Source of the DNA: an uncultured Schlesneria sp.
GTDB taxonomy: Bacteria > Planctomycetota > Planctomycetia > Planctomycetales > Planctomycetaceae
NCBI GenBank assembly: GCA_903834925.1
Contig: CAILLA010000109.1
Location: 1-64,000, forward strand
DNA: 64,000 bases
Direction: 5' to 3'
The translations under genes and the position numbers were made by a program. Each line of letters begins with the position of its first letter. The first letter of the stretch is position 1. The notes under the pieces were generated by a model. The model was not told the origin of the DNA. It searched no databases and saw nothing but the letters and a program-made list of their open reading frames with translations. Below, piece after piece: positions 1 through 64,000 of the stretch.

Positions 1-484
1 CTCTTGGGTGTGTTATCACGGAGAGTTCTGTCTTCGTTCGGCTCCCCTCGCACACGGCGAGCGCCTTTCACATCGATACCGGCGAAGTCGTCTCGTGAAA
101 GGGGTTGGCAAGTATTCGGAAGTGTTCCACGCCTCCCATTTGGTACGTCTTGGAATCCAGTCTGGTAGCGATGAATCCCCTATCACACGGTTTCCAGAAA
201 CCCGTTCGATATGCTTTCGTGCATCTCACTGACAGGATGCCTGCACCTTCTCTGATAGGTTGTCGATGGAGTGTTTTCGCACACGTCTTAACCTTCCGTC
301 CGAGACCCTCTCGTAACCACGTCGTGGAACCTGTGTGACACCCAATGAAGCGTAAAGATACCTCCCGGAGACATACCGCGACCGTGGCGGAAGCTTGGCT
401 GGACATCCTGCCGAAATGGTGCCATAGAGCGTTGCCAAGAAACCGTGGCATGGTAGGCTAGACCCGTTTCTTCACTCCCCTGTC
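1..484. other. Region without recognisable gene
   Basis: All open frames here are short, overlap one another on both strands and have no recognisable domain or good ribosome binding site. I see no repeat array or tRNA piece. It may be the control region or the decayed end of the replication module that follows. Confidence 0.4.
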
Positions 485-1072
485 ATGTCTTCGTTTCTTA
501 CGGTCAAGGAAGCCGCGCAGCGCACCGGAAAATCATCAAGTTCAATCAGACGCGTGATTTATCCGATCATTGAAGACGATCACCATCCTGATCGGTCGCA
601 TATTCAGCCAAGCCCCGAGGATGTCTTGAAACTGCGGGTGAAAGGCGAGAACTTTGCGTGGCACATTTCCGAAGAGCTTCTCCAGCGTGCCGTTCCACTC
701 GAAACGGCTTCCGAGAAAGAGGGGACTGCGACGTCACACCGCGATGGAACCGATGCAAATTCAGAATTGATCTCGATGCTTCGGCAGGAACTCACGATAA
801 AAAACCAACAAATCACGCAGCAATCCGAAATGCTCAAGACTCAGATGGAGTTGATCTCCGGTCTCAGCGAGCGTCTCAGAGAGGGGAATGTCCTCATCGG
901 ATCGTTGCAGCAGCAACTCACGCTGCCAGAAACTTCGAAGCGGACGAAATCGTCCGTGGTCGATGCCGAAACAAGCAAGCAGACGGCTGGTCCGTCTTCT
1001 GCTAAGTCCACCGGCAAGACGCCGAAGGCGGCGAAACCGAAGCGTGGCTTCTTCGGTGCTTTTTTCCGCTAG
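485..1072 (+). CDS. HTH DNA-binding protein with coiled coil, plasmid-type
   Basis: This 195-residue protein starts with a helix-turn-helix of the excisionase/MerR kind: the first 60 residues read like 'LTVKEAAQRTGKSSSSIRR', the usual pattern for a small DNA-binding helix pair, followed by a wing-like stretch. Residues about 85-150 are rich in Gln, Leu and Glu with heptad spacing and should form a coiled coil. The C-terminal 40 residues are Lys, Ser and Pro rich and disordered, ending in a Gly-Phe-Phe motif. It lies directly upstream of a replication initiator in the same orientation, which fits a plasmid copy-number, partition or replication accessory role. That role is inferred from position; the family is not identified. 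No strong Shine-Dalgarno precedes the ATG. Confidence 0.65.
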   Translation: MSSFLTVKEAAQRTGKSSSSIRRVIYPIIEDDHHPDRSHIQPSPEDVLKLRVKGENFAWHISEELLQRAVPLETASEKEGTATSHRDGTDANSELISMLRQELTIKNQQITQQSEMLKTQMELISGLSERLREGNVLIGSLQQQLTLPETSKRTKSSVVDAETSKQTAGPSSAKSTGKTPKAAKPKRGFFGAFFR

Positions 1073-1174
1073 AATTTTTTTTGGCCATAGACTTTTTCGA
1101 CTCACCGATCCTTTGGGCCGTACGCTCGATGCGTTGAACGCCCCTCAGATCTCACCAGTTCGTTCTCCTCACGC

Positions 1175-2641
1175 ATGACCTCCAAACCCATTCCTGATGG
1201 CGTGAAACCTGTGAATCGTTACAGATTGCCCGGCATCGACAGAGAGGGGATTGCCCAGCTTTCCCTGCTGGAGACGGCTCTCTGGCCATTGCAAGGCGGG
1301 CTGCTCCCATCATCAACGTTCGAAACCAAATACTCGTTCCAAGCGGCAGGGGAGCGGCGCGCAGCCACTGTCACCGTGTATGCCCCGCTCGGACTGAAAT
1401 CGATTGACGAGTTCGTCCTGTACGGATTGCTTGGAATCAGCTTGTCCCGTCAAACGCAAGAGACGTCATTACTCGCCACACCGTACTGGATCATCAAGCG
1501 TCTGGGCATGGCGATCGGTGGATTCCAATACGACCAACTCCGTGCGTCGCTCGAACGACTCTCGGCGGTCGCGTACCAGAACACTGCGTTCTATAACCCC
1601 GTCACGCAGCAGCATGAACGTGTCACGGTTCAGTTCTTGTCGACGTTTCTCCCCACGTGCGGGAGGGGAGGACCCGTCGCTGCCGATCGAGCATGGAAAA
1701 TCGATTGGTCGACGTCGTTCTTTAGAATGAGCCAGGCGACCGGAGGAACGCTCCTGTTCGATCTCGATGTCTATCGAAAACTAACCCCAGCCAGTCGTCG
1801 GCTGTTCCTCAAGCTCAAAGATCGCTTCTGGAGATCAAAACGGGTCTTCATGAACGTCGATGACCTCACGATCAATGGACTTGGATTCTCGCCGGATCGT
1901 CCGCTCAAGAAACGGAAATTCGATCTCACGAGTTGCCTGCGGGAACTTCTCTCGCTCGGCATTATTGAATTTGGCCCAGGCCAGCATGACGTCAAAGACC
2001 TCTTTATTCGCCGTGCCAAGGGCCTCTACGTCGTTGCGTTCAACGAAGGGGAGTATTTCCGCCAACCGACATCCGAACGCGTCACACGCCAAAAGAATGC
2101 GATTGCGGAGGATCCACTCTACGAACCGCTCCGCACGATCGGTGTCGATGAGGCAGCGATCCGCCGTCTCTTCAAGCAGCACGCGAGGGGACTCATCCAG
2201 CGATGGATTCGGATCACCGACACCGCGATGCACGAAAGGCCACGCGGCTTTCCGGGCTTCAAAGTCTCACCCCCTTCGTTTCTCATTGATGGCATTCAAA
2301 ATGATCGGCTCGCACCCGACTGGATCTATGCTCACGACAAGGAGCGTGAACGCGAGGAGTTCGAGCGGAAGCGGGCAGCAGCGGCGTCCAATGAGGAATC
2401 GCTCAGAGCGATGTACACCACGGAGAAGGCGGCAGCACTCAGGGAGTATTTGCAGACACCGGAAGGACAGAAACATTACACCGCATTGTACGCCCAGTTC
2501 CTCGAATTCTATCGCCAAGTGGAACCGGATCGTCCGTATGAAGCCGCGACCTCAGCAGCCACCAGCAAAGTAGAGCGGGAACACTTCCAGTTTCCCGACT
2601 TCGGCGTCTGGCTTCTGGAACGGCGACAACACACCGCCTGA
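1175..2641 (+). CDS. RepA-like plasmid replication initiator
   Basis: The 488-residue product matches the replication initiator protein A group: an N-terminal region beginning LPGIDREGIAQLSLLE, a winged-helix-like middle part with the conserved phrase LTPASRRLFLKLKDRFW (around residues 205-220) and a second helix-rich part with DDLTINGLGFSP. Such proteins bind iterons at a plasmid origin, melt the DNA and load the helicase. Three 19-bp direct repeats lie immediately after the stop codon, supporting an origin at this place. The C-terminal 100 residues are charged and helical (EREREEFERKRAAA) and may be a partner-binding arm. The gene follows a small HTH protein on the same strand. It marks this part of the window as an integrated or integrative plasmid-like element. 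The family assignment is from sequence patterns and is fairly secure; the exact origin is inferred. Confidence 0.75.
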   Translation: MTSKPIPDGVKPVNRYRLPGIDREGIAQLSLLETALWPLQGGLLPSSTFETKYSFQAAGERRAATVTVYAPLGLKSIDEFVLYGLLGISLSRQTQETSLLATPYWIIKRLGMAIGGFQYDQLRASLERLSAVAYQNTAFYNPVTQQHERVTVQFLSTFLPTCGRGGPVAADRAWKIDWSTSFFRMSQATGGTLLFDLDVYRKLTPASRRLFLKLKDRFWRSKRVFMNVDDLTINGLGFSPDRPLKKRKFDLTSCLRELLSLGIIEFGPGQHDVKDLFIRRAKGLYVVAFNEGEYFRQPTSERVTRQKNAIAEDPLYEPLRTIGVDEAAIRRLFKQHARGLIQRWIRITDTAMHERPRGFPGFKVSPPSFLIDGIQNDRLAPDWIYAHDKEREREEFERKRAAAASNEESLRAMYTTEKAAALREYLQTPEGQKHYTALYAQFLEFYRQVEPDRPYEAATSAATSKVEREHFQFPDFGVWLLERRQHTA

Positions 2642-2653
2642 ATCGCTACCGCT

Positions 2654-2729
2654 TATTGGTGATCGGCGGACCTTTTCAGACCCAAGAGTATTGGTGGTTG
2701 GCGGACCAACTATTGGTGGTTGACGGACC
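2654..2729 (+). repeat. Three iteron-like direct repeats after the initiator gene
   Basis: Three copies of a 19-bp unit with consensus TATTGGTGRTYGRCGGACC lie at 2654-2672, 2689-2707 and 2711-2729. Copies 2 and 3 differ at one base, and copy 1 differs from copy 2 at two. The start-to-start spacing is 35 and 22 bp; 22 bp is two helical turns, typical of iterons. Their position right behind the initiator gene suggests binding sites for that protein and a replication origin. No other copies were noticed elsewhere. Confidence 0.7.
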
Positions 2730-3545
2730 TTTTTTCCGACACCATCTCTTAAGAATGGCTTCTCTAAGCCAAAAACAGCGGCCCGTCCGCTCGCCGACAA
2801 AGCGTACTACAAAGCATGTAATGGATAAGCAAAGGTTTGCGAGCTCTGGCTCGCCGGTGTGTCACAGCGCTTTCGACGACGAAAGGGGACCGCCGGAGCG
2901 GTCCCGTCAGATTCCATGCGAGAGAAAAGCAACGGGAGTTGCGAACGCGGCTATTCATGGTTCGGTCGTTTAATTGTTCCCGGCGGGCGAGCGCCGATCG
3001 GTCGCCGAATCTGGCGATCGTGCGGCGAACCACAGGCGATCGGAGATCGACCGGAAAGATGGCTTGGGAAAGCCAGGAAGAGTTCCATGTCAGGAGGGAG
3101 ACCATGTCGCGACCGCCGCCGCGACCCCCGCCGGAGGATGACACGCTGGCACTCGCTTCCTCGTTAACCTACGCGGCACCTCGGCGGGGGTCGCACCCAG
3201 CGAAGACGCTGGGCCGCGACATGGCTCCCGCACCATGCGACCTGCGTCGTCGCGACCGCAGAGCGGTTCTCTGCTGCAGGCAGGGAGCCAGCAGGCAATG
3301 CCTCCGCCTATCGGCGTCCGGTGCGTCCGTGCCTCGGGCACGGCTGACGCCGGATGAATTTCTACGCGGTAGCAACCGCAGGTAGCCTTTACCATGAAAT
3401 CGATCAGAGATCACTCCTGGAATTCGAAAATCGGTTCGGAATGTCTTCTTGTCCCCCAAAGTCGTAGCAAGCGAGGAATTTACCGCTAGTGTTCGATTCC
3501 CCCAAGCCTCAGCTCAATGGTCAAATGGGGTGCCAGTGGTTCGGA
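2730..3545. other. GC-rich region without recognisable gene
   Basis: Open frames exist on both strands but their translations are low-complexity, Arg/Pro-rich and mutually overlapping, as expected of non-coding GC-rich DNA. No domain, tRNA or clear hairpin array was found. It could contain the rest of the replication origin or a decayed gene. Confidence 0.4.
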
Positions 3546-3842
3546 TCAGTATCCACGTGCCAATCTCTGGACCTCTTCATAATTAAGGAGGTCGAAAGGG
3601 GATTCCAGACATCCACCGCACAGATTTTGCGCATAGCCTTCTCGCGCGCATTTTTCGCAAATCCATTTCTTGCAGCAGCGAGTGATGATGATGTTTTGTG
3701 AGCCCTTGTAGACCGTCCGGCAGGAAACGCATGGCCACTCTTGGGCCGCAACGCGTTGATGACTGTCCCAAAGTTGCCTGCCGACCCATTTCAGTCCTTC
3801 AATACCAAGGTCAAACTGCCAATTTGCCATGCTTATCGCCAT
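3546..3842 (-). CDS. Small cysteine-rich zinc-finger protein
   Basis: This 98-residue protein has eight or more cysteines in a RING/PHD-like order: C-x2-C, then about eleven residues, C-C, x4, C-x2-C, x9, C-x2-C in residues about 37-80. That layout should bind two zinc ions. The N-terminal third is hydrophobic and Trp-rich, and the C-terminus is helical. No exact family is recognised. It lies downstream of, and in the same direction as, the zinc-ribbon/LRR genes of the sigma-factor locus, so it may be the last member of that minus-strand set. The ATG at 3842 is used; a second in-frame ATG four codons later is equally possible. Confidence 0.5.
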   Translation of the reverse strand: MAISMANWQFDLGIEGLKWVGRQLWDSHQRVAAQEWPCVSCRTVYKGSQNIIITRCCKKWICEKCAREGYAQNLCGGCLESPFDLLNYEEVQRLARGY

Positions 3843-4165
3843 TCCGACGGGGTTTTAGGGTATTGAAGTTTTCCAGCCGACTTATTATCTGATCGTCGTC
3901 TTAGGTAGACATTTCTTCAGATAAACTACCCGTTTATCCCCGTGATTATCTCGTTCCCAATTCTCAGATTGCCATCGAACTTGGTGGACGAAAGGAAGCA
4001 GAATCAATGAAAGCGTGATTCACACGCCCCAGGAGATTCAACCCTTGAATAATTACTATTTCGCATTCCCTCCCATTGAGATCCAACCTTGCCACAGATA
4101 CCCCTCGTATTTTTCATCGTCGTTGCGCGCAAACTGGCGATGCCTCCGCCGATATGCATAAATGT
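3843..4165. other. Intergenic region, nothing recognised
   Basis: AT-richer spacer between two minus-strand genes. It could hold a promoter for the small zinc-finger gene, but no clear -35/-10 pair, hairpin or ORF is evident. Confidence 0.35.
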
Positions 4166-4834
4166 TTACTCGCACTTAATAATGGCGTCTGGGAGTTGTT
4201 GTTTCAAATAGGACATGAACGCAACGATCTGGGGACTTGGTTTGTACATTCCCGCAACATCGAGTAAACCAGCTTTTTGCATTCCGAGATGAGGGAGTTT
4301 GATCAACTCAACGCCCCTAAGTCGGGCGAGCAATTTAAGCCCTTGCAGAGTGATCCTTCCCGAAAGCCACTCTTCCAATCGCAGGATTTTTAGTGACGAC
4401 AGTTTCGAAAGGTACATCAAGGTTTCATCGGTTAGATCGCGACAGTCGTTCAAACGCACTTCAACTAAATGTGGAAGCCGGTTGAGATCTTCGATGTGGC
4501 GGTCGCGCCAGTCCGGTCCCATGAGGAAAACTGACTTGGTCACATCCGAACATTCCGCGAAAACATCAGTCAGGTTCCCAGCATCAGTCAAATTCAGTTC
4601 GCCTTTTTTGGATAGATAAATTTTCGGAAACTTTTCCAGAAGTCGGTTAGTTATAGTTCTAAAACGAACTGCGTCATCGTCTTCCAATCGAGTTGGTGAA
4701 TTGGCGTGATGCACGGCACTTTGCCCTGTGTCATTTTTTGAAGGAGAGGAACCCACTGGTTCGCCACAGTGGGGACAGGAGGGCGCATTCGTCGAGATCT
4801 TTCCGCCGCATTCGGGGCATGCTATCAAAGCCAT
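4166..4834 (-). CDS. Zinc-ribbon protein with leucine-rich repeats
   Basis: The product (222 residues) starts with a short zinc ribbon, MALIACPECG then CPHCGEPV, i.e. C-x2-C and C-x2-C-G pairs within residues 6-26. After a polar linker comes a region of leucine-rich-repeat character: 'LPHLVEVRLNDCRDLTDETLMYLSKLSSLKILRL' in pieces, typical of the cysteine-containing LRR type. The start was moved 13 codons inward from the first ATG because the MAL-x-CP beginning is shared with paralogues at 9185, 10033, 10817 and 16642. It is likely a protein-binding scaffold recruited through its ribbon. It follows the related gene at 4976-5614 on the same strand. No catalytic motif is seen. Confidence 0.7.
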   Translation of the reverse strand: MALIACPECGGKISTNAPSCPHCGEPVGSSPSKNDTGQSAVHHANSPTRLEDDDAVRFRTITNRLLEKFPKIYLSKKGELNLTDAGNLTDVFAECSDVTKSVFLMGPDWRDRHIEDLNRLPHLVEVRLNDCRDLTDETLMYLSKLSSLKILRLEEWLSGRITLQGLKLLARLRGVELIKLPHLGMQKAGLLDVAGMYKPSPQIVAFMSYLKQQLPDAIIKCE

Positions 4835-4975
4835 TGTTTTATCCTTGATTCCAGGCAATCCAATTTGGAACACAATTCTTTCCAGTGAATGCTACATTTG
4901 CATCGTCCGAAATTCCAAACCTCATCTGCGTTCTCGCATTTTAAGCCGACGAAGTCCTTGCAATCTCTGGAACCG

Positions 4976-5614
4976 CTACGGGATCACGGTGTTTGGCAGT
5001 TGCCGTCTCAGTTTTGTTCTGACTTCGTTGGTCTCAACGTAGTTCATTCCGCGACCATCTCCACAGTAATCCGGAACGCGGAGGAATTCTAAACTGCGTA
5101 ACTTCGCTAGCTGAAGCCATCCATGGCTCGTTGCTCGTCCCATATTGCACACCATATCTAAATTGCGAAGTCCAGACATTTTGCTGATTTCGAGCAGCGC
5201 TTCGTCGTCCAAAGTCACAGTGGATGCTTTAATGGACTTAAGTAATTGCATGCGGCGGAAGAGCCGTACATCAGAACGGCTGACGTCTTTTTGAGCGTAG
5301 ACAATAAGTTCTTCAAGCCATCCTCCGGCGACATCTGCAAGGTCGTATAATGCGGAAAGATCGAATACCATGATGCTGGTTTCCGGGTAGTCGGGAGAAC
5401 TGTTTGCAGGAGTTAAAGAAAAGCAGGGCTCATTCCCATATGTGCGGTTGATGCTTTCCAATGCGGCATCATGCGTTTCCCTGGTAATCGACACACCGGA
5501 TGTTGGCCCATCAGTCTGCGGGATGCTGCGTATTGGCCCTCCGCATTTCGGACAGGCTTCGGCTTGATCGTAAACTGGGTGGTGTTGACAGTGTTGGCAA
5601 GTAGTCAAACCCAT
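4976..5614 (-). CDS. Zinc-ribbon protein with leucine-rich-like repeats
   Basis: A 212-residue paralogue of its neighbour. Residues 1-29 form the zinc ribbon (CQHC and CPKCGGPI, with the shared HHPVYDQAEACP spacing). The middle is a variable linker, and residues about 110-200 contain leucine-rich segments such as LRLFRRMQLLKSIKAS and MSGLRNLDMV, again of LRR type. No enzyme signature is visible. Its ribbon is closest to those of the proteins at 10817 and 16642 on the other side of the locus, which implies duplication within the locus. It probably belongs to a minus-strand transcript starting upstream of 6235. Confidence 0.7.
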   Translation of the reverse strand: MGLTTCQHCQHHPVYDQAEACPKCGGPIRSIPQTDGPTSGVSITRETHDAALESINRTYGNEPCFSLTPANSSPDYPETSIMVFDLSALYDLADVAGGWLEELIVYAQKDVSRSDVRLFRRMQLLKSIKASTVTLDDEALLEISKMSGLRNLDMVCNMGRATSHGWLQLAKLRSLEFLRVPDYCGDGRGMNYVETNEVRTKLRRQLPNTVIP

Positions 5615-5687
5615 GAAAAGAACTCCCGGAAGTGGATGCAGTCGGAACTCTGGAAATCAAAAATGATCACTCGCATTAGGTGGCGAG

Positions 5688-5882
5688 TCAAATTGAGGGT
5701 CGAGCGACTCCGGGAAGCGGATGTTCGTTGTGTCGCAGGCGATCATCGATCGCACCGAGAGGGCTTCCCCATACATCCATCGGCGAATTAAAGAAAACGT
5801 CGGTCGGATAATGGGTCCCGAACACGTCGTGAGGTTGATTACCGAAAACATCCAGTTTGTTTGGGTCGCCGAAGGTACTCAT
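5688..5882 (-). CDS. Small protein with repeated DVFG-type motifs
   Basis: A 64-residue protein with a convincing ribosome binding site (AAAGGAG, six bases before the ATG). Its sequence contains four spaced copies of a D-V-[FW]-[GF] motif (LDVFG, HDVFG, TDVFF, MDVWG) about eight to eleven residues apart, separated by N, P, H and Q-rich spacers. It has no signal peptide or membrane segment. The regular spacing suggests a repetitive binding peptide or a substrate rather than an enzyme. It follows the 96-residue gene at 5945-6235 by about 60 bp and precedes the zinc-ribbon/LRR gene. Function unknown. Confidence 0.6.
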   Translation of the reverse strand: MSTFGDPNKLDVFGNQPHDVFGTHYPTDVFFNSPMDVWGSPLGAIDDRLRHNEHPLPGVARPSI

Positions 5883-5944
5883 TCTCGTGCTCCTTTTTTC
5901 AAGGACGAATTCGCAAACGAATGATCGAGATGCTGGAATTGATC

Positions 5945-6235
5945 CTAAATCGTAACCAGCGCGCCTTCAAGTTGCTCCGCTCCGATTCCATGATCGTCTC
6001 GTTTCCGGGGCAAACGGCGATTGAGGATTATGGAAGGCTCAACAGAGTTGGGCGCGGAACGGAATGCTGATGGCCGCACTGAGATTTTAGGAACGTGTCC
6101 CGCCCCGATCGCTTCTACAATCGCGTCGAGGTACGCTTGCATTGGGTCCGCGCTTGCGAGAAGACCGAAATTGACGTCTTCTTCGGCCTCGGCTCGAAAG
6201 CGATCGGCAAGGTTTGTGAGTGGTTTGGGAGCCAT
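5945..6235 (-). CDS. Small helical protein, first gene of the minus-strand set
   Basis: A 96-residue protein supported by a near-perfect Shine-Dalgarno AAGGAGG seven bases before the ATG. The N-terminal 45 residues (MAPKPLTNLADRFRAEAEED then a helical stretch) look like an amphipathic helical or leader-like region, with the C-terminal half basic and Pro/Arg rich. No family is recognised. It is divergent from the ECF sigma gene, with about 250 bp between, so the two may be controlled from a shared region. Together with the DVFG-repeat protein downstream, it could be a substrate or partner of the C39-like peptidase coded at 7994-9058; that is speculation. Confidence 0.6.
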   Translation of the reverse strand: MAPKPLTNLADRFRAEAEEDVNFGLLASADPMQAYLDAIVEAIGAGHVPKISVRPSAFRSAPNSVEPSIILNRRLPRKRDDHGIGAEQLEGALVTI

Positions 6236-6486
6236 TTGGACGCCTCCTTCTTTGTGGTATTTTGGATTGGCTGTTCCCCGTTTCTAATGCCTTGACGCAA
6301 CTCGAAAGATGCGCGTTACAGCCCGACTCCAAAAAACCATCAATTTCCGCGAATTGGTTGCATGAGGAAGTCGTGCGGAACATACTTCTTGCTTGGGTCT
6401 GCACACGCAATTGCACGCGATTGTTCGGCGACACGGGGAAGCGTTGTCTGACCAAAAGGCAAATTTCGTGTGAACGATGAGTTGAA
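6236..6486. promoter_or_regulatory. Divergent promoter region of the sigma-factor locus
   Basis: This 250-bp spacer separates the minus-strand small-protein/zinc-ribbon genes from the plus-strand ECF sigma operon, so promoters for both must lie in or near it. ECF factors usually activate their own promoter. I cannot assign -35/-10 elements with confidence. Confidence 0.45.
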
Positions 6487-7116
6487 ATGTCAGCCAATCC
6501 ACAAGCCGCCGCGTCGATACCTGAAGCCGACGTTGCGACGTTGTCCGACTCGGAACTGATTCAACTCATTTGCCAAGGGAGTAACCAAGCTCTATTGCAC
6601 CTCATCGTTGACCGATGCGGTGGCGTCATTCGTAGCGTTGCCAAAGCATATCGGTACGACGGCGACCTGTTGCAAGAAATTTTCGTTCTTTTGCTTGGCG
6701 AGCGAGGGGATTGGGCAAAATTAAGTACATTTCAGGGGACTTCCGCGATCGAGGGGTGGCTGAGACGCGTCGCTCAGCGGATTTGTCTCACGCAATACCG
6801 AGAAAAAAAGAAACATCGTGAGCGGTTCACGCGTCTTCCTGATGAAGGGGATCAAATACCTGCGTCGACAAATTGGTCTTTGATGTGCGGCTTGGACCAG
6901 GAAGAGACGCGAACGCAGCTACTTCGATCAATTGATGAACTGGAAGATCGTGATCGCGCAATCATCTTACTTCACTGTCTTGGCGATCCGCAAAAAACAT
7001 CCGGCGAGATGATGGCGCTGCTTCAGATTTCAGCCGGAGCATTCCGGACCGCAAAATTGCGAGCAATTGAACGACTTGGTGAGATTTTAAAAAAGGAGGG
7101 GAATGATCATGTTTGA
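6487..7116 (+). CDS. ECF-type RNA polymerase sigma factor
   Basis: The 209-residue product has the two-domain plan of ECF sigma factors: region 2 at residues about 25-100 (with DLLQEIFVLLLGERGDWAKL and the FQGTSAIEGWLRRVAQRI helix) and region 4 at about 140-205 (ELEDRDRAIILLHCLGD followed by a helix-turn-helix). It directs RNA polymerase to a small set of promoters. The next gene codes a zinc-binding anti-sigma-like protein, overlapping by a few bases, the normal arrangement for a sigma/anti-sigma pair. Planctomycetes encode many such factors. Likely targets are the zinc-ribbon, GTPase and peptidase genes around it. The long acidic N-terminus before region 2 is slightly unusual. Confidence 0.85.
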   Translation: MSANPQAAASIPEADVATLSDSELIQLICQGSNQALLHLIVDRCGGVIRSVAKAYRYDGDLLQEIFVLLLGERGDWAKLSTFQGTSAIEGWLRRVAQRICLTQYREKKKHRERFTRLPDEGDQIPASTNWSLMCGLDQEETRTQLLRSIDELEDRDRAIILLHCLGDPQKTSGEMMALLQISAGAFRTAKLRAIERLGEILKKEGNDHV

Positions 7117-7942
7117 TCATCAAGAGATGCACCCCTCGAACGACAGAATCCTCGACTTCGCAGAAGGGCTTTTAGCGAATGCTCGGGATATCGAGTCCCA
7201 CATCGACCATTGTGATGAATGTGCTGAAGCAGTCCTGATCGCTCGACGACTCCATTGCCTTGTTCAGCAAAACTTGATTCCACCGCTAAACGCAGACGAG
7301 CGTAAGCAGGAAAAAGATCGCTTGCGCCGATTGCTTCAACCAGAAATTCAAGGCGAGAGTGTGCGTCGAAATCCAAGGTCGCCGGATTCGGCGATTTGGG
7401 CTTCCTTGGGAGCAATTGGCGGCACATTGGGTCTCGGCGGCGGCATCACGGGGCCAAAGCCCATGCTAGCTGGAACGGAAGGACCAATCACGCACCCAGG
7501 CACAACTCCCCACAAGACGGAGGACGGCACTAAAAGTTCTGATGGCCACCATTCGGCGGGGCATGGAAATTCTGAGAATTCCGAACATTCGCCTGTAACA
7601 AATGCCGACGATCTTCCGTCATCCCATCAGAAGCGGTCGGAGAATAACCACGACGAAGTTTCTGAGCTTCTGGATCAGATGCAAGAGTTATTAGATCCCC
7701 CAGATTCCAAACATCCAATTGTGAATGAGCATGACGATATGTTATCCACACCAGGCCACGTCGAGCACCATGATGATTCGACGCACGATGATTTCACGGA
7801 CCATGATGCGATGGATGCTGGTGGCGATCATGTTGCCGACGTTTCGACTTCGTTCGATGACGCAACTTATGGTGATACGCATCATGACCATGATGATGGA
7901 AGCGGGTTGTCAGATCACACACACGACGGGTTTGATAAGTGA
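7109..7942 (+). CDS. Anti-sigma-like protein with zinc finger and Asp/His-rich tail
   Basis: The start chosen is the ATG nine bases after GGAGG; an ATG two codons upstream also fits. Residues about 31-38 read H-x3-C-x2-C (HIDHCDEC), the ZAS zinc site of anti-sigma factors that bind ECF sigma. A short Gly-rich hydrophobic segment at about residues 90-115 (AIWASLGAIGGTLGLGGG) may be a weak membrane or packing segment. The remaining 160 residues are extremely rich in Asp, His, Gly and Ser, probably disordered and able to bind metal. The start overlaps the end of the sigma gene by 8 bp, so they are co-translated. A metal or stress signal sensed by the tail is a reasonable guess only. Confidence 0.65.
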   Translation: MFDHQEMHPSNDRILDFAEGLLANARDIESHIDHCDECAEAVLIARRLHCLVQQNLIPPLNADERKQEKDRLRRLLQPEIQGESVRRNPRSPDSAIWASLGAIGGTLGLGGGITGPKPMLAGTEGPITHPGTTPHKTEDGTKSSDGHHSAGHGNSENSEHSPVTNADDLPSSHQKRSENNHDEVSELLDQMQELLDPPDSKHPIVNEHDDMLSTPGHVEHHDDSTHDDFTDHDAMDAGGDHVADVSTSFDDATYGDTHHDHDDGSGLSDHTHDGFDK

Positions 7943-7993
7943 AAGTTCCAACCGCCGTAACCGCCCCTCATTCGAGAATTGTGGAGAAAACGA

Positions 7994-9058
7994 ATGGTAA
8001 TTCCTGGAATTCAGGATTTTTATGATGGAATGAACCATCTTGTTGCTCATGAGATGGAGCAGGCGAATCAAGACATGCATCCATCGAACAATTCTGGCGA
8101 TCATTCACATCACGATTCCCATCCGCAGACGAATACTGATGAAACTCACACGAACGTCAGTCGAGAACATGAAATGGGGGCGCACCATTCGACGAAGGAC
8201 TATCCCGATGATCATCAGACGACGATTCAGTCTTTCATTTCTCCGATCGCGCATGGCGTCGCTTCGGCCGTCTTGAGCTGGGCAGCCGAGGGGGTCATGG
8301 ACTGTGCGCTCTCAAAGGCCATGCTGGTGGATTCTGATTCTCATCATCAAGGGACCACGCCCCTGAGTGTGGGGACGCCTAGCGGAGATGGATTCACTCA
8401 TCAGACAACTGGGTTCACCTGTGCTGTCGTGTCGCAGAAAATGATTCTGGATCAGTTTCATCTGACTGATCCCCAAACAGGCGAACCGCTCTCGGAAGCT
8501 CGGCTGGTCTATGATGCCACCGCCAACGGCTGGCTATCCGATCACGGGACGAGTATGGGCAATTTGAGCAAGTTGCTCGATCACTATGGCGTCTCCAGCC
8601 ATGAAGGACACGACTGGCCACATCTGATCCATGACCTCGCCGAAGGCCATCAGGTCGTCATGGCGGTCAACGCAGACGGTCTGTGGAATGAACACAGTCC
8701 GTTTTCCGACTTGATGAATCTTTTTGGAAACTCGGCAAATCACGCAATTGTCGTCAAAGGTCTCAAAGTTAACGATCATGGAAAAGTCATGGTCATTGTC
8801 AACGACCCTGGTCAGGCTGACGGTGCTGGCGTTGAGTATCCGCTCGAACATTTCCAATCTGCGATCGACTCCACGCATATGCATTACGTTGCCACTGATC
8901 ACACCCCATCGGATTGGTCTCCCGGACCTGCGATCCAGTCACTGCTAACCGAACATGGATTCAGCCAACAGCCCGACGACAATCCTCATCCATGTTTTGC
9001 CGAGACGATCTCGATGATGAGCGACCAGGATCGGGACACGTTTTTACGGGACCTTTGA
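7994..9058 (+). CDS. C39-like papain-fold cysteine peptidase with His/Asp-rich N-terminus
   Basis: The product (354 residues from the ATG at 7994, preceded by GGAG at a good distance) has two parts. Residues 1-80 are His/Asp/Ser/Thr-rich like the tail of the anti-sigma protein just upstream; residues about 80-105 are hydrophobic helical. Residues about 138-295 form a peptidase_C39-like domain: a catalytic Cys in TGFTCAVVSQ (about C143), His in NHAIVVKGL (about H250) and Asp in VNDPG (about D271). Such domains cut double-glycine-type leaders or other peptides. No ABC transporter is fused or adjacent, so it is not a classical bacteriocin exporter. Substrates could be nearby small proteins or the anti-sigma protein; neither is shown. 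Confidence 0.65.
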   Translation: MVIPGIQDFYDGMNHLVAHEMEQANQDMHPSNNSGDHSHHDSHPQTNTDETHTNVSREHEMGAHHSTKDYPDDHQTTIQSFISPIAHGVASAVLSWAAEGVMDCALSKAMLVDSDSHHQGTTPLSVGTPSGDGFTHQTTGFTCAVVSQKMILDQFHLTDPQTGEPLSEARLVYDATANGWLSDHGTSMGNLSKLLDHYGVSSHEGHDWPHLIHDLAEGHQVVMAVNADGLWNEHSPFSDLMNLFGNSANHAIVVKGLKVNDHGKVMVIVNDPGQADGAGVEYPLEHFQSAIDSTHMHYVATDHTPSDWSPGPAIQSLLTEHGFSQQPDDNPHPCFAETISMMSDQDRDTFLRDL

Positions 9059-9184
9059 ATGAATCGTTACACGCTAAAAAGTCGTTTTCAATGAATCAAT
9101 CGGAGAAAAGGTACCCACACTCGAACTAATTCGCCTGCTATCTGCCACGTGCAGTAACCAATCGAATTCCGAAAGGCTATACCG

Positions 9185-9736
9185 ATGGCGCTAATAACAT
9201 GCCCAGAACCACAATGTGCAAAGCCAGTCTCTTCCCTTGCCGAAGCCTGCCCTCACTGCGGCGCTCCAATCCGAGTTGCGGGGAATGGGCCGGTTGCTCA
9301 GTCTCTATCGCCTCGCCCTACGGGTTATCCAGTAGATCAAAAAGAACGGTTAATCGATGCCCCTTCTGTGCGAAGTGAGCCACCAGCGACAATTCCACTC
9401 CGCGTTAGATTACATGTTAGCCGCCTCGTTGCAATGGAGCCTACCGGCAACGACACTGTGGCGGTCGAAGTGGATGGAATGCTGATAGGGATACTGAAGG
9501 GTACGCTCGGTGAGACGAGTGACCCGGTATCTGTGGCTCTCGGCCGTCATATCATTAAGCTGACAGTGAATCGCAAAGAGCGAGGTCGCGGCAGAACAGT
9601 ACTCGAACATCGCATGCAGTTGGATATCGTCAAACAGATCGAAAATGTTTTAGTAAGGGCGAGGATTGATCAATATGGCGGTCTCGAAGAGTTCTCGATC
9701 TCTCCGGAGCGAGCTGGGATGGTGCGAAGCCTTTGA
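9185..9736 (+). CDS. Zinc-ribbon protein with beta-rich PEGA-like domain
   Basis: A 183-residue protein. The N-terminal 30 residues are the locus-wide zinc ribbon (CPEPQC ... CPHCGAPI), with one extra residue in the first knuckle. After a proline/serine linker, residues about 75-150 read as a beta-sandwich of PEGA type: 'VAVEVDGMLIGILKGT' and 'SVALGRHIIKLTVNRK', the repeated xVxG / G-x-H-x-I-x-V pattern. PEGA-like domains usually bind surfaces or present other domains. The protein is probably cytoplasmic since no signal peptide is present. The start has AAAGG eight bases upstream. It begins the right-hand run of ribbon proteins after the peptidase. Confidence 0.6.
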   Translation: MALITCPEPQCAKPVSSLAEACPHCGAPIRVAGNGPVAQSLSPRPTGYPVDQKERLIDAPSVRSEPPATIPLRVRLHVSRLVAMEPTGNDTVAVEVDGMLIGILKGTLGETSDPVSVALGRHIIKLTVNRKERGRGRTVLEHRMQLDIVKQIENVLVRARIDQYGGLEEFSISPERAGMVRSL

Positions 9737-10032
9737 GCCAGAGAATAATTGTAGAAGTTGCAATTCCATGGCGGTGCTGAAAGCACAACCCCCGTGGCGA
9801 AACTCGTCACTTGCACAGAGGTGCAACGGCTTCTCACTGGCTGCGACGCCCAGCAGTCCTCATCGGAATCGATTTACGAGCGGTTTCCCGTTGCCTTCAT
9901 CGGCCGTCCCAGCGACTTCGATCAGAGCTTGGGCGACCTGACGCTACCAACGCTGATCGCCGACATCCAAGATCAAAACAACCATCGCTAGTCTTGAAAT
10001 TGTCCTCAATGATTCTGAGAGAGAGGTTTGGA
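9737..10032. other. Spacer before ribbon gene
   Basis: About 300 bp with an open frame that reads through into the next gene, but the codons before 10033 do not give a recognisable protein. It may be a decayed gene: a 77-codon alternative frame (9758-9991) has plausible composition but no known family. Confidence 0.3.
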
Positions 10033-10737
10033 ATGGCATTACTGACATGTCCAGAGTGTGACGGTAAGGTGTCTTCCTTTGCGGACAAGTGTCCGCATTG
10101 TGGTTATCCATTTCAAGAGGCAACAACTGGATCAACGGTTACTGAAACGCGCCAGTCAGAAATAACAGTCCCGCAAATGACTGCAGAGGAGTCTGTTAAT
10201 CACCGTTTGAAAACCTTGAATGCGTTTGTTGACAATTGTGTGCTGAATTTTGACGATCTCTCCATTCCGAATATCCATCAAATTATCGACACATGCAGGA
10301 ATGAGTTTGTTACGGGAGCAATCACCGGGCTACACATTTCTGGTCGTCAGTGGCAGGACAAAGACGTTGAAATTCTCGTTGACTCACTTCTTCCAGAACA
10401 AAGGGGCAAGCCATCGCGTCGCGAAAGGCAATACGCTGCCCAATTGCTTCCAGCTTTAATCACTCTGACCGTTTCGCAATGCCCAAAGATGGGTTATTTC
10501 GGGCTTTGCAACCTTTCAAGGTTGGATAGCCTGAACACAATCGATCTAAAAGACTTCGCACTTCAACCCACCGGTGAGATTTCGTCTGGTGAAGTTAGCA
10601 CATGTGCCACGTTCGTTGAACTTTCGAATTTGCGTTCCATTGTTCTTCCTATTGCGGCTAACCGCAACAACCCCGCCACGTTCGAGTCCGCCAAACACTG
10701 GTTTCAGGAGAAGCATCCAAACGCGACGGTCCGTTAG
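10033..10737 (+). CDS. Zinc-ribbon protein with leucine-rich-like region
   Basis: The reading frame opens much earlier (about 9811), but the protein almost certainly begins at the ATG at 10033, giving MALLTCPECDG and the shared zinc ribbon (C-x2-C, CPHCGYPF) with GAGAGAGG-like bases upstream. The remaining 200 residues contain leucine-rich segments: 'LPALITLTVSQCPKMGYFGLCNLSRLDSLNTIDLKD', broken over residues about 140-180, and a C-terminal helix. It is the same layout as the minus-strand ribbon/LRR proteins at 4166 and 4976. Likely a scaffold; no catalytic residues recognised. Confidence 0.7.
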   Translation: MALLTCPECDGKVSSFADKCPHCGYPFQEATTGSTVTETRQSEITVPQMTAEESVNHRLKTLNAFVDNCVLNFDDLSIPNIHQIIDTCRNEFVTGAITGLHISGRQWQDKDVEILVDSLLPEQRGKPSRRERQYAAQLLPALITLTVSQCPKMGYFGLCNLSRLDSLNTIDLKDFALQPTGEISSGEVSTCATFVELSNLRSIVLPIAANRNNPATFESAKHWFQEKHPNATVR

Positions 10738-10816
10738 GGCCGAAGTTGGCGCTGTAAGCGTCGGTAATCAATGGCTCATTTTGTAATCGGTTTTAGACAA
10801 CTGGAATAACAATCAT

Positions 10817-11608
10817 ATGGCAATCATCACTTGTCCCGACTGCGGCCATCATCCTGTTTCTGATCGAGCACCGACTTGCCCGAAGTGCGGGTGTCCGATC
10901 GCGGCACCAATCATGGAAGCACAAGTTGTCGGAACGACACACGTGTCGAACCCTGTGTCGAGTGGGGACCATGCCATTGCGGTTTTGAAATCAATCGTCA
11001 AAGAGGCTCAAACCTCGTTTCTAACTCCTTCGCAGGCAAAGGGCGTTGCCATTCGAATTTCTGAGGAGAAGCGACGATGTTTCCCCGATCCTGAATCCTT
11101 CATTCGAGCATCCATCGCGTCTGGTTCATTAATCCTGGGTGATGAGGACGTTTCAGTAATATCACGGTTGAGCGACGAGCAAAAGGCCACAGTGAAGTCG
11201 TTTGTCGCACTGTCGTGTGCTCAACTGGATAACGCACTTGCAGCGCACCTGAAGGGCTTCAAGGATCTGGAGCTTCTTGATGTCTCGTACTGTAACGGGC
11301 TTTCAAGCGACGGGTTCGCAGATTGCAAGTTTCCGTCGACTGTCGCGTCCCTCGATCTTCTTGAAGTGTGTTATCTCAGGTCATGTCGTCGGCTTGACAG
11401 CCCTGGAATAAATATTGCGTTTCGGCAAGCACGAAACATTTCCGAAGTTTATCTCGACGGCAATGCGCAGCTTAACATCGGAGCTACGTTTTTTGTCAAA
11501 CACTGTCCGTCGCTGCGCGTTCTCTCGGTGTCGAACTGTACGCTGGGTGACCCCGCAATGTTGAATACTGTTCGCGGTTACAATCCGCAGTTGAAGATTA
11601 TCCTGTAA
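10817..11608 (+). CDS. Zinc-ribbon protein with leucine-rich repeats
   Basis: A 263-residue protein. Residues 1-32 are the zinc ribbon, with the HHPVSDRAPTCPKCGCPI form nearly identical to that of the Sel1-repeat protein at 16642 and the LRR protein at 4976. From about residue 130 the sequence falls into leucine-rich repeats with the pattern LxxLxxLDVSYCNGLSSDGF, LxxLEVCYLRSCRRL and LRVLSVSNCTL, the cysteine-containing LRR subfamily. It is in the same direction as, and 130 bp upstream of, the dynamin-like pair. LRR domains bind proteins; here the binding partner may be one of the GTPases or the Hsp70-like protein, which is an inference from order alone. Confidence 0.75.
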   Translation: MAIITCPDCGHHPVSDRAPTCPKCGCPIAAPIMEAQVVGTTHVSNPVSSGDHAIAVLKSIVKEAQTSFLTPSQAKGVAIRISEEKRRCFPDPESFIRASIASGSLILGDEDVSVISRLSDEQKATVKSFVALSCAQLDNALAAHLKGFKDLELLDVSYCNGLSSDGFADCKFPSTVASLDLLEVCYLRSCRRLDSPGINIAFRQARNISEVYLDGNAQLNIGATFFVKHCPSLRVLSVSNCTLGDPAMLNTVRGYNPQLKIIL

Positions 11609-11738
11609 CAGACATTAACAACATGAGCCGCCGCGAGTATATCGAGCATAAGATGATTGATTAAGGCGGAATCGACTTCTAAGTAAACAGGTTCTTACGC
11701 GTTCGAATAGCTCTTCAAGACGACTTGGAACTTGACAA

Positions 11739-13697
11739 ATGGAAAACGCTGGCGCTTCATCTACTGCTGGAACGCAACTGAAACAACGGCTGATCGACGT
11801 TGCAAAGTCACACCTGTCGCTTTCACCCGATGGCGAGCAAAAAAACGAGCGACAAAGGCGTCTTGCTCCGTTGCTGGATGCTCTTTCATCCAACATGTTC
11901 CGTCTCGTTGTCATGGGTGAAGTCAAGAAGGGAAAAAGCAGCTTTATCAATGCGTTCCTGGGTGAGCAGGATCTTTTACCGCCTGCGACGAATGTCGCGA
12001 CCTCGACTGTCTACAAGGTTGTCTACGGGCCAAAAGAGCGAATCACGGTATTTTTTCTATCCGACGACGATGATCCGGACAAGGCGCCGCCGCCAATCGA
12101 GATCGGTCGTCATCGGCTCCCAGAATTTGGGACCGAAGAGGGAAACCCAAGCAACGTGAGACAGGTGGAATTCATTTCCGTCGAATTGCCGAATCCGTTG
12201 CTGGCGGAGGGAGTCGTCATCGTCGATACGCCAGGCGTCGGCGGATTGTTCAAGAAGCATCGCGACATTACGTTTCGATATGCCCCCAATGCGGATGTCG
12301 TCTTCTTTATCCTCGATTCCGTCGAAGCCGTGATCAGCGCCGACGAAATTCAGTTTCTCAAGGAACTACGCAAGAACACGCAGCGAATCCTTTTTTTGCA
12401 AACGAAGACCGACCTCGCAGACATCGAGCAGGTTCTAGCATGGAAGAAACGGAATCTGGAAGTGATCTCAAAAGCGCTAGAAGTCGACGTCGATCGAATT
12501 CCATATTTTCTTGTGAGCGCGAAACAGAAGCAGCGAGCGGATCGGCTTCAAAACTCCGAGTGCCTCCAGGAAAGCGGATACATCGAGCTTTTGAAATACC
12601 TTCGTGAGAATCTGATTCCGGCTCGCGACGAAATCCTGACATGCCGGTGGTTACCGACTTTGGGGCCGGAACTTCTCGCTGCGGGGAAGCTTGTCGCCGA
12701 TCGTTTGAATATTGCTCGAAGTGCTCACCCACTCAAACTTGCAGAATATGAATCGCAACTGAGCAGCGCCGAACGGGAGTACGATCGATGGCAAAGCGAG
12801 GTCTGGCCGGGACAGTATCGTACGTTCCTGGATGATGTGGCGAGATTAAAACGGGACTCAGACAAACAAATCCACGATCAGGTCTCACCGGATCATCCGG
12901 ATTGCCGAGCCAGCGTCAGATTGCTCGAAGCCAATTCTCGAACGGCAGACGAAGCCAATGCGATGGCCGACCAATTGCTGGACGAGTGGGCCGAAAGGTG
13001 GAGAAGCAATACAAGCTCCATTCTGTACCATTTTCAAAAGAGTTATTTGGCGATTTCCGAAAACCTGATGGGGCGGATCGCCAGCGAGATGAAGACGATC
13101 GCGTTGCCAGAATTCGATGTCGAGGTCGCGGAACGGCGGGTCGAGAAAGAAGATCGACCGAGAGTCATCCAGGAGGCCGTGATGACGTCCAACATATTCA
13201 GCGGCATGGCAGCCGAAGCTGCGAAATACCTCGGGATTGGGGCAAGTGTGGCTGCGTACTTTGGAATCGTTTCCAACCCGGTGGGATGGGCCATTGGCGC
13301 AGCTGCTGGTGTTGGCTACGTGGCGACTCGTATTTGGGCCGCAAAACGCGGGTTCGATGTGGCTCGTGAACGGCAACGCGACGCTGCAATTGCCAGTTTC
13401 GAGCGCGCTCTGGTGAAGACGGGAAGCACAGCGGAACGGAGTGCGATCCGCGTTCTGCAGGAACTGGCGGGGGAACTCGACTCGGCGTCGAGAGCCAAAG
13501 CGGATGGATTTCGCCTTAGTACCAAATATGAATTCACTGCGCGTCGCGACGAAATCCTGAAGAGCAAAACCCGAACGGTTGAGGAAGCGAAAGCTGCTGA
13601 GAATCGATTGAAAGAGCAACTCGGTCGTTACCAGGAACTGCTGAAGCAATATCAGGAGATCAAGGTCCAGTTGGACCCGGAGGTCAAACCCGCATGA
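11739..13697 (+). CDS. Dynamin-family GTPase, first of an overlapping pair
   Basis: The 652-residue product has a full GTPase domain: G1 GEVKKGKS at 60-67, G3 DTPG near 163-166, G4 TKTD near 222-225. A long helical middle and C-terminal region follows. A hydrophobic stretch at about residues 500-545 (AAKYLGIGASVAAYFGIVSNPVGWAIGAA, interrupted) probably inserts in or dips into membrane, as in bacterial dynamin-like proteins that remodel membranes. The end is a charged coiled coil. Its last codons overlap the start of the second GTPase gene by 4 bp (ATGA), so they are co-translated and likely act as a heteromeric pair, the usual bacterial dynamin arrangement. Dynamin pairs occur in membrane-repair and phage-defence settings. 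Confidence 0.85.
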   Translation: MENAGASSTAGTQLKQRLIDVAKSHLSLSPDGEQKNERQRRLAPLLDALSSNMFRLVVMGEVKKGKSSFINAFLGEQDLLPPATNVATSTVYKVVYGPKERITVFFLSDDDDPDKAPPPIEIGRHRLPEFGTEEGNPSNVRQVEFISVELPNPLLAEGVVIVDTPGVGGLFKKHRDITFRYAPNADVVFFILDSVEAVISADEIQFLKELRKNTQRILFLQTKTDLADIEQVLAWKKRNLEVISKALEVDVDRIPYFLVSAKQKQRADRLQNSECLQESGYIELLKYLRENLIPARDEILTCRWLPTLGPELLAAGKLVADRLNIARSAHPLKLAEYESQLSSAEREYDRWQSEVWPGQYRTFLDDVARLKRDSDKQIHDQVSPDHPDCRASVRLLEANSRTADEANAMADQLLDEWAERWRSNTSSILYHFQKSYLAISENLMGRIASEMKTIALPEFDVEVAERRVEKEDRPRVIQEAVMTSNIFSGMAAEAAKYLGIGASVAAYFGIVSNPVGWAIGAAAGVGYVATRIWAAKRGFDVARERQRDAAIASFERALVKTGSTAERSAIRVLQELAGELDSASRAKADGFRLSTKYEFTARRDEILKSKTRTVEEAKAAENRLKEQLGRYQELLKQYQEIKVQLDPEVKPA

Positions 13698-15379
13698 CAT
13701 CCTTGTTGGACCTCGACGCCCTGCACATTCAACTTCGGCAGTTCGCGGAAAAAACACCAGAGATTCTGAGGCGAGTGAAACTGACCGACGAACTCGCTGG
13801 GGAAGTCGAGCGATCGATGGCGATTGCCGATGCACCCTTCACATTGGCGGTTGTCGGACAGATGCGTGTCGGCAAGTCGACGCTGATCAACGCGCTCGTG
13901 GGTGCCGAACTGGCGATCCCCGGTGTCACGGAAACAACGGCTACGGTGAACTGGTTCCGGCATGGTACCCCGGAACAAGAGGGGAAATTCCGCGTCGTCT
14001 GGAACGATCTGGCGGGGACAAGCGATGAATTTGATCTTTCGAAGAAGAATGAATGGCTTGGCAATTCCGAGTTGGCCGCGAAGACTCGTTTCCTGGAGTT
14101 TTACAGTACGGCGGAATTCCTGAAGAGAGTCCACATCGTCGACACGCCGGGATCGCGATCCACGATCAGTTCGCACGAGGAAGCGGCGCGCGGCTTTTGG
14201 CTTTCGGAACGAAAGGCGGAGCGTGATTCGCTCTTTTATGGTGGAGTCGCCGACTGCATCGTCTATACTTTACCCCCCGTGCCGCATCAAAATGACAGCG
14301 ACCTACTTGGGATGTTCACTTCCCAGCGACGACTGCTTCAATCCACGCCATACAATAGCGTCGGCGTCTTGCATAAATGGGAGACACTCGATCATTCGAC
14401 TCCTTGGCAAGTCGCAGTGGATCACGCGCGACAGGCGTTTGGATTTCTGAAGTCGTATTTGTGCGACATCATTCCGGTGAGTGGTCCGCTCGCACAGGTC
14501 AGTCAGCGTTGTCCGGATGAGTTTTGGAACAAGTTATTGGCGTTTGTGAAGGACTCCAGCGGCGATACGCTGGGAGAATTGATGAGTAGCCCATCCTCCT
14601 TCGCTAGCCCAAAAAGGGCCTGTCCTCTAAGCCCCGAGGAACGATCGCAGCTTCGATCGACCGCCGGAATCGCGTGGCCTTGTTTCAGAGCGATTCTATT
14701 GATTGCCGCGTCGCGCTCGTTCGCCGATGGTGAGGAACTGCGAAAAACGGTCCGGGAAATCTCGGGAATCGACCGATTCATGTCTTTCCTCGAAGAGCGT
14801 TTTTTCAATCGATCTCGCCTGATCAGGGCGTCGAACGTTCTCAACCGGACACTTCGCGTGACGGAACTGGGACGAGGGCGCTTGCGGAATCGGCTGAAGG
14901 ATCTGGCCAACGATCGGGAAATGGGGCGGCAGGCCCTTGCGGAGTTCGCATCATCGACAACGTTTCCCAAAGCCCGCGAGTTCATCAACAGCCACCTCGT
15001 TCAAACACAACACGAGAGTGATCGAGTGACTGAAGTGCTTCGTGATTTGGAACTGCAAGCCGGTTCCGTCCGAGACGGTTTCGAGCACTTTGAAAAGGAT
15101 TGTCGGGCCGTCCAGTGCCTGGATGACCATCCAGATCAGTTTGAGGCGAATGAAGCCGTTGAGATCCTGACTTTACTTGGTGGATATGGCACAGGCCTTC
15201 TCGAACGGCTCGGCGTCAACGATGCGGAATGCCTATTGGATTCGCTCCACGACCGATTGGATCACTGGATCGTAGAAAAGCACAAAGCAACTCGCGAACG
15301 ACGACAGGTTCTCGACCAGGTTGTTACGAGATTAGAAGAAGCTCTGAGGCAAGTGATTCGAGAACAGGACGCACGTTGA
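13694..15379 (+). CDS. Dynamin-family GTPase, second of the pair
   Basis: A 561-residue GTPase with G1 GQMRVGKS at about 55-62 and G3 DTPG at about 150-153; the usual G4 N/TKxD is degenerate, reading HKWE in a corresponding place, so nucleotide specificity or activity may differ from the first GTPase. The C-terminal half is helical with a coiled-coil character. No transmembrane segment is clear, so this may be the soluble partner of the membrane-active first protein. The start overlaps the upstream gene by 4 bp. The end lies 15 bp before the Hsp70-like gene, showing an operon of GTPase, GTPase, Hsp70-like. Confidence 0.8.
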   Translation: MTSLLDLDALHIQLRQFAEKTPEILRRVKLTDELAGEVERSMAIADAPFTLAVVGQMRVGKSTLINALVGAELAIPGVTETTATVNWFRHGTPEQEGKFRVVWNDLAGTSDEFDLSKKNEWLGNSELAAKTRFLEFYSTAEFLKRVHIVDTPGSRSTISSHEEAARGFWLSERKAERDSLFYGGVADCIVYTLPPVPHQNDSDLLGMFTSQRRLLQSTPYNSVGVLHKWETLDHSTPWQVAVDHARQAFGFLKSYLCDIIPVSGPLAQVSQRCPDEFWNKLLAFVKDSSGDTLGELMSSPSSFASPKRACPLSPEERSQLRSTAGIAWPCFRAILLIAASRSFADGEELRKTVREISGIDRFMSFLEERFFNRSRLIRASNVLNRTLRVTELGRGRLRNRLKDLANDREMGRQALAEFASSTTFPKAREFINSHLVQTQHESDRVTEVLRDLELQAGSVRDGFEHFEKDCRAVQCLDDHPDQFEANEAVEILTLLGGYGTGLLERLGVNDAECLLDSLHDRLDHWIVEKHKATRERRQVLDQVVTRLEEALRQVIREQDAR

Positions 15380-15394
15380 AACGATCGGAACGCA

Positions 15395-16606
15395 ATGGCG
15401 ACGGTGGCAATTGATTTTGGAACATTACGAACGAAACTTGCCGTTTACGACCGACGTAAGCGTCAGACAGTCGTGCGGGCCGATGTTCCGACCTTAGTCT
15501 ACGTGCCACGTTCCGGATCGATCCTTGTTGGGGAACCTGCTCAAAAGGCAATTGCAGACGATCCAACCGGCATGATCGACGATCTCAAGAAACGGATGGG
15601 CGGGGATGTTTTTCTACGAAGCCGACGCGCGTGCAAGCCAGTTGAATTGATCTCGTTGCTATTCGGTGAGGCGCGAGGCATCGCACTTGAACAACAACAC
15701 GCTCTCGATCCGCTGACTGACTGCATCCTGACAATCCCATTACATCTCGATCTTCGACATGGCGAGCTGTTGTGCGAAGCTGCTCGACAGGCTGGATTTA
15801 CGAGTGTCAGCTTAATCTTTGAACCAGTTGCAGCAAGTCGTTCATGGGAACGAAATCAGCCTATTCCCGGGAACTTTCTGGTGGTCTGTGATATTGGCTA
15901 CACCGCTCGTATTTCTGTATTGCGACGACCAGCGAATGATTGGCAGCCCGATCTGGAAATCCTTCCAACGCCAGTACTTTGTCGGCCAGATTCGTCATTG
16001 CCGTCACTTTTGTTCGACAGTCTTCGAAGTGTGTCGTCCGAAATATCAAGGAGTGGCATGGTCAATCCACCGTTGCTGGTCGTTGGCGGTGGCGCGATCG
16101 CAAAGGAAACTGCGGCAATATTGAAACAAGAAGGCTGGCCAGGTGAAGTCTTGCTGCCGAACGGCCCTGATGTTTCCATGGTACTTGGAGCGATCGACGT
16201 CACTGCTGCACCTCACGAGACAGCTGAAGCAACAACCTGTCCCGAACCAGAGTGTTCCTTTTTCCCGATTCCAAAGAACTTAATGGCTTGTCCGATCTGT
16301 GGATGTCCCATGAAAACATCACCAAAGACGGGAGGAGCGATACGAAGTTCAATCGCAGCCACTACACGTGCCCAGTTCAGCGGAACGCTGAAATGCCCGG
16401 AATGCATGACCGAGGCTCCACGAGGATCGGCTACTTGCAAGAAATGTGGTTTCCCGTTTAATCGACAAGGATCACGTCCCAGCGAACCTGTGATCCCCGT
16501 GTCGAATCCGATAGCCGAAATAATAAATTGTCCGGAGTGCGGGGACAAACTTCCCCAAAATGCTGTCACATGTCGGAACTGCGGCTTTCCACTTAAATCT
16601 CTGTAA
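15395..16606 (+). CDS. Hsp70-like ATPase fused to three zinc ribbons
   Basis: A 403-residue protein. Residues 1-270 are an actin/Hsp70 nucleotide-binding fold: phosphate 1 IDFGT (6-10), the connecting LTIPLHLDLRHGELL and IFEPVAA segments, phosphate 2 DIGYT (166-170) and the adenosine loop VVGGGAIA (229-236). It is shorter than DnaK's about 380-residue NBD, and the substrate-binding domain is absent. Instead, residues 280-403 hold three zinc ribbons: CPEPEC/CPICGCPM, CPECMT/CKKCGFPF and CPECGD/CRNCGFPL. The swap of a peptide-binding domain for ribbons suggests the ATPase works on, or with, ribbon-tagged partners. Coded 15 bp after the second dynamin-like gene; co-transcribed. Confidence 0.8.
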   Translation: MATVAIDFGTLRTKLAVYDRRKRQTVVRADVPTLVYVPRSGSILVGEPAQKAIADDPTGMIDDLKKRMGGDVFLRSRRACKPVELISLLFGEARGIALEQQHALDPLTDCILTIPLHLDLRHGELLCEAARQAGFTSVSLIFEPVAASRSWERNQPIPGNFLVVCDIGYTARISVLRRPANDWQPDLEILPTPVLCRPDSSLPSLLFDSLRSVSSEISRSGMVNPPLLVVGGGAIAKETAAILKQEGWPGEVLLPNGPDVSMVLGAIDVTAAPHETAEATTCPEPECSFFPIPKNLMACPICGCPMKTSPKTGGAIRSSIAATTRAQFSGTLKCPECMTEAPRGSATCKKCGFPFNRQGSRPSEPVIPVSNPIAEIINCPECGDKLPQNAVTCRNCGFPLKSL

Positions 16607-16641
16607 TAAGATCGCGACTTCCTCTCAAGGAGACTTTTCAA

Positions 16642-17601
16642 ATGGCTCTCATCACTTGCCCGGCCTGCAGCCATCATCCAGTTTCTGACCAGGCTGATGC
16701 GTGTCCGAAGTGTGGACACCCGATTGCTGCCGCCATCTCGTCTGGCAAAAGTGCGAACATCCAAGCTGATATGGAAGAAGAATCTCGAAGTGCAAGTCCG
16801 ACACCCAAAGCACCAGCTCCACAGTTAGACGTTCAACAAATCATTGCCGAATTACTAAAGCTATCGCAACCAAACAAGTATATTCGCTCCATATATTGCA
16901 CGCTCTTAGGACACAGTCAGAGCGGGTACTGGACAGAGCTCGCAGCCCGTGGCGATGTCGATGCGAAGTTTCTTCTAGCCGTTACCGCCCAAGACGAAAA
17001 CAGCACTGAAACCGATCGTCTGATGCCGCTAGCACTTCAAGGTCACACCCTTTCGATGTGGCAAGTTGGATACGAACTGGCCAAGGAGTATTCGCTTCCG
17101 TCCTACCCTCGGGGAATCGAAATGCTAAAGAAAGCGGCACAAAGCGGCAATAAGGCAGCCATGTGCGATTACGCAATGTGCTTGGACTGCGCCCCAGAGG
17201 ACGAGCGCACTTACGACCGATTGAAGCAACAGAGAGATCAGATTTACGAATCACTGGCCCGCGAGGGATTCCCTCCTGCGATGGCACGCGTTGGTACGTT
17301 CATGGTGGAATTCCAACCATATGGTCTCCCTGAGCACAAAAAAGCTCGAATGATTCGGGATGGCATGCAGCTACTGATGAAGGCTGCCGAGGCAGGTAAC
17401 ATGCAGGCCGCCGACGAATTGGAGTCCCAATACAGAAGGGGCGGAAATGTTACGATGAGTGGCGTGGAGGCAAAGTTCTGGAAAGATCGCGCCCGCGAGT
17501 TGTCCGACCAAATTTGTAATTGCCCTGCGAATGCCTACGGAATCAAGAGCCTGTTGGACTCAGGTTGGATAACAGAAGGCGGTGCCACATTGATTTATTG
17601 A
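16642..17601 (+). CDS. Zinc-ribbon protein with Sel1-like repeats
   Basis: A 319-residue protein with AAGGAG nine bases before the ATG. Residues 1-30 are the shared zinc ribbon (CPACSHHPVSDQADACPKCGHPI in its two halves). After a Pro/Ser linker, residues about 100-290 carry Sel1/TPR-like alpha repeats: 'GHTLSMWQVGYELAKEYSLPSYPRGIEMLKKAAQSGNKAAM', then 'GFPPAMARVGTFM' and 'LLMKAAEAGNMQAADELE', each showing the A-x-x-x-G-x-x-x-A spacing. Sel1 repeats hold protein partners together. It follows the Hsp70-like gene by 35 bp in the same direction and is the likely last gene of this operon. Confidence 0.75.
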   Translation: MALITCPACSHHPVSDQADACPKCGHPIAAAISSGKSANIQADMEEESRSASPTPKAPAPQLDVQQIIAELLKLSQPNKYIRSIYCTLLGHSQSGYWTELAARGDVDAKFLLAVTAQDENSTETDRLMPLALQGHTLSMWQVGYELAKEYSLPSYPRGIEMLKKAAQSGNKAAMCDYAMCLDCAPEDERTYDRLKQQRDQIYESLAREGFPPAMARVGTFMVEFQPYGLPEHKKARMIRDGMQLLMKAAEAGNMQAADELESQYRRGGNVTMSGVEAKFWKDRARELSDQICNCPANAYGIKSLLDSGWITEGGATLIY

Positions 17602-17939
17602 CATGTTGAAAACGCTGGATGGCACCATTCCCACCTTAAGTCCAAAAATCCAATAGGCAAAAACGTGTTTATTCTGAGAAAGTTGGCGCATCGAGCAGGT
17701 TGATCCAGGTGCCACATCGGTCAGTTGAACGAACGGAGACTAGCAATGGAGCCCGACAAGAGGGACGTCGAAATCAATGGAAGCAAAAAATAGTCCTGTT
17801 TTTAAGGTAGATCAACAAACTTCGCTCATGAGTCTTACAAAACTCGAAGTTGTCGGAGGCGTTGATTGCCGAAATCTCCGAGCAAGCAATCGAAATTGCC
17901 CGCTTGGAATGAATTGCGAGTTTTGTTGACCAATCACAA
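17602..17939. other. Intergenic region, nothing recognised
   Basis: About 340 bp between the Sel1-repeat gene and the DUF4126 gene. Short frames here have no family match and poor composition. It probably holds the terminator of the GTPase operon and the promoter of the next gene, but no clear hairpin was identified. Confidence 0.35.
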
Positions 17940-18533
17940 ATGTTGTGGCAAATCATGGAAACACTCCTGAGTCTCTGCGTCGGGGTCGGGCTTAGTGCCG
18001 CGTGTGGCTTTCGAGTGTTTGTGCCGCTGCTGCTGATGAGCATTGCAGCCAACTCGGGACATTTGGCTCTTGCAACTGGGTTTGAATGGATTGGGTCGTT
18101 TCCTGCACTACTTGCATTTGCCGTCGCCTCGGTCGTCGAAATCGCTGGATTTTTTGTGCCTTGGATAGATCACCTACTGGACGTGGCCGCTACTCCTGCG
18201 GCAATTGTTGCGGGGATTGTGGTCACCGCCTCAATCATTTCGGATGTCAGCCCGTTTCTTCGTTGGTCACTTGCAGTAATCGCAGGAGGAGGCGCTGCGG
18301 GAATCGTTCAAGCATCTACTGTTACCCTGCGAGGGGCTTCGCTCGTTAGCACCGGAGGATTCGGCAACCCATTGATTTCTGCAGCGGAGCTAGTCGGCTC
18401 GGTCCTGGCTTCGGTGATGGCAATCGTCGTCCCCGTTCTGGCGATTGTGACAATGATTGCCGCAGTATTGTTGATGATGGTCACAACATTACGATTTCGG
18501 GAAAAGTCGACAAGAATTGCCGCCGAACATTAA
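17940..18533 (+). CDS. DUF4126-type membrane protein
   Basis: A 197-residue, strongly hydrophobic protein with about five transmembrane segments. It matches the DUF4126 layout: an N-terminal GVGLSAACGFRVFVPLLLMS motif, an internal APWIDHLLD-like loop (VPWIDHLLDVAATPAA) and Gly/Ala-rich helices after it. Members are widespread in bacteria and of unknown biochemical role. A second ATG at 17955 (METLLSL) would also give a complete domain. Its link to the neighbours is unclear; it lies between the GTPase operon and the primase and is transcribed toward the primase gene's 3' end. Confidence 0.75.
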   Translation: MLWQIMETLLSLCVGVGLSAACGFRVFVPLLLMSIAANSGHLALATGFEWIGSFPALLAFAVASVVEIAGFFVPWIDHLLDVAATPAAIVAGIVVTASIISDVSPFLRWSLAVIAGGGAAGIVQASTVTLRGASLVSTGGFGNPLISAAELVGSVLASVMAIVVPVLAIVTMIAAVLLMMVTTLRFREKSTRIAAEH

Positions 18534-18601
18534 TGGCTACGTTGCTAACTACACGAGCCGCCCAGCGCGCGCTGATTTGACGCACAGAAGCAGGAGAGAT
18601 G

Positions 18602-19807
18602 TTATCCGCCGGCAGGTGTCGTGCGTGTGATCGCCGGATCGATCGTTTGTTCCCATTCTTCGTGGGTGATATTTTCCGGTTGTCGTCCACTTACCGCACC
18701 GCCATTCATGGCTTGAGTCCATCCAAGGCGCACGTCGAGCCCTCGCTGTAACAATTGCCACGCTGCTTCTTTTGCCCCTTCGTCACCCGCCTCGTCGGCA
18801 TCGAACAGAAGGGCGACCTTACCGTCTGTGAGACGCCTTGCGAAACGTTCGACTTTCTCGATTTGTCCTTCGGTGATTTTGTTGGACATGATGCCGACTG
18901 CTGGGATTCCGATCCGATCGAGGCCGATCACGTCGTTGAAGCCTTCGACGACGATGATTCCGTAGCGAGCGATCAGTTCGCGATAGCCTGGCTCTTGCAA
19001 GCGGCTGGCTTGCTGGCCGAAGAGTTCCAAGCCGCGATGAAAGTCGACGGGGAAGCGATGCTTGGCGGGCTTTTTTTCTTTTGCTCGTGCTTCGGGAGGA
19101 AGCTGATTGAACGTGATTTCTTTCATTTCGAATTGGGGATCTCGGGCGACCCAGGCGAGAAGTTGGCCGTCTTCTGCGAGGATCGGATACAGCAGCTGGC
19201 CCCGGAGGGACCAGCCGCGTTTATCTCCGCCACCGTCTTGAGGCAGGACACCGACTCTCCATTTTTGCATCGATGCGAGAGAAAGAGAGGGATGGCGTCT
19301 CACGTACATGGCGGCGGCGGGTGGCATTGAGGCGACGTCGGTGACGAACTTTTCGTCGAGTGTCACCAGCTCGCGAGCCTTCTCGTTTTCATTTTCTGCG
19401 AGTGGGATATTGCGGAGCGGTTTCGCAGGAACTTCGGCGGGTGTCGCAGTGGAACGGGGAGCGGATTGCGATGGCGGAGGAGTGGTCGTTCCGGCGAGAA
19501 CATCGCGGACTCGCTTGAACTCCGCTCCTTTCAGTTTCCCTCCTGGGGGGAGGTTGTTGGTCAGCCAGCCGTGCATCAATGTCAACAGATTTCCGCGTAC
19601 CTGGCAGCCGTAGGCGTGGCAACAGAAAACTTTCTGCGGGTTGTTCGTATCAACGGAAATTTCTCTCTTGCCGAGATGATCCCCATGACATCCGAAAGGA
19701 CAGTCAAGGCGAACTTGCCGACCCGTACTCGAGGCGTCGATCGAGACGTCGCACTTGCTGGCAGCCTCCGACAGCGTTATCTGCGATTGAAGGTCATCGA
19801 CGCTCAT
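18602..19807 (-). CDS. DnaG-like plasmid primase
   Basis: A 401-residue protein from the ATG at 19807; the longer upstream frame is an overlap with the divergent gene. The N-terminus has a CHC2-like zinc site (C36, C40/H41, C62, C63/H64, C68) that binds template DNA. Residues about 255-340 are a TOPRIM domain: VVEGFNDVIGLDRIGIPAVG (E in the first motif) and LLFDADEAGDEGA (the D-x-D motif). This is the plan of short phage/plasmid primases that make RNA primers on single-stranded DNA. The C-terminal tail is short and Pro/Thr-rich, with no helicase domain. It is divergent from the replication-relaxation gene, consistent with transfer or replication initiation. Confidence 0.8.
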   Translation of the reverse strand: MSVDDLQSQITLSEAASKCDVSIDASSTGRQVRLDCPFGCHGDHLGKREISVDTNNPQKVFCCHAYGCQVRGNLLTLMHGWLTNNLPPGGKLKGAEFKRVRDVLAGTTTPPPSQSAPRSTATPAEVPAKPLRNIPLAENENEKARELVTLDEKFVTDVASMPPAAAMYVRRHPSLSLASMQKWRVGVLPQDGGGDKRGWSLRGQLLYPILAEDGQLLAWVARDPQFEMKEITFNQLPPEARAKEKKPAKHRFPVDFHRGLELFGQQASRLQEPGYRELIARYGIIVVEGFNDVIGLDRIGIPAVGIMSNKITEGQIEKVERFARRLTDGKVALLFDADEAGDEGAKEAAWQLLQRGLDVRLGWTQAMNGGAVSGRQPENITHEEWEQTIDPAITRTTPAGG

Positions 19808-19882
19808 GTAGCCAGGCTGATTCACGGGTAGTGGGGGAGTGGCAACGAATGCTACGCTGGGAAAAACTTCGTTGCAAATACC

Positions 19883-20791
19883 GTGGCACATCCCGTCACC
19901 ATTTCTGCGCGCGACCGGTCGCTGCTCAAGTTGCTCAGCTGGACCCCTGCCACAACCGCCCTGTTGCTCAGGGCGAGCGTTGCGTTCGATGACGGTCCAT
20001 TCCTCGACGAGCGGCGTCTGCGCGAACGATTGCAGACTCTGTTCAAGAGCGGTTTCATTCGCGTGTGGTCTTCCGCTCATCCGGGAGGCGGACTCCAGAA
20101 CTATTACAAACTCACCCCTGCCGGGTTTCAGGCGATCCACGGACCGGACTTGCCGTTGCCGCCACGTACATTTTTCGCGGAAATCTCGCCTTCGCTGTTC
20201 CAGCACACGATGCGACTGGCGAATGTCATCGTCGAGACCGTCCACGCCTGTCATGCCGGACGGATCACCATCGACCGCTTCTATCGTGAGAATGAACTCA
20301 CCTTCACGTCAGGATCGGAACAGGTGCAGCCCGATTCCTTCGTCCGTTTTGTCCACGGTGGTCGGCCTTTTCACGTCGCGTTTGAACTCGATCAGAGCAC
20401 CGAGTCGCTCGACACGAATGCCGCGAACAGCATCCGCACCAAACTGCGGGTCTACCAGTCGTACCAGGACACATTGCTCGACGGATGGCTGTCCAGCGGC
20501 AAGACGTGGGAACGACCCCGTTTCCGCGTCGCGTTTCTCACACGCACGATCGAGCGGGCATACCACATCCTGTCGCTCGCAAACCGCATCGCGATCAACA
20601 AGAACCGCCGCCTTGTTTACGCCGCGACACACGACAGCTACGTCGGTGATGCCGATCCGATCCGCACTCCACTCTTTCTGGATCATCATGGCGGCTGGCA
20701 GGCTCTGGTGGACCTGCATCCGACGGCTGGCTTCGTTCGGTCGCCGGTTCGAATCCCGCAAGACGTGGAGCAGGTGTTCCCATTCTGCTAG
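19883..20791 (+). CDS. Replication-relaxation family protein
   Basis: A 302-residue protein starting at a GTG. Residues about 10-80 form a winged helix (RDRSLLKLLSWTPATTALLL ... RRLRERLQTLFKSGFIR), then a region with an endonuclease-like beta core: FYRENELTF, QPDSFVRF ... FHVAFELDQSTES, in which D and E residues are placed as in the replication-relaxation family (PF13814). Such proteins are found on plasmids and conjugative elements and are required for origin relaxation. It is read divergently from the primase gene, and the 75-bp spacer must contain both promoters. Family assignment is moderately secure, biochemical role is inferred. Confidence 0.7.
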   Translation: MAHPVTISARDRSLLKLLSWTPATTALLLRASVAFDDGPFLDERRLRERLQTLFKSGFIRVWSSAHPGGGLQNYYKLTPAGFQAIHGPDLPLPPRTFFAEISPSLFQHTMRLANVIVETVHACHAGRITIDRFYRENELTFTSGSEQVQPDSFVRFVHGGRPFHVAFELDQSTESLDTNAANSIRTKLRVYQSYQDTLLDGWLSSGKTWERPRFRVAFLTRTIERAYHILSLANRIAINKNRRLVYAATHDSYVGDADPIRTPLFLDHHGGWQALVDLHPTAGFVRSPVRIPQDVEQVFPFC

Positions 20792-21112
20792 GGTGGCGAA
20801 CGCCAGGTACGATCGCCGGGTCGGTACGGCCATTCACCCGAGCCCCTCCACTGATGAAGTCGAGGAACGGCACCCGAGTGATGCGAGACACGGCGCACCG
20901 CCTCGCGAGATCCACGCACATCGGACGAGGCGGTTTTGCGTGCGTCAAAACCCTCGGCCACTGGCCTTGGAGATCCGCTACTCCACGAATACGTGAGATC
21001 GCACGGTTCCTTCTGTCAGAGCAATTCTGCTTTCGCAGGCGTATTTTCTTTCGCCCGATTCTCAGGCATTCTCGGCTCGGTCTGAGATTCATTCACACGA
21101 CAGGAGAATGCC
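20792..21112. other. Intergenic region upstream of small-ORF cluster
   Basis: About 320 bp without a convincing gene. It holds a short inverted repeat, GGTTTTG at 20932-20938 and CAAAACC at 20946-20952. The promoter of the small-ORF/coupling-protein transcript probably lies near its end, before an AGGAG at about 21101-21105. Confidence 0.35.
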
Positions 21113-21247
21113 ATGCCGAACGTCCAATGTTTCTGGGATCTCGAACGGTTCGAGATCATTCGCTCATCAGGGAGCGTCACCGGCGGAGACCGCAACCGTC
21201 ACCGCACAACCCACAGAATCAGATCAGAAGAAAGGAGAATACCATGA
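21113..21247 (+). CDS. Small ORF, 44 residues, translationally coupled
   Basis: A short frame with a good AGGAG six bases before the ATG. Its stop (TGA at 21245-21247) overlaps the ATG of the next gene at 21244, the ATGA coupling arrangement. The product starts MPNVQCFWDLERFEII and becomes Arg/His-rich. It contains a perfect 21-bp DNA palindrome (21137-21157), so this part may have a regulatory role rather than, or as well as, coding. No family known. Confidence 0.4.
   Translation: MPNVQCFWDLERFEIIRSSGSVTGGDRNRHRTTHRIRSEERRIP
21137..21157. promoter_or_regulatory. Perfect 10-bp-arm palindrome, possible operator
   Basis: The left arm GATCTCGAAC and right arm GTTCGAGATC are perfectly complementary around a single central G. 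One-base spacing disfavours an RNA hairpin and favours a binding site for a dimeric protein. It lies inside the 44-codon ORF, about 100 bp before the two downstream small genes. Confidence 0.45.
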
Positions 21248-21429
21248 AAGATCTCGCGGAAATGCTGAAGTGTGGTTGCCACTTCTGCAAAAAACTACTG
21301 ACGCCCGAAACAGCCAAGTGCGGAACGGTTTCCTACCGACTGGTCGGCTCGGACGTGTGGTCGGAGCCTCACGCAATTGTCTGCTGCGACGAGTGTTTCA
21401 AGCGAGAAAAAGAAAGGGTGAAGCCATGA
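21244..21429 (+). CDS. Small cysteine-rich zinc-binding protein
   Basis: A 61-residue protein with AAAGGAG six bases before its ATG. Six cysteines are arranged as C-x-C-x2-C ... C ... C-C-x2-C (CGCHFC, KCGTV, VCCDEC), a probable small zinc site. The start lies within the overlap of the previous ORF and its stop overlaps the next start (ATGA), so all three small ORFs are coupled. Function unknown; small zinc proteins of this type are common on mobile elements. Confidence 0.6.
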   Translation: MKDLAEMLKCGCHFCKKLLTPETAKCGTVSYRLVGSDVWSEPHAIVCCDECFKREKERVKP

Positions 21430-21629
21430 AATACCGCCTCGCCTGTATCTACTGTGATCGCGAAGACTTCGATGGTGTTTCCAAACTTCCGAACGATTGG
21501 ACATTTGTTGAGCGGCATCAAACACACCGTCAGTCCACAAGGCCGTACGATGATCCGTCAAAAGCGCCGCCGGAATTTGTGGTCTTCAATTGGTTCACGC
21601 ATCTCGGGATCTGCCCAAAATGTCAGTAG
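21426..21629 (+). CDS. Small cysteine-containing protein
   Basis: A 67-residue protein whose ATG overlaps the upstream stop. It has CxxC pairs at both ends (ACIYCD near residue 7 and GICPKCQ at the C-terminus) that could bind one zinc, and a Trp/Arg/His-rich middle. The final CPKC is right before the stop. A strong terminator follows 10 bp downstream. Unknown family; third member of a coupled small-gene set. Confidence 0.6.
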   Translation: MKYRLACIYCDREDFDGVSKLPNDWTFVERHQTHRQSTRPYDDPSKAPPEFVVFNWFTHLGICPKCQ

Positions 21630-21639
21630 CTTCAGACCG

Positions 21640-21666
21640 CCCCCAGCAATCACGCTGGGGGATTTT
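21640..21666 (+). terminator. Rho-independent terminator
   Basis: Stem CCCCCAGC (21640-21647) pairs with GCTGGGGG (21654-21661) around AATCAC, followed by ATTTT. It lies ten bases after the small-gene set and before the coupling-protein gene, so the latter must have its own promoter or depend on readthrough. Confidence 0.75.
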
Positions 21667-21709
21667 CAGATTCCATGCCACGCGGGCTTCACGCTGGTAG
21701 ACTCGTTGT

Positions 21710-23986
21710 GTGCGACTGTTGCTCTCAGTGCCGGCCACAAATGATCGCGGCCCGAAATTCATGGAGAAGGCACTGGCCGCGATCCATCAAGCCCTTCCGG
21801 TCGGAGAGATCGTCGATTTCGAGTACGGCGATCACGAGGGTCGTATCGGACTGTTTCTCAGTTTCCCGTCCAGTCTGGAACAAATCGTCACGTCACCGGT
21901 TGTCTCCAATTATCCGCAATGCGTGCTGACATCCGTCGCTGACCCAACACTGCCGCAAGATTGGCGAACGTGGACAGCGGCAGTTGAACTCACCCCAGAT
22001 CTTTATCCCATTCTGCGGCATGCCCAGTTTGAGGATCTGGCGAACCGATCGTTCGCCGATCCCATCGACGGGCTGTTGCGATCCGCGACCGCCGCCGAGA
22101 CCTTTCGCTGTTCGATCAAACTTTCGATTGGCCGCACGTCGCATCGGCGGACGCACCGGTTTATCAAGGCTCTCCGTCATCTCAACGGATCGTTCCTGAG
22201 CACCCACCATCGACTCGCACACTGGTATGCGACTCACACCACCGCTCATCGCACGTGGCCCCTTGCATGGTTTCTGGGAACGCTTCTGGGAGGTCATGGA
22301 GAGTTGTCGCGACACCATGTTCTGGAAACATCCACGAGTCGTTTGCACGAGCGGGAGGAAGATCTTCAGGCAGCGAGTGACAAGCTTTCAGGCCATCTCT
22401 TCGACTGCATGATTACCCTGAGTGTTTCCGGCCCTGCGGCCGTTCGCGACTTGGCAGTGGAGCGGCTCCACGTCATGGCCGGTGCCTTCGGAGCCTTTTC
22501 ACGATCGCGTCTGGCGACATTTCATTCGCATTTCATTCCAGAGGGTCGCGATACCCGATCGTCCAATCAAAAATGTTTACTCTCCCACGAAGAGTTGGCG
22601 ACGCTCTTTCATCCGCCGACACTTTCCGTCCAGGCAGAGCGGATGCAGATGACGGAGTTCACCGAACTGGAACCGCCAGCACGCTTAGATGCAGGAAATT
22701 CCCCTCATTCCATCCCGCTCGGTCGCGTGCGATTCCGAGGCGATACACGGCTTGTCGGCATCGACCAGGAAGCCAGGAGACGCCACCTTTATATCGTCGG
22801 GGCGACCGGAACCGGCAAATCGACGTTGCTGACGAATCTCATCCATGCGGACATGCAGGCAGGGAGGGGACTCACGGTATTCGACGTTCACGGCGATTTG
22901 GCGGACGCCGTCATCAACCTGGTGCCAACGCAACGAACCAACGATGTCATTGTGTTCGACGCCGCCAGTGACCATGTCGTTCCCTTCAATCCGCTCGCGT
23001 GTTCTGATCCCAAGCGAATCGACCTGGTCGCATCGGGTGTCGTTTCGGCCTTTCGAAAACTCTTCGATTCCTGGGGACCGAGGTTGGAAAACCTTCTCCG
23101 ATACGCCGTGTTCGCAACCGTCGAACAGAACGGCACACTTCTCGAACTAATGGGACTCCTCACCGACGAAGTCATCAGGGAGCGAATGGTCGCCAAAATT
23201 CGGGACGATGTCGTCCGCTCGTTCTGGATCAATGAGTTCGCAGGCTGGAATAATCAGTACCGCACTGAAGCAGTCTCGTCCGTTACGAACAAGATCATGC
23301 CCTTTCTCACAAACCGGCACTTGCGAGCGATCACGACAGGAAAATCGAAGGCATCACTCGATTTCCGCGAAGTGATGGATCGACAACAGATCCTCGTCAT
23401 CAATATCAGTCGCGGTCGCCTCGGCCAGGACAATGCCACGCTACTCGGCAGTCTGTTGCTCACCAGTTTGGAACAAGCCGCCCTGTCACGTGCTGACATC
23501 CCGGAAGAAGAGCGATCCGATCACGCACTGTACTTAGATGAATTCCAAACGCTGACGACACCATCCACCGCGATCATGCTTTCAGAATCAAGAAAATACC
23601 GGCTGTCGCTGACCTTGAGTCATCAGCTCACACACCAACTCGACGAAGACACCTGGCATTCCGTCGTCGGCAATTGCGGCACGCTCGTTTCGTTCCGCGT
23701 CGGCACCGAAGACGCCCTTCGACTCGCCCCAGCGTTCAGCAAATTCCCCGGTCAGTTGAGGCCAGAGGATCTGACAAACCTCCCGAAATACACCGCATAC
23801 GCCCGTCTGCTGATCGACGGTTCGCCCAGCAATCCGTTTTCCATCAGCACGCTCCCCCCGCCAGTGGTAGAAGGCGACCGCGGTCAAATTGTGCGCCGCA
23901 CGTCACAACGACGGATGGCCAGCGCGGTGCTTTCGACTCATCATTCGGGCGATGCTGGTGTGCCCAGAAACTCGTTGAGTCTTTGA
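21710..23986 (+). CDS. TraD/VirD4-like conjugative coupling ATPase
   Basis: A 758-residue protein, GTG start. Residues 1-340 form a beta/alpha N-terminal part; then Walker A VGATGTGKSTLL at about 362-373, VFDVHGDLADAV after it, Walker B/DEF at 'HALYLDEFQTL' near residue 605, and the 'RKYRLSLTLSHQLTHQL' arginine-finger/sensor motif. This is the HerA/VirD4 type of type IV secretion coupling proteins that pump DNA. No N-terminal transmembrane helices are clear, unlike classical VirD4, so it may be a soluble coupling or mobilization ATPase. Its 3' end overlaps the converging DUF262 gene by 46 bp. It marks the element as transfer-competent or derived from such. Confidence 0.8.
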   Translation: MRLLLSVPATNDRGPKFMEKALAAIHQALPVGEIVDFEYGDHEGRIGLFLSFPSSLEQIVTSPVVSNYPQCVLTSVADPTLPQDWRTWTAAVELTPDLYPILRHAQFEDLANRSFADPIDGLLRSATAAETFRCSIKLSIGRTSHRRTHRFIKALRHLNGSFLSTHHRLAHWYATHTTAHRTWPLAWFLGTLLGGHGELSRHHVLETSTSRLHEREEDLQAASDKLSGHLFDCMITLSVSGPAAVRDLAVERLHVMAGAFGAFSRSRLATFHSHFIPEGRDTRSSNQKCLLSHEELATLFHPPTLSVQAERMQMTEFTELEPPARLDAGNSPHSIPLGRVRFRGDTRLVGIDQEARRRHLYIVGATGTGKSTLLTNLIHADMQAGRGLTVFDVHGDLADAVINLVPTQRTNDVIVFDAASDHVVPFNPLACSDPKRIDLVASGVVSAFRKLFDSWGPRLENLLRYAVFATVEQNGTLLELMGLLTDEVIRERMVAKIRDDVVRSFWINEFAGWNNQYRTEAVSSVTNKIMPFLTNRHLRAITTGKSKASLDFREVMDRQQILVINISRGRLGQDNATLLGSLLLTSLEQAALSRADIPEEERSDHALYLDEFQTLTTPSTAIMLSESRKYRLSLTLSHQLTHQLDEDTWHSVVGNCGTLVSFRVGTEDALRLAPAFSKFPGQLRPEDLTNLPKYTAYARLLIDGSPSNPFSISTLPPPVVEGDRGQIVRRTSQRRMASAVLSTHHSGDAGVPRNSLSL

Positions 23987-25644
23987 GCGATCAGTTCGCG
24001 ACGTTTGATGAGGAATGCCTTGTAGCTTTCTGTCTGCAGAAGTTCAGAAGACGATGGAATGCACTGCGATTCAATCGTCGTGATGCCGATCTTTTCGATC
24101 AGCTTCGGGAAGTACACAGATGGGGGCTGATCGCTGATCGCCCGGTTTGTTTTGCCACCAATGAATGCAAGATTCGCGATATCATCGGCCTCGCGAGACG
24201 TATAGCTGCTCTTCAGAACTGCCTTGGGGAAGACATGATGAAACTGAAGACGATGCTGTGAACCCGAGTGATCAAGCGCGATTAAGAGATTGGAGCGCCA
24301 GTCCTTTGCTCCGGCATTTCGAAACGCCAGGAACATGGTCTTGAAGAGAGAACTGCGTTGATTCCGGCCTTCCAGTTCTTGCGGTACGATATCAAGCCGT
24401 CCAACCTGCTGTCGTAGACGTTCGATCAACTCATTTGCACCCGCATCCTGCTTCAGAATCGCCAAATCCTGATCGAGAATTGTCTCGCTCGAACCGCGAG
24501 AGTACCGGCCTTTGGCGTTGGCAACCAAAACCCAGTACCGAAGTCTTTCTGATTCCTTTGGACTGAGTTGGTAATCTCGCTTGTGGCCAAGGAAGGCCAG
24601 TGTTACGAGCATAAACGGCGATGACAGGAGTGTCGGGCTGTCGATTCCCGCGTTGTTCTTCAGGAAATTTATGGCGAATTCGATTCCTTCGCAGCTTTCC
24701 TTCCAAGCCATTTGCAGGGACTCAAGTTTCAGGCTACCGACGGTGAGAAACCGAGATTGGCCGGTCGCAAACGCCACCAAGCTTTTAAGAAATAGGCCAA
24801 GATCAAGATCAAAGCCAGCCTTTACAGATTGATTCTGGAAGGCTTGAAAGACCTTGAGTGAGTTACGCCATTTCGCAGTGATTTGAGCGAGCGCCAAGTC
24901 GGAACTGCGAAGCTTCGCGCCCAATGAGTTCACCCGCACGAAGATCTCAGTAACCTCGTCGTACGAAAGCTTCCGTTCCAAGACATCCATGCGATAAATG
25001 TATTTGCGGATGCCTCGTAATTTTGCCAATCGTTGACTGTATTTTTTGAATCGTGGATCGTTTACCTTTTCAATCCCGGCACGCTCGAGAAAGGGCGCGT
25101 CCTCGTCCGTCTTGAAAACATCGGTGACCTTTACCCACTGAGGCAATTGCTCCATCTTCTTGGTGGCAATGACAAACGTCATCTTGTCGAATCGCCGCTG
25201 CAATTCGTCTTCAGACGAGTCGGCTTCGTCGCTAGTCAGATCATCATCGTCATGTTCTTCGTTGACTTCGGTCACAACCGCCAATTCCTCAGGATGTTCA
25301 AGATTGAAAAGAACATCAATCGGGCGCTGCCGACCACGCACGGAGACCGGTTCACCGCGAATTACTGCCGAAAGCGATGTCAGACGTTGTTGACCGTCCA
25401 GAAGTAACCGAGTGCTCTGATAGGGATTCTGCTGCTGTGAAACGGCAAACTGCTGCAACGGCACAGATTCATCAGTTTCCCATAACAGAATGGCGCCCGA
25501 AGGATAGCCGCGATACAGCGAGTCCAAAAGATCGCGTACGCGAGTTGATCTCCAGACGTAGCGGCGTTGCATTTCCGGGAGTCGTAACTCCCCGCGTTCA
25601 ATCATGCCGACAAGTTCTTCAACCGATGCTTCAGCCTTGGCCAT
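23941..25644 (-). CDS. DUF262-domain (GmrSD-like) protein with HNH-like C-terminus
   Basis: The start is the ATG at 25644, giving MAKAEASVEEL; the reading frame opens seven codons earlier. The product is 567 residues. DUF262 motifs are clear: LRLPEMQRRYVW at about 20-31 and LLLDGQQRLTSL at about 80-91, the ParB-like nucleotide site used by GmrSD/BrxU enzymes that cut modified DNA. Near the C-terminus (about 460-510) HHVFPKAVL and NLAFIGGKTNRAI follow the HNH/DUF1524 nuclease pattern. An acidic linker (EEHDDDDLTSDEADSSEDE) lies at about 137-155. It closes the minus-strand defence cluster, 23 bp downstream of a PD-(D/E)XK gene. Confidence 0.8.
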   Translation of the reverse strand: MAKAEASVEELVGMIERGELRLPEMQRRYVWRSTRVRDLLDSLYRGYPSGAILLWETDESVPLQQFAVSQQQNPYQSTRLLLDGQQRLTSLSAVIRGEPVSVRGRQRPIDVLFNLEHPEELAVVTEVNEEHDDDDLTSDEADSSEDELQRRFDKMTFVIATKKMEQLPQWVKVTDVFKTDEDAPFLERAGIEKVNDPRFKKYSQRLAKLRGIRKYIYRMDVLERKLSYDEVTEIFVRVNSLGAKLRSSDLALAQITAKWRNSLKVFQAFQNQSVKAGFDLDLGLFLKSLVAFATGQSRFLTVGSLKLESLQMAWKESCEGIEFAINFLKNNAGIDSPTLLSSPFMLVTLAFLGHKRDYQLSPKESERLRYWVLVANAKGRYSRGSSETILDQDLAILKQDAGANELIERLRQQVGRLDIVPQELEGRNQRSSLFKTMFLAFRNAGAKDWRSNLLIALDHSGSQHRLQFHHVFPKAVLKSSYTSREADDIANLAFIGGKTNRAISDQPPSVYFPKLIEKIGITTIESQCIPSSSELLQTESYKAFLIKRRELIAQRLNEFLGTPASPE

Positions 25645-25667
25645 GTGAAAGCTCCAGAATCTCAAAT

Positions 25668-26576
25668 TTAGAATTCGTCTACAGTTTCCAATTCCATGAA
25701 CGAGGCAGGCGTAAGTAGACTACCGTTGCGAAGGATAGAAATGCTATACGGCAAACTTTCTGGAGCCTCTAATGGCGCGGTGTCGTCACTCCGACTTTCC
25801 GTGGTCGAGGTGTCGCCGAGCAGACTGTCCGTGGTCGAGCGCGATGCGCGCAATGCCTTAAGGAAAACCTCCTTATCCAAATCGCGTGTCCCTTCTGTTT
25901 CAGGGTCTTCGGCAAAAAGTTTGGATTGAATGCGCGAACCTTCGGTCTCGATGCGGAATCGGGTTGCGACAATATTCGCTTTGACTGATATTGTATTGCC
26001 GAGTTCGTCCACAACTTCGACTCGTCTGACTTGTTGCCGCCATGATGCGAAATCAGCGTTTGTGAATGAGATCGAACCTTGCTGGCGACCTTTGGCTTCG
26101 GCCAGCGAGGGATTATGGACGCCATCAGAACACAGGTAATCGGGAGTATCGCCCTTCGCGACGCGTAGTACGCGGACTCTACCGTAAAGTGATGGAGCGG
26201 TTTGCCCAATCACGTGTTCCATGTGGGCAAAATGTTTGATACCAAAGTGGGTGTCGAGGAACCAACGGCAGAATGCCTTTCCGACCGTCATACTTTCTGC
26301 AATTCGAGCCTCTTTGTGTGATCCGAGTCCACCTTCAACGAATTCTAGCGGCAGGCCGCTTGTTACAAATCCCTTGTAAAAAGAGAAAAATGGGTTTGGG
26401 CGAGGCGGCAATTGACCGCGTGTATCGAGAAACATGTGGTGACATAGTCGCGTCAACGAGACTTCGAGTGTGTCGACGGGAGTCTGAGCGGCGTTCCCAT
26501 TTATAGTTGTAGTCAAACTGCTCGGAATTGAACCGGGTGGAAAAGCGTTGAGACCGAGCAGGACAGTTTTGTTCAC
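25668..26576 (-). CDS. Putative PD-(D/E)XK nuclease of the defence cluster
   Basis: A 302-residue protein starting at GTG, with AAGGAAGAG upstream. Residues about 143-163 read P-D-Y ... E-A-K-G (TPDYLCSDG then SLAEAKGR): the catalytic D146 and E160-x-K162 of a PD-(D/E)XK nuclease. The surrounding region (WFLDTHFGIKHFAHMEHVIG; FTNADFASW) is consistent with such a fold. The C-terminal 80 residues are Ser/Thr/Asp-rich and less conserved. Nuclease activity is inferred from this motif only. It sits between the SMC-like ATPase gene and the DUF262 gene, all in one direction, suggesting the three form an effector or accessory block. Confidence 0.55.
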   Translation of the reverse strand: MNKTVLLGLNAFPPGSIPSSLTTTINGNAAQTPVDTLEVSLTRLCHHMFLDTRGQLPPRPNPFFSFYKGFVTSGLPLEFVEGGLGSHKEARIAESMTVGKAFCRWFLDTHFGIKHFAHMEHVIGQTAPSLYGRVRVLRVAKGDTPDYLCSDGVHNPSLAEAKGRQQGSISFTNADFASWRQQVRRVEVVDELGNTISVKANIVATRFRIETEGSRIQSKLFAEDPETEGTRDLDKEVFLKALRASRSTTDSLLGDTSTTESRSDDTAPLEAPESLPYSISILRNGSLLTPASFMELETVDEF

Positions 26577-26758
26577 GTCTCTTCCTTTGAAGTTCGGTCA
26601 GTACGGTTTGCCATACACTCAAATGTCGGCGTCAATATTGCTTTTGTTGGAAACAGCGGCATTTATTTGCTCCCAAAAGAGATACACCGACAGGATCAGC
26701 CGATCAAATATGTCCGTGTGAAACAGGTTGGTTTTGTCGAAATTGGTTGTGCACTCGA

Positions 26759-28735
26759 TCAGAAACGGATTCCCAGTAGTCGTTGTGCATCGTCACGCGC
26801 GTCGAATTTGGAACGGATGAACGGGACGTTTTCACCGACAAGATCGCTCGGTGGTGGTGTCGTGGTCGTGACGATGTATTGGAACGACGGCTCGCGGTCG
26901 CCGAACAGCGACTCCAGATGGCGGGCAAAACGGAGTTGGCTGTGAAAAATGGCGGCTTCCATGTCGGCTTCACGGGGGCTGTCATGCATTAGGAAGCGAG
27001 GATGGTGACCGAGGCCGCAGATGCTGGCGATTAGGCAAGCGATGTCAAACCCAAGTACGGTTGATGAGGTACTCAAGGCGGCACCAGTTGCCCCGGCCGT
27101 TTCGTCTGGGCGAGGGAGAATTCCTTTGGCGTTGATCTCAATGTGGCCGCCGACTTGATTGCCGAGAATCGCTTTTAACGTCGTATCGAAGTGGGCCGAG
27201 AGAGTGTGAAGTTTCGTTTGAAGTTGCTGACGAGCCGCTGCTTGATCCGCGAGTGAGTCTTCAATTTGCTGCTCCTTTTGCGTGATCCGTGGCGTTAGCT
27301 CTGCGAAAGAGTTCCAAGCTTGTTGGTAACGGGCAGCTCGCTCTGCCAAGCTGCGGTGGTGGCCGATCCGTTCCCATAGTTGGCGTTGTTGGGAGTGAAG
27401 TGTCACGCGTCGATATTGCAGTGATTGAGTCGAAGCAAGCTTCTGCGCTTCGAGCATTGGCAGAGCCAATTCCTTAATGTCGATTTGTTCTCGAAGTGTG
27501 GCGATGTTCGCTTCCATTTCGGTGATGCGGGATTGACGATAGGGATCGGGGATCGTTGGCTGGACGATTTCTCCTGTTCCTGGACAGCCGTCGCCGATGG
27601 CCTCCGTCTTGTCCATATAGAGGCGGCACCACGGACGCTGAGGAGTTTGGTCGAGATAGTCGTCCTTGCCAGTCTCAATTCGCTTTTGATCGAGTGCGAG
27701 TGACTCGACCACGAGTTGATTTCGCATCGCCTGAAGCTCGCCGTTTGCGCTGGCGAACGCATCACTTGACGCTTGAAATTCTTGTTCGGCATTGGCAATA
27801 CCATCTGTATCGCGCAGTTCCTCTTCGAGACGAGCAAGCGATTCTAGCAATTCCTTTGACTTGGTGCGGATCTGGTCCGCGAGCATTGGTCCGTCCGGAA
27901 TGCTGTCAGTCACGTCCGCGAGTTGCCGTAACTCTGTCTGTTCGCGGCTGAGAAATGCCTCAAGCCGTGTACGGTCGCTTTCCAGCGCATTGAGCTCTTT
28001 GTACAGATCGGAATGACGGCGTCGAAGTTGAAGTTCTTCATGGTCCAGTAAGTCCATGATGGCACGAATCAGCAAACTGGCATCTTCACGAGGGAGTCGG
28101 GGGCTTGATTCGGCTTCTGGCTCGCGCCACTCGTGATGTCGAGCGAAACGGCATTCTTGATCTCGAGCCAGCCAACCCAATATGTCAAGCCAGCGAGGGC
28201 TTCGGCGCGAATTGTTCAATGTGATGTGAGAGATTGGCTGTACGAATGTCGCCTCAATAGCATCAGTGAAATCAGACAACCGTTTGCGTGTACCGGAATG
28301 ACGAATGGCGGAAAAATCATCTGACTGGAGCGCCCACGACGCAGTATGCGAGTCGACACCAATTGGACGAGCCACGATCCAGGTCTGGCCCTTCAAGACG
28401 AATTGCGCCAAGACGTAGGCACCAGGAAGGTGCTGTACGATTCTTTCGCGAACTGTTCGAGTACAGAAGGCTGATTCGCCAAGGCAATATCGAATCAATC
28501 GCAATAAAAGAGTCTTGCCAACACTATGGCCGACCGGACTGGTTTCGCTGGCTGGCCGTTCGGCGGTGCAAATGATGTTGAGCCCGCGACGGAAGGAGAT
28601 TTCGCGAATTGTTTCCGATTCCGGCGACAGTCCCGCCACAACCTGCAATCGGCGAATCCATAAGTCGGGTTCGGACCGATCAAGCGAGGGAATAATGGGC
28701 GTTGGCGGATCAGGAAACAAACTCAAGTTCGGCAT
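26759..28735 (-). CDS. SMC/RecN-like coiled-coil ATPase of the defence cluster
   Basis: A 658-residue protein starting MPNLSLFPDPPTP; a codon six residues upstream is also in frame. An ABC-type ATPase head is split by long coiled coils: Walker A GHSVGKTLLLRLIRY near residues 72-86, coiled-coil between about 240 and 500 (with a CPGTGE turn in the middle at about 395, possibly a hinge), then the Walker B/D-loop FLMHDSPREAD near 595-605. This is the plan of SMC/RecN/DUF2326-like ATPases, which bind or bridge DNA or serve as switches for effectors. It overlaps the end of the methylase gene by 26 bp and is read in the same direction. Confidence 0.7.
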   Translation of the reverse strand: MPNLSLFPDPPTPIIPSLDRSEPDLWIRRLQVVAGLSPESETIREISFRRGLNIICTAERPASETSPVGHSVGKTLLLRLIRYCLGESAFCTRTVRERIVQHLPGAYVLAQFVLKGQTWIVARPIGVDSHTASWALQSDDFSAIRHSGTRKRLSDFTDAIEATFVQPISHITLNNSRRSPRWLDILGWLARDQECRFARHHEWREPEAESSPRLPREDASLLIRAIMDLLDHEELQLRRRHSDLYKELNALESDRTRLEAFLSREQTELRQLADVTDSIPDGPMLADQIRTKSKELLESLARLEEELRDTDGIANAEQEFQASSDAFASANGELQAMRNQLVVESLALDQKRIETGKDDYLDQTPQRPWCRLYMDKTEAIGDGCPGTGEIVQPTIPDPYRQSRITEMEANIATLREQIDIKELALPMLEAQKLASTQSLQYRRVTLHSQQRQLWERIGHHRSLAERAARYQQAWNSFAELTPRITQKEQQIEDSLADQAAARQQLQTKLHTLSAHFDTTLKAILGNQVGGHIEINAKGILPRPDETAGATGAALSTSSTVLGFDIACLIASICGLGHHPRFLMHDSPREADMEAAIFHSQLRFARHLESLFGDREPSFQYIVTTTTPPPSDLVGENVPFIRSKFDARDDAQRLLGIRF

Positions 28736-31700
28736 GAGATTCCACCTGGGCAAACTGTGCTTGGACGTGCGCCTCTCCGATTTGCATAACCATAAGTACG
28801 GTCTCTTCCGCTTTCTGGCGATCTTCCAAACGAAACCGACTCATTGGAGCTGCGTGCAGACCAAGCGAAATGAGTTGCCGGGTTCCGGTGTCGTTATCCT
28901 GAATGAACCCACTGGCTTTCATGCGTCCGAGAAACAGGTCGAGTCCATTTACAACTGTTGGCCATCCAGCCTGCATGGGCTGCTGATGCACGATGGCAGT
29001 GCGAAGGTCGTCGTTGAACATCAAGATCAGTCCGACTTCCAACGCTGCGCGTTCCACGGGCCGTCCCCATTGATGCAGCAGTAATTGCATGAAGGCACTC
29101 GAACGAGCCTCTTGAATCTCGATGACCGTTGCATGCCGTGTTTGTCGCGAATCGGGATGTGCCACGCGCGGGTCGGCGGGCGGCGGATCCAGTCGAGTTT
29201 TGTATGGATGACCGGTGCGGGTGGCTTCGGCCATGGAATCGTAGATTTCGAGGATCGCATCCTTAGTGCGATAGGTGCCATGCTTTTCGATATCCTTGCG
29301 GCGGACGATAGGGAAGGTGTCGAGGATGTAGGCGGTGTCGTCTTGGTTGATGCCGTAGAGGTGGAAGAAGGCGGCGTCGAGTTCCGCGCGGAGCAGGAAA
29401 CGACGCGCGTCGTCCCAGCGGAACGGCGGCCCGGCGTAGCCGCAGTCCCGCGCGAACGGCTCCAAGTCCCACGCCGTGTAGGTTAGCTCCAGCACGTGCT
29501 GCAGGAGGAATTGCTGATGCGTGATTGCCGATTGCAGTGGGCCGGTCCACGGGCATGGGTGCGTGTACGTGTCCGGCGGCAAGACGGGGAGCTGGTTCAG
29601 ATAACCGTACGTGAGATGCGTGCCACCAATCTTCTGACGCGCGAAGTAGTCCAGAACCAACGCGCACAAATTCGCGTAAAACGCAGCGGTCTGCGGCGGC
29701 GGACACGCAGGCATTGCGAGGGGCGTTGTATGACCAACCCCAACTCTTGGAAGGATCGCTGCAACGACAGTTCGCATTTTCTCGACGCCAGTGATGTCGC
29801 GCCATCCAAGAAACCATTGATACTGCCAAGCGTCAGGCACACGTTTATCGACCTCAGCTTCTTCGACCCAGTATTCGGGCCGCGGCAGATTATTTGGTCT
29901 CGCGTGTTGTTCTTCATCGAACTGCGGTAGGAATCCCTTGTTGGATTGTGCTTGCGTCTGCCCTTCGTAAGTCCCGAAGCGATGATCAAAGTGCCAAAGC
30001 ATTTTTCCTTCATAGAGCGGCAGCATCCTTGCGAGGCCACGCAGGAAGTGATTTCCATCGAGTTGCCAACCAGCCGTTTGCAATTGCTCGAACGTCACAA
30101 ACAAACTGGAATCGTTTGCCATGTCCAACATCCTCAAGAACTGCACGCTCCACGGGCTTCCGTCAGTCTTGGCATCACAGGCCAAAACCGGGACACGACG
30201 GTAGACACGTTTGCTGATTTCTGCGTCCCTCCCCGATCGGAACGTCGGACAAGTTCGTGTATTTGGATTCAGTAGCGCGAAGTCATCCGCCGCAAGCGTG
30301 AACCGACGCTCCGAATCCGCCAATTCCTCAACGCGACGCGCATAAAAAACGAGTGTGACTCGGTCTGCAGTGCCGAGTGTGAGCAACACAAAACGCACCG
30401 CGTTGTGAACCCCGGGAAACAGTTTTTCCTCGTTCTCAAAGTGAAACATACACGCAAGCGACTTCGTATCCACGATGTCGCGGAAGAAAAACTTCGTCGT
30501 CTCGTCGGTGGCGATGCCCGATGGGACGATGCACCCGACGCGACCGCTGGTGCAAATAAGCGTGCGGTTCAGTTCCGCAAAGAGGCTATAGGTGTTGACG
30601 TCGCCTCGGCCACAAAGCGGGAACAACCCGCGACGCCTCCCGGTCGTGTCGTCGATTCCACTGGAATCGCGGATCAGTTTGCTTTCGCCTTCCGCCTTGC
30701 GACGGTCGTCGAGAAATGCGGAATGCAACGAAGGGTCAGTGTTGCGCAACTCTTCTATCCGTTTTCGCCGGTTGGCTGCGTTGGATGCGTTAGCGATGTC
30801 TGGGCGACGCTCTGCGAACCACTCCTGCTCCTGCAATTTGATGCGCTCCCACGGCGGATTGCCGAGCACAACATCGAAGCCACCGCTCCAGCCGGCCTGC
30901 TCGTTCTCCGGTGTCTCGTCCTTGCCCGGCAGACGAAACACATCGGGAAAGAAGAGGTGCCAGTGGAAAAAATTGTATTGATCGCGAAGGCGTTTAACCT
31001 CGACGCGGACGTGGGGCAAGAGGCCGGTGGCGGCCTCGTTCTCGACTTTGCGAAAGTCACGCTCGGTTGGGCACATCTTGCCCAACTCGCAGTCGTCCTT
31101 CTTCCAGACGAACGCGGCGCACCACGTATCGGCCAGCAACCGCGTCGATTCGTATTCGCTGCTGCTGACGAGCCGAGCGTACTGCTGCTGCATCGCAGCC
31201 ACGTCGTCCAGCGTTCCATCGGGAGCCGTGTTCAATAGGGCGAAGTCCGCAGCAATGTTGCCGAGCCTAAAGAACGGCTCGAATAAGTAGTTCTGACCTT
31301 TATTGTAATCGTCCCGTTCTTTCTTGTTCTGCTTCTTGAGTTGCGTGACGCGAGGTTTCACGTCACCTTCTATGGCGGTGAAGGCGTCGTCGGGAATGCC
31401 CTTCGCCAAGAGCTCGGGCGTTGTGCCGAGCAGACTGTTGCCGCACTGAATGTGATGATCCAAAAACGACAGCGGCTTGCCTGGCTCCATTGCCTCCATC
31501 CAGAGTGCGACCTTGCACAACTCGACGGACATCGGGTTGATGTCCACGCCGTAAATACAGTGGCCGATCACATCGCGCAGCGCGTGTCGCATCACCTGCG
31601 GCGACGGCTCATCGTCTCCCGAGCGAGCGAGAGCAAGACTTCGAGCGATGCGCTGAGCTGCCGCGATCAGAAAATGCCCGCTGCCGCAAGCTGGATCGCA

Positions 31701-33200
31701 GACCTTGAGTGCCAGAATTGCCGCCTCGGCGGACTTGAATCCGAGCTTTGCAAAGTAACGAATTCGCTCGTCGAGCACGGGATCAAGTGCGCTGTCCAAA
31801 AGGCAGTCCACCAAGCTCGACGGCGTGTAATAACTGCCCGTCGTCTTTCGCTCGTTGCCAGCGGCTTGCTTGAAGCGGAATAGCGGCGTCGGCTGCGCTT
31901 CGACGATGGGATGCAATTCGAGCAGGCTCTCGTACACCGAGCCGAATTCCTCGGTGGCCAACGCTCCGAAGTTGACCGGCATCCGCTGGCCGCTCTTGGG
32001 ATGGTTGAAGTTGCACAGCCTATCGAGTGCGCCGAAGAGAGCGGCGTTGCTCAAGCGACAGCCGGGGAGCGAGCCAAGGCTCTCCGGATGAAAGAGCTGC
32101 CCCACCAACGCGGTCATGCTGATCTTCGCAGCGGTGTCGGGACGCTCAAAGAGCCGAAAGGTGGACTGTAGCGAGAGCCATGCATCGTGACTTCGCTCGA
32201 TCTTCAACCCGCGCGTCAACGCCAACCGTCGCAGACGCTGCACGCTGTAGTGCTGGAAATAGATGTTGATGTGATTTCTCGGTGTCCCTTTGGGAAACAC
32301 CAGCCCGCGCTCCTCCGTCACCATCAAAAACAGCAACCGATAAACGAGCCGCAGGATGTGCTTGAAGAAGTCCTCCGGCGCGAGCTGCTTCGTTTCGATC
32401 TGCTGCCGCAGAGCATCGTTGTGGGGATCGGAGATGAATCCCGTGCCGAGAAGCTCCAGCGCCTCGGTGACGGCGGCTCGCAAGCCATCGCGGATGCGCG
32501 TGCCTTGCTCGATGGTGTCCTGGTGATAACGCTCCAGCCAGCACGACGACGCAGTCTCGGCGGATTGCGGCAGACGCGATGCGTGCACCAACCGGTACAG
32601 CATCGCGAAATCGGCAAACAAACCGTCGGCGAAGATGCGATCGAGATCGAACTCAAGATAGGAGAGCTTGATCAGCCGGGAGCTGTCGCGCAGCAGCCGC
32701 AACACTCGGCCATTCGTCGCCAAGCCGAAGAGCTGATCGGTGAGGTTCAGGTACTCCTGTACCATTGCGTGAGCCGACATTCGCAGAGCCGACTTTTCCG
32801 GCTTGCGGTCCAGTCCGGCCGGCTCACGGCAACCGATGACGTGGACGGGAGTCTGGCCTCGGTTGGTGACGCGATGTGAGAGCGGATAGTTCTTCCCGTT
32901 CAACTCCGTGCCTCGCGGCTGATACTCAAGCTGATAGCCCAATAAGCCCAGTAATGGGACGATCCAGTTGTTGCGCGTCTCCGTTGTTGCGGGTGACTCG
33001 GCTTTCAGGGATGCCAGCTTGCGCTGAAAGATCCGCCAGTAATCTTGAGCATCGGCCCAAGCGCGAACGATCTCGTCCTTGACCTTGACGGAAGACTCCA
33101 AGCCAAAGTCCGCGGGTTGTTGGCCGACGGCGTTATCCAGTCGCTCAAAAATGTCCGGCGAGAGAATGCCTCCCTCGATGCGGATGCTGGGATAATTCAT
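28710..33200 (-). CDS. Eco57I-type adenine-specific DNA methyltransferase
   Basis: The large product (1496 residues) has an N-terminal region of about 450 residues, then GSYYTPSSLVDCLL, motif I VCDPACGSGHFL at about 500-510, GVDINPMSVELCKVALW and motif IV NPPW at 781-784, the N6-adenine class. A C-terminal target-recognition-like part follows (YLNQLPVLPPDTY etc., about 1150-1260). No complete PD-(D/E)XK site is visible in the N-terminal region, so I treat it as the modification subunit, as in DISARM DrmMI or BREX PglX, rather than a self-contained type IIG enzyme. It is coded next to the AlbA-type and helicase genes, and its end overlaps the SMC-like gene. Confidence 0.8.
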   Translation of the reverse strand: MNYPSIRIEGGILSPDIFERLDNAVGQQPADFGLESSVKVKDEIVRAWADAQDYWRIFQRKLASLKAESPATTETRNNWIVPLLGLLGYQLEYQPRGTELNGKNYPLSHRVTNRGQTPVHVIGCREPAGLDRKPEKSALRMSAHAMVQEYLNLTDQLFGLATNGRVLRLLRDSSRLIKLSYLEFDLDRIFADGLFADFAMLYRLVHASRLPQSAETASSCWLERYHQDTIEQGTRIRDGLRAAVTEALELLGTGFISDPHNDALRQQIETKQLAPEDFFKHILRLVYRLLFLMVTEERGLVFPKGTPRNHINIYFQHYSVQRLRRLALTRGLKIERSHDAWLSLQSTFRLFERPDTAAKISMTALVGQLFHPESLGSLPGCRLSNAALFGALDRLCNFNHPKSGQRMPVNFGALATEEFGSVYESLLELHPIVEAQPTPLFRFKQAAGNERKTTGSYYTPSSLVDCLLDSALDPVLDERIRYFAKLGFKSAEAAILALKVCDPACGSGHFLIAAAQRIARSLALARSGDDEPSPQVMRHALRDVIGHCIYGVDINPMSVELCKVALWMEAMEPGKPLSFLDHHIQCGNSLLGTTPELLAKGIPDDAFTAIEGDVKPRVTQLKKQNKKERDDYNKGQNYLFEPFFRLGNIAADFALLNTAPDGTLDDVAAMQQQYARLVSSSEYESTRLLADTWCAAFVWKKDDCELGKMCPTERDFRKVENEAATGLLPHVRVEVKRLRDQYNFFHWHLFFPDVFRLPGKDETPENEQAGWSGGFDVVLGNPPWERIKLQEQEWFAERRPDIANASNAANRRKRIEELRNTDPSLHSAFLDDRRKAEGESKLIRDSSGIDDTTGRRRGLFPLCGRGDVNTYSLFAELNRTLICTSGRVGCIVPSGIATDETTKFFFRDIVDTKSLACMFHFENEEKLFPGVHNAVRFVLLTLGTADRVTLVFYARRVEELADSERRFTLAADDFALLNPNTRTCPTFRSGRDAEISKRVYRRVPVLACDAKTDGSPWSVQFLRMLDMANDSSLFVTFEQLQTAGWQLDGNHFLRGLARMLPLYEGKMLWHFDHRFGTYEGQTQAQSNKGFLPQFDEEQHARPNNLPRPEYWVEEAEVDKRVPDAWQYQWFLGWRDITGVEKMRTVVAAILPRVGVGHTTPLAMPACPPPQTAAFYANLCALVLDYFARQKIGGTHLTYGYLNQLPVLPPDTYTHPCPWTGPLQSAITHQQFLLQHVLELTYTAWDLEPFARDCGYAGPPFRWDDARRFLLRAELDAAFFHLYGINQDDTAYILDTFPIVRRKDIEKHGTYRTKDAILEIYDSMAEATRTGHPYKTRLDPPPADPRVAHPDSRQTRHATVIEIQEARSSAFMQLLLHQWGRPVERAALEVGLILMFNDDLRTAIVHQQPMQAGWPTVVNGLDLFLGRMKASGFIQDNDTGTRQLISLGLHAAPMSRFRLEDRQKAEETVLMVMQIGEAHVQAQFAQVESHAELEFVS

Positions 33201-33208
33201 GGAGTGCG

Positions 33209-34777
33209 TTATTTCTGGGCCAAACGGTATTTTTGAAGTCGGCTGTTGGGCTTTTCGGGGATGGTTTGTTCGATCAGACCGGCAGTGAGAAGGTCGGCGA
33301 GTGCTTGCTTTGCGGCACCCGAAATCGACTTGTGTCCTAGCGCATCAGAAATCTCGGACCGCGCCAAAGGTTTCGAGCTGATCGCAACCATGATTCGATA
33401 CTGAATCGACTTGCTGTCCCACACCGGCTTCCACGCCGGCCGCGATCGCCATTCATCTGCTGACTCTGGCTTCCACTCTGGCCTCGACTCTGGCTTCGAT
33501 CCGTCGGCTGCAAGGGCGACTTGGGGAGCTTCGGGCTGAACTGGCAACCGGACCATGAAGTAGCTATGGTCTTCGTCAAATTCAAATTCGGCCAACGGCG
33601 AGCCGTTTTCTTTCATCGCGCGAATGATCTTGGGGATGCCGGTTGAGCGGCCCTCGGTGAATTCCAGTTCCTTGAGAAATTCACCGATTCGACGGTTGCG
33701 ATAGCGGCGCGAGATGGCTTTGCCGGCACGGAGATCTTTCAAACGGACCGAACGGTCCGGGCCGGGATAGCTGACTACGATCAACTCATCCCGGGAGATA
33801 CGGACTTCGACCGGCTCACGCACGTCGTAGCCACGATGATAGATCGCGTTGACGACAGCCTCTTCGATCGCGGGGTACGGGAAGTTCTCGACTCGCGTGG
33901 CTTCGGCTCGGTCGTGATGCTTGATGACGGTCTCGCTGATGTAATTGCGGCGAATGTAGTCGAGTGACTCGCGGAGTATTCTCGGCAACGGACCGCGAAA
34001 TTCTTTCTCGGTGAACTTGTCGCCCCCCGCACCGTCCGGAAACCAGACGACGTCAATCTGTGTGGCAGGAAAGAACCGATGTGGCTCTGGATTGAAAAAA
34101 AGCAGCCCGACATTGAGCGGGAATGCCAATTCCTTCGACCCGCCGACGACATTCATCTGTCGACCGAGTTCGACCAGCGGCATTTTGCGGGCATGGGGGG
34201 CAAGGTCGCTGCCAACTTCCTTCAGGAAGTCACGCATCAATTCGCAGGAGAGATCTTCCACATTCGCTCGCTGGTTAAGCCGATCGTCGAACGGGACAGT
34301 GGCGGCGAGCGACAGCAGTTCGGTTTCATCCGCTCCCTTGGCTCGAACGGTGCTCGACCCCTTGCGGATGAAGTAGCCGTACTCCTTGTTGTCCTTTCCC
34401 AAGCCGAGCTTGGCCTTGTACGGCCGCGTCTGTCCGCCAGGTGCCGAAATCACGAGCACGGTTTGGCCAGCGACTACGTAGGGGGCGACGATCGGGTGAT
34501 AGGACGGTTGGAGCGCGCTGTGTCCGAGATTCAGGATCTCTTTTTGTATCGCATCCAACTGATTTGGCTGCAACCCGACCGGCGGCAAAACGGGCTGACC
34601 ATGTTTCTCGGCAACTCCCACGACGACGTAGCCACCGCCCAGATTGTGGAAGTCGTTAGCAAAAGCGCAGAGAGTGTGGAGCGTGTCGAGCGGATTCCAG
34701 CCCTGCTTGAATTCCAGACGCTCCCATTCCACAGCCTTGCCGTGCAGAAGATCGTCGATGTTGATGGGTAGCGGCAT
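33209..34777 (-). CDS. AlbA-like/HATPase transcription-regulator type protein
   Basis: The start is the ATG at 34777 (MPLPINIDDLL), preceded by TGAGGA; a longer frame begins 18 codons upstream and overlaps the helicase gene. The product is 522 residues. Residues about 15-130 are an AlbA_2/Schlafen-like nucleic-acid-binding domain (EFKQGWNPLDTLHTLCAFAND, GGYVVVGVAEK). Residues about 260-400 form a GHKL ATP-binding part (AVVNAIYHRGYDVREPVEV; GRSTGIPKIIRAM). The end is a winged helix (SDALGHKSISGAAKQAL). A short W-K-P repeat lies at about 445-470. Family members are often annotated as transcriptional regulators; here its place between helicase and methylase suggests a regulator or sensor of the defence cluster. 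Confidence 0.75.
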   Translation of the reverse strand: MPLPINIDDLLHGKAVEWERLEFKQGWNPLDTLHTLCAFANDFHNLGGGYVVVGVAEKHGQPVLPPVGLQPNQLDAIQKEILNLGHSALQPSYHPIVAPYVVAGQTVLVISAPGGQTRPYKAKLGLGKDNKEYGYFIRKGSSTVRAKGADETELLSLAATVPFDDRLNQRANVEDLSCELMRDFLKEVGSDLAPHARKMPLVELGRQMNVVGGSKELAFPLNVGLLFFNPEPHRFFPATQIDVVWFPDGAGGDKFTEKEFRGPLPRILRESLDYIRRNYISETVIKHHDRAEATRVENFPYPAIEEAVVNAIYHRGYDVREPVEVRISRDELIVVSYPGPDRSVRLKDLRAGKAISRRYRNRRIGEFLKELEFTEGRSTGIPKIIRAMKENGSPLAEFEFDEDHSYFMVRLPVQPEAPQVALAADGSKPESRPEWKPESADEWRSRPAWKPVWDSKSIQYRIMVAISSKPLARSEISDALGHKSISGAAKQALADLLTAGLIEQTIPEKPNSRLQKYRLAQK

Positions 34778-34790
34778 GACGCGAAAATCC

Positions 34791-37664
34791 TCAGTGCTGT
34801 CCGGCATCCGGCAACAGAACATACACGCCAAGCAGGTCCATCGGGAGAACCGGATAAACGACCTGGAAATGTTTACCGTCCATCAATTCACTAAATCGCT
34901 CGTGAGCTTCGACGAGGTGCTTCGACTGTTCTTCGGCGACAGTCGCAAATTCGTCTTTGAGGGCCGCCAGGATATTCAATTCGTTTTCGAGAAAGCTGGC
35001 TTGAGCTTGGATCGACAAATCGGAAGTTGCTCGTGCTTCGGCCAGCAATTTCTTGGCTTCGGCATGATTGAGGAATTCCTTTTGCTGGGGCGTGCCACGC
35101 CAGCCCCAAAGCACCATTTCCTCAGCCACTATTTGATGCTGACCTTTCTGTTGTTCGATCACATTACGACAACGGAACAGCAGAAGGGCTGTTTTGATTT
35201 GCGCCTGCCGAGTTCGAATGATTGCCACTCTCGCCGCTCGCTTATCCACTCGAGCCAATGTGTTTCCCATCACTAACTGGCAGAGCTGTTCTACAAAGCG
35301 ATTATTTCGGCCCAAATAGTGGTAACCTGGCGGCGTTGGAGATTGAAAACTGACCTTGATCGGATCGCCTCCGGGTAACAAATCACGCAACTGGGGCGGC
35401 ATGTTGCCCGTCACAATCCGATAGCCCTTTGCCTCTTTGATGACCTGGACGCCCAACAAGTTGTTGAGCGCTGCCGTAACGAACTCTTCGACCGCGTGAG
35501 GATCGCCAATGGCTTCGTCCACCTCGCGCAAGTCGGTTTCGATTTCCTGAGCCTTGATTGCGTTCTGGGCAAAAATACTTCGGGATGCCTTTTCTCGTTC
35601 GGCGGCTTCGTCCACCTTACGAGTGACGTTGGCTTTGGACTGTGCAGCTTCGTCGAAGTCTCCAAAGTCGAACGTTATTTGTCGTGCGTTTCGATGTTTG
35701 GCAATCTGACGGTTGGGATTGAGAAGCAATGCTTGAGTGATGGTGTCAATGATGCTTTGTGAATCTTCCGGGAATGGGACGTTGATACCCGTTGATTTCT
35801 TGATCTCCCGTACTTTGCGAAGAAGTACGTCAAGCACAATGCCGTCAATCGGATTGTCAGCTCCGTACAGAAGGCAGGCTTTGACTTCGGGAGCGACCTG
35901 TCCGAATCGGTCCACGCGACCCTCACGCTGTTCCAGCCGATTCGGGTTCCAAGGAAGATCGTAGTGCAACACACCAGTAAATTGATTCTGAAGGTTGATC
36001 CCTTCACTCAAGCAATCAGTCGCGATCAGCACGCGCAACGGAGATCTTCCCATTTCTTCTATGTGCTGCTTGCGAAGATCGTCAGGGAGTTCGCTCGTAA
36101 TCACTTGCAGGTCGAGTTTGGGAAATCTTTTCCTCAGCGAGGTGGCGAGCTTTTCTCCGACATAGTTCGCGGTGGCGATGTAGCGACAGAAGACGACGGG
36201 ATTGAATCCTTTCGATAGCCAGTCCGAAAGGATTTCTTCGGTGGCGGCGAGCTTCCGATCGTCCTTGAGATTTGCCAGTTTCCCCAATTGCTCGGCGAAG
36301 CTGCGAAGCTGTTCCTTCTGGTATCGAGACCACTCATTTCGCTCGACAACTGGCGTCGGGGTGTTGTCACCTTCGTATCCAAATTCCGTGTCGCGAACCG
36401 GGTTGTCGTCCGCGTCGCCCGCCCCGATTGGCAAGTCGGCCATTTCATTACCGACCGTCGAGGCCAAACCATCCTGCCGAGTGTTGAGCATCTCAATGCC
36501 AGCAGCAGGACTCGACATGACGCCCCGCAACAAGGCCAAAGCTGCCCAATACTGAACCCGCTTATGACCGCCCTCAGTAGGATCGAGAGCGACCAACTTC
36601 CGAGCAAAATCGAGTATTTCTCCGAAAAAATGACCGTAGCCTTTGGAAATGTCATATGGCCACTCGAAGGCGTCCCGCTTCGGGAAGGGCGTGTCTTCAC
36701 CCATCCATTTTTCGACATCTCCACGTTTTCGCTGCACGAAAAAACGGGCAAGTTCACGGCGCTGTGACTGGGTGGACTCTGGAAGGTCGAGCGTCTCGAA
36801 GTCTTGCCGCAACATTCCGAGCAGCGAATGGAATTCTTCCGGCTTGCCGCTGTGTGGGGTCGCAGTGAGGAGAATAAGTTGCTGGTGCGTCTTCCCGGCG
36901 ATACGGCTAATCAAGTGATAGCGCTGCTGTTGACTGGCGGATGCACCCGCTGGTCGAGCACAAGTATGGGCCTCGTCAACAATCACCAACTCTGGGCATT
37001 GCTCAATGAAGACATCACGTCGCGTATCTGACTTGATGAAGTCGATGCTGATCACTTGATAGGGATAATAATCGTACACGCTGGTATCGCCTTGAATCTG
37101 GCGATCCAACCGGGCCTGCGTATTGGAGCGGATGATCACCGCTTCCAAATCGAGCTTGTCTCGAATTTCCGCTTGCCATTGCTCGCACAAGTGAGGCAGA
37201 CACACGACTGCAAAACGCTTGATCTTTCGTCGCTCAAGAAGTTCTTTGACGATCAAGAGTGCCTCGATTGTTTTGCCGACACCTACGTCATCGGCGATCA
37301 ACAAGCGAATCGACTCTTGCCGCAGCGCCATGATGAGTGGCACCATCTGGTATGAGCGAGGACGAAAGGACAGCTTCGCCAGCGATCGGAACGGACCAGC
37401 GCCATTACGGAAGGCCAGCCGAGCCGAGTCATACAAAAGTCGAGCCGTACTGATATCGCCAATATCTTCTTTTGTGGGGTCAGGAAAACTCGCGTCAACT
37501 GGTTCATCGGTCTCCACGCCGAGTGGCCGATAAATACCTGCGATCTCGTCGTCCGAACCACCCAGCGGCTTGACGAGCAAAAGGTCGGGGTCGTCAGACG
37601 GAAGCACGATCCAGTCGCGTCCCCGCAGCGCAACGAGCTTTCCGGGTTGAAGAGAAACGGTCAT
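34791..37664 (-). CDS. SNF2/RapA-like helicase, DISARM DrmD-like
   Basis: A 957-residue superfamily 2 helicase with a small N-terminal barrel-like part (PGKLVALRGRDWIVL), Walker A DVGVGKT at about 126-132, DEAH in VIVDEAHTCARP near 235, then 'TATPHSGKPEEF' (motif III) and the C-terminal helicase half with ATDCLSEGINLQ and HYDLPWNPNRLEQREGRVDRFGQ (motifs V and VI). The last 250 residues are helical. This arrangement is that of the SNF2-like helicases found in class 1 DISARM (DrmD) and related phage-defence loci. It overlaps the stop of the upstream helicase gene by 4 bp (ATGA), so they are co-translated. Its exact family name is an inference. Confidence 0.8.
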   Translation of the reverse strand: MTVSLQPGKLVALRGRDWIVLPSDDPDLLLVKPLGGSDDEIAGIYRPLGVETDEPVDASFPDPTKEDIGDISTARLLYDSARLAFRNGAGPFRSLAKLSFRPRSYQMVPLIMALRQESIRLLIADDVGVGKTIEALLIVKELLERRKIKRFAVVCLPHLCEQWQAEIRDKLDLEAVIIRSNTQARLDRQIQGDTSVYDYYPYQVISIDFIKSDTRRDVFIEQCPELVIVDEAHTCARPAGASASQQQRYHLISRIAGKTHQQLILLTATPHSGKPEEFHSLLGMLRQDFETLDLPESTQSQRRELARFFVQRKRGDVEKWMGEDTPFPKRDAFEWPYDISKGYGHFFGEILDFARKLVALDPTEGGHKRVQYWAALALLRGVMSSPAAGIEMLNTRQDGLASTVGNEMADLPIGAGDADDNPVRDTEFGYEGDNTPTPVVERNEWSRYQKEQLRSFAEQLGKLANLKDDRKLAATEEILSDWLSKGFNPVVFCRYIATANYVGEKLATSLRKRFPKLDLQVITSELPDDLRKQHIEEMGRSPLRVLIATDCLSEGINLQNQFTGVLHYDLPWNPNRLEQREGRVDRFGQVAPEVKACLLYGADNPIDGIVLDVLLRKVREIKKSTGINVPFPEDSQSIIDTITQALLLNPNRQIAKHRNARQITFDFGDFDEAAQSKANVTRKVDEAAEREKASRSIFAQNAIKAQEIETDLREVDEAIGDPHAVEEFVTAALNNLLGVQVIKEAKGYRIVTGNMPPQLRDLLPGGDPIKVSFQSPTPPGYHYLGRNNRFVEQLCQLVMGNTLARVDKRAARVAIIRTRQAQIKTALLLFRCRNVIEQQKGQHQIVAEEMVLWGWRGTPQQKEFLNHAEAKKLLAEARATSDLSIQAQASFLENELNILAALKDEFATVAEEQSKHLVEAHERFSELMDGKHFQVVYPVLPMDLLGVYVLLPDAGQH

Positions 37665-40600
37665 CGCACCTTCCTGAAAATGTCTGGTCTGGCCGCGATT
37701 TTCTCGGCGAGATTGTCCTTGTAATAGTAAACCCAGACCTGATCACCTTGGGCGATGATGGCTTGTCGTTTCATTTCGTCGTCGGCTTTCACAACCGGTT
37801 CGTCGTGTGGCGTGCCGTCGCAGAATACCCAAATACGAGACTCGTAGTAGAAGTCCGGTTGGACGAACAAACCATCGACTCGCTTCTGAGCCGCATCTGG
37901 CAATCTCAACCCACATTTGTAGAGATAATCTACAAATGTTCTTTCCGTCGATGACGTCGGGTCGATGCCACGCAAGATCGCCTGATAGTGGTCGTCGTAA
38001 CTCTTGAAACTGGAGTTGGACTGAATCTCGACGTCGCAAATCAGCAGTTTCTGCAACGCATCTTGAATCAAATGCCGGTCAATCAGCTTGTGATCGCGCT
38101 GGTTGTAGTAGCTCAGCAAGTCGTCGTAGGACGCTGGGCCCTTGTATTCGGTCACATCAAACCGGCAAAGTGCGATCGCTTGCTCAACGACCTTGCGGAA
38201 GACCATGTTATCTTCCACAAACTGGGACAGAATACCGAGGCTACCTTCGGCGGCTTCGTAGAGCAGAATGTTCGGGGATTCCGGATCGCCGACGGTCACT
38301 ACCCCGATTTCATTGGGTTCCACTTGAAAGACACTCTCGATGGCACGCTTTAGCGCGTGCTGGAGCGTCACGACACCGTTTGCTTCGAGGCCGAGTGGCT
38401 GAATCGGCTCGATGTAAAGCGCGTCGGCGAGGTTCGAAGTCCAGAGTTTCACCAGACGGAATTCCTCTTTGATGTGGCTGTCCTGGCCGGGTATCGAACT
38501 TCGCCAGTCGCCCGATACCATCCCAATCGGGAAGCCCGCTGATCGTTGCGAGCGCCATTGCGAATTGACGTGGACGAGTCTGGCAGCAGGAATGTACCGA
38601 AGATTGAGCAATTCGTTCTCGCTGGTGCGAGCAACTGCTTTGCGAACTCGATCGATGTGTCCTCCATCGATTGAGAAGTAGGTACTGATTTCATAACCGC
38701 GTGAGACTCGCTCTTCCTCTTCGCAGGATATCCGATCAATCTCTTCCGCCCTGGATTCTGCCATCTCCATGAGATCGTGAAGATGCTCTTTGTTTGCGTT
38801 GTCGCCCAAACTGACCCCGGAAAACGGGCAAATCTCCAAGTCCTTTTGATCTCCTGTCAGGAAGTAGCCGCTTTTTTTACTGACCTTTGCTTCGGTCAGG
38901 GATGACTCGGCATCCTGAACAACGAGTTGGCAGACTCGATACTTGCGGCCGTTGTGGTAGATGATGTTTTGTGGTCCGAACTCGCGAAGCGCAATGGACC
39001 GCGGCCGTGAGATGAATTCTCCCGACGAATCGGTTGTCGGCAGAAATACACGCAATGGCAGGCGAGTAAAGTTGTAACCGGGGAGAAAGCCTTCCGATGC
39101 AAAATAGCGATAGGGATAAAACTCCGACAATTCTGTCGAACGCCCCGTCAAATCGTTTCGCAGCAAATCCAGTTGGCGGGTGGCTTGGTCTTGATTGCGT
39201 TTGTGTTTGCGATACTCATCGCTGCCAAGACTCATTGTGCCGCTCTCAATTTTCTGTGTTGCCCGAGTCAGGATCGTCCTTGCGGAACGGTATAGCCGTC
39301 GCCATCGCTCAAGTGACTTGTCGAGATGGTCCGCAACGTGCGACAGATTCTGCTCGATCCATTGGTCGGAATACCAAGATCCCGATTTCGATTCGAGATC
39401 GCCAACGAAATCACGAATGACACGTTTGAACGTCGCTTTCAATTCGTCAAATGTCGTGTGGGGGATTTCCAAACCAGAACGGGCCTCTGACGAGAGTGCC
39501 AACTTATTGTTGTCATCGACAACAAGACGCATGATCGACGGCTTGCCGATTCCCATATCGTCCAAACCGGGTAAGCCAATTTCGGAAATGACGAGCGCAT
39601 TGAGGTGTGACGTCAGCAATTCGCGATTGCAAAGGTCGAGCCGCGGTGCCATCACCGCGCCAGCGACAAGTGCTTCTTGCTCTTTGAAGTAATGTCGATC
39701 GTGTGGCGCGTAGCTTGAACAGTAAGTGAAGACCAGGGCTGCTTGTCCACTTCGGCCAGCTCGCCCTGATCGTTGCGCGTAGTTTGCGGGATTCGGCGGG
39801 GCATTCCGCATGTGAACGACACTCAAATTGCTAATGTCGATTCCCAGTTCCATCGTGGGCGAACAGAAAAGCGCGCTGATTTCACCCGCGCGGAACTCGT
39901 CCTCACGCTGAATCCGGACCTCTGTTCCCAGTTGACCCGTATGGTCCTCACCTCGCATCCGCTTCATCTTGGCGAAGTCACGCTGATATAGGGTGCGGAA
40001 GAATTTGTTGGGTTTAGGGGCCTGATCTTTGTAAGAACGCTGCTTGATGACATCGGCTTTAACGGATTCGCTGTCGCCGACACGCCAAATGATCTTCTCA
40101 AGCCGCAGACGGTAAATCGGTACGTCTTCGTTCTTTTCGTTTTTTGCCTGCTGTGACTTGAGATAGTCCGCCTCTTCCAGGAGAGCCATCAATTTCATGA
40201 TGAAATCGCGGTAGTGATCTCCTCGCAAATCAATTTTCAACTCGCGTTGTCGAACATATTGCTTGATGAATTTGCCGAGGCCGCTGGCCGGCCCCATACT
40301 CTTTGATGAGATCCTTGTGGACTTTTGCAACGTGTCGTAACGAATGAAGAACGGTTCCCTGAGTTCTTCATTGCGATCGAGGGTCCAGGGAGAACGAAGC
40401 ATTTCGCGGAATTGCTTTTCGTTTTCCTTGATCTTTGATTGCGTGAGGTAGTTTTCGCTGTGAATGGCATATTCGAGTCGGAAGAAATCCAGAATTGTGC
40501 CAATGAATTCTTTACGGTCGGCGTGGTTCATAACGCCGAGGAGCGGTGTTTTGGCCCAGAACTCGTCTGCTTGAGAGATCTCATCCAAATCCGAATACTC

Positions 40601-42787
40601 GACTGCCAGCAAGCCACATTGCTCCAGATTTGGCAGGATAATCCGCCAGCTTCGTCGCAGATCTGCAATCGCCCGATAGGTCAAGAAGTCTTGAAGACAA
40701 TGCTCGTATTTTCGTCGAATTGGAGCGAGCGTCGTGTCCTCATTGCGATTCGCGAAATCGAGGAATGGCAATCCAAGTGCGTTGCGGACGGCCTCTCCGA
40801 TCGTCGCGTAGGTCAGCGTGCCAGCCGGTGCGGATGAAAGAGCCTTGTGAATTCCAGCACGCAGTCGAACGACCTGGACGAAATCGTTGAAGTGGCCTGC
40901 TTGGAGCGCAGCGTCCTGTCGATTGTCGGTGAAACTGAGTAGTTTTTGGTCCTTTTGCTCGAAGCCCGCATCGTTGAGTTGGTTCAGAATCGAAAACGCC
41001 GTAATCGTCGTCGACGTACTGCGGCCTTCGCTTCCAAGTTTCGTGAGTTTCGTACCTTCGTTCGTCTTGGTGTCGTAAAATACACCGCCAGTGGGATCAA
41101 ACAGCAATGGGGCTTTCATGAACCAGCCCCACCACTTCATCGGCATCGTGTCTGAACAGTTGCCGAACTCATCGAAATAAACCTTGATCGGGAAAAAAGC
41201 TTTCTTTTTTGAGTCCGCGACCGGTCCTTGCTTGGTCATTCGCCACCAAGATTCAGGAAGCAGTTCGCAGTCTTCTGACATATCCCAGACACCATCGCCG
41301 ACGATCAGGTAGCCGTTGCTCGTTTCCGTCTCGTCATCGTCGTCGACTGTGCTTTCGCGAAATTCGCGCGGCTCAAAATGATTTTTTACACGCGATACAC
41401 AAATGAAAGCGTGGCCACTCGCGCGACTAAACACGATCGGGAAGATCGGCTTTTTGGCTTCTTCGTCCTGTTTGAAAACGCCGGGTTCCAAGGTGATAAA
41501 GCGATGCTCATCTTGATCGAGAGTTGTATAGACGGAACCGGTTTGCGAGATGAATTGATGTAGCTTGAATGGGAGCAGAGTGTAACGCTGGCCCATGTCC
41601 TGAAGTCGCTTGTTTGCAGCACTGATCCATTGCAAAAGCGATTCGAGAAAACTGCGGCAAATCTCCATCGGCTGGTTGGATGCGGACGACAAGTCGGCGA
41701 CGATGTCCGTGATCCGTCGTGGCTTGCCACGGACGAGAATTGACTCACGGACTTCGAGGGCAACGCAATTTTCCAACCAGACAGCGACAGGATGTGACAT
41801 GAGTTTTGTTACGTCGTCATCAGCGTTGACTCCGGCCGCAACGGCAGCGTTCAGTTCGGCTGTGAATGGAATCTCGCCGCTAAAAGCGATCGAGCGAGCA
41901 AGTGTTTCGGGGACGACTTGCTCAGAAGTGAACGGCTTTCCAAAAAGCTTTGTTGCGACCTTCGCAACCTCGATACGTTGCTCTGCGAGCGTGCCCACTG
42001 ACACCATAGTGGCGGAAGTTCCGATGCACGTAACCGGTCGCAAACAGCGGGCGCGAATGCGCCTTATGAGAAGAGCGACATCCGCCCCTTGCCGACCGCG
42101 ATAGGTGTGAAGTTCATCGAAAACGAGAAATCGCAAATTCTGAAAGATGCCATCCCGAATCGACCTCTCGCGGACTCTCGTCAGCAGCAATTCCAGCATC
42201 ATATAGTTTGTCAAGAGAATCTGCGGAGGCTTCTCTCGCATCTTTTCACGGGCCTCGTCCTTCTCCTGTCCGGTGTACTGACCGAACGAGATCGGAAAGT
42301 CATTGCCCGTGGAGTTTTCGTAGTTTTCCTTGTATCGCGTGAACTCGTCGAATTGCGAATTGATCAGCGCGTTCATCGGATAAACGACGACCGCAGTCAC
42401 TCCTTGCTCTTCGGGATGGGACAGCAAGTGATGAAAAATCGAACCGATATAGGTCAGGGACTTACCGGAACCGGTTCCCGACGTGACGATAAAATCCTTG
42501 CCGGCAGTGCCCAGCTTGATGGCTTCGACCTGATGTCTGTAAAGGGAATACCCTTTGAAAATGTCCCGAATCGCCGAATGCAGAACTCCTTGATCCGTGA
42601 GCTCATCCAAACTGCTGAATTTCTGAAACGATGGGTTGAACTGAAGCAGTGGCTCTGGCCATAGCTTGCCTTGACTCAATTCAACTTCGACAACTTCGCG
42701 GATTTTCGGATCGGCAATCCGAAGAAAGCTTCGGATGTACGTCTCATAGTCTGAGACGATTTCGGCATGGGTCTGGAAGACATTCAT
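37661..42787 (-). CDS. DEAH helicase with DUF1998-like region and nuclease-like C-terminus
   Basis: At 1708 residues this is the largest protein of the window. Walker A TGTGSGKS is at about 103-110 and DELH at about 224-227; the second half holds SPTMELGIDI and QRSGRAGRSGQ (motifs V and VI), the MrfA-like DEAD/DEAH set. After about residue 1200 comes a DUF1998-like region (WTSNLADALYIEPIQPLG, LQHALKRAIESVF). The last 100 residues show PDFYYE ... VFCDGTPHDEP, similar to the D...(E/C)DG pattern of Vsr/DUF559-type nucleases. In DISARM the helicase (DrmA) and DUF1998 protein (DrmB) are separate; here they may be joined. Druantia DruE is another possible relative. First gene of the cluster, divergent from the nuclease/protease operon at 43103. 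Confidence 0.75.
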   Translation of the reverse strand: MNVFQTHAEIVSDYETYIRSFLRIADPKIREVVEVELSQGKLWPEPLLQFNPSFQKFSSLDELTDQGVLHSAIRDIFKGYSLYRHQVEAIKLGTAGKDFIVTSGTGSGKSLTYIGSIFHHLLSHPEEQGVTAVVVYPMNALINSQFDEFTRYKENYENSTGNDFPISFGQYTGQEKDEAREKMREKPPQILLTNYMMLELLLTRVRERSIRDGIFQNLRFLVFDELHTYRGRQGADVALLIRRIRARCLRPVTCIGTSATMVSVGTLAEQRIEVAKVATKLFGKPFTSEQVVPETLARSIAFSGEIPFTAELNAAVAAGVNADDDVTKLMSHPVAVWLENCVALEVRESILVRGKPRRITDIVADLSSASNQPMEICRSFLESLLQWISAANKRLQDMGQRYTLLPFKLHQFISQTGSVYTTLDQDEHRFITLEPGVFKQDEEAKKPIFPIVFSRASGHAFICVSRVKNHFEPREFRESTVDDDDETETSNGYLIVGDGVWDMSEDCELLPESWWRMTKQGPVADSKKKAFFPIKVYFDEFGNCSDTMPMKWWGWFMKAPLLFDPTGGVFYDTKTNEGTKLTKLGSEGRSTSTTITAFSILNQLNDAGFEQKDQKLLSFTDNRQDAALQAGHFNDFVQVVRLRAGIHKALSSAPAGTLTYATIGEAVRNALGLPFLDFANRNEDTTLAPIRRKYEHCLQDFLTYRAIADLRRSWRIILPNLEQCGLLAVEYSDLDEISQADEFWAKTPLLGVMNHADRKEFIGTILDFFRLEYAIHSENYLTQSKIKENEKQFREMLRSPWTLDRNEELREPFFIRYDTLQKSTRISSKSMGPASGLGKFIKQYVRQRELKIDLRGDHYRDFIMKLMALLEEADYLKSQQAKNEKNEDVPIYRLRLEKIIWRVGDSESVKADVIKQRSYKDQAPKPNKFFRTLYQRDFAKMKRMRGEDHTGQLGTEVRIQREDEFRAGEISALFCSPTMELGIDISNLSVVHMRNAPPNPANYAQRSGRAGRSGQAALVFTYCSSYAPHDRHYFKEQEALVAGAVMAPRLDLCNRELLTSHLNALVISEIGLPGLDDMGIGKPSIMRLVVDDNNKLALSSEARSGLEIPHTTFDELKATFKRVIRDFVGDLESKSGSWYSDQWIEQNLSHVADHLDKSLERWRRLYRSARTILTRATQKIESGTMSLGSDEYRKHKRNQDQATRQLDLLRNDLTGRSTELSEFYPYRYFASEGFLPGYNFTRLPLRVFLPTTDSSGEFISRPRSIALREFGPQNIIYHNGRKYRVCQLVVQDAESSLTEAKVSKKSGYFLTGDQKDLEICPFSGVSLGDNANKEHLHDLMEMAESRAEEIDRISCEEEERVSRGYEISTYFSIDGGHIDRVRKAVARTSENELLNLRYIPAARLVHVNSQWRSQRSAGFPIGMVSGDWRSSIPGQDSHIKEEFRLVKLWTSNLADALYIEPIQPLGLEANGVVTLQHALKRAIESVFQVEPNEIGVVTVGDPESPNILLYEAAEGSLGILSQFVEDNMVFRKVVEQAIALCRFDVTEYKGPASYDDLLSYYNQRDHKLIDRHLIQDALQKLLICDVEIQSNSSFKSYDDHYQAILRGIDPTSSTERTFVDYLYKCGLRLPDAAQKRVDGLFVQPDFYYESRIWVFCDGTPHDEPVVKADDEMKRQAIIAQGDQVWVYYYKDNLAEKIAARPDIFRKVR

Positions 42788-43102
42788 GGCGATGTATCCC
42801 GTTCAACACGGATGGACCTAAGTCTTCGCGTGATGACGGTTCAAATTTGAATGGCCGAACAGCCTCCATGATCGAAAACGCCTGAATTCCTTGGACAGGC
42901 AAGAGATGAACTTATACGAGAAATCCGTGAGAATCGCACGCCGTCAATGAAAGGCTGCGAGCGAACAGCCAGGCAACCAAGAGGAACTCGCCCAAATGTC
43001 ATTGCCCAAGTGTTGTTTTTGCCTCTACAGACGTTAAAATCCGCAAGGTCGACCTATACCCCCAAATTCAACCGATCAAGCATGGATGCGGATCTATGAG
43101 AT
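42788..43102. promoter_or_regulatory. Divergent intergenic region between two defence operons
   Basis: About 315 bp between the start of the minus-strand helicase gene and the start of the plus-strand nuclease gene. Both promoters should lie here. I could not pick firm -35/-10 pairs or an operator palindrome. Confidence 0.4.
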
Positions 43103-45241
43103 ATGAGGTCTCGCCACATGTCGTCCATGCCAGAGCTGGAACCGTCATCCCCATCCTTGAAGTCCGGGCTTACCGGGGGCGCAGCAGTTGGGCGAGGTGT
43201 AGATTACCAGACATTGTATGCCGTTCATGTGGCATTGCGACTAATCGTCCGGTTGCTGAGGGAGTCGCCGCTGCAACGGCCGATCTTGGTCATTGAACCG
43301 CGACTTCTCTCCGACGAACAGGTTACACGTTGGGATCTCCAGTTTTCCCCTGACGCGATTGCAGTCGAAGCCAAGGCCAACGTGGCGAAGAAGGACCTCA
43401 TCGAGTTGCTCAGGCGCGCCAGGAAGAGCGTGGAACTAAATCAAGGCCAGCGATTCGAACTGGTTTATGATGAGTGCTCCGTTGCGTTTCTTCGGGGCCT
43501 GAAGGACTTGGTCCGATTGGCGGAGGAAGGCGATGGCGACGAACAGAAGTTTGTGAAACTGTGTCGACTTGAATCTTCTAGCGATATCAAAGAGGTGTTG
43601 GCGATTCTTGGAGACGCCGCCTTTCAAGTTGGTCAGCGGCTTACATTGCGGCACCTTCCGACGCATCTACTTCACGAAACTATTGAACTTCATCTCAGAT
43701 TTGTCGCGTCTCCTGCAAGCACGATTCGTCTAAAGGAAGGGCTCTACACCCGTTTTGTCGTGGCGATGCAAAAACGACAGACTTTCTTCATTCCACAGTT
43801 GATGGATAGCCTGAAGTCAGAAGGCGTGGACTTCAATGACTCAATGACACTCGTTCCCAAAAACATTCATCCGTCTTTGCACATTTCGTTGCACCTGCTT
43901 CAGCAATGCAATCGTGCAATCCCGCTCGTCGTGCTTGCATTAGTCTGTTCGGAATCGGAATCCGCTCTTCGGATGATTCTTGAAGAGTCGCTTGCAGTCA
44001 CGGCGGACAATGCTGGTCTGTGGCATTGCAATCCGCTTCCGGTCCTGATCGACCACCCAAATTCGGCTGAACTTCTTGGCGATTGCCTTCGGGCGACACT
44101 TCAGTTCATTAGCCAAAACAAATCGAATGCTGTGGGTTTCGCTCAAGTTGAAAACGCGATTTCGCTGACGCGAAAATGTGAAATCGTGAATCCGACGGCA
44201 GCGACGATGACTTTTGGTACGCTCGACAAATTATTGAAGCGCAGGGGACGAAAACGCGATGTTCTGGATTTGTCGCGAATAACCGTAGAATCCGCCCGAC
44301 GTGTTTCGATTCCTACTGAAGACGTGCGGAAGGCTGAAATCAAAGCGTTAGTCTGCGGTTACACTTGGGTATTCCAACGAATTGGGGAATTTGCCGACGC
44401 TGAATTGTATGCGGCACAAAGCCAACGGTTGGGTGCCGATATCGGATGGCAAAGAAATACGGCGTTTTGCAAGAAATGTATCGGGCGCCTCCGCCGCGTT
44501 CAGGCCGAACAGGAACAGAATTTAAGAAGAAGAACCAAGCTTCTGAGTGAGAGTAAAGATTTGCTTCTGGAAGCAATCGATGCATTTTCGATCGACACTG
44601 AGCATGGTCCGTCACATCCGGAAGTCGGCGATTGTTTTAGCCTTCTTGCGAGAACTCACCTGATGACGAACCGTGTGCAAGACGCGGATCATTGTTTAGC
44701 ACGAGCGAGGGAATTGATCACGGCTGATCCTGGATTCCAATCGTCCAAGGATTACATGGATCTGTTGATTCTCGAAGGAGAAATCCATTCGATCCGATTT
44801 CAATATCAGGCTGCTGACGAAAAGTTCGCCGAGGCAATCAGATGCCACGATCCAGACGACGCCGAAAAATCCGAGATTGCAGCACGGGTTCATCTGGCAC
44901 GTGGCAAGAACCTCCTGAGCTGGAAAAATGATAAGAATCTTGCATTGAATGAAGTGCAACGGGCCGCTGAGATATGGGAAGACTCGAATGAGCATTTTTT
45001 TAGAGGCCTTGCGGAATGGACCATGATCGAAATCAAGGATGAAATTCCCAAACGCGATCGGAATAAGCTCAAGGATCTTTCGCCGTCTGTTCGCGTCGAA
45101 GTAATCCGACTCAGGCAACGTTTCGTAACTCCATCTTCGTCGAGAACTCTGGCACAACGTGCAGAGCTCGGCGACGATGCATGGAAGAGACTGATTGTAG
45201 ATGCGACGAAGAACGTCGCGATTCGAAATAGACGCTGGTGA
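43103..45241 (+). CDS. PD-(D/E)XK nuclease with TPR-like repeats (Cap4/DUF4297-like)
   Basis: A 712-residue protein. The N-terminus has G-x-x-Y-Q-x-x-Y-A (RGVDYQTLYA, 31-40) and then P83-D84 ... E89-A-K91 (SPDAIAVEAK), a literal PD-x4-ExK nuclease site as in Cap4/DUF4297-type enzymes that cut double-stranded DNA when activated. Residues about 150-350 are an uncharacterised helical region. Residues about 410-640 look like TPR repeats (GEFADAELYAAQSQRLG; HPEVGDCFSLLARTHLMTNRVQDADHCLARARELI and so on), likely a sensor or partner-binding scaffold. No NTPase or nucleotide-binding domain is visible. Co-transcribed with two protease genes 6 bp and further downstream. In-frame ATGs at 43118 and 43127 could also be starts. 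Confidence 0.65.
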   Translation: MRSRHMSSMPELEPSSPSLKSGLTGGAAVGRGVDYQTLYAVHVALRLIVRLLRESPLQRPILVIEPRLLSDEQVTRWDLQFSPDAIAVEAKANVAKKDLIELLRRARKSVELNQGQRFELVYDECSVAFLRGLKDLVRLAEEGDGDEQKFVKLCRLESSSDIKEVLAILGDAAFQVGQRLTLRHLPTHLLHETIELHLRFVASPASTIRLKEGLYTRFVVAMQKRQTFFIPQLMDSLKSEGVDFNDSMTLVPKNIHPSLHISLHLLQQCNRAIPLVVLALVCSESESALRMILEESLAVTADNAGLWHCNPLPVLIDHPNSAELLGDCLRATLQFISQNKSNAVGFAQVENAISLTRKCEIVNPTAATMTFGTLDKLLKRRGRKRDVLDLSRITVESARRVSIPTEDVRKAEIKALVCGYTWVFQRIGEFADAELYAAQSQRLGADIGWQRNTAFCKKCIGRLRRVQAEQEQNLRRRTKLLSESKDLLLEAIDAFSIDTEHGPSHPEVGDCFSLLARTHLMTNRVQDADHCLARARELITADPGFQSSKDYMDLLILEGEIHSIRFQYQAADEKFAEAIRCHDPDDAEKSEIAARVHLARGKNLLSWKNDKNLALNEVQRAAEIWEDSNEHFFRGLAEWTMIEIKDEIPKRDRNKLKDLSPSVRVEVIRLRQRFVTPSSSRTLAQRAELGDDAWKRLIVDATKNVAIRNRRW

Positions 45242-45247
45242 ATTGAA

Positions 45248-46015
45248 ATGACTGAATGGAGAAGTGCTGCAGCCCGTCGAATCATGGCGTTTGCGGACAG
45301 GAAGACAGTTCCTTCCGCTGTCGTGGAAATTGCACGTCGTCTAACCGAAGGCCAAAAGCTGCCGCCGACCGATCTTGAGGCCATTTTCCCGCGTGTAGAC
45401 ATTCTTGAATGTCACGCCGATCCAGATATGCTGACAGCCGGTGAACTGCGTCAAGCGGAGGGTGGATTTGAAATCGCGTACAATCAATCGGAATCTGAGA
45501 ATCGTCAGCGGTTTACAATCGCACATGAAATTGCCCATGCGGTGATGGAGCGGACTGGGCCTCATTGTCCCCGTCGCGGACGGGAGTTGGAACGGATCTG
45601 TGATTTGATTGCCGGGCAAATTCTGGTGCCAGAAGAAGCACTCGCGGCGACCGTCAAATCCCCGCTAAATCTCACTGAGATTAGCCGCCTTGCCCGCCTT
45701 TTCAAAAGTTCACTGACAATGACTGCGATCCGTTGTGCTCAACAATATCGTGTTGCATGTGCCCAAGTTGAGCATGATGAAATCGTTTGGTTCGCGGGAA
45801 CCAACAACTTCGGTCTACGGAGGCCGGCCGGACAGTTGAAGAAGCTGTTGGCGATTGCAGAACACGCCAACGATGGACGCACCACATGCACATTTGATTT
45901 GGATGCGGAACCTTCAAGTGAGTTAAATGTTGAATGGCGGGCAACAGGCAACGAGCGAAAACTGTTCGTGCTGACTCGGCATCTCAGCTTGAACCATGGG
46001 AGTAAGGTTTCCTGA
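45248..46015 (+). CDS. ImmA/IrrE-family metallopeptidase
   Basis: A 255-residue protein with HEIAH at about 93-97 in RFTIAHEIAHAVMERTG, the zinc-peptidase motif of ImmA/IrrE proteins, plus the downstream conserved ICDLIAGQILVPEEAL helix with the third ligand-bearing region. These proteases cleave repressors in response to stress or phage. A beta/alpha C-terminal part (170-255) follows. No HTH repressor gene is adjacent, so the substrate may be a neighbour, the TPR nuclease or the trypsin-like protein. It begins 6 bp after the nuclease gene and ends at the start of the next, so the three are one operon. Confidence 0.8.
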   Translation: MTEWRSAAARRIMAFADRKTVPSAVVEIARRLTEGQKLPPTDLEAIFPRVDILECHADPDMLTAGELRQAEGGFEIAYNQSESENRQRFTIAHEIAHAVMERTGPHCPRRGRELERICDLIAGQILVPEEALAATVKSPLNLTEISRLARLFKSSLTMTAIRCAQQYRVACAQVEHDEIVWFAGTNNFGLRRPAGQLKKLLAIAEHANDGRTTCTFDLDAEPSSELNVEWRATGNERKLFVLTRHLSLNHGSKVS

Positions 46016-46016
46016 G

Positions 46017-46931
46017 ATGCAGCCCAAAGCAGAATCACCGCGGATCACTCTTTCCCAACGACAGGAGGAGGAAATCATCAAATGTACGGGACCTGCGATT
46101 GTCCGGCTGTATGGTCTGCTTTCGGACTTCGTGAAGTTCTTCGGTTCAGGAATCTTGGTGGAATTGGACGGCACAATATACGTCGTGACTGCTAAGCACG
46201 TCATTGAGAAGAAGTTGGAAACCGATCTTTCTGGAAACTCCCTCTATGAAGGAATGGGTCAGTCAACCGGTTCAAAGACATTGATTACCAAAGTCACAAC
46301 TCCGATCTACAGCAACGCTCCTCCTCGAGACATCGCCGTTGCACGTTTGCCAATCGAAGACTTGAAGCAATCGGATGCTGTTCCAATCAACCTTCGATCC
46401 GTTCCCCAGTACACGCCGTTGCTCTTGAGCGAACTCCTCATTGCTCATGGATATCCTGATGCTCTAACCAAAACATTACGACTGTTGAATGGATCATTTT
46501 CGAGATCGTTCCCGCTGTTTGCATGTGAGGAACCTTGTGGATGCAAATGGTTTGATCCAAAAATCCATTTCGCCATTGGATTTCCAGCCAGGCACCTTGA
46601 ACAACGCGGAATACTTGTGGAAGGGATGGATCCACAAGGAATGAGTGGATGTCCCGTATGGACGACCAACATCGTTTCACGCGGAAGCAATTGGTCGTCC
46701 AACGATATTCAGCTAATTGGGATGGCCATTGCGTGGGACATGGCTTCCCAAGTGTTGATCTGTGTTCGAATCGAGTATTTCTGGGTTTTGTTTTTCGATG
46801 TTCTACAGCGTGAATTCGCATATTTCCGTTGGATCGACCGCGGCATGCCGCCAAACGATGACCAAGCAGACTGGCATGCCGCAAAACGGCATGTTCGAGA
46901 TCTGGAAAACAGCCTTTGGAAGCGCGGTTGA
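46017..46931 (+). CDS. Trypsin-like serine protease
   Basis: From the ATG at 46017, one base after the upstream stop, the product has 304 residues; an in-frame ATG at 45996 would overlap the ImmA gene by 20 bp. The trypsin-like catalytic triad can be placed: H61 in TAKHV, D105 in RDIAVARL, S210 in GMSGCPVW (G-x-S-G). The fold fits the single-domain trypsin_2 type; no signal peptide is present, so it acts inside the cell. Two additional Cys-x-Cys pairs (CEEPCGCKW) lie between. In phage defence, proteases of this kind are known activators of toxic effectors; here the TPR nuclease is the obvious candidate partner. Confidence 0.75.
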   Translation: MQPKAESPRITLSQRQEEEIIKCTGPAIVRLYGLLSDFVKFFGSGILVELDGTIYVVTAKHVIEKKLETDLSGNSLYEGMGQSTGSKTLITKVTTPIYSNAPPRDIAVARLPIEDLKQSDAVPINLRSVPQYTPLLLSELLIAHGYPDALTKTLRLLNGSFSRSFPLFACEEPCGCKWFDPKIHFAIGFPARHLEQRGILVEGMDPQGMSGCPVWTTNIVSRGSNWSSNDIQLIGMAIAWDMASQVLICVRIEYFWVLFFDVLQREFAYFRWIDRGMPPNDDQADWHAAKRHVRDLENSLWKRG

Positions 46932-47028
46932 TGGGAACTCTCAAACCAGAACTCTTCCATATTCGGACGATGAATCGGGTGAGTAGGATCGGAGTACGTC
47001 GGACGCACCACACTCGGTTGCAGTCGAG

Positions 47029-47754
47029 CTAAGCGCTCTTGAATGCGTCAATTTTCCGCAATAGACAAGAGCTGACCATGACATTGTTCGAAATCATCGC
47101 TGCTCTGTCAGCATCTTCGATGGTCGGTTTTACCTTCAACAATGAACGATCCCATCCATGATGCAATCCCGCCAAGCGAAACAGATACGAGTGGTCGGAA
47201 TTGCCTAGGTTATTGTTGTGTCGTTCACACAGCGTAACCAGATTGTCACCTGTGGAATCTCCACCTTTAGAATGTGGTATCACATGGTCCATCGTCAGTT
47301 TGTCATTCGGATCGGCGTTGGCACCGCAGAGGACACACCGGTGGCCGTCGCGCAAGAGAACGAGAGCTCTTACCTGCTTCGTCGGACGTCTCCTCGCACG
47401 GCCGTCACCCAATCGTTCATCCCAAAAGAGTCCCATGGGTGACTTCACGCATGTGCAGGTCTTCAGTAAGGGCACAAGACATTGCTGAACAATTGCAGAG
47501 GGGGCGACCATCCAACCGCCAGATCTGACCCATTTTGCTAGATCCCGGGGATGATTGACTTCAAGACATGGATTCCCCAATAGCCTCAATACCTTAATGG
47601 CGTTTTCCTCGATGATTTGCGTTGGCTTTCTCTTTTCCCTGCGATGCTTTTCCCAACCGGTCCAAGCAGCGAATACTCGATAATAGACACGTCCGCCCGT
47701 GACCTCATCCAAGCAGTAGAGGTAGGCATTGTTCCCTGGTTCCTTCTCTGTCAT
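47029..47754 (-). CDS. HNH endonuclease
   Basis: The true start is taken as the ATG at 47754 (MTEKEPGNNAYLY), one base after the stop of the upstream gene; the longer frame that begins at 47850 would overlap that gene by 95 bp. The product is 241 residues. The HNH motif is in the C-terminal half: RDGHRCVLCGA (two Cys zinc knuckle), DHVIPHSKGGDSTGDNLVTLCERHNNNLG, with H and N residues of the beta-beta-alpha-metal site. The N-terminal 100 residues are of unknown role. It cuts DNA non-specifically or at modified sites. It is the last gene of a three-gene minus-strand set that starts at 48382. Confidence 0.8.
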   Translation of the reverse strand: MTEKEPGNNAYLYCLDEVTGGRVYYRVFAAWTGWEKHRREKRKPTQIIEENAIKVLRLLGNPCLEVNHPRDLAKWVRSGGWMVAPSAIVQQCLVPLLKTCTCVKSPMGLFWDERLGDGRARRRPTKQVRALVLLRDGHRCVLCGANADPNDKLTMDHVIPHSKGGDSTGDNLVTLCERHNNNLGNSDHSYLFRLAGLHHGWDRSLLKVKPTIEDADRAAMISNNVMVSSCLLRKIDAFKSA

Positions 47755-47755
47755 T

Positions 47756-48109
47756 TCATTCTTTTCTGTCGTTGTACTCGATGAAAACTCGGTAACGAAG
47801 ACGATTCGGACAGCTCGGCTTGTTGCGCTTGTCGAGGAACTCATGGCCATGACAAAAGATTAGACCTTCTCCGGTTGTCTCTCCTTTGGATACCAGTGGC
47901 GTCAGAATCTCTTGCTGTATGGCGAATCCCCCCTGTTTGCAGCGGTGCCATTTGCACCGCAGTTCCTTGTTGCCGTTCAGTTCGGTCATCACCCCGTTAC
48001 GGACACCCAATGGCTCGATTCTGGTTTCAGTATGCTCGTATTCGATGCGGAATGACTTCACTTCAGGAAACGCTTCCTGAAATGAAACGTCAGGGAATAA
48101 AGATGTCAC
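47756..48109 (-). CDS. Small protein of HNH operon
   Basis: A 117-residue protein starting at GTG 48109, with AAGGAG six bases before it (the longer frame from 48139 lacks a site). The sequence has a cysteine/histidine cluster, CKWHRCKQGGF and CHGHEFLDKRNKPSC, that may bind zinc, and a beta-rich N-terminal half. No family is recognised. The stop (TGA) is followed after one base by the HNH start, so the two are coupled. Confidence 0.6.
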   Translation of the reverse strand: MTSLFPDVSFQEAFPEVKSFRIEYEHTETRIEPLGVRNGVMTELNGNKELRCKWHRCKQGGFAIQQEILTPLVSKGETTGEGLIFCHGHEFLDKRNKPSCPNRLRYRVFIEYNDRKE

Positions 48110-48172
48110 TGTGGTCTCCTTACACGAACACGATCTCATCGATTCCCCGCCCGCAGCGGCTTTCGATGTGGA

Positions 48173-48382
48173 TCATTCGAACTTCGGCCCTAATCCCTCA
48201 TGGACCAGAATTGTCTCCATCATTTCCGTTTTGCTGGGCTTCGTCGGCTGTACGGGGTCGGGCTTAGTGGCCGTGACCTCATCTTTCTGGTAGGGAAGAA
48301 TCGTGCCGAGCTCTTTTGCAGTCATCTTCTGAAGCTCTGCTTTTCGGATTTGGCGTTGTTCTTGTTTGGTCAGTCTCTTCAC
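48173..48382 (-). CDS. Small basic helical protein, first gene of HNH operon
   Basis: The start is taken at GTG 48382, with AAGGAG five bases upstream; the first ATG at 48418 has no site. The product is 69 residues, N-terminal region very basic and helical (VKRLTKQEQRQIRKAELQKM), then Pro/Lys/Thr-rich and a C-terminal acidic helix. The basic helix could bind DNA or RNA. It belongs to the HNH operon and ends 63 bp before the next gene. Confidence 0.55.
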   Translation of the reverse strand: MKRLTKQEQRQIRKAELQKMTAKELGTILPYQKDEVTATKPDPVQPTKPSKTEMMETILVHEGLGPKFE

Positions 48383-48657
48383 GTTGTCTCCTTGCTGATG
48401 GGGGATGAATATTCTCATTTTCCATCGAGGTTTCGCAATTCAAATAAATATAATCTCCATCGATTCAGTGCAGCTGTTTTTAGGTGGCTGCGAGAACCTC
48501 CATTTGGACCAATTCTCGAAGCACCGCTCTCGTAGCGGAGACCGTGAACTGGATCGGTGAGCTTCTGGATATTACTGGCAATGAAGAAACACCGCGTGAG
48601 ATCGGGAAGCTAGCCTTGTTCGACGCGCAGGAGATGTATTTCAACCGGGTTTGCGAG

Positions 48658-49563
48658 TCAGAGTTTCGCCAACGACACCAGCAAAAGGATGTTTGAACAA
48701 CAGGTGTGAACCATGTGATCCGCGAGCTCCTTTGTGGCAGCAAATGACGGCGATGGGCCTTTCCCATGCGCAGATCCCACTTTGTTGCGGATACTGCCCG
48801 TGCCTGCGAGGACATTCTGGTAGAATGAGGGGAAAAGTCCATTGGCGCCGCAAATCGCGAGTAGATCTGAATGCCCAGCCTTGTCCTTGTCATAATGCCA
48901 ACCTTTGATGGTGCAGATCGTTTTTAACACTGTTTCGACTGATGCACCGCATGAAGTAATTGCATCGTCAAACTCTCCTTTTCGAAGATGGACAAGTCCA
49001 TCAATGAATTCGATATTGGCAGTGGCGAAACGTGGATCGGCCAGCAGTTGCATCGTGGGCTCGACAGCTTCGGCGTGAATGATCTTTTCACTCTTCATTA
49101 TCACCTTCGGATATGCATCCACATGCGGGCGTGGACCGCCGAGACGATGAAGCACCCTCGCTCCCTTTGGCAGCGAAGGGTCAGGTAAAACGACGAAAGA
49201 AGTGAGTTCGTACCCTATGTTCTCCTCGTCGAATATCTCATTGATGGCGTCGACCGATCTTTGGCCGCCGAAGAAGGATTCAGTGCGAAACAGTATTTCG
49301 AGAGTGTCGAGGAATTCTTTATCCGAACACTCAGATACGTGGTCAAGTGCTGGCGAACCCGAACTCGTCCCGTATTCAGACCGACAAATCCTGCCGAATC
49401 TCCTCAAGAGTAAACCATGCAGTTCCGCCATTACAGTTGGAATGTCGATCTGCTCGCTGACGATATGGCTCGCCGTGAACATGATTCTGCTTCGTACATT
49501 GGGATGAAATTCATATTCGTAACTGTCTGGCCGTGGATTCCCACGGGTTGAGAAAACTTCCAT
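48658..49563 (-). CDS. Abi_C-domain protein (abortive-infection type)
   Basis: A 301-residue protein. The C-terminal part, about 200-300, is an Abi_C-type domain: ITSCGASVETVLKTICTIKGW, then LLAICGANGLFP and TGSIRNKVGSAHGKGPSP, the S-x-R-N-K-x-G-x-x-H-G motif shared with HEPN-like RNases, probably an RNase of toxin type. The N-terminal 180 residues match the STM4504/CBY_0614-like region (MEVFSTRGNPRPDSYEYEF; FRTESFFGGQRSVDAINEIF) of unknown activity. The AGGA site is nine bases before the ATG. Such proteins give phage-abortive infection. It stands alone between the HNH operon and a small plus-strand gene. Confidence 0.75.
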   Translation of the reverse strand: MEVFSTRGNPRPDSYEYEFHPNVRSRIMFTASHIVSEQIDIPTVMAELHGLLLRRFGRICRSEYGTSSGSPALDHVSECSDKEFLDTLEILFRTESFFGGQRSVDAINEIFDEENIGYELTSFVVLPDPSLPKGARVLHRLGGPRPHVDAYPKVIMKSEKIIHAEAVEPTMQLLADPRFATANIEFIDGLVHLRKGEFDDAITSCGASVETVLKTICTIKGWHYDKDKAGHSDLLAICGANGLFPSFYQNVLAGTGSIRNKVGSAHGKGPSPSFAATKELADHMVHTCCSNILLLVSLAKL

Positions 49564-49718
49564 CTCTGGATTCCTGAAGGTCTACTGCGGGCGAATTCTT
49601 CTCATTTTGACACACACGCGATCATCTGGTTCGACCTTTGATCCTACGCCACCAGAATCTGTTCTGTAAGCGTCCAGAGATTCCTTCCGCCTCTCGGCCT
49701 TCGTGTACCGTGCGACCC

Positions 49719-50015
49719 ATGTACGGAGATGAGCAGACACCGCAGGCCGCAGGCACGCCAGACAGGCTGGAAACAGAACGTCCCGCAGACATCGTGGACG
49801 CGATCCGCGAAGACTACCGTACGCGGTTGCGGACGATACGAAGCTGCTGTCACAACCCTCGTCTTGAATGGCGAGGAACTGCTGAAAACGCGGAAATCGT
49901 CTGTGCTGGTTGCGGCTTTATCCTCGCAGATGACGGCCAGCTCATCGACTGGCACGACCCGAAACAGATTGCGTGGCAAAAAGATCTCGAAGCGACAATT
50001 GACGATCGTCAATAA
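49719..50015 (+). CDS. Small zinc-ribbon-like protein
   Basis: A 98-residue protein, start taken at ATG 49719 (MYGDEQTPQAAG); an earlier in-frame ATG at 49638 is less likely. C-C-x-N ... C-A-G-C-G-F-I in residues about 45-70 forms a single zinc ribbon, and the C-terminus is charged (DWHDPKQIAWQKDLEATIDDRQ). The pattern is common in small mobile-element proteins with no assigned role. Start lacks a clear Shine-Dalgarno. The gene's 3' end overlaps the 3' end of the minus-strand gene 50009-50296 by a few bases. Confidence 0.45.
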   Translation: MYGDEQTPQAAGTPDRLETERPADIVDAIREDYRTRLRTIRSCCHNPRLEWRGTAENAEIVCAGCGFILADDGQLIDWHDPKQIAWQKDLEATIDDRQ

Positions 50016-50296
50016 TCTGATGGAAGGAGCGCGGTAATCGCTCCGCCCTCATCGTCTTCGATAAACCAAAGGGCTTCGGCCTTGTAGGGATCTTCGAAGA
50101 TCTGGAGGTAATCGAGGCCGTTCTTTTCCTTCGCCAACTGCTGGAGCTCTCTGAGGCATCGGAGGATGGCATCGCGGTACAACTCGATCGCCGTCGGTGT
50201 CGCCACAAACGGCTTCTCAGGGGATGGCTGAAACATGTAACAGGACTCGGGTGATTCGAAGGGAATCTCCTGAAGTTTGTGGATCGGGTTTTCCAT
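50009..50296 (-). CDS. 95-residue protein, paralogue of the gene at 50893
   Basis: The true start is ATG 50296 (MENPIHKLQEIPF), not the longer frame. The product shares about two thirds of its residues with the protein coded at 50893-51180, including MFQPSP, KPF-ATP and the identical 16-residue acidic C-terminus IEDDEGGAITALLPSD. It is an acidic all-helical-type protein of unknown function, possibly DNA-mimic-like because of its acidity. A terminator lies just upstream (50311-50339), so it has its own promoter. Confidence 0.6.
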   Translation of the reverse strand: MENPIHKLQEIPFESPESCYMFQPSPEKPFVATPTAIELYRDAILRCLRELQQLAKEKNGLDYLQIFEDPYKAEALWFIEDDEGGAITALLPSDY

Positions 50297-50310
50297 AATG
50301 TGTTGAAGGA

Positions 50311-50339
50311 AAAAGATAAAAAGGGGGCCCGAAGGCCCC
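50311..50339 (-). terminator. Rho-independent terminator, minus strand
   Basis: Read on the minus strand, GGGGCC, a TTCG loop and GGCCCC are followed by a C and TTTTTATC. It lies just upstream of the 50009-50296 gene and ends whatever is transcribed from 50340 and above. Confidence 0.75.
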
Positions 50340-50844
50340 GTCACGGTGTCGTCGCAGACGTGATCGCTCGACGGACACTGGGGCAATGGTAGAGACCAGC
50401 TTGGCCTGGATCTTGCCGTTTTGCAAACTCCAAAACGAAGATAGCCTCCTGACACGCCGCCAACAGCTAATGAGCCACGGCGATCGATCAAATAAACGCG
50501 AGTCGAAGTTGATTCAATCTCCGGCGGCGCAGCTAAGGGAGTAAAGCCAGTGAAAGCATCTTGCGGGCCGCACGTCGCCGCCGCGGTCAACGGAGGAACC
50601 CAAAGGGGAAAATCCTTGACCGAACAAGGCGGCGAACGTGCAAGGATGGGATGCCTGAATGGGCGAGACGTCCGAAATCTCAACTGAGAGATGATCGCTT
50701 TTCAGCGGTCGCCGACGGTCATTGGCAAGAACCCCACAAAAAACTGTATGTGATGCGAACGGTGGCTCACTGTTTCGATGTGCTTCCAGACTTCTTTCGA
50801 TTCTGGAATCAAAAATCGGACATTTGCCACCAGGGGGAGGGGGA
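50340..50844. other. Spacer between paralogues, nothing recognised
   Basis: About 500 bp with open frames on both strands but poor composition and no matched family. It lies between two diverged copies of the same small gene, so it may be a remnant of a duplicated block or a decayed gene. Confidence 0.35.
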
Positions 50845-50886
50845 GAAAATAGGAAAACAGGGCCGCTACCAAACGGCAACGGCCCT
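50845..50886 (-). terminator. Rho-independent terminator, minus strand
   Basis: On the minus strand AGGGCCG (50880-50886) pairs with CGGCCCT (50859-50865), followed by GTTTTCCTATTTTC. It lies directly after the stop of the 50893-51180 gene. Confidence 0.65.
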
Positions 50887-50892
50887 TCTACG

Positions 50893-51180
50893 TCAATAAT
50901 CCGATGGAAGCAGAGCGGTAATCGCTCCTCCTTCATCGTCTTCGATAAACCAAAGGGCCTCCGTTTTATCGGGATCTTCGAAGACTTGAAGGTAGTCGAG
51001 TCCGTGCTTTTCAACCGCGAGGAGTTGAAGCTTCCAGTGGCACCAAAATATCGAATCGCCGTACAACTTGATTGCCGCCGGTGTCGCCAGAAACGGTTTC
51101 AACGGGGACGGCTGAAACATGTACCGAGAGTCCGGTGAATCGAACGGAATCTCCTGAAGTTTGAGAATTGGGTTTTCCAT
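50893..51180 (-). CDS. 95-residue protein, paralogue of the gene at 50009
   Basis: Exactly the same length (95 residues) as its neighbour, from ATG 51180 (MENPILKLQEIPF). The conserved C-terminal tail WFIEDDEGGAITALLPSDY is nearly identical at nucleotide level too, with codon changes elsewhere; the DYLQVFEDPDKTEALW stretch also matches the other copy. Diverged tandem duplicates of acidic proteins are common on plasmids and may be anti-defence proteins; the function is not known. A terminator lies upstream at 51200-51237. Confidence 0.6.
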   Translation of the reverse strand: MENPILKLQEIPFDSPDSRYMFQPSPLKPFLATPAAIKLYGDSIFWCHWKLQLLAVEKHGLDYLQVFEDPDKTEALWFIEDDEGGAITALLPSDY

Positions 51181-51199
51181 GATGGGTGGTGGGATGGAA

Positions 51200-51237
51200 A
51201 TAAAAGGGTGGGCGGCAGCCCCGAAGGACCACCGCCC
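51200..51237 (-). terminator. Rho-independent terminator, minus strand
   Basis: On the minus strand GGGCGG (51232-51237) and CCGCCC (51209-51214) form the main stem, with TGGTCC/GGGGCT partly pairing inside and a TTCG tip; ACCCTTTTATTT follows. It follows the stop of the ArdC-like gene by 10 bp. Confidence 0.65.
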
Positions 51238-51246
51238 AAGATTGTC

Positions 51247-51582
51247 TTATTGTTTCTTTTCGACTTGAGGCAAAGCGAAGACAAACGCATTGCCGGGTCG
51301 GGTGCCAACCTGCACCTTTTCGCCTTTTTCCGCGTCGTCTTTCCAGATGGGGATCATCGTGGCGACGCGAATGGCCTTCTCGCCTTTCTTCACGTGGTAG
51401 CCACGTAAATTCCAGGCTTTCAAAGTGAGGACGTTGACATATGGCTCACACTTGTCCGCCCATTCGGGGAACCGTTTTGCGACGGCGTCTTGAACGATCT
51501 TGACGTTGTCGATGCTCGTGGAGTCCTTGTACGGAACTCCGATTTGAATTGCCGGTGATGGAGGAGTATTCTGGGTTTGCAT
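51247..51582 (-). CDS. ArdC-like single-stranded-DNA-binding domain protein
   Basis: A 111-residue protein starting MQTQNTPPSPAIQIG. The C-terminal two thirds match the N-terminal ssDNA-binding part of ArdC antirestriction proteins: 'VNVLTLKAWNLRGYHVKKGEKAIRVAT' split over residues about 50-80, with the G-Y-x-V-x-K-G-E-K motif. ArdC protects incoming plasmid DNA from restriction. The protein lacks the C-terminal metallopeptidase-like domain, so it is a stand-alone ssDNA-binding version or truncated. A conserved hairpin-bearing leader lies upstream (51734-51786), with a second copy at 53222-53276. Confidence 0.65.
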   Translation of the reverse strand: MQTQNTPPSPAIQIGVPYKDSTSIDNVKIVQDAVAKRFPEWADKCEPYVNVLTLKAWNLRGYHVKKGEKAIRVATMIPIWKDDAEKGEKVQVGTRPGNAFVFALPQVEKKQ

Positions 51583-51603
51583 AATGGAAATTGGAAAGAA
51601 ATA

Positions 51604-51786
51604 GTCGAGGCTGTTCCTGCAAACGGGGCCGCTTCGCTATGAAGGGTCGCCTCGTTCCGAAGCAGGTTCCGAATTGTGAAAGATCAGCGACCTCAGGCCT
51701 GTAAGGTCGGCATGCCGGTTCGCAGTGGGAAGCCTCGCCGTCAAAAAGTAGAAAGCCAAAGCAACTTTTGACGGTTTAGAGGCGAG
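51604..51786 (-). ncRNA. Conserved hairpin leader, copy 1
   Basis: About 180 bp upstream of the ArdC-like start resemble 53117-53276 upstream of another MQTQ start. Both contain GTCGAGGCTGTTCCTG (51604-51619) and a hairpin: here CCGTCAAAAAGT (51738-51749) with ACTTTTGACGG (51764-51774), one A bulged. The second copy has a C-to-G change in one arm and a G-to-C change in the other, keeping the pair. CTCGCC (51734-51739) can also pair with GGCGAG (51781-51786). It may be a leader RNA or a single-stranded-DNA promoter; type uncertain. Confidence 0.45.
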
Positions 51787-51991
51787 CGGTGCGATGGTTC
51801 GGCGACCTTATCAGGCTGATGGCCGCAGATCGCTCTCGGAATCACTGAGGCGTGTGCGAAAACCGCTCACGAACGTGTGGCCCTCGAATGCATCTTGCCG
51901 GTGACGAATTGGTTTCAATTCCTATGCAAACGTTGCAACGATAAGCATCGCCATGCAAGAATCGATTGCGGCACGACGTTGAACGACGTAC

Positions 51992-52165
51992 ATGGAGGAA
52001 TACATTTTGACTCCGTTAATTAGTGCGATTTGCGATGACGGCGTGGTCGTGACGGCAGACGGTCACAGCAATCAAATAAGCGTGGCGGGGGATTCCGTCT
52101 ACAACGATACTGAGCTAATAATAAACGACGATGTGTTGTCATTGGATTATTCCACCTGCGTCTGA
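51992..52165 (+). CDS. Short ORF, 57 residues, Ntn-hydrolase-like start
   Basis: A small frame read on the plus strand, below usual length cut-offs. ATG at 51992 gives MEEYILTPLISAIC; alternatively a TTG at 52007, preceded by GGAGG at eight bases, gives TPLISAIC as the first residues. The TPLISAICDDGVVVTADG beginning recalls the T-x-x-x-x-x-x-D-G-V-V-x-x-A-D start of proteasome-type Ntn-hydrolases such as HslV, but the protein stops after 57 codons and has no such core. A truncated remnant or a small real gene. Confidence 0.4.
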   Translation: MEEYILTPLISAICDDGVVVTADGHSNQISVAGDSVYNDTELIINDDVLSLDYSTCV

Positions 52166-52284
52166 CTCTGGTGAAGATAGAACGACGCCGTTCTTCGGTT
52201 GGGCGTTGTGAAAACGAGGTGCGATCGCCAACGTTCGGCCCGTCGTAGGGATTCGCGGAACTGGAGATTTGCGGTGTTCGATCG

Positions 52285-52312
52285 TGGGGCGAGAGTGACT
52301 TCCCTCGCCCCA
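52285..52312. repeat. Strong GC-rich hairpin
   Basis: TGGGGCGAG and CTCGCCCCA arms around about ten bases. It lies downstream of the minus-strand gene 52358-52588, without a T-run. Possibly a transcription-end structure or part of an origin. Confidence 0.5.
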
Positions 52313-52357
52313 CAGCGTGTGATTATTAAAGTCATGACCAGAGATCGGCGGTGCCAC

Positions 52358-52588
52358 TCACGGGACGATTCCGCCATGCTGCATCACGAACACAAGCAAG
52401 TCGCTATCTGTCTCGAAGTCCAGGCAATCGTCGGCGTTCTCGACATTGCGGATCTGACACAACCGCTCATCGACGAAAAAATAAGTCTTGCCGACCTTCA
52501 CAATCGGCAGCACACGCGGACCGACACAGCTCGTACGATAGCGACGCGACAATTCGATCCAATGTTTGACCTTGGGATCAAGTGACAT
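52358..52588 (-). CDS. Small hypothetical protein, 76 residues
   Basis: MSLDPKVKHWIELSRRYRTS then a beta-rich region; two cysteines (VGPR... C, LCQIR) and an acidic C-terminal stretch (DDCLDFETDSDLLVFVMQHG). No family recognised. The start has no Shine-Dalgarno; the preceding bases are CT-rich like those before the genes at 51582 and 52992. A terminator lies just upstream. Likely another member of the small-gene set of the element. Confidence 0.55.
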   Translation of the reverse strand: MSLDPKVKHWIELSRRYRTSCVGPRVLPIVKVGKTYFFVDERLCQIRNVENADDCLDFETDSDLLVFVMQHGGIVP

Positions 52589-52595
52589 AAAAAAG

Positions 52596-52634
52596 AGGGG
52601 AAAGAAATAAACAAGCCGCCGTATTCGCGGCTTG
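52596..52634 (-). terminator. Rho-independent terminator, minus strand
   Basis: On the minus strand CAAGCCGC (52627-52634) and GCGGCTTG (52612-52619) form a stem with a short loop, followed by TTTATTTCTTTCC. It ends the 52657-52992 gene transcript and its T-rich tail is at the same time part of the leader of the 52588 gene. Confidence 0.75.
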
Positions 52635-52656
52635 TGGTGTATTTTCGCGGCTGGAA

Positions 52657-52992
52657 TTAAACCGCGTTTTCGAGAACGGATTCACACCGGTTCAAAAGAA
52701 AGGACCAGTGCCCGATTTGGGTGTCGATATCTTTCTTGTCTGCATAATCCTGCTGGCGTTCTTCGCGAAGGATCGCAATCCGATCTTCGCACGAACATTG
52801 GAAAGATCGGGCAAGCTTCAGAAGCTCCGGGGCCGCAGCGATGAGGCGGCCATTGGCGTTGTTATCGACAGCCCCATCAAAGCTGTCCATCGTCGCAATC
52901 CAGTGATTGCTGCGATCGCGAATCGTTCCGCTTGAGGGCTGATATTCCCAAGGTCCTTCGTTGTGTGCCGATGATTTTGTCGTGTTTTCCAT
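52657..52992 (-). CDS. Mobile-element small protein (111 residues)
   Basis: MENTTKSSAHNEGPWEYQ start, then GPWEYQPSSGTIRDRSNHWIATMD and ANGRLIAAAPELLKLARSFQ, phrases common to small proteins of phages and integrative elements, often called hypothetical or DUF-like. Helical C-terminus with two cysteines. Function unknown. No clear Shine-Dalgarno, CT-rich leader. It lies next to the island end. Confidence 0.6.
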   Translation of the reverse strand: MENTTKSSAHNEGPWEYQPSSGTIRDRSNHWIATMDSFDGAVDNNANGRLIAAAPELLKLARSFQCSCEDRIAILREERQQDYADKKDIDTQIGHWSFLLNRCESVLENAV

Positions 52993-53059
52993 GATGAAAA
53001 AGGGGAAAGAAAATTCAATTTAAGAACGTCAGCGAATGCATTGAAGATTTCAGTTTGCA

Positions 53060-53093
53060 CGTCTAGGCCGGTGGGCATAGTCTGAGTTTGCAT
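53060..53093 (-). pseudogene. Remnant start of an ArdC-like copy
   Basis: On the minus strand ATG at 53093 begins MQTQTMPTGLDVQ, resembling the first codons MQTQNTPPS of the ArdC-like gene at 51582, and is preceded by the second leader copy. The frame continues but overlaps the 52657-52992 gene in another frame and shows no ArdC core. Likely a duplicated leader with a lost gene, or a short leader peptide. Confidence 0.35.
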
Positions 53094-53116
53094 ATTTGAA
53101 TTTGGGAAGAATTCTG

Positions 53117-53276
53117 GTCGAGGCTGTTCCTGAGCGGAGCGGCTTCGCCATGCCGTCCGTTTGCCGAGATTTGAAAGAGCGGGTTGCCTCGCGAGGGCAC
53201 GCTGGCAGGGCCGCAACGAAGACTCGCGGTCATAAAGTAGAGAGCCGCAGCAACTTTTGACCGCATAGAGGCGAGT
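53117..53276 (-). ncRNA. Conserved hairpin leader, copy 2
   Basis: The second copy of the leader found at 51604-51786. The identical GTCGAGGCTGTTCCTG is at 53117-53132. The hairpin arms are GCGGTCATAAAGT (53226-53238) and ACTTTTGACCGC (53253-53264). Compared with copy 1, C at 51739 is G at 53228 and its partner G at 51773 is C at 53262, a compensatory change. ACTCGC (53222-53227) can alternatively pair with GCGAGT (53271-53276). A short MQTQ start follows at 53093 on the minus strand. Confidence 0.5.
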
Positions 53277-53368
53277 TGTGGCAGCGATTGGCGTGACGAA
53301 CGAGGGAACTGCTCGACGACTGGGAAACGGATCAGTGAAGCCGCCCGTCATAATCAGCAAACCTGTGT

Positions 53369-53426
53369 GATACCTTTTCCGATACCAAACCCCTGTAAAA
53401 ATCCATGAATTGATACCAAATCCTGG
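53369..53426. repeat. GATACC short repeats near the island end
   Basis: GATACC occurs at 53369-53374, and the longer GATACCAAAYCC at 53381-53392 and 53412-53423. They lie about 70-130 bp from the tRNA-Lys 3' end, where integrase arm-binding or excision sites would be expected. Interpretation open. Confidence 0.35.
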
Positions 53427-53494
53427 ACTCAGCCTCTGAGTTCTCAAAGAAAAAAGAAAGCCGCAACTCCTTATGAGATACGGCCTTCCGCGAT

Positions 53495-53567
53495 TGCCCC
53501 CACTAGGGCTCGAACCTAGAACCTAATGATTAAGAGTCATTTGCTCTACCAATTGAGCTATAGGGGC
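53495..53567 (-). tRNA. tRNA-Lys (CTT anticodon)
   Basis: Reading the minus strand from 53567 to 53495 gives a full cloverleaf: acceptor GCCCCTA with TGGGGGC, D-arm GCTC-AATTGGTA-GAGC, anticodon arm AATGA-CTCTTAA-TCATT with anticodon CTT (Lys, codon AAG), variable AGGTT, T-arm CTAGG-TTCGAGC-CCTAG, discriminator A. CCA is not encoded. Its 3' end points toward the element at 53,490 and below, the usual attachment side for integrative elements. Confidence 0.9.
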
Positions 53568-53752
53568 TGACGGGCGGGGAATTCTACAGTCAGGGTCGAC
53601 ACTGATCAAGCATGGAAGAAATGATCGACACTGATCGAAGAAAAATTTTCGGGTTTCAAACCGGTGGCGTCGACGGTCTGTTGGCCATCGTCTAATCTGC
53701 GTCTCGCCCGATTCCGCCTTCTTCCTTCATCCTTCCGCCTTGATTTTCTTCT

Positions 53753-54952
53753 ATGCCGCTGATTGAAACATCGTCGTCGCCTGTTGTTTTGCGACTGAAT
53801 CGCGATCTGGTGCGGATGATCAAACGGGGGCATCCCTGGGTTTATGCGGATGCCTTGCGGGAAGTTCCGAATGCGCCGGCGGGCACTCCTGCTGTTTTGC
53901 TGGACAATCGTAAAGGTCAGCCCATCGCTCGGGGTTTTTATGATCCTGGTTGCCCTGTGGCTCTGCGGATTTGTGAGACTGAACCTGAGGTCAAGCTGGA
54001 TGATCGCTGGGCTGAACGACGATTGCGGGCCGCCGTGACTTTGCGCCGATTATTTTCCGCCAGAGGCCAGACCACCGGATTTCGATTGTTTAACGGGGAA
54101 GGGGACGGATTGCCTGGTCTTGTAACTGACGTTTACGCTGACACGGCCGTGGTCAAACTGGATGGCGAAGGGCCGATTGGGTTCTGGAAGGTGGACGAGA
54201 TCGCTCAGTGGATCGCGCGCGAATATCAATTAAATTGCATTTATGAACGACAGAAAGAACGCGGTGTGATGGGCCGGGCATTGTTCGGCTCGGAACCGGA
54301 TCAGCCGGTGACGTTTATGGAACATGGTTTACCGTTCACGGCAGATGTCGTTCGTGGTCAAAAAACAGGCTTTTTTCTGGACCAACGAGACAACCGGCAG
54401 TTGATCCGCACCTGGGCACACGACGCGAGTGTGCTGAACGTCTTTTCGTATACGGGAGGGTTTTCGGTCGCAGCCGGGGCGGGCGGAGCAACGATGGTGA
54501 CGTCGGTGGATATCGCTCCGGCAGCCATCGAAGCGGCCAATCACCATTGGCGGCTGAATGGTTTTCCGGAATCCCAACACACGGGTGTTGCAGCGGACGC
54601 GTTTGATTTTCTGGCTCAAGCAGCTAGCGAGCGACGTCGCTGGGACGTCGTTATTCTTGACCCACCGTCGTTTGCTCCTAATCGCGAATCGGTGCCAAAA
54701 GCGATGGCCGCGTATCAAAATGTGATCGAAGCCGGGTCGCGAGTCACCGCGCCGCATGGAATGCTGGCGGTTGCATCCTGTTCCAGCCATATTGATTTGC
54801 CGATGTTTCTGGAATGCTGCGAAGAGGGGATTTCTCGGGCGAGACGACGCGGGACCGTTGTCACGATTGCCGGTCAGCCGACGGATCATCCAACGCCGCT
54901 GGCGTTGCCGGAATTTCGGTACTTGAAGTTCGTCCTGCTGCGTCTGGATTGA
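53753..54952 (+). CDS. Class I SAM-dependent rRNA (cytosine-C5) methyltransferase, RlmI-like
   Basis: A 399-residue protein with an N-terminal PUA-like part (RLNRDLVRMIKRGHPWVYAD), the RlmI family middle (LFSARGQTTGFRLFNGEGDGLPG) and a Rossmann methyltransferase domain: motif I-like VLNVFSYTGGFSVAAGAGGA, motif IV ILDPPSFAPN, then CSSHID with the catalytic cysteine (residue about 347). RlmI/RlmK-type enzymes methylate 23S rRNA cytosine (C1962 in E. coli) using SAM. It is the first backbone gene right of the tRNA and is followed after 12 bp by tsaE, so the two may be co-transcribed. Confidence 0.85.
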   Translation: MPLIETSSSPVVLRLNRDLVRMIKRGHPWVYADALREVPNAPAGTPAVLLDNRKGQPIARGFYDPGCPVALRICETEPEVKLDDRWAERRLRAAVTLRRLFSARGQTTGFRLFNGEGDGLPGLVTDVYADTAVVKLDGEGPIGFWKVDEIAQWIAREYQLNCIYERQKERGVMGRALFGSEPDQPVTFMEHGLPFTADVVRGQKTGFFLDQRDNRQLIRTWAHDASVLNVFSYTGGFSVAAGAGGATMVTSVDIAPAAIEAANHHWRLNGFPESQHTGVAADAFDFLAQAASERRRWDVVILDPPSFAPNRESVPKAMAAYQNVIEAGSRVTAPHGMLAVASCSSHIDLPMFLECCEEGISRARRRGTVVTIAGQPTDHPTPLALPEFRYLKFVLLRLD

Positions 54953-54964
54953 AGGGAAAGCTTC

Positions 54965-55486
54965 ATGCCAAACTGGATTCGACAGAATGACGACTCACTC
55001 GTTTGCCAGGTTGCCGACGAAGTGGAGACAAACACCGTCGGACATCAGATTGCTCTTCTGCTGAAAGCTGGTGATGTCGTTGCGTTGATTGGCGATCTGG
55101 GGGCCGGGAAAACTCGGTTTGTCAAAGCGGTGGCGCACGCGTGGGATGTTCCACAAGATGAGGTCAACAGTCCGACCTTTACACTGATTCAAGAGTATCT
55201 CGGTCGCGTACCGATTCGGCATTGTGATACTTATCGCCTACGGACGCCTGAAGAGTTCGCGGATCTGGGTCTGGATGAGTTATTTGCATCGGACGGGATC
55301 GCTCTAGTGGAATGGGCTGATCGGGTTGTGGAATTTCTTCCCCGCGATCGGTTGGAAATACGGATCACGATCGACAGTCCGACGGCGCGGACGATTGAGG
55401 TCATGGCAACGGGAAAACGGTCTCGTTGCATTCTTTCGCAGCTGGAGGATACAGGCCAGTTGTGTGACACGAGTCGGCAACCATAA
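54965..55486 (+). CDS. tsaE: TsaE, tRNA threonylcarbamoyladenosine biosynthesis ATPase
   Basis: A 173-residue P-loop protein: GDLGAGKTRFVKA (Walker A, 43-55), SPTFTLIQEY and HCDTYRL ... DLGLDELF, ending VEWADRV. These are the TsaE (YjeE) motifs. TsaE helps TsaB/TsaD form the t6A37 modification on ANN-decoding tRNAs. Family length is about 150-160; the extra 15 C-terminal residues are not conserved. The start lies 12 bp after the rRNA methyltransferase gene. A REP-like palindrome follows the stop by two bases (55488-55524). Confidence 0.9.
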   Translation: MPNWIRQNDDSLVCQVADEVETNTVGHQIALLLKAGDVVALIGDLGAGKTRFVKAVAHAWDVPQDEVNSPTFTLIQEYLGRVPIRHCDTYRLRTPEEFADLGLDELFASDGIALVEWADRVVEFLPRDRLEIRITIDSPTARTIEVMATGKRSRCILSQLEDTGQLCDTSRQP

Positions 55487-55487
55487 A

Positions 55488-55524
55488 GCCACGGCCTTGT
55501 CGAAGACTCCAAAACCGTGGCACC
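55488..55524. repeat. REP-like palindrome, copy A
   Basis: GCCACGG (55488-55494) and CCGTGGC (55515-55521) flank the core CGAAGACTCC (55501-55510). The same core and outer pairing recur at 58095-58132 and, inverted, 58036-58072. Immediately after the tsaE stop, it may also terminate transcription. Confidence 0.6.
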
Positions 55525-55702
55525 CCAGGTTGAAACAATAATCCGCTCTGGGTGGCCTTGCAGACTTGCATTGCATTTCCACTTGTTTCCTGTAATATTA
55601 TTTTGTTATCCATATTTATCTGATGCGGATAAACAGGAAAAGCCGATCTTCATCGTTGGGGATTTTCGCTCAACAGGCATGCCGTGATTCAGAAACACGA
55701 AA

Positions 55703-56437
55703 TTGACGAACGCTATGTCTGGAACTGAAATGGAAGCGCAGCGTGCTGAAACTCTTCGAGCCTTGCGGCGAATTTGCCAGGGAACCGCCAGGCAATTCAC
55801 TCCTCAACTTGAAGAACGGTCACGGTTGTCGACGGGACTGCCGGGATTGGATGCACTACTACCTGACCGAGGCATGGAACCAGGCTGGATCATCGAATGG
55901 CTGGCTCCGGTCGAGGGTTGCGGGGCTTGCGTACTTGCACTCCAGGGGGTGCGAGCGGCATTGCAGCGACAGCCGGTGTGGGCTGTGGTAGACGAAACGG
56001 GTGAGTTCCATCCACCTGCCGTGCAAGGTTGGGGAGTCTCCCTGGATGCGTTGCTATGGCTTCGGCCTTCGTCGGTTGCGGAGGCGGCATGGGCTGTTGA
56101 ACAGTGTCTTCGTTGTCCGGCGATCGGTGTGACCTGGTTTCAAGCCGAACGGCTTCCTGACCGGGTCATACAACGCTGGAAGATTGCTGCGGAAACCGGT
56201 GGTGGTGTGGGAGTGTTGTTTCGGCCTGCAAAAGCGGCTCGACATACATCGTGGGCTGATGTGCGCTGGCTGGTCCAGCCGAAACCGGCAAGGACAACCG
56301 CTGGGCGGCGGATGCGAGTAGAACTTCTCTCCTGTCGTGGTGGATACCGCACGGGAGACTCGGTCGAACTGGAAATCTGCGATGCGACGGGTGATGTGCG
56401 TCTGGTGTCCGCTGTGGCCAATACAGCGTCTGCGTAG
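55703..56437 (+). CDS. imuA: ImuA-like RecA-fold mutasome protein
   Basis: A 244-residue protein of the ImuA/SulA-like family: LSTGLPGLDALLPDRGMEPGWIIEWLAPVEGCGACVLAL resembles the RecA-type L-x-T-G-x-x-x-L-D-x-x-L-x-x-G-G start, where the P-loop is degenerate, as is normal in ImuA. Ends VRWLVQPKPARTTAGRRMRVELLSCRGG ... MVTG-like. ImuA works with ImuB and usually DnaE2 in SOS-induced mutagenic translesion synthesis. Overlaps the next gene by about 56 bp. No LexA box was identified upstream. Confidence 0.75.
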   Translation: MTNAMSGTEMEAQRAETLRALRRICQGTARQFTPQLEERSRLSTGLPGLDALLPDRGMEPGWIIEWLAPVEGCGACVLALQGVRAALQRQPVWAVVDETGEFHPPAVQGWGVSLDALLWLRPSSVAEAAWAVEQCLRCPAIGVTWFQAERLPDRVIQRWKIAAETGGGVGVLFRPAKAARHTSWADVRWLVQPKPARTTAGRRMRVELLSCRGGYRTGDSVELEICDATGDVRLVSAVANTASA

Positions 56438-57932
56438 TGCGGGGTTGGGAGTAGTCATTTTTGCAGAAGGCCGACGAGGGCTTCAGGTGACCGTCTGTTC
56501 TCCTGAAGCCGCCCAATGGGGGATTCGTGCCGGAATGCCGCTCGGTGAAGCTCAGTCGCTCTTGCCTGTTTCCTCACACAAGACGTCCCATTCACCACGT
56601 CGGAATGGAGGTCAGCAGGAAAAACTTCCGGCATTGCCAGTACTGAAACGGGCTGATCCGTCTGCTGACCGAAGTCGATTACTGGAACTAGCCCTTCATT
56701 GCCAGATCTACAGCCCGCTTGTCGGGATGGAAGAGGCTCCGTCGCCGGAATCGCTGTGGCTCGATATCTCAGGCAGCGAAGTTCTGTTTGGCGGGGAACG
56801 GGGCTTGGCTGAGAAACTGCAGAGCGATTTCGCTCAGCAAGGAATCCAGGTGCGCGTGGCCATTGCCGACTCATGGGGTGCGGCGTGGGGAATCAGTCAT
56901 TACGGTGAGGCGGACATCTCGCTGGTTCCACCCGGTCAGCAAACCAACAGGCTTTCCCCTCTGCCCATCGCCGCGCTGCGGATTCCCCAGTCGGTGAAGC
57001 AAACGCTGCAATCTCTGGATGTCATGACGATTGGCCAATTGTTGCGTATCCCGCGAGCCAGTCTGCCATCTCGATTTGGGAAAGAACTGGTCCGGCGGAT
57101 TGATCAGGCACTGGGGTTGGCTCCGGAACTGCTGCAACCTGAACGGTTGGCCGAACCGGTGTTTGAGGAGTGGCTGTTTGAAGAACCGGTCTCTGATCGT
57201 CAATCGATCGATCATGCCTGCAAGATCTTGTTAGAACGACTCTTGACCCGGCTTGTGGCAAGTCGAGCCGGATTACGCGAACTCGCCTGTCACTGGCTCG
57301 GCACGGCAACGGAACCGACACTGTTGCGACTTTTACGGCCGACAACTGAGAAGCGGCATCTGACGGAACTGCTGCGTCTACAAAACGAGCGTCGCGTTTT
57401 CCTGTCAGGCGTTCAGGGCATACGAATGGAAGTTATCGAAGTCGGTTTGCCCCCTCTTCGACAAGCGACATTATTTGAAGACGATGCCGGTGATCAACAT
57501 CCCCAGGCATTGGCCGAACTGGTCGACCGGTTGAGCATGCGGCTCGGCCGCCAAGCGGTGCTGCGTCCACGACTGGTCCCTGACCCCCAACCCGAGTTCG
57601 CATTTGAGTCTGTTCCCTGGCTCGATGCACCAGCATCAGCCAAGCAGGAAACCGTCGGCATTACCTCGCATCTTCGCTGTCGTCCCTTGCGGTTATTACG
57701 GTCTCCACAACCACTCGTCGTCCAGCAGTTTTCGACCGAAGGGTTACCAACCCTGGTACAACGATCGACCGTCATTCGTACCAGTGGTCCCGAGCGAATC
57801 GAAGTCGGCTGGTGGCGCGGTCTGGACGTGAAACGAGACTATTATCGCCTGAGTCTGGCGAACGGTGCGATCCTATGGGCCTTCGTTGACCGGGACACCG
57901 GAAATTGGTTTCTGCATGGCCTGTTCGTGTAG
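56382..57932 (+). CDS. imuB: ImuB-like Y-family polymerase paralogue
   Basis: The start is set at the ATG giving MRRVMCVWCPLWPIQRL, matching the usual ImuB N-terminus; longer (56337) and shorter (56394) starts are possible. The product is 516 residues. It has a Y-family polymerase layout: AEGRRGLQVTVCSPEAAQWGIRAGMPL (fingers-type), LWLDISGSEVLFGGERGL (palm, with D but not the full catalytic acidic set), and thumb/little finger regions (PSRFGKELVRRIDQALG). As in known ImuB, catalytic acids are incomplete, so it is likely a scaffold linking the beta clamp to a polymerase. No dnaE2 gene is found right after. Confidence 0.8.
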   Translation: MRRVMCVWCPLWPIQRLRSAGLGVVIFAEGRRGLQVTVCSPEAAQWGIRAGMPLGEAQSLLPVSSHKTSHSPRRNGGQQEKLPALPVLKRADPSADRSRLLELALHCQIYSPLVGMEEAPSPESLWLDISGSEVLFGGERGLAEKLQSDFAQQGIQVRVAIADSWGAAWGISHYGEADISLVPPGQQTNRLSPLPIAALRIPQSVKQTLQSLDVMTIGQLLRIPRASLPSRFGKELVRRIDQALGLAPELLQPERLAEPVFEEWLFEEPVSDRQSIDHACKILLERLLTRLVASRAGLRELACHWLGTATEPTLLRLLRPTTEKRHLTELLRLQNERRVFLSGVQGIRMEVIEVGLPPLRQATLFEDDAGDQHPQALAELVDRLSMRLGRQAVLRPRLVPDPQPEFAFESVPWLDAPASAKQETVGITSHLRCRPLRLLRSPQPLVVQQFSTEGLPTLVQRSTVIRTSGPERIEVGWWRGLDVKRDYYRLSLANGAILWAFVDRDTGNWFLHGLFV

Positions 57933-58272
57933 AAGAACAGAAATGTCTATCATCCCTTTTATCAAGTTGTATGATTGCGGCCAAAAAAATCCGCACATGA
58001 ACACAACATGTGCCTCGTCAAAGCGAAAGATTCGGGTGCCACTGGATGACCGTCTTCGGTCACCCAGTGCTCTTCGATTGCTGCAAAAAAAGAAGACACT
58101 GCGTCTCCGAAGACTCCGATGCAGTGGCACTCAACCCGAACTTTAAGTTTTGACAACGCACGAGAATCGAGACACCATTTTCACGAAAAAGGTAAACGAT
58201 CACACAATTCAACCAAGCCGCTCCGTTGCTGCGGCTTGATCCCGCCTAAGTGATTGAACAACATCCAATGGA
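57933..58272. other. Intergenic region with REP/BIME-like repeats
   Basis: Besides the palindromes annotated separately, nothing coding is evident. The region after imuB carries two inverted copies of the REP-like unit, so it is likely a terminator or nucleoid-binding element plus the next promoter. Confidence 0.5.
58032..58140. repeat. BIME-like pair of REP-like palindromes, copies B and C
   Basis: Copy C (58036-58072, minus-strand orientation) and copy B (58095-58132, plus-strand) face each other. Copy B has GACACTGC ... CCGAAGACTCC ... GCAGTGGCAC; copy C reads as its relative on the other strand, with CCGTCTTCGG. The ends TTCGGGTGCCACTG and CAGTGGCAC-tcaacCCGAA form a larger inverted repeat. 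Same family as the copy after tsaE. Confidence 0.6.
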
Positions 58273-58788
58273 GTGTCAAAAGTGACCATAGAAAGCCGAT
58301 TGAAACCTGTGGGACAAGTTCTGTTCGGCGCGGGAATCGTACTGATCATCCTACGCGGGATCGAATTATTCACACGAATGCCTGGGCTCCCGGCATTCTG
58401 GTACGCCAACCAATCGATGTGGATTGCCATCGGATTAGGGATGACCGCAGCGGGCTGGCAGATTCTTTGGGGACAAACCGGTTCCCAGACCGCTCAATGG
58501 AAGCCGTCAGTTCCAGGTCAACGGTTTCGAACAGCCACTCTGTACGTCGGAGAAGGCTGCCACCTGTGTGACGAGGCTGCCGAAGTCCTGGCAGAATACC
58601 ACAAGTGGATTCCCACCCCTGACGAGATTGATGTTCATTCTAACCCCGACTTAAACAAACGTTTTTGCACCTGCATCCCGGTCGTCATGTTCGATGGTAA
58701 AATTCGATTTCGAGGACGCGTGAACGAGACTCTATTACGACGATTAATCGAAGGTACTCCACCCATTCATGAGACGACGCCTACATAG
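58273..58788 (+). CDS. Membrane-anchored glutaredoxin-like protein
   Basis: A 171-residue protein, GTG start. The N-terminal 75 residues include two transmembrane segments (PVGQVLFGAGIVLIILRGIE; SMWIAIGLGMTAAGWQIL). Residues about 90-165 are a thioredoxin fold of the DUF836/glutaredoxin type: TLYVGEGCHLCDEAAEVL with the C-x-x-C active site, then the cis-Pro-like loop VMFDGKIRF. Likely a membrane-bound thiol-disulfide oxidoreductase. The gene is monocistronic between REP-like repeats and a large palindrome. Confidence 0.8.
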   Translation: MSKVTIESRLKPVGQVLFGAGIVLIILRGIELFTRMPGLPAFWYANQSMWIAIGLGMTAAGWQILWGQTGSQTAQWKPSVPGQRFRTATLYVGEGCHLCDEAAEVLAEYHKWIPTPDEIDVHSNPDLNKRFCTCIPVVMFDGKIRFRGRVNETLLRRLIEGTPPIHETTPT

Positions 58789-58848
58789 ACAGTTTCGGAA
58801 GTCGATCATTTACGAAACGCGTTAAGCGCAGGCCTTCCGGCAACGTTG

Positions 58849-58917
58849 GCCCGACGCGCAAGGGAGGAACAACAAAGCAAGACCCTCGCTTGCGCGTTTT
58901 GAAGTTGCGCGTCGGGC
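58849..58917. repeat. Long palindrome
   Basis: GCCCGACGCGCAA (58849-58861) and TTGCGCGTCGGGC (58905-58917) are perfect 13-bp arms. An inner pair CGCGCAAG / CTTGCGCG (58855-58862 and 58889-58896) gives an alternative fold. It lies between two converging genes and could end transcription from both. Confidence 0.65.
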
Positions 58918-58953
58918 TCACGAATATTCCGGGAAAACCAACGTACCGCAAAA

Positions 58954-60273
58954 TCATTTCATTTCGCGAACATGTCTGTAGGCTGCTTCCTGCATAAACT
59001 TTGAGGCGGCTGGCGTGTTGGTATGGCCTGCTGCAACGTCAGCGTGCATCGCCTTGGAAATCGACAAGGCGTTATAAGCTGCATAGACACTTGTCGGGGG
59101 ACAGGTCGTATCGATGAAGCCAACGGTCACAACCGCTCCTTTGCATTTCGCACGCGAAGCGAAATTCACGCAATCGAAGTAACGAGCGGCTTCGAGTGCC
59201 ACGGGATCGGGCTTCCCCTGGGCGTCGATGTGAACGATCTTGGGCCAGCCGTTGATGCGGTTGACCGCTATGCCCGTATGATCGCATCCAGCGGGAACGC
59301 CAGCACAGATAAACGTGACGCGAGCATCAAGTCCGGCCGCTGCAAGAGCCTGGAAGCCCCCTTGACTGCTGCCATAGACGATGACGGTCTTGCCGTCCCA
59401 TTCTGGTTGCTCTGTCAGGAAGTCGATCGCACGAACCAGACGGAGAAACATCCCTTTGAAATAACACTGTTCGCGATCCTGTCGGCCCTCGCTGCGATAA
59501 TCTTTTAATTCTCCCTGAGCGAGCGCCGTATAAAATTCATCGGGCTTGCCATTGGGAATCCCATGTGCGTTGATATCGAACGATAGCATTCCCCCTTCTT
59601 TATCAGACCAATGAGTGCTTCCGAGATTTGCACTACGGACACCAGCCCCATGTACAAAAAGAATCGCGGGGAGTGACTTCGGTTTCGCGTCTTGCGGTCG
59701 GCCAAAGTAGCCAGAAACTGGTTTGCCGAGACATGAGACCTGCACGTCGAATGCATCGACCCCTTTGGCTGGTGATTCGACCGGGGCCAGCAATGATTTG
59801 ACCGGGACGTTTGCGAGTGCCTGCTTTTGTGCGGCCCAGAACTGATCGAAATCGTCGGGCACGGGCAGGCTGGGCTTCAGTTGAAGCGGATCATAGCCCG
59901 CCCCGGCCAACGCGGTGGTCTTTCCGATTGACGCTCGCAAAAGGAGGAAGCCAGGTTCATCAAGCTTACCAGTGATGGTTGCTTTCCCTTCTTTCAGAAC
60001 CACCGTCTGCGGCGGCTGTGGTTGCCACCCATCCTTGGAAATCACACAGACAACCTTGCCTTCGACGCCCCCCTTTTCATCATCAAGGGCCTCGATGGTG
60101 AAGGTCGCAAGCTCGCCAACGCCATACACCGCGTCCGCTCGGTCGGCCGTGACCTTAAGAGTGATCACTTTCGCCGGAGCTGCTACTTCTTGAGCCAGCA
60201 ACGGAGGCTGCGAGACAGCCATCAGGGCGATGAGAGCGAAGATTTGTGAGGAGTGTTTCAGGGACATTTTCAC
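58954..60273 (-). CDS. Secreted acetylxylan-esterase-like hydrolase
   Basis: A 439-residue protein with a signal peptide (MKMSLKHSSQIFALIALMAV ... LLAQ). Residues about 40-130 form an immunoglobulin-like beta domain, and residues about 140-430 an alpha/beta hydrolase of the acetylxylan esterase (AXE1) type: FDQFWAAQKQALANVPV, ILFVHGAGV, YGSSQGGFQAL with the nucleophile serine, and HTNTPA around the catalytic histidine. It should deacetylate plant or algal polysaccharides, common in planctomycetes. Divergent from the beta-lactamase-like gene; monocistronic. Confidence 0.85.
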   Translation of the reverse strand: MKMSLKHSSQIFALIALMAVSQPPLLAQEVAAPAKVITLKVTADRADAVYGVGELATFTIEALDDEKGGVEGKVVCVISKDGWQPQPPQTVVLKEGKATITGKLDEPGFLLLRASIGKTTALAGAGYDPLQLKPSLPVPDDFDQFWAAQKQALANVPVKSLLAPVESPAKGVDAFDVQVSCLGKPVSGYFGRPQDAKPKSLPAILFVHGAGVRSANLGSTHWSDKEGGMLSFDINAHGIPNGKPDEFYTALAQGELKDYRSEGRQDREQCYFKGMFLRLVRAIDFLTEQPEWDGKTVIVYGSSQGGFQALAAAGLDARVTFICAGVPAGCDHTGIAVNRINGWPKIVHIDAQGKPDPVALEAARYFDCVNFASRAKCKGAVVTVGFIDTTCPPTSVYAAYNALSISKAMHADVAAGHTNTPAASKFMQEAAYRHVREMK

Positions 60274-60523
60274 GACGAGGCCCTTTTGAGTTTGAGGAAT
60301 TGAGCATTAAGAAATTCTGCTGGCGAATCTGCAACGAAAGATGTTACCGTGGACTTGTGTCTGAAACACTGCTGTGACGCATTGCGTGTTGAGTAAAGGT
60401 CGCAAGAGTTGTGCGTAGGTCTCCTGCGCACAACATGGCTGAATGCGAGTTCAGGAGATCTGCGCACAACATCATCGCTCAACGCACTTGGCCTCGATGT
60501 TTTGACCCGGTAGAGTAACCGGC
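60274..60523. other. Divergent promoter region
   Basis: 250 bp between the esterase and beta-lactamase-like genes. The phrase CTGCGCACAACAT occurs twice, with CTCCTGCGCACAAC at about 60422 and ATCTGCGCACAACATC at about 60459, a direct repeat; no further interpretation. Confidence 0.4.
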
Positions 60524-61630
60524 ATGAAACGACGCACATTTCTTCAATGGGGATTGGCTGCGAGCATGGCATCGCCCCTTCTGGCTGCGCTGAATCAGGA
60601 ACAGATTGACGACGCAATCGGTGTATTGTCGAAATCGGTCGGCAGCGGTCAGATCTCCAGTGCCGTGTTGCACGTGACCCAGCGCAAGACGGCGGTGACT
60701 CGCTGTTTTGGCAAGGCCACTGAGAATTCGATGTTCCTGCTGGGATCGATTTCCAAGCCGATCTGTGTCACGGCGCTGATGACACTATTCGATCAGAACA
60801 AATTTCGACTCGACGATCCGCTACACAAATTCATTCCTCAGTTTGCTGGTGACGACCGTGAAAAGGTCACGATCCAACATCTGCTGACGCACACCTCGGG
60901 ACTTCCCGATCAGTTACTCGAAAACAACGCGCTAAGAAAGAATCATGCGCAGTTGCCCGAATTTGTTGAACACACGATCCGAACGCCACTCGAATTCGTC
61001 CCCGGCTCGAAGTATCGGTATTCCAGCATGGGGATCATGCTCGCGCTCGAGGTGGCTCGACTGATCAGCGGTGTGGACATCCTTGAATTCGTCGATCGCA
61101 CTGTATTTCAGCCATCAGGTATGAAACATTCCGCGCTCGGACTCGGGCGGTTCTCAAGCGACGACATGGTCCCGGTGCAGACGGAATTCGCGGCTCCCGA
61201 GGCGGGCGGCGGTGATCCCGCTGCGAAAGACTGGGACTGGAACAGTTTTTATTGGAGGAAACTCGGCGCACCCTGGGGTGGCGCCCATGCTTCTGCACCG
61301 GATGTAGCGAAATTCCTGGCCGAGTTTCTTGAAGAGCGAGGAAATGTCGTCAGGCCGCAGACAGCCCGTTTGATGGTGCGAAATCACAATCCCCGAGGTC
61401 TTACGGCGCGTGGATTGGGTCTCGATACCCGGATGTCCGCCGGGCCAAAAGGTTCTGAGACGTCGTTCGGCCACAGTGGATCGACAGGAACACTCGCCTG
61501 GGCAGACCCAATGAGTGAAACCATTTGCGTCGTCCTAACTTCCCTACCGGCAAGGGCCGCGAATCCGCATCCACGAGACCTGGCCGCTGCAGACGTGGCC
61601 GCTGCGGTTTCCTCAGCCTCATTGGATTGA
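60524..61630 (+). CDS. Serine beta-lactamase/DD-peptidase-fold hydrolase
   Basis: A 368-residue protein. MKRRTFLQWGLAASMASPLL is a twin-arginine-like leader, so export by Tat is likely. Motifs of class C-type serine hydrolases: S75-I-S-K78 (LLGSISKP), Y-S-S in GSKYRYSSMG, and H-S-G in FGHSGSTGTLAWAD near the end. Activity could be esterase, transpeptidase or beta-lactamase; the family cannot be narrowed. Monocistronic, divergent from the esterase gene. Confidence 0.8.
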   Translation: MKRRTFLQWGLAASMASPLLAALNQEQIDDAIGVLSKSVGSGQISSAVLHVTQRKTAVTRCFGKATENSMFLLGSISKPICVTALMTLFDQNKFRLDDPLHKFIPQFAGDDREKVTIQHLLTHTSGLPDQLLENNALRKNHAQLPEFVEHTIRTPLEFVPGSKYRYSSMGIMLALEVARLISGVDILEFVDRTVFQPSGMKHSALGLGRFSSDDMVPVQTEFAAPEAGGGDPAAKDWDWNSFYWRKLGAPWGGAHASAPDVAKFLAEFLEERGNVVRPQTARLMVRNHNPRGLTARGLGLDTRMSAGPKGSETSFGHSGSTGTLAWADPMSETICVVLTSLPARAANPHPRDLAAADVAAAVSSASLD

Positions 61631-62000
61631 TTGTTATTGATTGTTCCGTATTGGATGATTGCCGTCGCGTTGACGCTGATTTCCGTCTTGCTGTCTCTAC
61701 CGCGCTCAACGAAGCGGATCGACCGTACGAAGGAAGGGCCTAACGAGGCTTTGCCTCAGACCAAGTAGCCCTCTCGCTCCGCGAGAGGATAGCCGAATTG
61801 CAGCAGACATTGACTGGCACTTGAAAGCCCCTATGAAACATTTGGTAAGTGGCAATTCGGCTTTCTTCTCGGCGGAGCGAAAAGGCTACTTTGAAAGAAT
61901 TCCTGAAACTCGCCTGAATGAGTCAAGTTTCAAACACGAAGAACGTAAGACTTGAGCATAGCCAATCGACGCCATTGGAAATTCGACGAATAACGCACCG
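61631..62000. other. Intergenic region with imperfect inverted repeat
   Basis: About 370 bp without a gene. AAGTAGCC ... AGCCGAATTGC at 61763-61801 is repeated, inverted, at 61852-61891, with about six mismatches. The left arm contains a small hairpin CCTCTCGC / GCGAGAGG (61770-61777 / 61781-61788). Possibly a MITE-like or palindromic repeat. Confidence 0.5.
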
Positions 62001-62594
62001 TTATGAAACCAGAACTTCCTCAGGACCACATTTGACGTCTTCGTAGATTTCTGAAAGCGGAAGGATTGTTGTTAACGTTTGTAATTCCAACTCGGCATTC
62101 AGTCCCTTGAACACAGTCAGGAGCCAGGACCCATTTTCCTGTCGCGAAAAACGCTCGATCAACGCTTCGTCCTGCGACACCAGTACGTATTCCTCGAGCG
62201 AATCCAACTGACGATACAACTCAAACTTTTTGCCACGGTCGTAACTTTCCGTCGATTGAGACAGGACTTCAAAAATCACGCGTGGATTGACGATCGCATC
62301 TCGGTCTACAGTATCAACCTGAAATTCACCACAAATGACGGAGACATCGGGGTAGGTCGTCAGTCCATTCGCCTGGATGCGTATACGCTGATCACTGTTG
62401 AAAGGTCGACATGCTGAGCCTCGAAGTCGGCCACGTAGACTGCTGGAGATATTTACGCTGATCGTATTGTGTCTCGGCGAACCGCCCGCCATTGCAAAAA
62501 TCTGACCGCGATAATATTCGCTCTTGCCATCAGCCACTCGTTCCATTGCAAGGTATTCTTCGAATGTGAATTGGAGTTTGGGAACAGCAGACAT
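62001..62594 (-). CDS. Uma2-family (DUF820) nuclease-like protein
   Basis: Start taken at ATG 62594 (MSAVPKLQFTFEEYL), with GAGGT five bases upstream; a longer start at 62612 has no such site. The product is 197 residues. Uma2 motifs: FTFEEYLAMERVADGKSEYYRGQIFAMAGGSPRHNTI, DQRIRI, YPDVSVICG, IFEVLSQSTESYDRGKKFELYRQLDSLEEYVLVSQD, covering the PD-(D/E)XK-like core (D in YPD, E in FEV, K in RGKK). These are numerous in cyanobacteria and planctomycetes, function unclear. Monocistronic. Confidence 0.85.
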   Translation of the reverse strand: MSAVPKLQFTFEEYLAMERVADGKSEYYRGQIFAMAGGSPRHNTISVNISSSLRGRLRGSACRPFNSDQRIRIQANGLTTYPDVSVICGEFQVDTVDRDAIVNPRVIFEVLSQSTESYDRGKKFELYRQLDSLEEYVLVSQDEALIERFSRQENGSWLLTVFKGLNAELELQTLTTILPLSEIYEDVKCGPEEVLVS

Positions 62595-62759
62595 CTGGTA
62601 CCTCATAGACATGGCATGTTCGAGTCATCAATCACATCATAACAACCTGAGTCATTTTACAGACAGAGTGACGGATTTTGCTCAGTTGCGACTTCAATGT
62701 TGTTCTGCGAGGCTCATTAAAAATTCTCCCTATTATTTATCCTGAAAATCGGTTGCTGA

Positions 62760-64000
62760 ATGGCTCGTTATTTTAAATTCAAATCGGCTGAAGAGTTGGC
62801 GGCGGAGGCGGTGGCGTTAGGTGGCTGGTTGCCGATATCGTCCGACTTTTCCTCGTTGTTTGAGCCGATTTCGGTCGGATCACTTACCCTTGGTAATCGG
62901 TTTTGCATCCAGCCGATGGAAGGCTGTGACGGAACGTTAGAGGGTTCACCTGACGAACTGACGTTTCGCCGGTTTCGCCGGTTCGGAGCGGGTGGGGCCA
63001 AGTTGATCTGGGGCGAAGCGACGGCGATTGATGCTGACGCTCGGATGAACCCTCGACAGCTCTGGCTGCATGACGGATCGGCATCCGCAATCGAAACGAT
63101 GCTTCGCGGATGTCGGGAAGCACATCGAGAAGTCTTTGGAAATGAAAACGGGCTGGCGGTCGGCCTGCAATTGACGCATTCAGGCAGGTATTGCTTCCGA
63201 CGTCCGCAGATTGTGATGCATGATCCGCTCGTCGATCCGCTGACAATCGATAAATCGACCGGACGAATCGTCGACGATTCATTTCCCTTGCTGAATGACG
63301 ACGACTTGAAGCGGATTGAGGATCAGTATGTCGTAGCTGCCAGGTTGGCGGCGAAAGTCGGTTGCGATTTTGTCGATATGAAACAGTGTCATCGATATCT
63401 GCTGTCGGAAATGCTCACAGCGACGACTCGACCGGGAGATTATGGTGGCAGTCTGGAAAATCGGACGAGGCTGGTTCGGAATATTCTCCAGCGAATTCGT
63501 TCAGAAGTTCCGTCGCTGGTGATTGCTTCACGGATGAATGTTTACGATGGGATTCCGTTTCGAGCTGGTGCGGATTCAGTCGGAAAGCCGATCCCACACC
63601 AGCTTCCCATACGGACAAGTTTTGGCGTTGACTCTCAGGATTATTTGCGAGTTGATCTGACGGAACCGTTACAGGTGGCGAAGTGGCTGGTGGAGTGGGG
63701 CGTTTCATTCATCAATGTCACGGCAGGGAATCCGTATGGAAATCCACATGTCCTGCGACCGGCGGAATTTCCTCCCGTTGACGGATACCACGCGCCAGAA
63801 CACCCGTTATTGGGGGTTTTAAGGCATTTCGACGCGACGGCGGAAATTCAGCGTTCGATCCCCGATATTCCAGTTGTCGGCAGCGGATATAGTTGGTTGC
63901 AGGACTTTGCAATGCATGCTGCCGCTGGGAACCGAGTGGCCGGTCGTTGTTCGCTGGTCGGGCTTGGCCGCGCCACTTTGTCTCAGCCTGATTTCGTGAG
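62760..64000 (+). CDS. Old Yellow Enzyme-family flavin oxidoreductase, 3' end cut off by window
   Basis: The ATG at 62760 opens a frame that runs off the end, at least 413 residues. The sequence shows FMN-binding TIM-barrel hallmarks of the NADH:flavin oxidoreductase/OYE family: CIQPMEGCDG, GLAVGLQLTHSGRYC (substrate His region), and RPGDYGGSLENRTRL, with a C-terminal part SLVGLGRATLSQPDF. These reduce electron-poor alkenes or 2,4-dienoyl-type substrates, using NAD(P)H. The start has no clear Shine-Dalgarno. Confidence 0.85.
   Translation, partial: MARYFKFKSAEELAAEAVALGGWLPISSDFSSLFEPISVGSLTLGNRFCIQPMEGCDGTLEGSPDELTFRRFRRFGAGGAKLIWGEATAIDADARMNPRQLWLHDGSASAIETMLRGCREAHREVFGNENGLAVGLQLTHSGRYCFRRPQIVMHDPLVDPLTIDKSTGRIVDDSFPLLNDDDLKRIEDQYVVAARLAAKVGCDFVDMKQCHRYLLSEMLTATTRPGDYGGSLENRTRLVRNILQRIRSEVPSLVIASRMNVYDGIPFRAGADSVGKPIPHQLPIRTSFGVDSQDYLRVDLTEPLQVAKWLVEWGVSFINVTAGNPYGNPHVLRPAEFPPVDGYHAPEHPLLGVLRHFDATAEIQRSIPDIPVVGSGYSWLQDFAMHAAAGNRVAGRCSLVGLGRATLSQPDFV

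What the first reader, a model, noticed from the sequence alone, without database searches (positions are those of the whole stretch)
3546..17601. ECF-sigma-centred zinc-ribbon/GTPase/Hsp70 locus, candidate undescribed system
Around a divergent ECF sigma/anti-sigma pair lie two small proteins, a C39-like peptidase, five zinc-ribbon scaffold proteins (LRR, PEGA-like or Sel1), an overlapping dynamin pair and an Hsp70-type ATPase with zinc ribbons. Shared ribbons and tight operon spacing (4-bp overlap, 15, 35 bp) argue for one functional unit. Dynamin pairs, cysteine peptidases and scaffold repeats each occur in stress or phage-conflict systems; this combination is not one I know. Membrane damage response or defence is inference.
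Basis: partly seen in the sequence, partly recalled or inferred. Interest (0 to 1): 0.85.

Follow-up and report, generated by a model that had tools for sequence, protein, structure and literature searches.

The report
Widespread peptidase–dynamin–chaperone stress system
A set of bacterial genes for a protein-cutting enzyme, membrane-shaping proteins and a chaperone travels together across many distantly related bacteria, and probably works as one switchable system that protects or seals the cell membrane under attack.

Summary
The conserved core is a C39-like papain-type peptidase, dynamins (here an IniA-type and an IniC-type) and an Hsp70, often with an ECF sigma and anti-sigma. Of 44 loci found with the C39 alone (about eight phyla), 34 have a dynamin nearby, 25 an Hsp70, 17 a sigma; of 25 with full flanks, 24 have a dynamin and all a dynamin or Hsp70. 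In 20 control dynamin loci, C39 is in 0 and Hsp70 in 1. All 27 plasmid records with the C39 carry the dynamin within about 10 kb. A planctomycete relative, L164, keeps the order small gene / ECF–anti-sigma–C39–Dyn1–Dyn2–Hsp70. In 7 loci the anti-sigma domain is fused to the C39; in 9 the C39 has Ca2+-loop-like repeats. I propose that the C39 responds to membrane breach, frees the sigma, and the dynamins with their chaperone seal the membrane. The unit is shown; the mechanism is inferred. Nine literature searches found no description. The ribbon proteins are a local, variable layer.

The parts
6487..7116 (+). ECF-type sigma factor
   Evidence: NCBIfam sigma70-ECF 1e-10, just below cut-off; Pfam r2 0.009, r4_2 0.019, below cut-off; homologue in L164 (27.5% over 109 aa); clusters with ECFs of 10 other C39 loci
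7103..7942 (+). Anti-sigma factor: HxxxCxxC motif near the N-terminus, His/Asp-rich tail (aa 121-279: 21 H, 28 D, 10 E, 6 K+R)
   Evidence: HMM of seven C39-fused anti-sigma N-termini hits it at E 0.015, weak; L164 homologue 22.8% over 136 aa, 4.3e-5
7994..9058 (+). C39-like papain-type cysteine peptidase (ATG 7994, or TTG 7979), His-rich N-terminus; Gln137, Cys143, His250, Asp271
   Evidence: phmmer 1.7e-22 to the Anabaena C39; Q, C, H and D invariant in 38 of 38 aligned; 51% to L164 over 236 aa
11739..13697 (+). Dyn1, IniA-type bacterial dynamin
   Evidence: Dynamin_N 1.4e-19; tree clade with N. farcinica IniA, support 0.876; PDB BDLP 2j68 1e-16, IniA 6j72 7.5e-16
13694..15379 (+). Dyn2, IniC-type bacterial dynamin, overlaps Dyn1 by 4 bp
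   Evidence: Dynamin_N 1.3e-12; tree clade with N. farcinica IniC-like gene, support 0.998
15395..16606 (+). Hsp70/actin-fold ATPase-like protein, no recognised substrate-binding domain, C-terminal zinc ribbons (three by eye); phosphate-2 motif degenerate
   Evidence: last ribbon matches the scaffold ribbon, hhalign 92.6%
16642..17601 (+). N-terminal zinc ribbon + TPR/Sel1-like protein
   Evidence: Zn_ribbon_3 2.9e-6; TPR_27 7.8e-6, below cut-off
9185..9736 (+).
   Evidence: Zn_ribbon_3 9.9e-5; A6
10033..10737 (+). N-terminal zinc ribbon + LRR-like protein (LRR label unsupported by Pfam)
   Evidence: UPF0547 7.7e-7; A6
10817..11608 (+). N-terminal zinc ribbon + LRR-like protein
   Evidence: Zn_ribbon_3 1.2e-5, LRR_6 0.0012, below cut-off
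4976..5614 (-). N-terminal zinc ribbon + LRR-like protein (LRR label unsupported by Pfam)
   Evidence: Zn_ribbon_3 0.0053; A6
4166..4834 (-). N-terminal zinc ribbon + LRR-like protein (LRR label unsupported by Pfam)
   Evidence: Zn_ribbon_3 7.3e-6; A6
5945..6235 (-). Small protein (96 aa), divergent from the ECF
   Evidence: homologue in the same divergent position in L164 (blastp 1.9e-6 over 43 aa)
5688..5882 (-). 64-aa ORF with DVFG-type repeats
   Evidence: a bare ORF, weak
3546..3842 (-). 98-aa Cys-rich ORF, peripheral
   Evidence: no significant family

Best explanation
This is the planctomycete form of a widespread, partly plasmid-borne membrane-stress system. SHOWN: a dedicated C39-like cysteine peptidase, dynamins (here an IniA/IniC-type pair) and an Hsp70 recur together across many phyla, often with an ECF sigma and its anti-sigma, and the anti-sigma domain and peptidase are sometimes one protein. 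INFERRED: at rest the anti-sigma (7103) holds the ECF (6487). The peptidase (7994) is the switch: its N-terminus (His/Asp-rich here, Ca2+-loop-like repeats in relatives, an anti-sigma domain in others) senses a consequence of membrane breach, most likely inflow of divalent cations, and the peptidase cuts or disarms the anti-sigma. The freed ECF turns on the locus. The dynamin heteropair assembles on the damaged inner membrane and tethers, cuts off or seals it, in the way reported for IniA and B. subtilis DynA. The Hsp70-ribbon protein and, here, the six ribbon proteins sharing its ribbon guide assembly and recycling of the dynamins. The outcome is survival of envelope-damaging agents or delayed lysis after phage infection.
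For: Unit: 34/44 C39 loci with a dynamin, 25/44 with an Hsp70, 17/44 with a sigma; with at least 20 kb of sequence 24/25 have a dynamin and 25/25 a dynamin or Hsp70; control dynamin loci C39 0/20, Hsp70 1/20, sigma 0/20. Independent Pfam scan of 76 of these proteins: 34 match Dynamin_N (34 offered as dynamins), 25 HSP70 (25 offered), 14 Sigma70_r4_2 (17 offered). Plasmids: 27/27 C39 records with Dyn2 within about 10 kb. Planctomycetia: dynamin beside the C39 in 9/9 strong hits, 0/4 weak hits fetched. L164 has the same order. Distance matrices correlate, r 0.64-0.97. Switch: anti-sigma domain fused to C39 in 7 loci; outside its 7 training sequences its HMM ranks first the ORFs directly after the ECF in L113, L121 and L117, then the window anti-sigma (0.015). 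Q/C/H/D invariant in 38/38. DxDGDGxxD-type loops fused to C39 in 9/44, in a separate neighbour ORF in 5/44. Effector: IniA/IniC clades; IniA fission (PMC6715688, passages); DynA delays phage lysis (PMC8844932, passages). GrpE or J-domain partners in some loci.
Against: No experiment shows that the C39 cuts the anti-sigma, or cuts anything. 27 of 44 loci have no sigma within the fetched DNA, and only 1 of 9 strong planctomycete relatives (L164) has one, so the sigma switch cannot be universal. Ten of 44 C39 loci show no dynamin (L105, L106, L112, L113, L114, L122, L127, L130, L133, L138; L112 has full flanks). In eight further loci (L100, L107, L108, L109, L118, L119, L121, L123) the dynamins fall outside the IniA and IniC clades. 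The window C39 has no Ca2+-type loops. The window anti-sigma matches the fused domain only weakly (E 0.015; hhalign 60%), and L164's (0.2) is at noise level. Its Gly-rich stretch (aa about 97-117) could be a membrane segment; no membrane or signal-peptide prediction was run. The window Hsp70 has a degenerate phosphate-2 motif and may be no ATPase; by tblastn it does not pick out the Anabaena or Rhodococcus Hsp70s. The tree correlations do not remove species phylogeny.
Confidence: 0.5

Rival explanations
1. Dedicated anti-phage system: the peptidase is a sensor or trigger of infection and the dynamins block lysis or kill the infected cell, as proposed for other dynamin and peptidase defence systems.
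For: Carried on plasmids and on a planctomycete region whose 24-50 kb part holds restriction, Schlafen, DpdE/DruE-like helicase and AbiJ-like genes; patchy (10 of 397 class genomes with a strong hit, own included); Dyn1 resembles PADLOC LeoBC (1.4e-19); kinase parts of the L120 C39 protein and of L117 match defence kinase models such as PD-T4-6, and the L117 Hsp70 matches PDC-M61B at 8.2e-8; DO-GTPase genes in four related loci belong to conflict systems (PMC7159879, passages).
Against: The window C39 and Hsp70 and the L095 C39, h5 and Hsp70 match no PADLOC model. No relative of the C39 in phage records or viral contigs. ECF control suits stress response. IniA acts in drug tolerance (PMC6715688, passages).
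Confidence: 0.25
2. Membrane remodelling for vesicles, secretion or internal membranes: dynamins and chaperone shape membranes in normal growth, the C39 matures a component.
For: LeoA is linked to toxin release, potentially through vesicles (PMC4159319, start of abstract); planctomycetes have unusual membranes (recalled).
Against: Patchy locus, sigma-associated in part of the lineages, found in many unrelated cell plans.
Confidence: 0.12
3. Peptide system: the C39 removes a leader from small proteins (96-aa or 64-aa ORF), which then act as toxin or signal.
For: Classical C39 domains cut double-glycine leaders (recalled); the 96-aa ORF is conserved in L164.
Against: No ABC transporter among the locus proteins scanned; no obvious GG leader by eye; C39 is fused to anti-sigma or Asp-repeat regions in relatives. 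The small ORFs were not searched in the other loci at high sensitivity.
Confidence: 0.08
4. C39 is a binding or scaffold domain, and the anti-sigma is released without proteolysis.
For: A tandem C39 copy in L097-L099 seems to have lost the catalytic His (by eye), so binding alone can be kept.
Against: Q, C, H and D invariant in the 38 copies aligned (those tandem copies were not among them).
Confidence: 0.15

Closest known systems
Mycobacterial/actinobacterial iniBAC operon (IniA, IniC dynamin pair)
   Same: Dyn1 groups with IniA and Dyn2 with the IniC-like gene of N. farcinica; tandem pair; drug-induced in mycobacteria (PMC6715688, passages); the N. farcinica pair has an Hsp70-like gene on either side.
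   Different: No C39 found in the 18.7 kb fetched at the N. farcinica locus; here the pair is tied to C39, ECF/anti-sigma, an Hsp70-ribbon fusion and ribbon proteins.
Eleos / LeoABC dynamin systems
   Same: Paired dynamins; Dyn1 hits LeoBC 1.4e-19, Dyn2 hits LeoA 2.3e-4.
   Different: No peptidase, chaperone or sigma in those systems (recalled).
DO-GTPase/GAP1 conflict systems with Hsp70 (Kaur et al. 2020, PMC7159879)
   Same: Zinc ribbons, Hsp70, GTPase pairs; DO-GTPase-type genes lie inside the Anabaena, Dolichospermum, L111 and L125 C39 loci (Pfam run on the Anabaena genes only).
   Different: No DO-GTPase or GAP1 match among the window locus proteins; the paper text has 0 occurrences of 'dynamin' and 'sigma factor' (passages).
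Bacillus subtilis DynA
   Same: Bacterial dynamin that protects membranes and delays phage lysis (PMC8844932, passages).
   Different: Single gene from a fusion of two, without peptidase, chaperone or sigma (recalled).
RsiW/RseA-type proteolysed anti-sigma systems
   Same: Idea of proteolysis freeing an ECF (recalled).
   Different: Here the candidate protease is a papain-type enzyme next to, or fused with, the anti-sigma.

Membership tests
IniA/IniC dynamin pair | Two adjacent dynamins, one in the IniA and one in the IniC clade | tested here: met
   Midpoint-rooted FastTree of 100 dynamins, supports 0.876 and 0.998, the 19 control dynamins in it outside both
IniA/IniC dynamin pair | Upstream glycine-rich IniB | not tested
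   no IniB search run
IniA/IniC dynamin pair | Induction by cell-wall inhibitors | not testable with these tools
   needs expression data
Eleos (LeoA + LeoBC) | Both genes match the Leo models well | tested here: inconclusive
   LeoBC 1.4e-19; LeoA only 2.3e-4, best stretch 63 residues
Eleos (LeoA + LeoBC) | Anti-phage activity | not testable with these tools
   needs phage assays
Peptidase C39 / papain-like | Gln, Cys, His, Asp catalytic set | tested here: met
   Q137, C143, H250, D271 invariant in 38 of 38 aligned; roles of the residues recalled
Peptidase C39 / papain-like | Family profile match | tested here: met
   Peptidase_C39_2 on relatives, e.g. Anabaena 1.4e-5 and L111 7.6e-6; none on the window protein alone
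Peptidase C39 / papain-like | Papain fold by structure | tested here: inconclusive
   Profile hits PDB Alr0975 3.4e-5 and 3erv 0.002; own model not finished
Bacteriocin-maturing C39 | Fused to or beside an ABC transporter | tested here: not met
   No transporter match among the locus proteins
ECF sigma with zinc-binding anti-sigma | Adjacent pair, HxxxCxxC | tested here: met
   L164 pair; motif read by eye, no Pfam zf-HC2 match on the window protein
Hsp70 chaperone | ATPase domain with phosphate motifs | tested here: inconclusive
   Phosphate-1 kept, phosphate-2 degenerate
Hsp70 chaperone | Substrate-binding domain | tested here: not met
   Only the N-terminal part of the Hsp70 model matches; C-terminus is zinc ribbons
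DO-GTPase conflict system | DO-GTPase and GAP1 genes | tested here: not met
   No match among the window locus proteins scanned; present in 4 related loci

The most novel reading that the evidence does not exclude
A new kind of bacterial membrane-injury response: a probably cytosolic, calpain-like unit (papain-type peptidase with Ca2+-binding-type loops, or with an anti-sigma domain in the same chain) senses ions leaking through a breached membrane and deploys dynamins with their own Hsp70 machine (with GrpE or a J-protein in some lineages) to seal it, spread in part by plasmids through about eight phyla. It parallels calpain-driven plasma membrane repair in animals (recalled).
Probability: 0.3. 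Interest if true: 0.93.

Novelty: new variant of a known kind. Interest (0 to 1): 0.8.

Why it matters
Bacterial dynamins are known mostly as pairs with unclear triggers. Here a conserved peptidase, a chaperone and, in several lineages, a sigma/anti-sigma switch are tied to dynamins, among them the IniA/IniC families that include the isoniazid-induced proteins of mycobacteria. That gives a testable answer to how such dynamins are switched on and what they work with, and a candidate membrane-repair or anti-phage system present in gut Bacteroidota and Clostridia, cyanobacteria, tubeworm symbionts and Rhodococcus plasmids.

Tried and rejected
Within the phylum first: single-sequence searches with Hsp70, Dyn1 or C39 gave no homologous locus in 58 relatives (Hsp70), 392 phylum genomes including the own (Dyn1, C39) or 14 congeners (C39); only the 38-row C39 profile found the planctomycete relatives. 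Solitary planctomycete dynamins (20 of 29 non-own loci enlarged) share no C39 and became the control. The first genome scan, with Dyn1 alone, found nothing. No relative of the window Hsp70 or of the C39 in viral contigs, none of the C39 in phage records; the Hsp70 was not searched in phage records. Hsp70 against plasmids hit 17 records, annotated as Hsp70 family, DnaK or nothing. Of ten plasmid loci fetched, four show the C39 (L085, L088, L091, L094) and six do not (L086, L087, L089, L090, L092, L093). Integration at tRNA-Lys: no exact repeat of 14 bp or more found in the window. Shared ECF promoter motif: the intergenic regions were printed, but no motif search was made. So no structure comparison was made.

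Full report
What is there. On the + strand lie an ECF sigma (6487-7116), an anti-sigma (7103-7942), a C39-like peptidase (7994-9058), three ribbon proteins (9185, 10033, 10817), two dynamins (11739-13697, 13694-15379), an Hsp70-type protein with zinc ribbons (15395-16606) and a ribbon-TPR protein (16642-17601). On the - strand, divergent from the ECF, lie a 96-aa and a 64-aa ORF, two ribbon proteins and a 98-aa Cys-rich ORF. The gaps are -14, 51, 126, 296, 79, 130, -4, 15, 35 bp.

Families. Both dynamins pass Pfam Dynamin_N. The Hsp70 is a partial ATPase domain (Pfam 2.9e-4, below cut-off; NCBIfam HscA 8.7e-6), keeps phosphate-1, has a degenerate phosphate-2 motif and ends in ribbons. The C39-like protein hits no Pfam family by itself, but hits the Anabaena sp. 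90 C39 at 1.7e-22 and the Rhodococcus erythropolis one at 4.2e-11, which Pfam (Anabaena) and the record annotation call C39. Gln137, Cys143, His250 and Asp271 are invariant in 38 of 38 aligned copies, which are the window and one copy each from 37 of the 44 loci. Not aligned there: the tandem first copies of L097-L099, which by eye lack the His, the fused L116 copy, and seven loci, several of them near-duplicates or fragments.

Recurrence, plasmids. Dyn1, Dyn2 and Hsp70 searches of 72,556 plasmid records led to Anabaena pANA01 (HTH–Hsp70–four genes–C39–h5–Dyn1–Dyn2) and Rhodococcus plasmids with Dyn1–Dyn2–Hsp70 and Asp-repeat protein–C39–hB–sigma blocks. Of ten plasmid loci fetched, four show the C39; six do not. 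The C39 hits 27 records, and every one has a Dyn2 hit with starts at most 10.1 kb apart (27 of 27; positions compared by hand; 12 are Prescottella equi, most of them close relatives). Of 37 Dyn2 records, 27 have the C39.

Recurrence, genomes. A scan with the C39 alignment alone gave 44 loci, by my reading of their titles Cyanobacteriota 3, Gammaproteobacteria 3, Bacillota 14, Bacteroidota 12, Actinomycetota 8, Planctomycetota 1, Desulfobacterota 1, Victivallales 1, unassigned 1. Dynamin in 34, Hsp70 in 25, both in 21, sigma in 17. Of the 25 with at least 20 kb of sequence, 24 have a dynamin, 17 an Hsp70, 16 both, and 25 at least one. Without either: L105, L113, L127, L130, L133, L138, all shorter than 12 kb. 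The HMMs were built from these loci, so I checked 76 of the hits with Pfam: 34 match Dynamin_N (34 offered), 25 HSP70 (25 offered) and 14 Sigma70_r4_2 (17 offered) at 1e-3. L097-L099, L108/L126 and L112/L114 are near-duplicates and were not merged in these counts. Control: 20 planctomycete dynamin loci (20 of the 29 non-own loci; 4-19 kb each) have C39 0, Hsp70 1, sigma 0.

Recurrence, own class. The C39 profile hits 16 of 397 Planctomycetia genomes, own included. I fetched loci of 13 of the 15 others: all 9 strong hits (E below 1e-50) and 4 of the 6 weak ones. All 9 strong hits have a dynamin beside the C39, 4 of 9 an Hsp70, 1 of 9 a sigma (several contigs are under 8 kb); the 4 weak ones have no dynamin. 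L164 is the closest relative in order: a divergent small gene (blastp 1.9e-6 to the 96-aa ORF), ECF (27.5% over 109 aa), anti-sigma with acidic tail (22.8% over 136), C39 (51%), Dyn1 (38%), Dyn2 (38%), an Hsp70-like gene (34.5% over 110 aa; no HSP70 Pfam match and no PDB match of its own) ending in a ribbon-like motif, then two more dynamins. It shows none of the ribbon scaffold proteins.

The peptidase and the sigma. In 7 loci (L111, L115, L116, L118, L120, L123, L128) a C39 protein begins with an anti-sigma-like domain and follows an ECF gene directly; L115 and L120 keep the zinc motif (Pfam zf-HC2 0.017 and 8.8e-6). An HMM of these seven N-termini, run on 4,083 sequences, finds after its own seven: ORFs directly after the ECF in L113, L121 and L117 (6.9e-13, 3e-9, 0.0019), then the window anti-sigma (0.015); L164 (0.2) is at the level of the first unrelated hit (0.29). 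So all 10 non-actinobacterial sigma loci have this domain just after the ECF. In 9 other loci the C39 carries 2 to 52 DxDGDGxxD-type loops, typical of Ca2+ binding (recalled), and in 5 Rhodococcus/Prescottella loci a neighbouring ORF does; of 1,143 other ORFs of at least 150 aa, 6 have two or more, those neighbours included. None of the nine shows a sigma in the fetched DNA, and none of the seven fused proteins has the loops. I read this as one switch with interchangeable inputs; that is inference.

Partners. A family with GrpE identity (Pfam 9.7e-14 on the one member tested) occurs in 8 loci, a J-domain protein with a ribbon-like end lies beside the C39 in L158, and kinases joined to anti-sigma-like N-termini occur in L120 and, by eye for the N-terminus, L163. 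The N-terminal ribbon of the six window proteins matches the last Hsp70 ribbon (hhalign 92.6%). At E up to 0.001 the family has matches in this genome only at this locus; 5 of 20 relatives give partial matches, best 1.6e-8.

Descent. In a midpoint-rooted tree of 100 dynamins, Dyn1 falls with N. farcinica IniA (itself 4e-167 to PDB IniA 6j72) with support 0.876, Dyn2 with the adjacent IniC-like gene at 0.998, and the 19 control dynamins fall outside. The dynamins of eight C39 loci (L100, L107, L108, L109, L118, L119, L121, L123) fall in other clades. Distance matrices of C39, Dyn1, Dyn2 and Hsp70 correlate (r 0.64 to 0.97, n 20-32, 0 of 1,000 permutations as high; L098, L099, L114, L126 removed first; species phylogeny not removed).

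How it most likely works. A membrane breach is sensed by the C39 N-terminus, the C39 disarms the anti-sigma, the ECF turns on the locus, and the dynamin pair with its Hsp70 and ribbon adaptors assembles on and seals the membrane. Shown: the set, its linkage, the fusions, the catalytic residues, the IniA/IniC grouping. Inferred: signal, cleavage, location, outcome. In lineages without a sigma the peptidase would have to act directly on a locus protein. Precedents read as passages: IniA fission and suggested membrane repair (PMC6715688), DynA clusters and delayed phage lysis (PMC8844932), paired dynamins forming heteromers (PMC6104087).

Novelty. Nine full-text searches found no description of C39, dynamins and Hsp70 as a system (listings read); the library lacks most subscription papers. 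Kaur et al. 2020 (passages) describes DO-GTPase systems with Hsp70 and has no occurrence of 'dynamin'. PADLOC gives Leo matches for the dynamins, none for the window or L095 C39, but kinase models for the kinase parts of L120 and L117 and PDC-M61B (8.2e-8) for the L117 Hsp70.

Noticed in passing
window 23941-49563: Defence-type region: HEC-05-like protein (23941-25665), DrmMI/type IIG methyltransferase-like, Schlafen AlbA_2, DpdE-like (1.8e-179) and DruE-like helicases, IrrE-type metallopeptidase with trypsin-like protein, HNH, AbiJ_NTD4 (weak). The mix of DISARM-, Dpd- and Druantia-like parts may be its own system.
   Followed up: partly
window 1175-2641, 18602-23986: Plasmid or conjugation-like genes: Replic_Relax, TrwB/TraG-type coupling protein, Toprim primase-like protein, very weak RPA-like hit; the locus may sit on a mobile element or plasmid.
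   Followed up: partly
L107 7157-10996: C39 protein of 1,279 aa with 52 DxDGDGxxD-type loops.
   Followed up: partly
L097, L098, L099: Two tandem C39 genes in tubeworm symbionts; the first copy seems, by eye, to have lost the catalytic His.
   Followed up: no
L117 and L124: Kinase-like protein with ribbons, PP2C-like protein (by eye) and ribbon proteins inside the C39-dynamin locus of Muribaculaceae and Prevotella.
   Followed up: no
L095 8308-8871 and 17 other loci: Unknown protein family 'h5' (about 180 aa), mostly between C39 and Dyn1; no Pfam match on the two members scanned and no PADLOC match on one.
   Followed up: partly
L086: N. farcinica iniAC-like pair lies beside a divergent Hsp70-like gene and a dnaK/dnaJ-like set (dnaJ by eye), suggesting that the Hsp70 link extends to iniBAC.
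   Followed up: no
L122 9134-10063 and L108, L112, L119: BspA-type LRR protein near the C39 in four Bacillota loci (cluster; Pfam LRR_5 4.4e-25 on L122), without a ribbon on L122.
   Followed up: no
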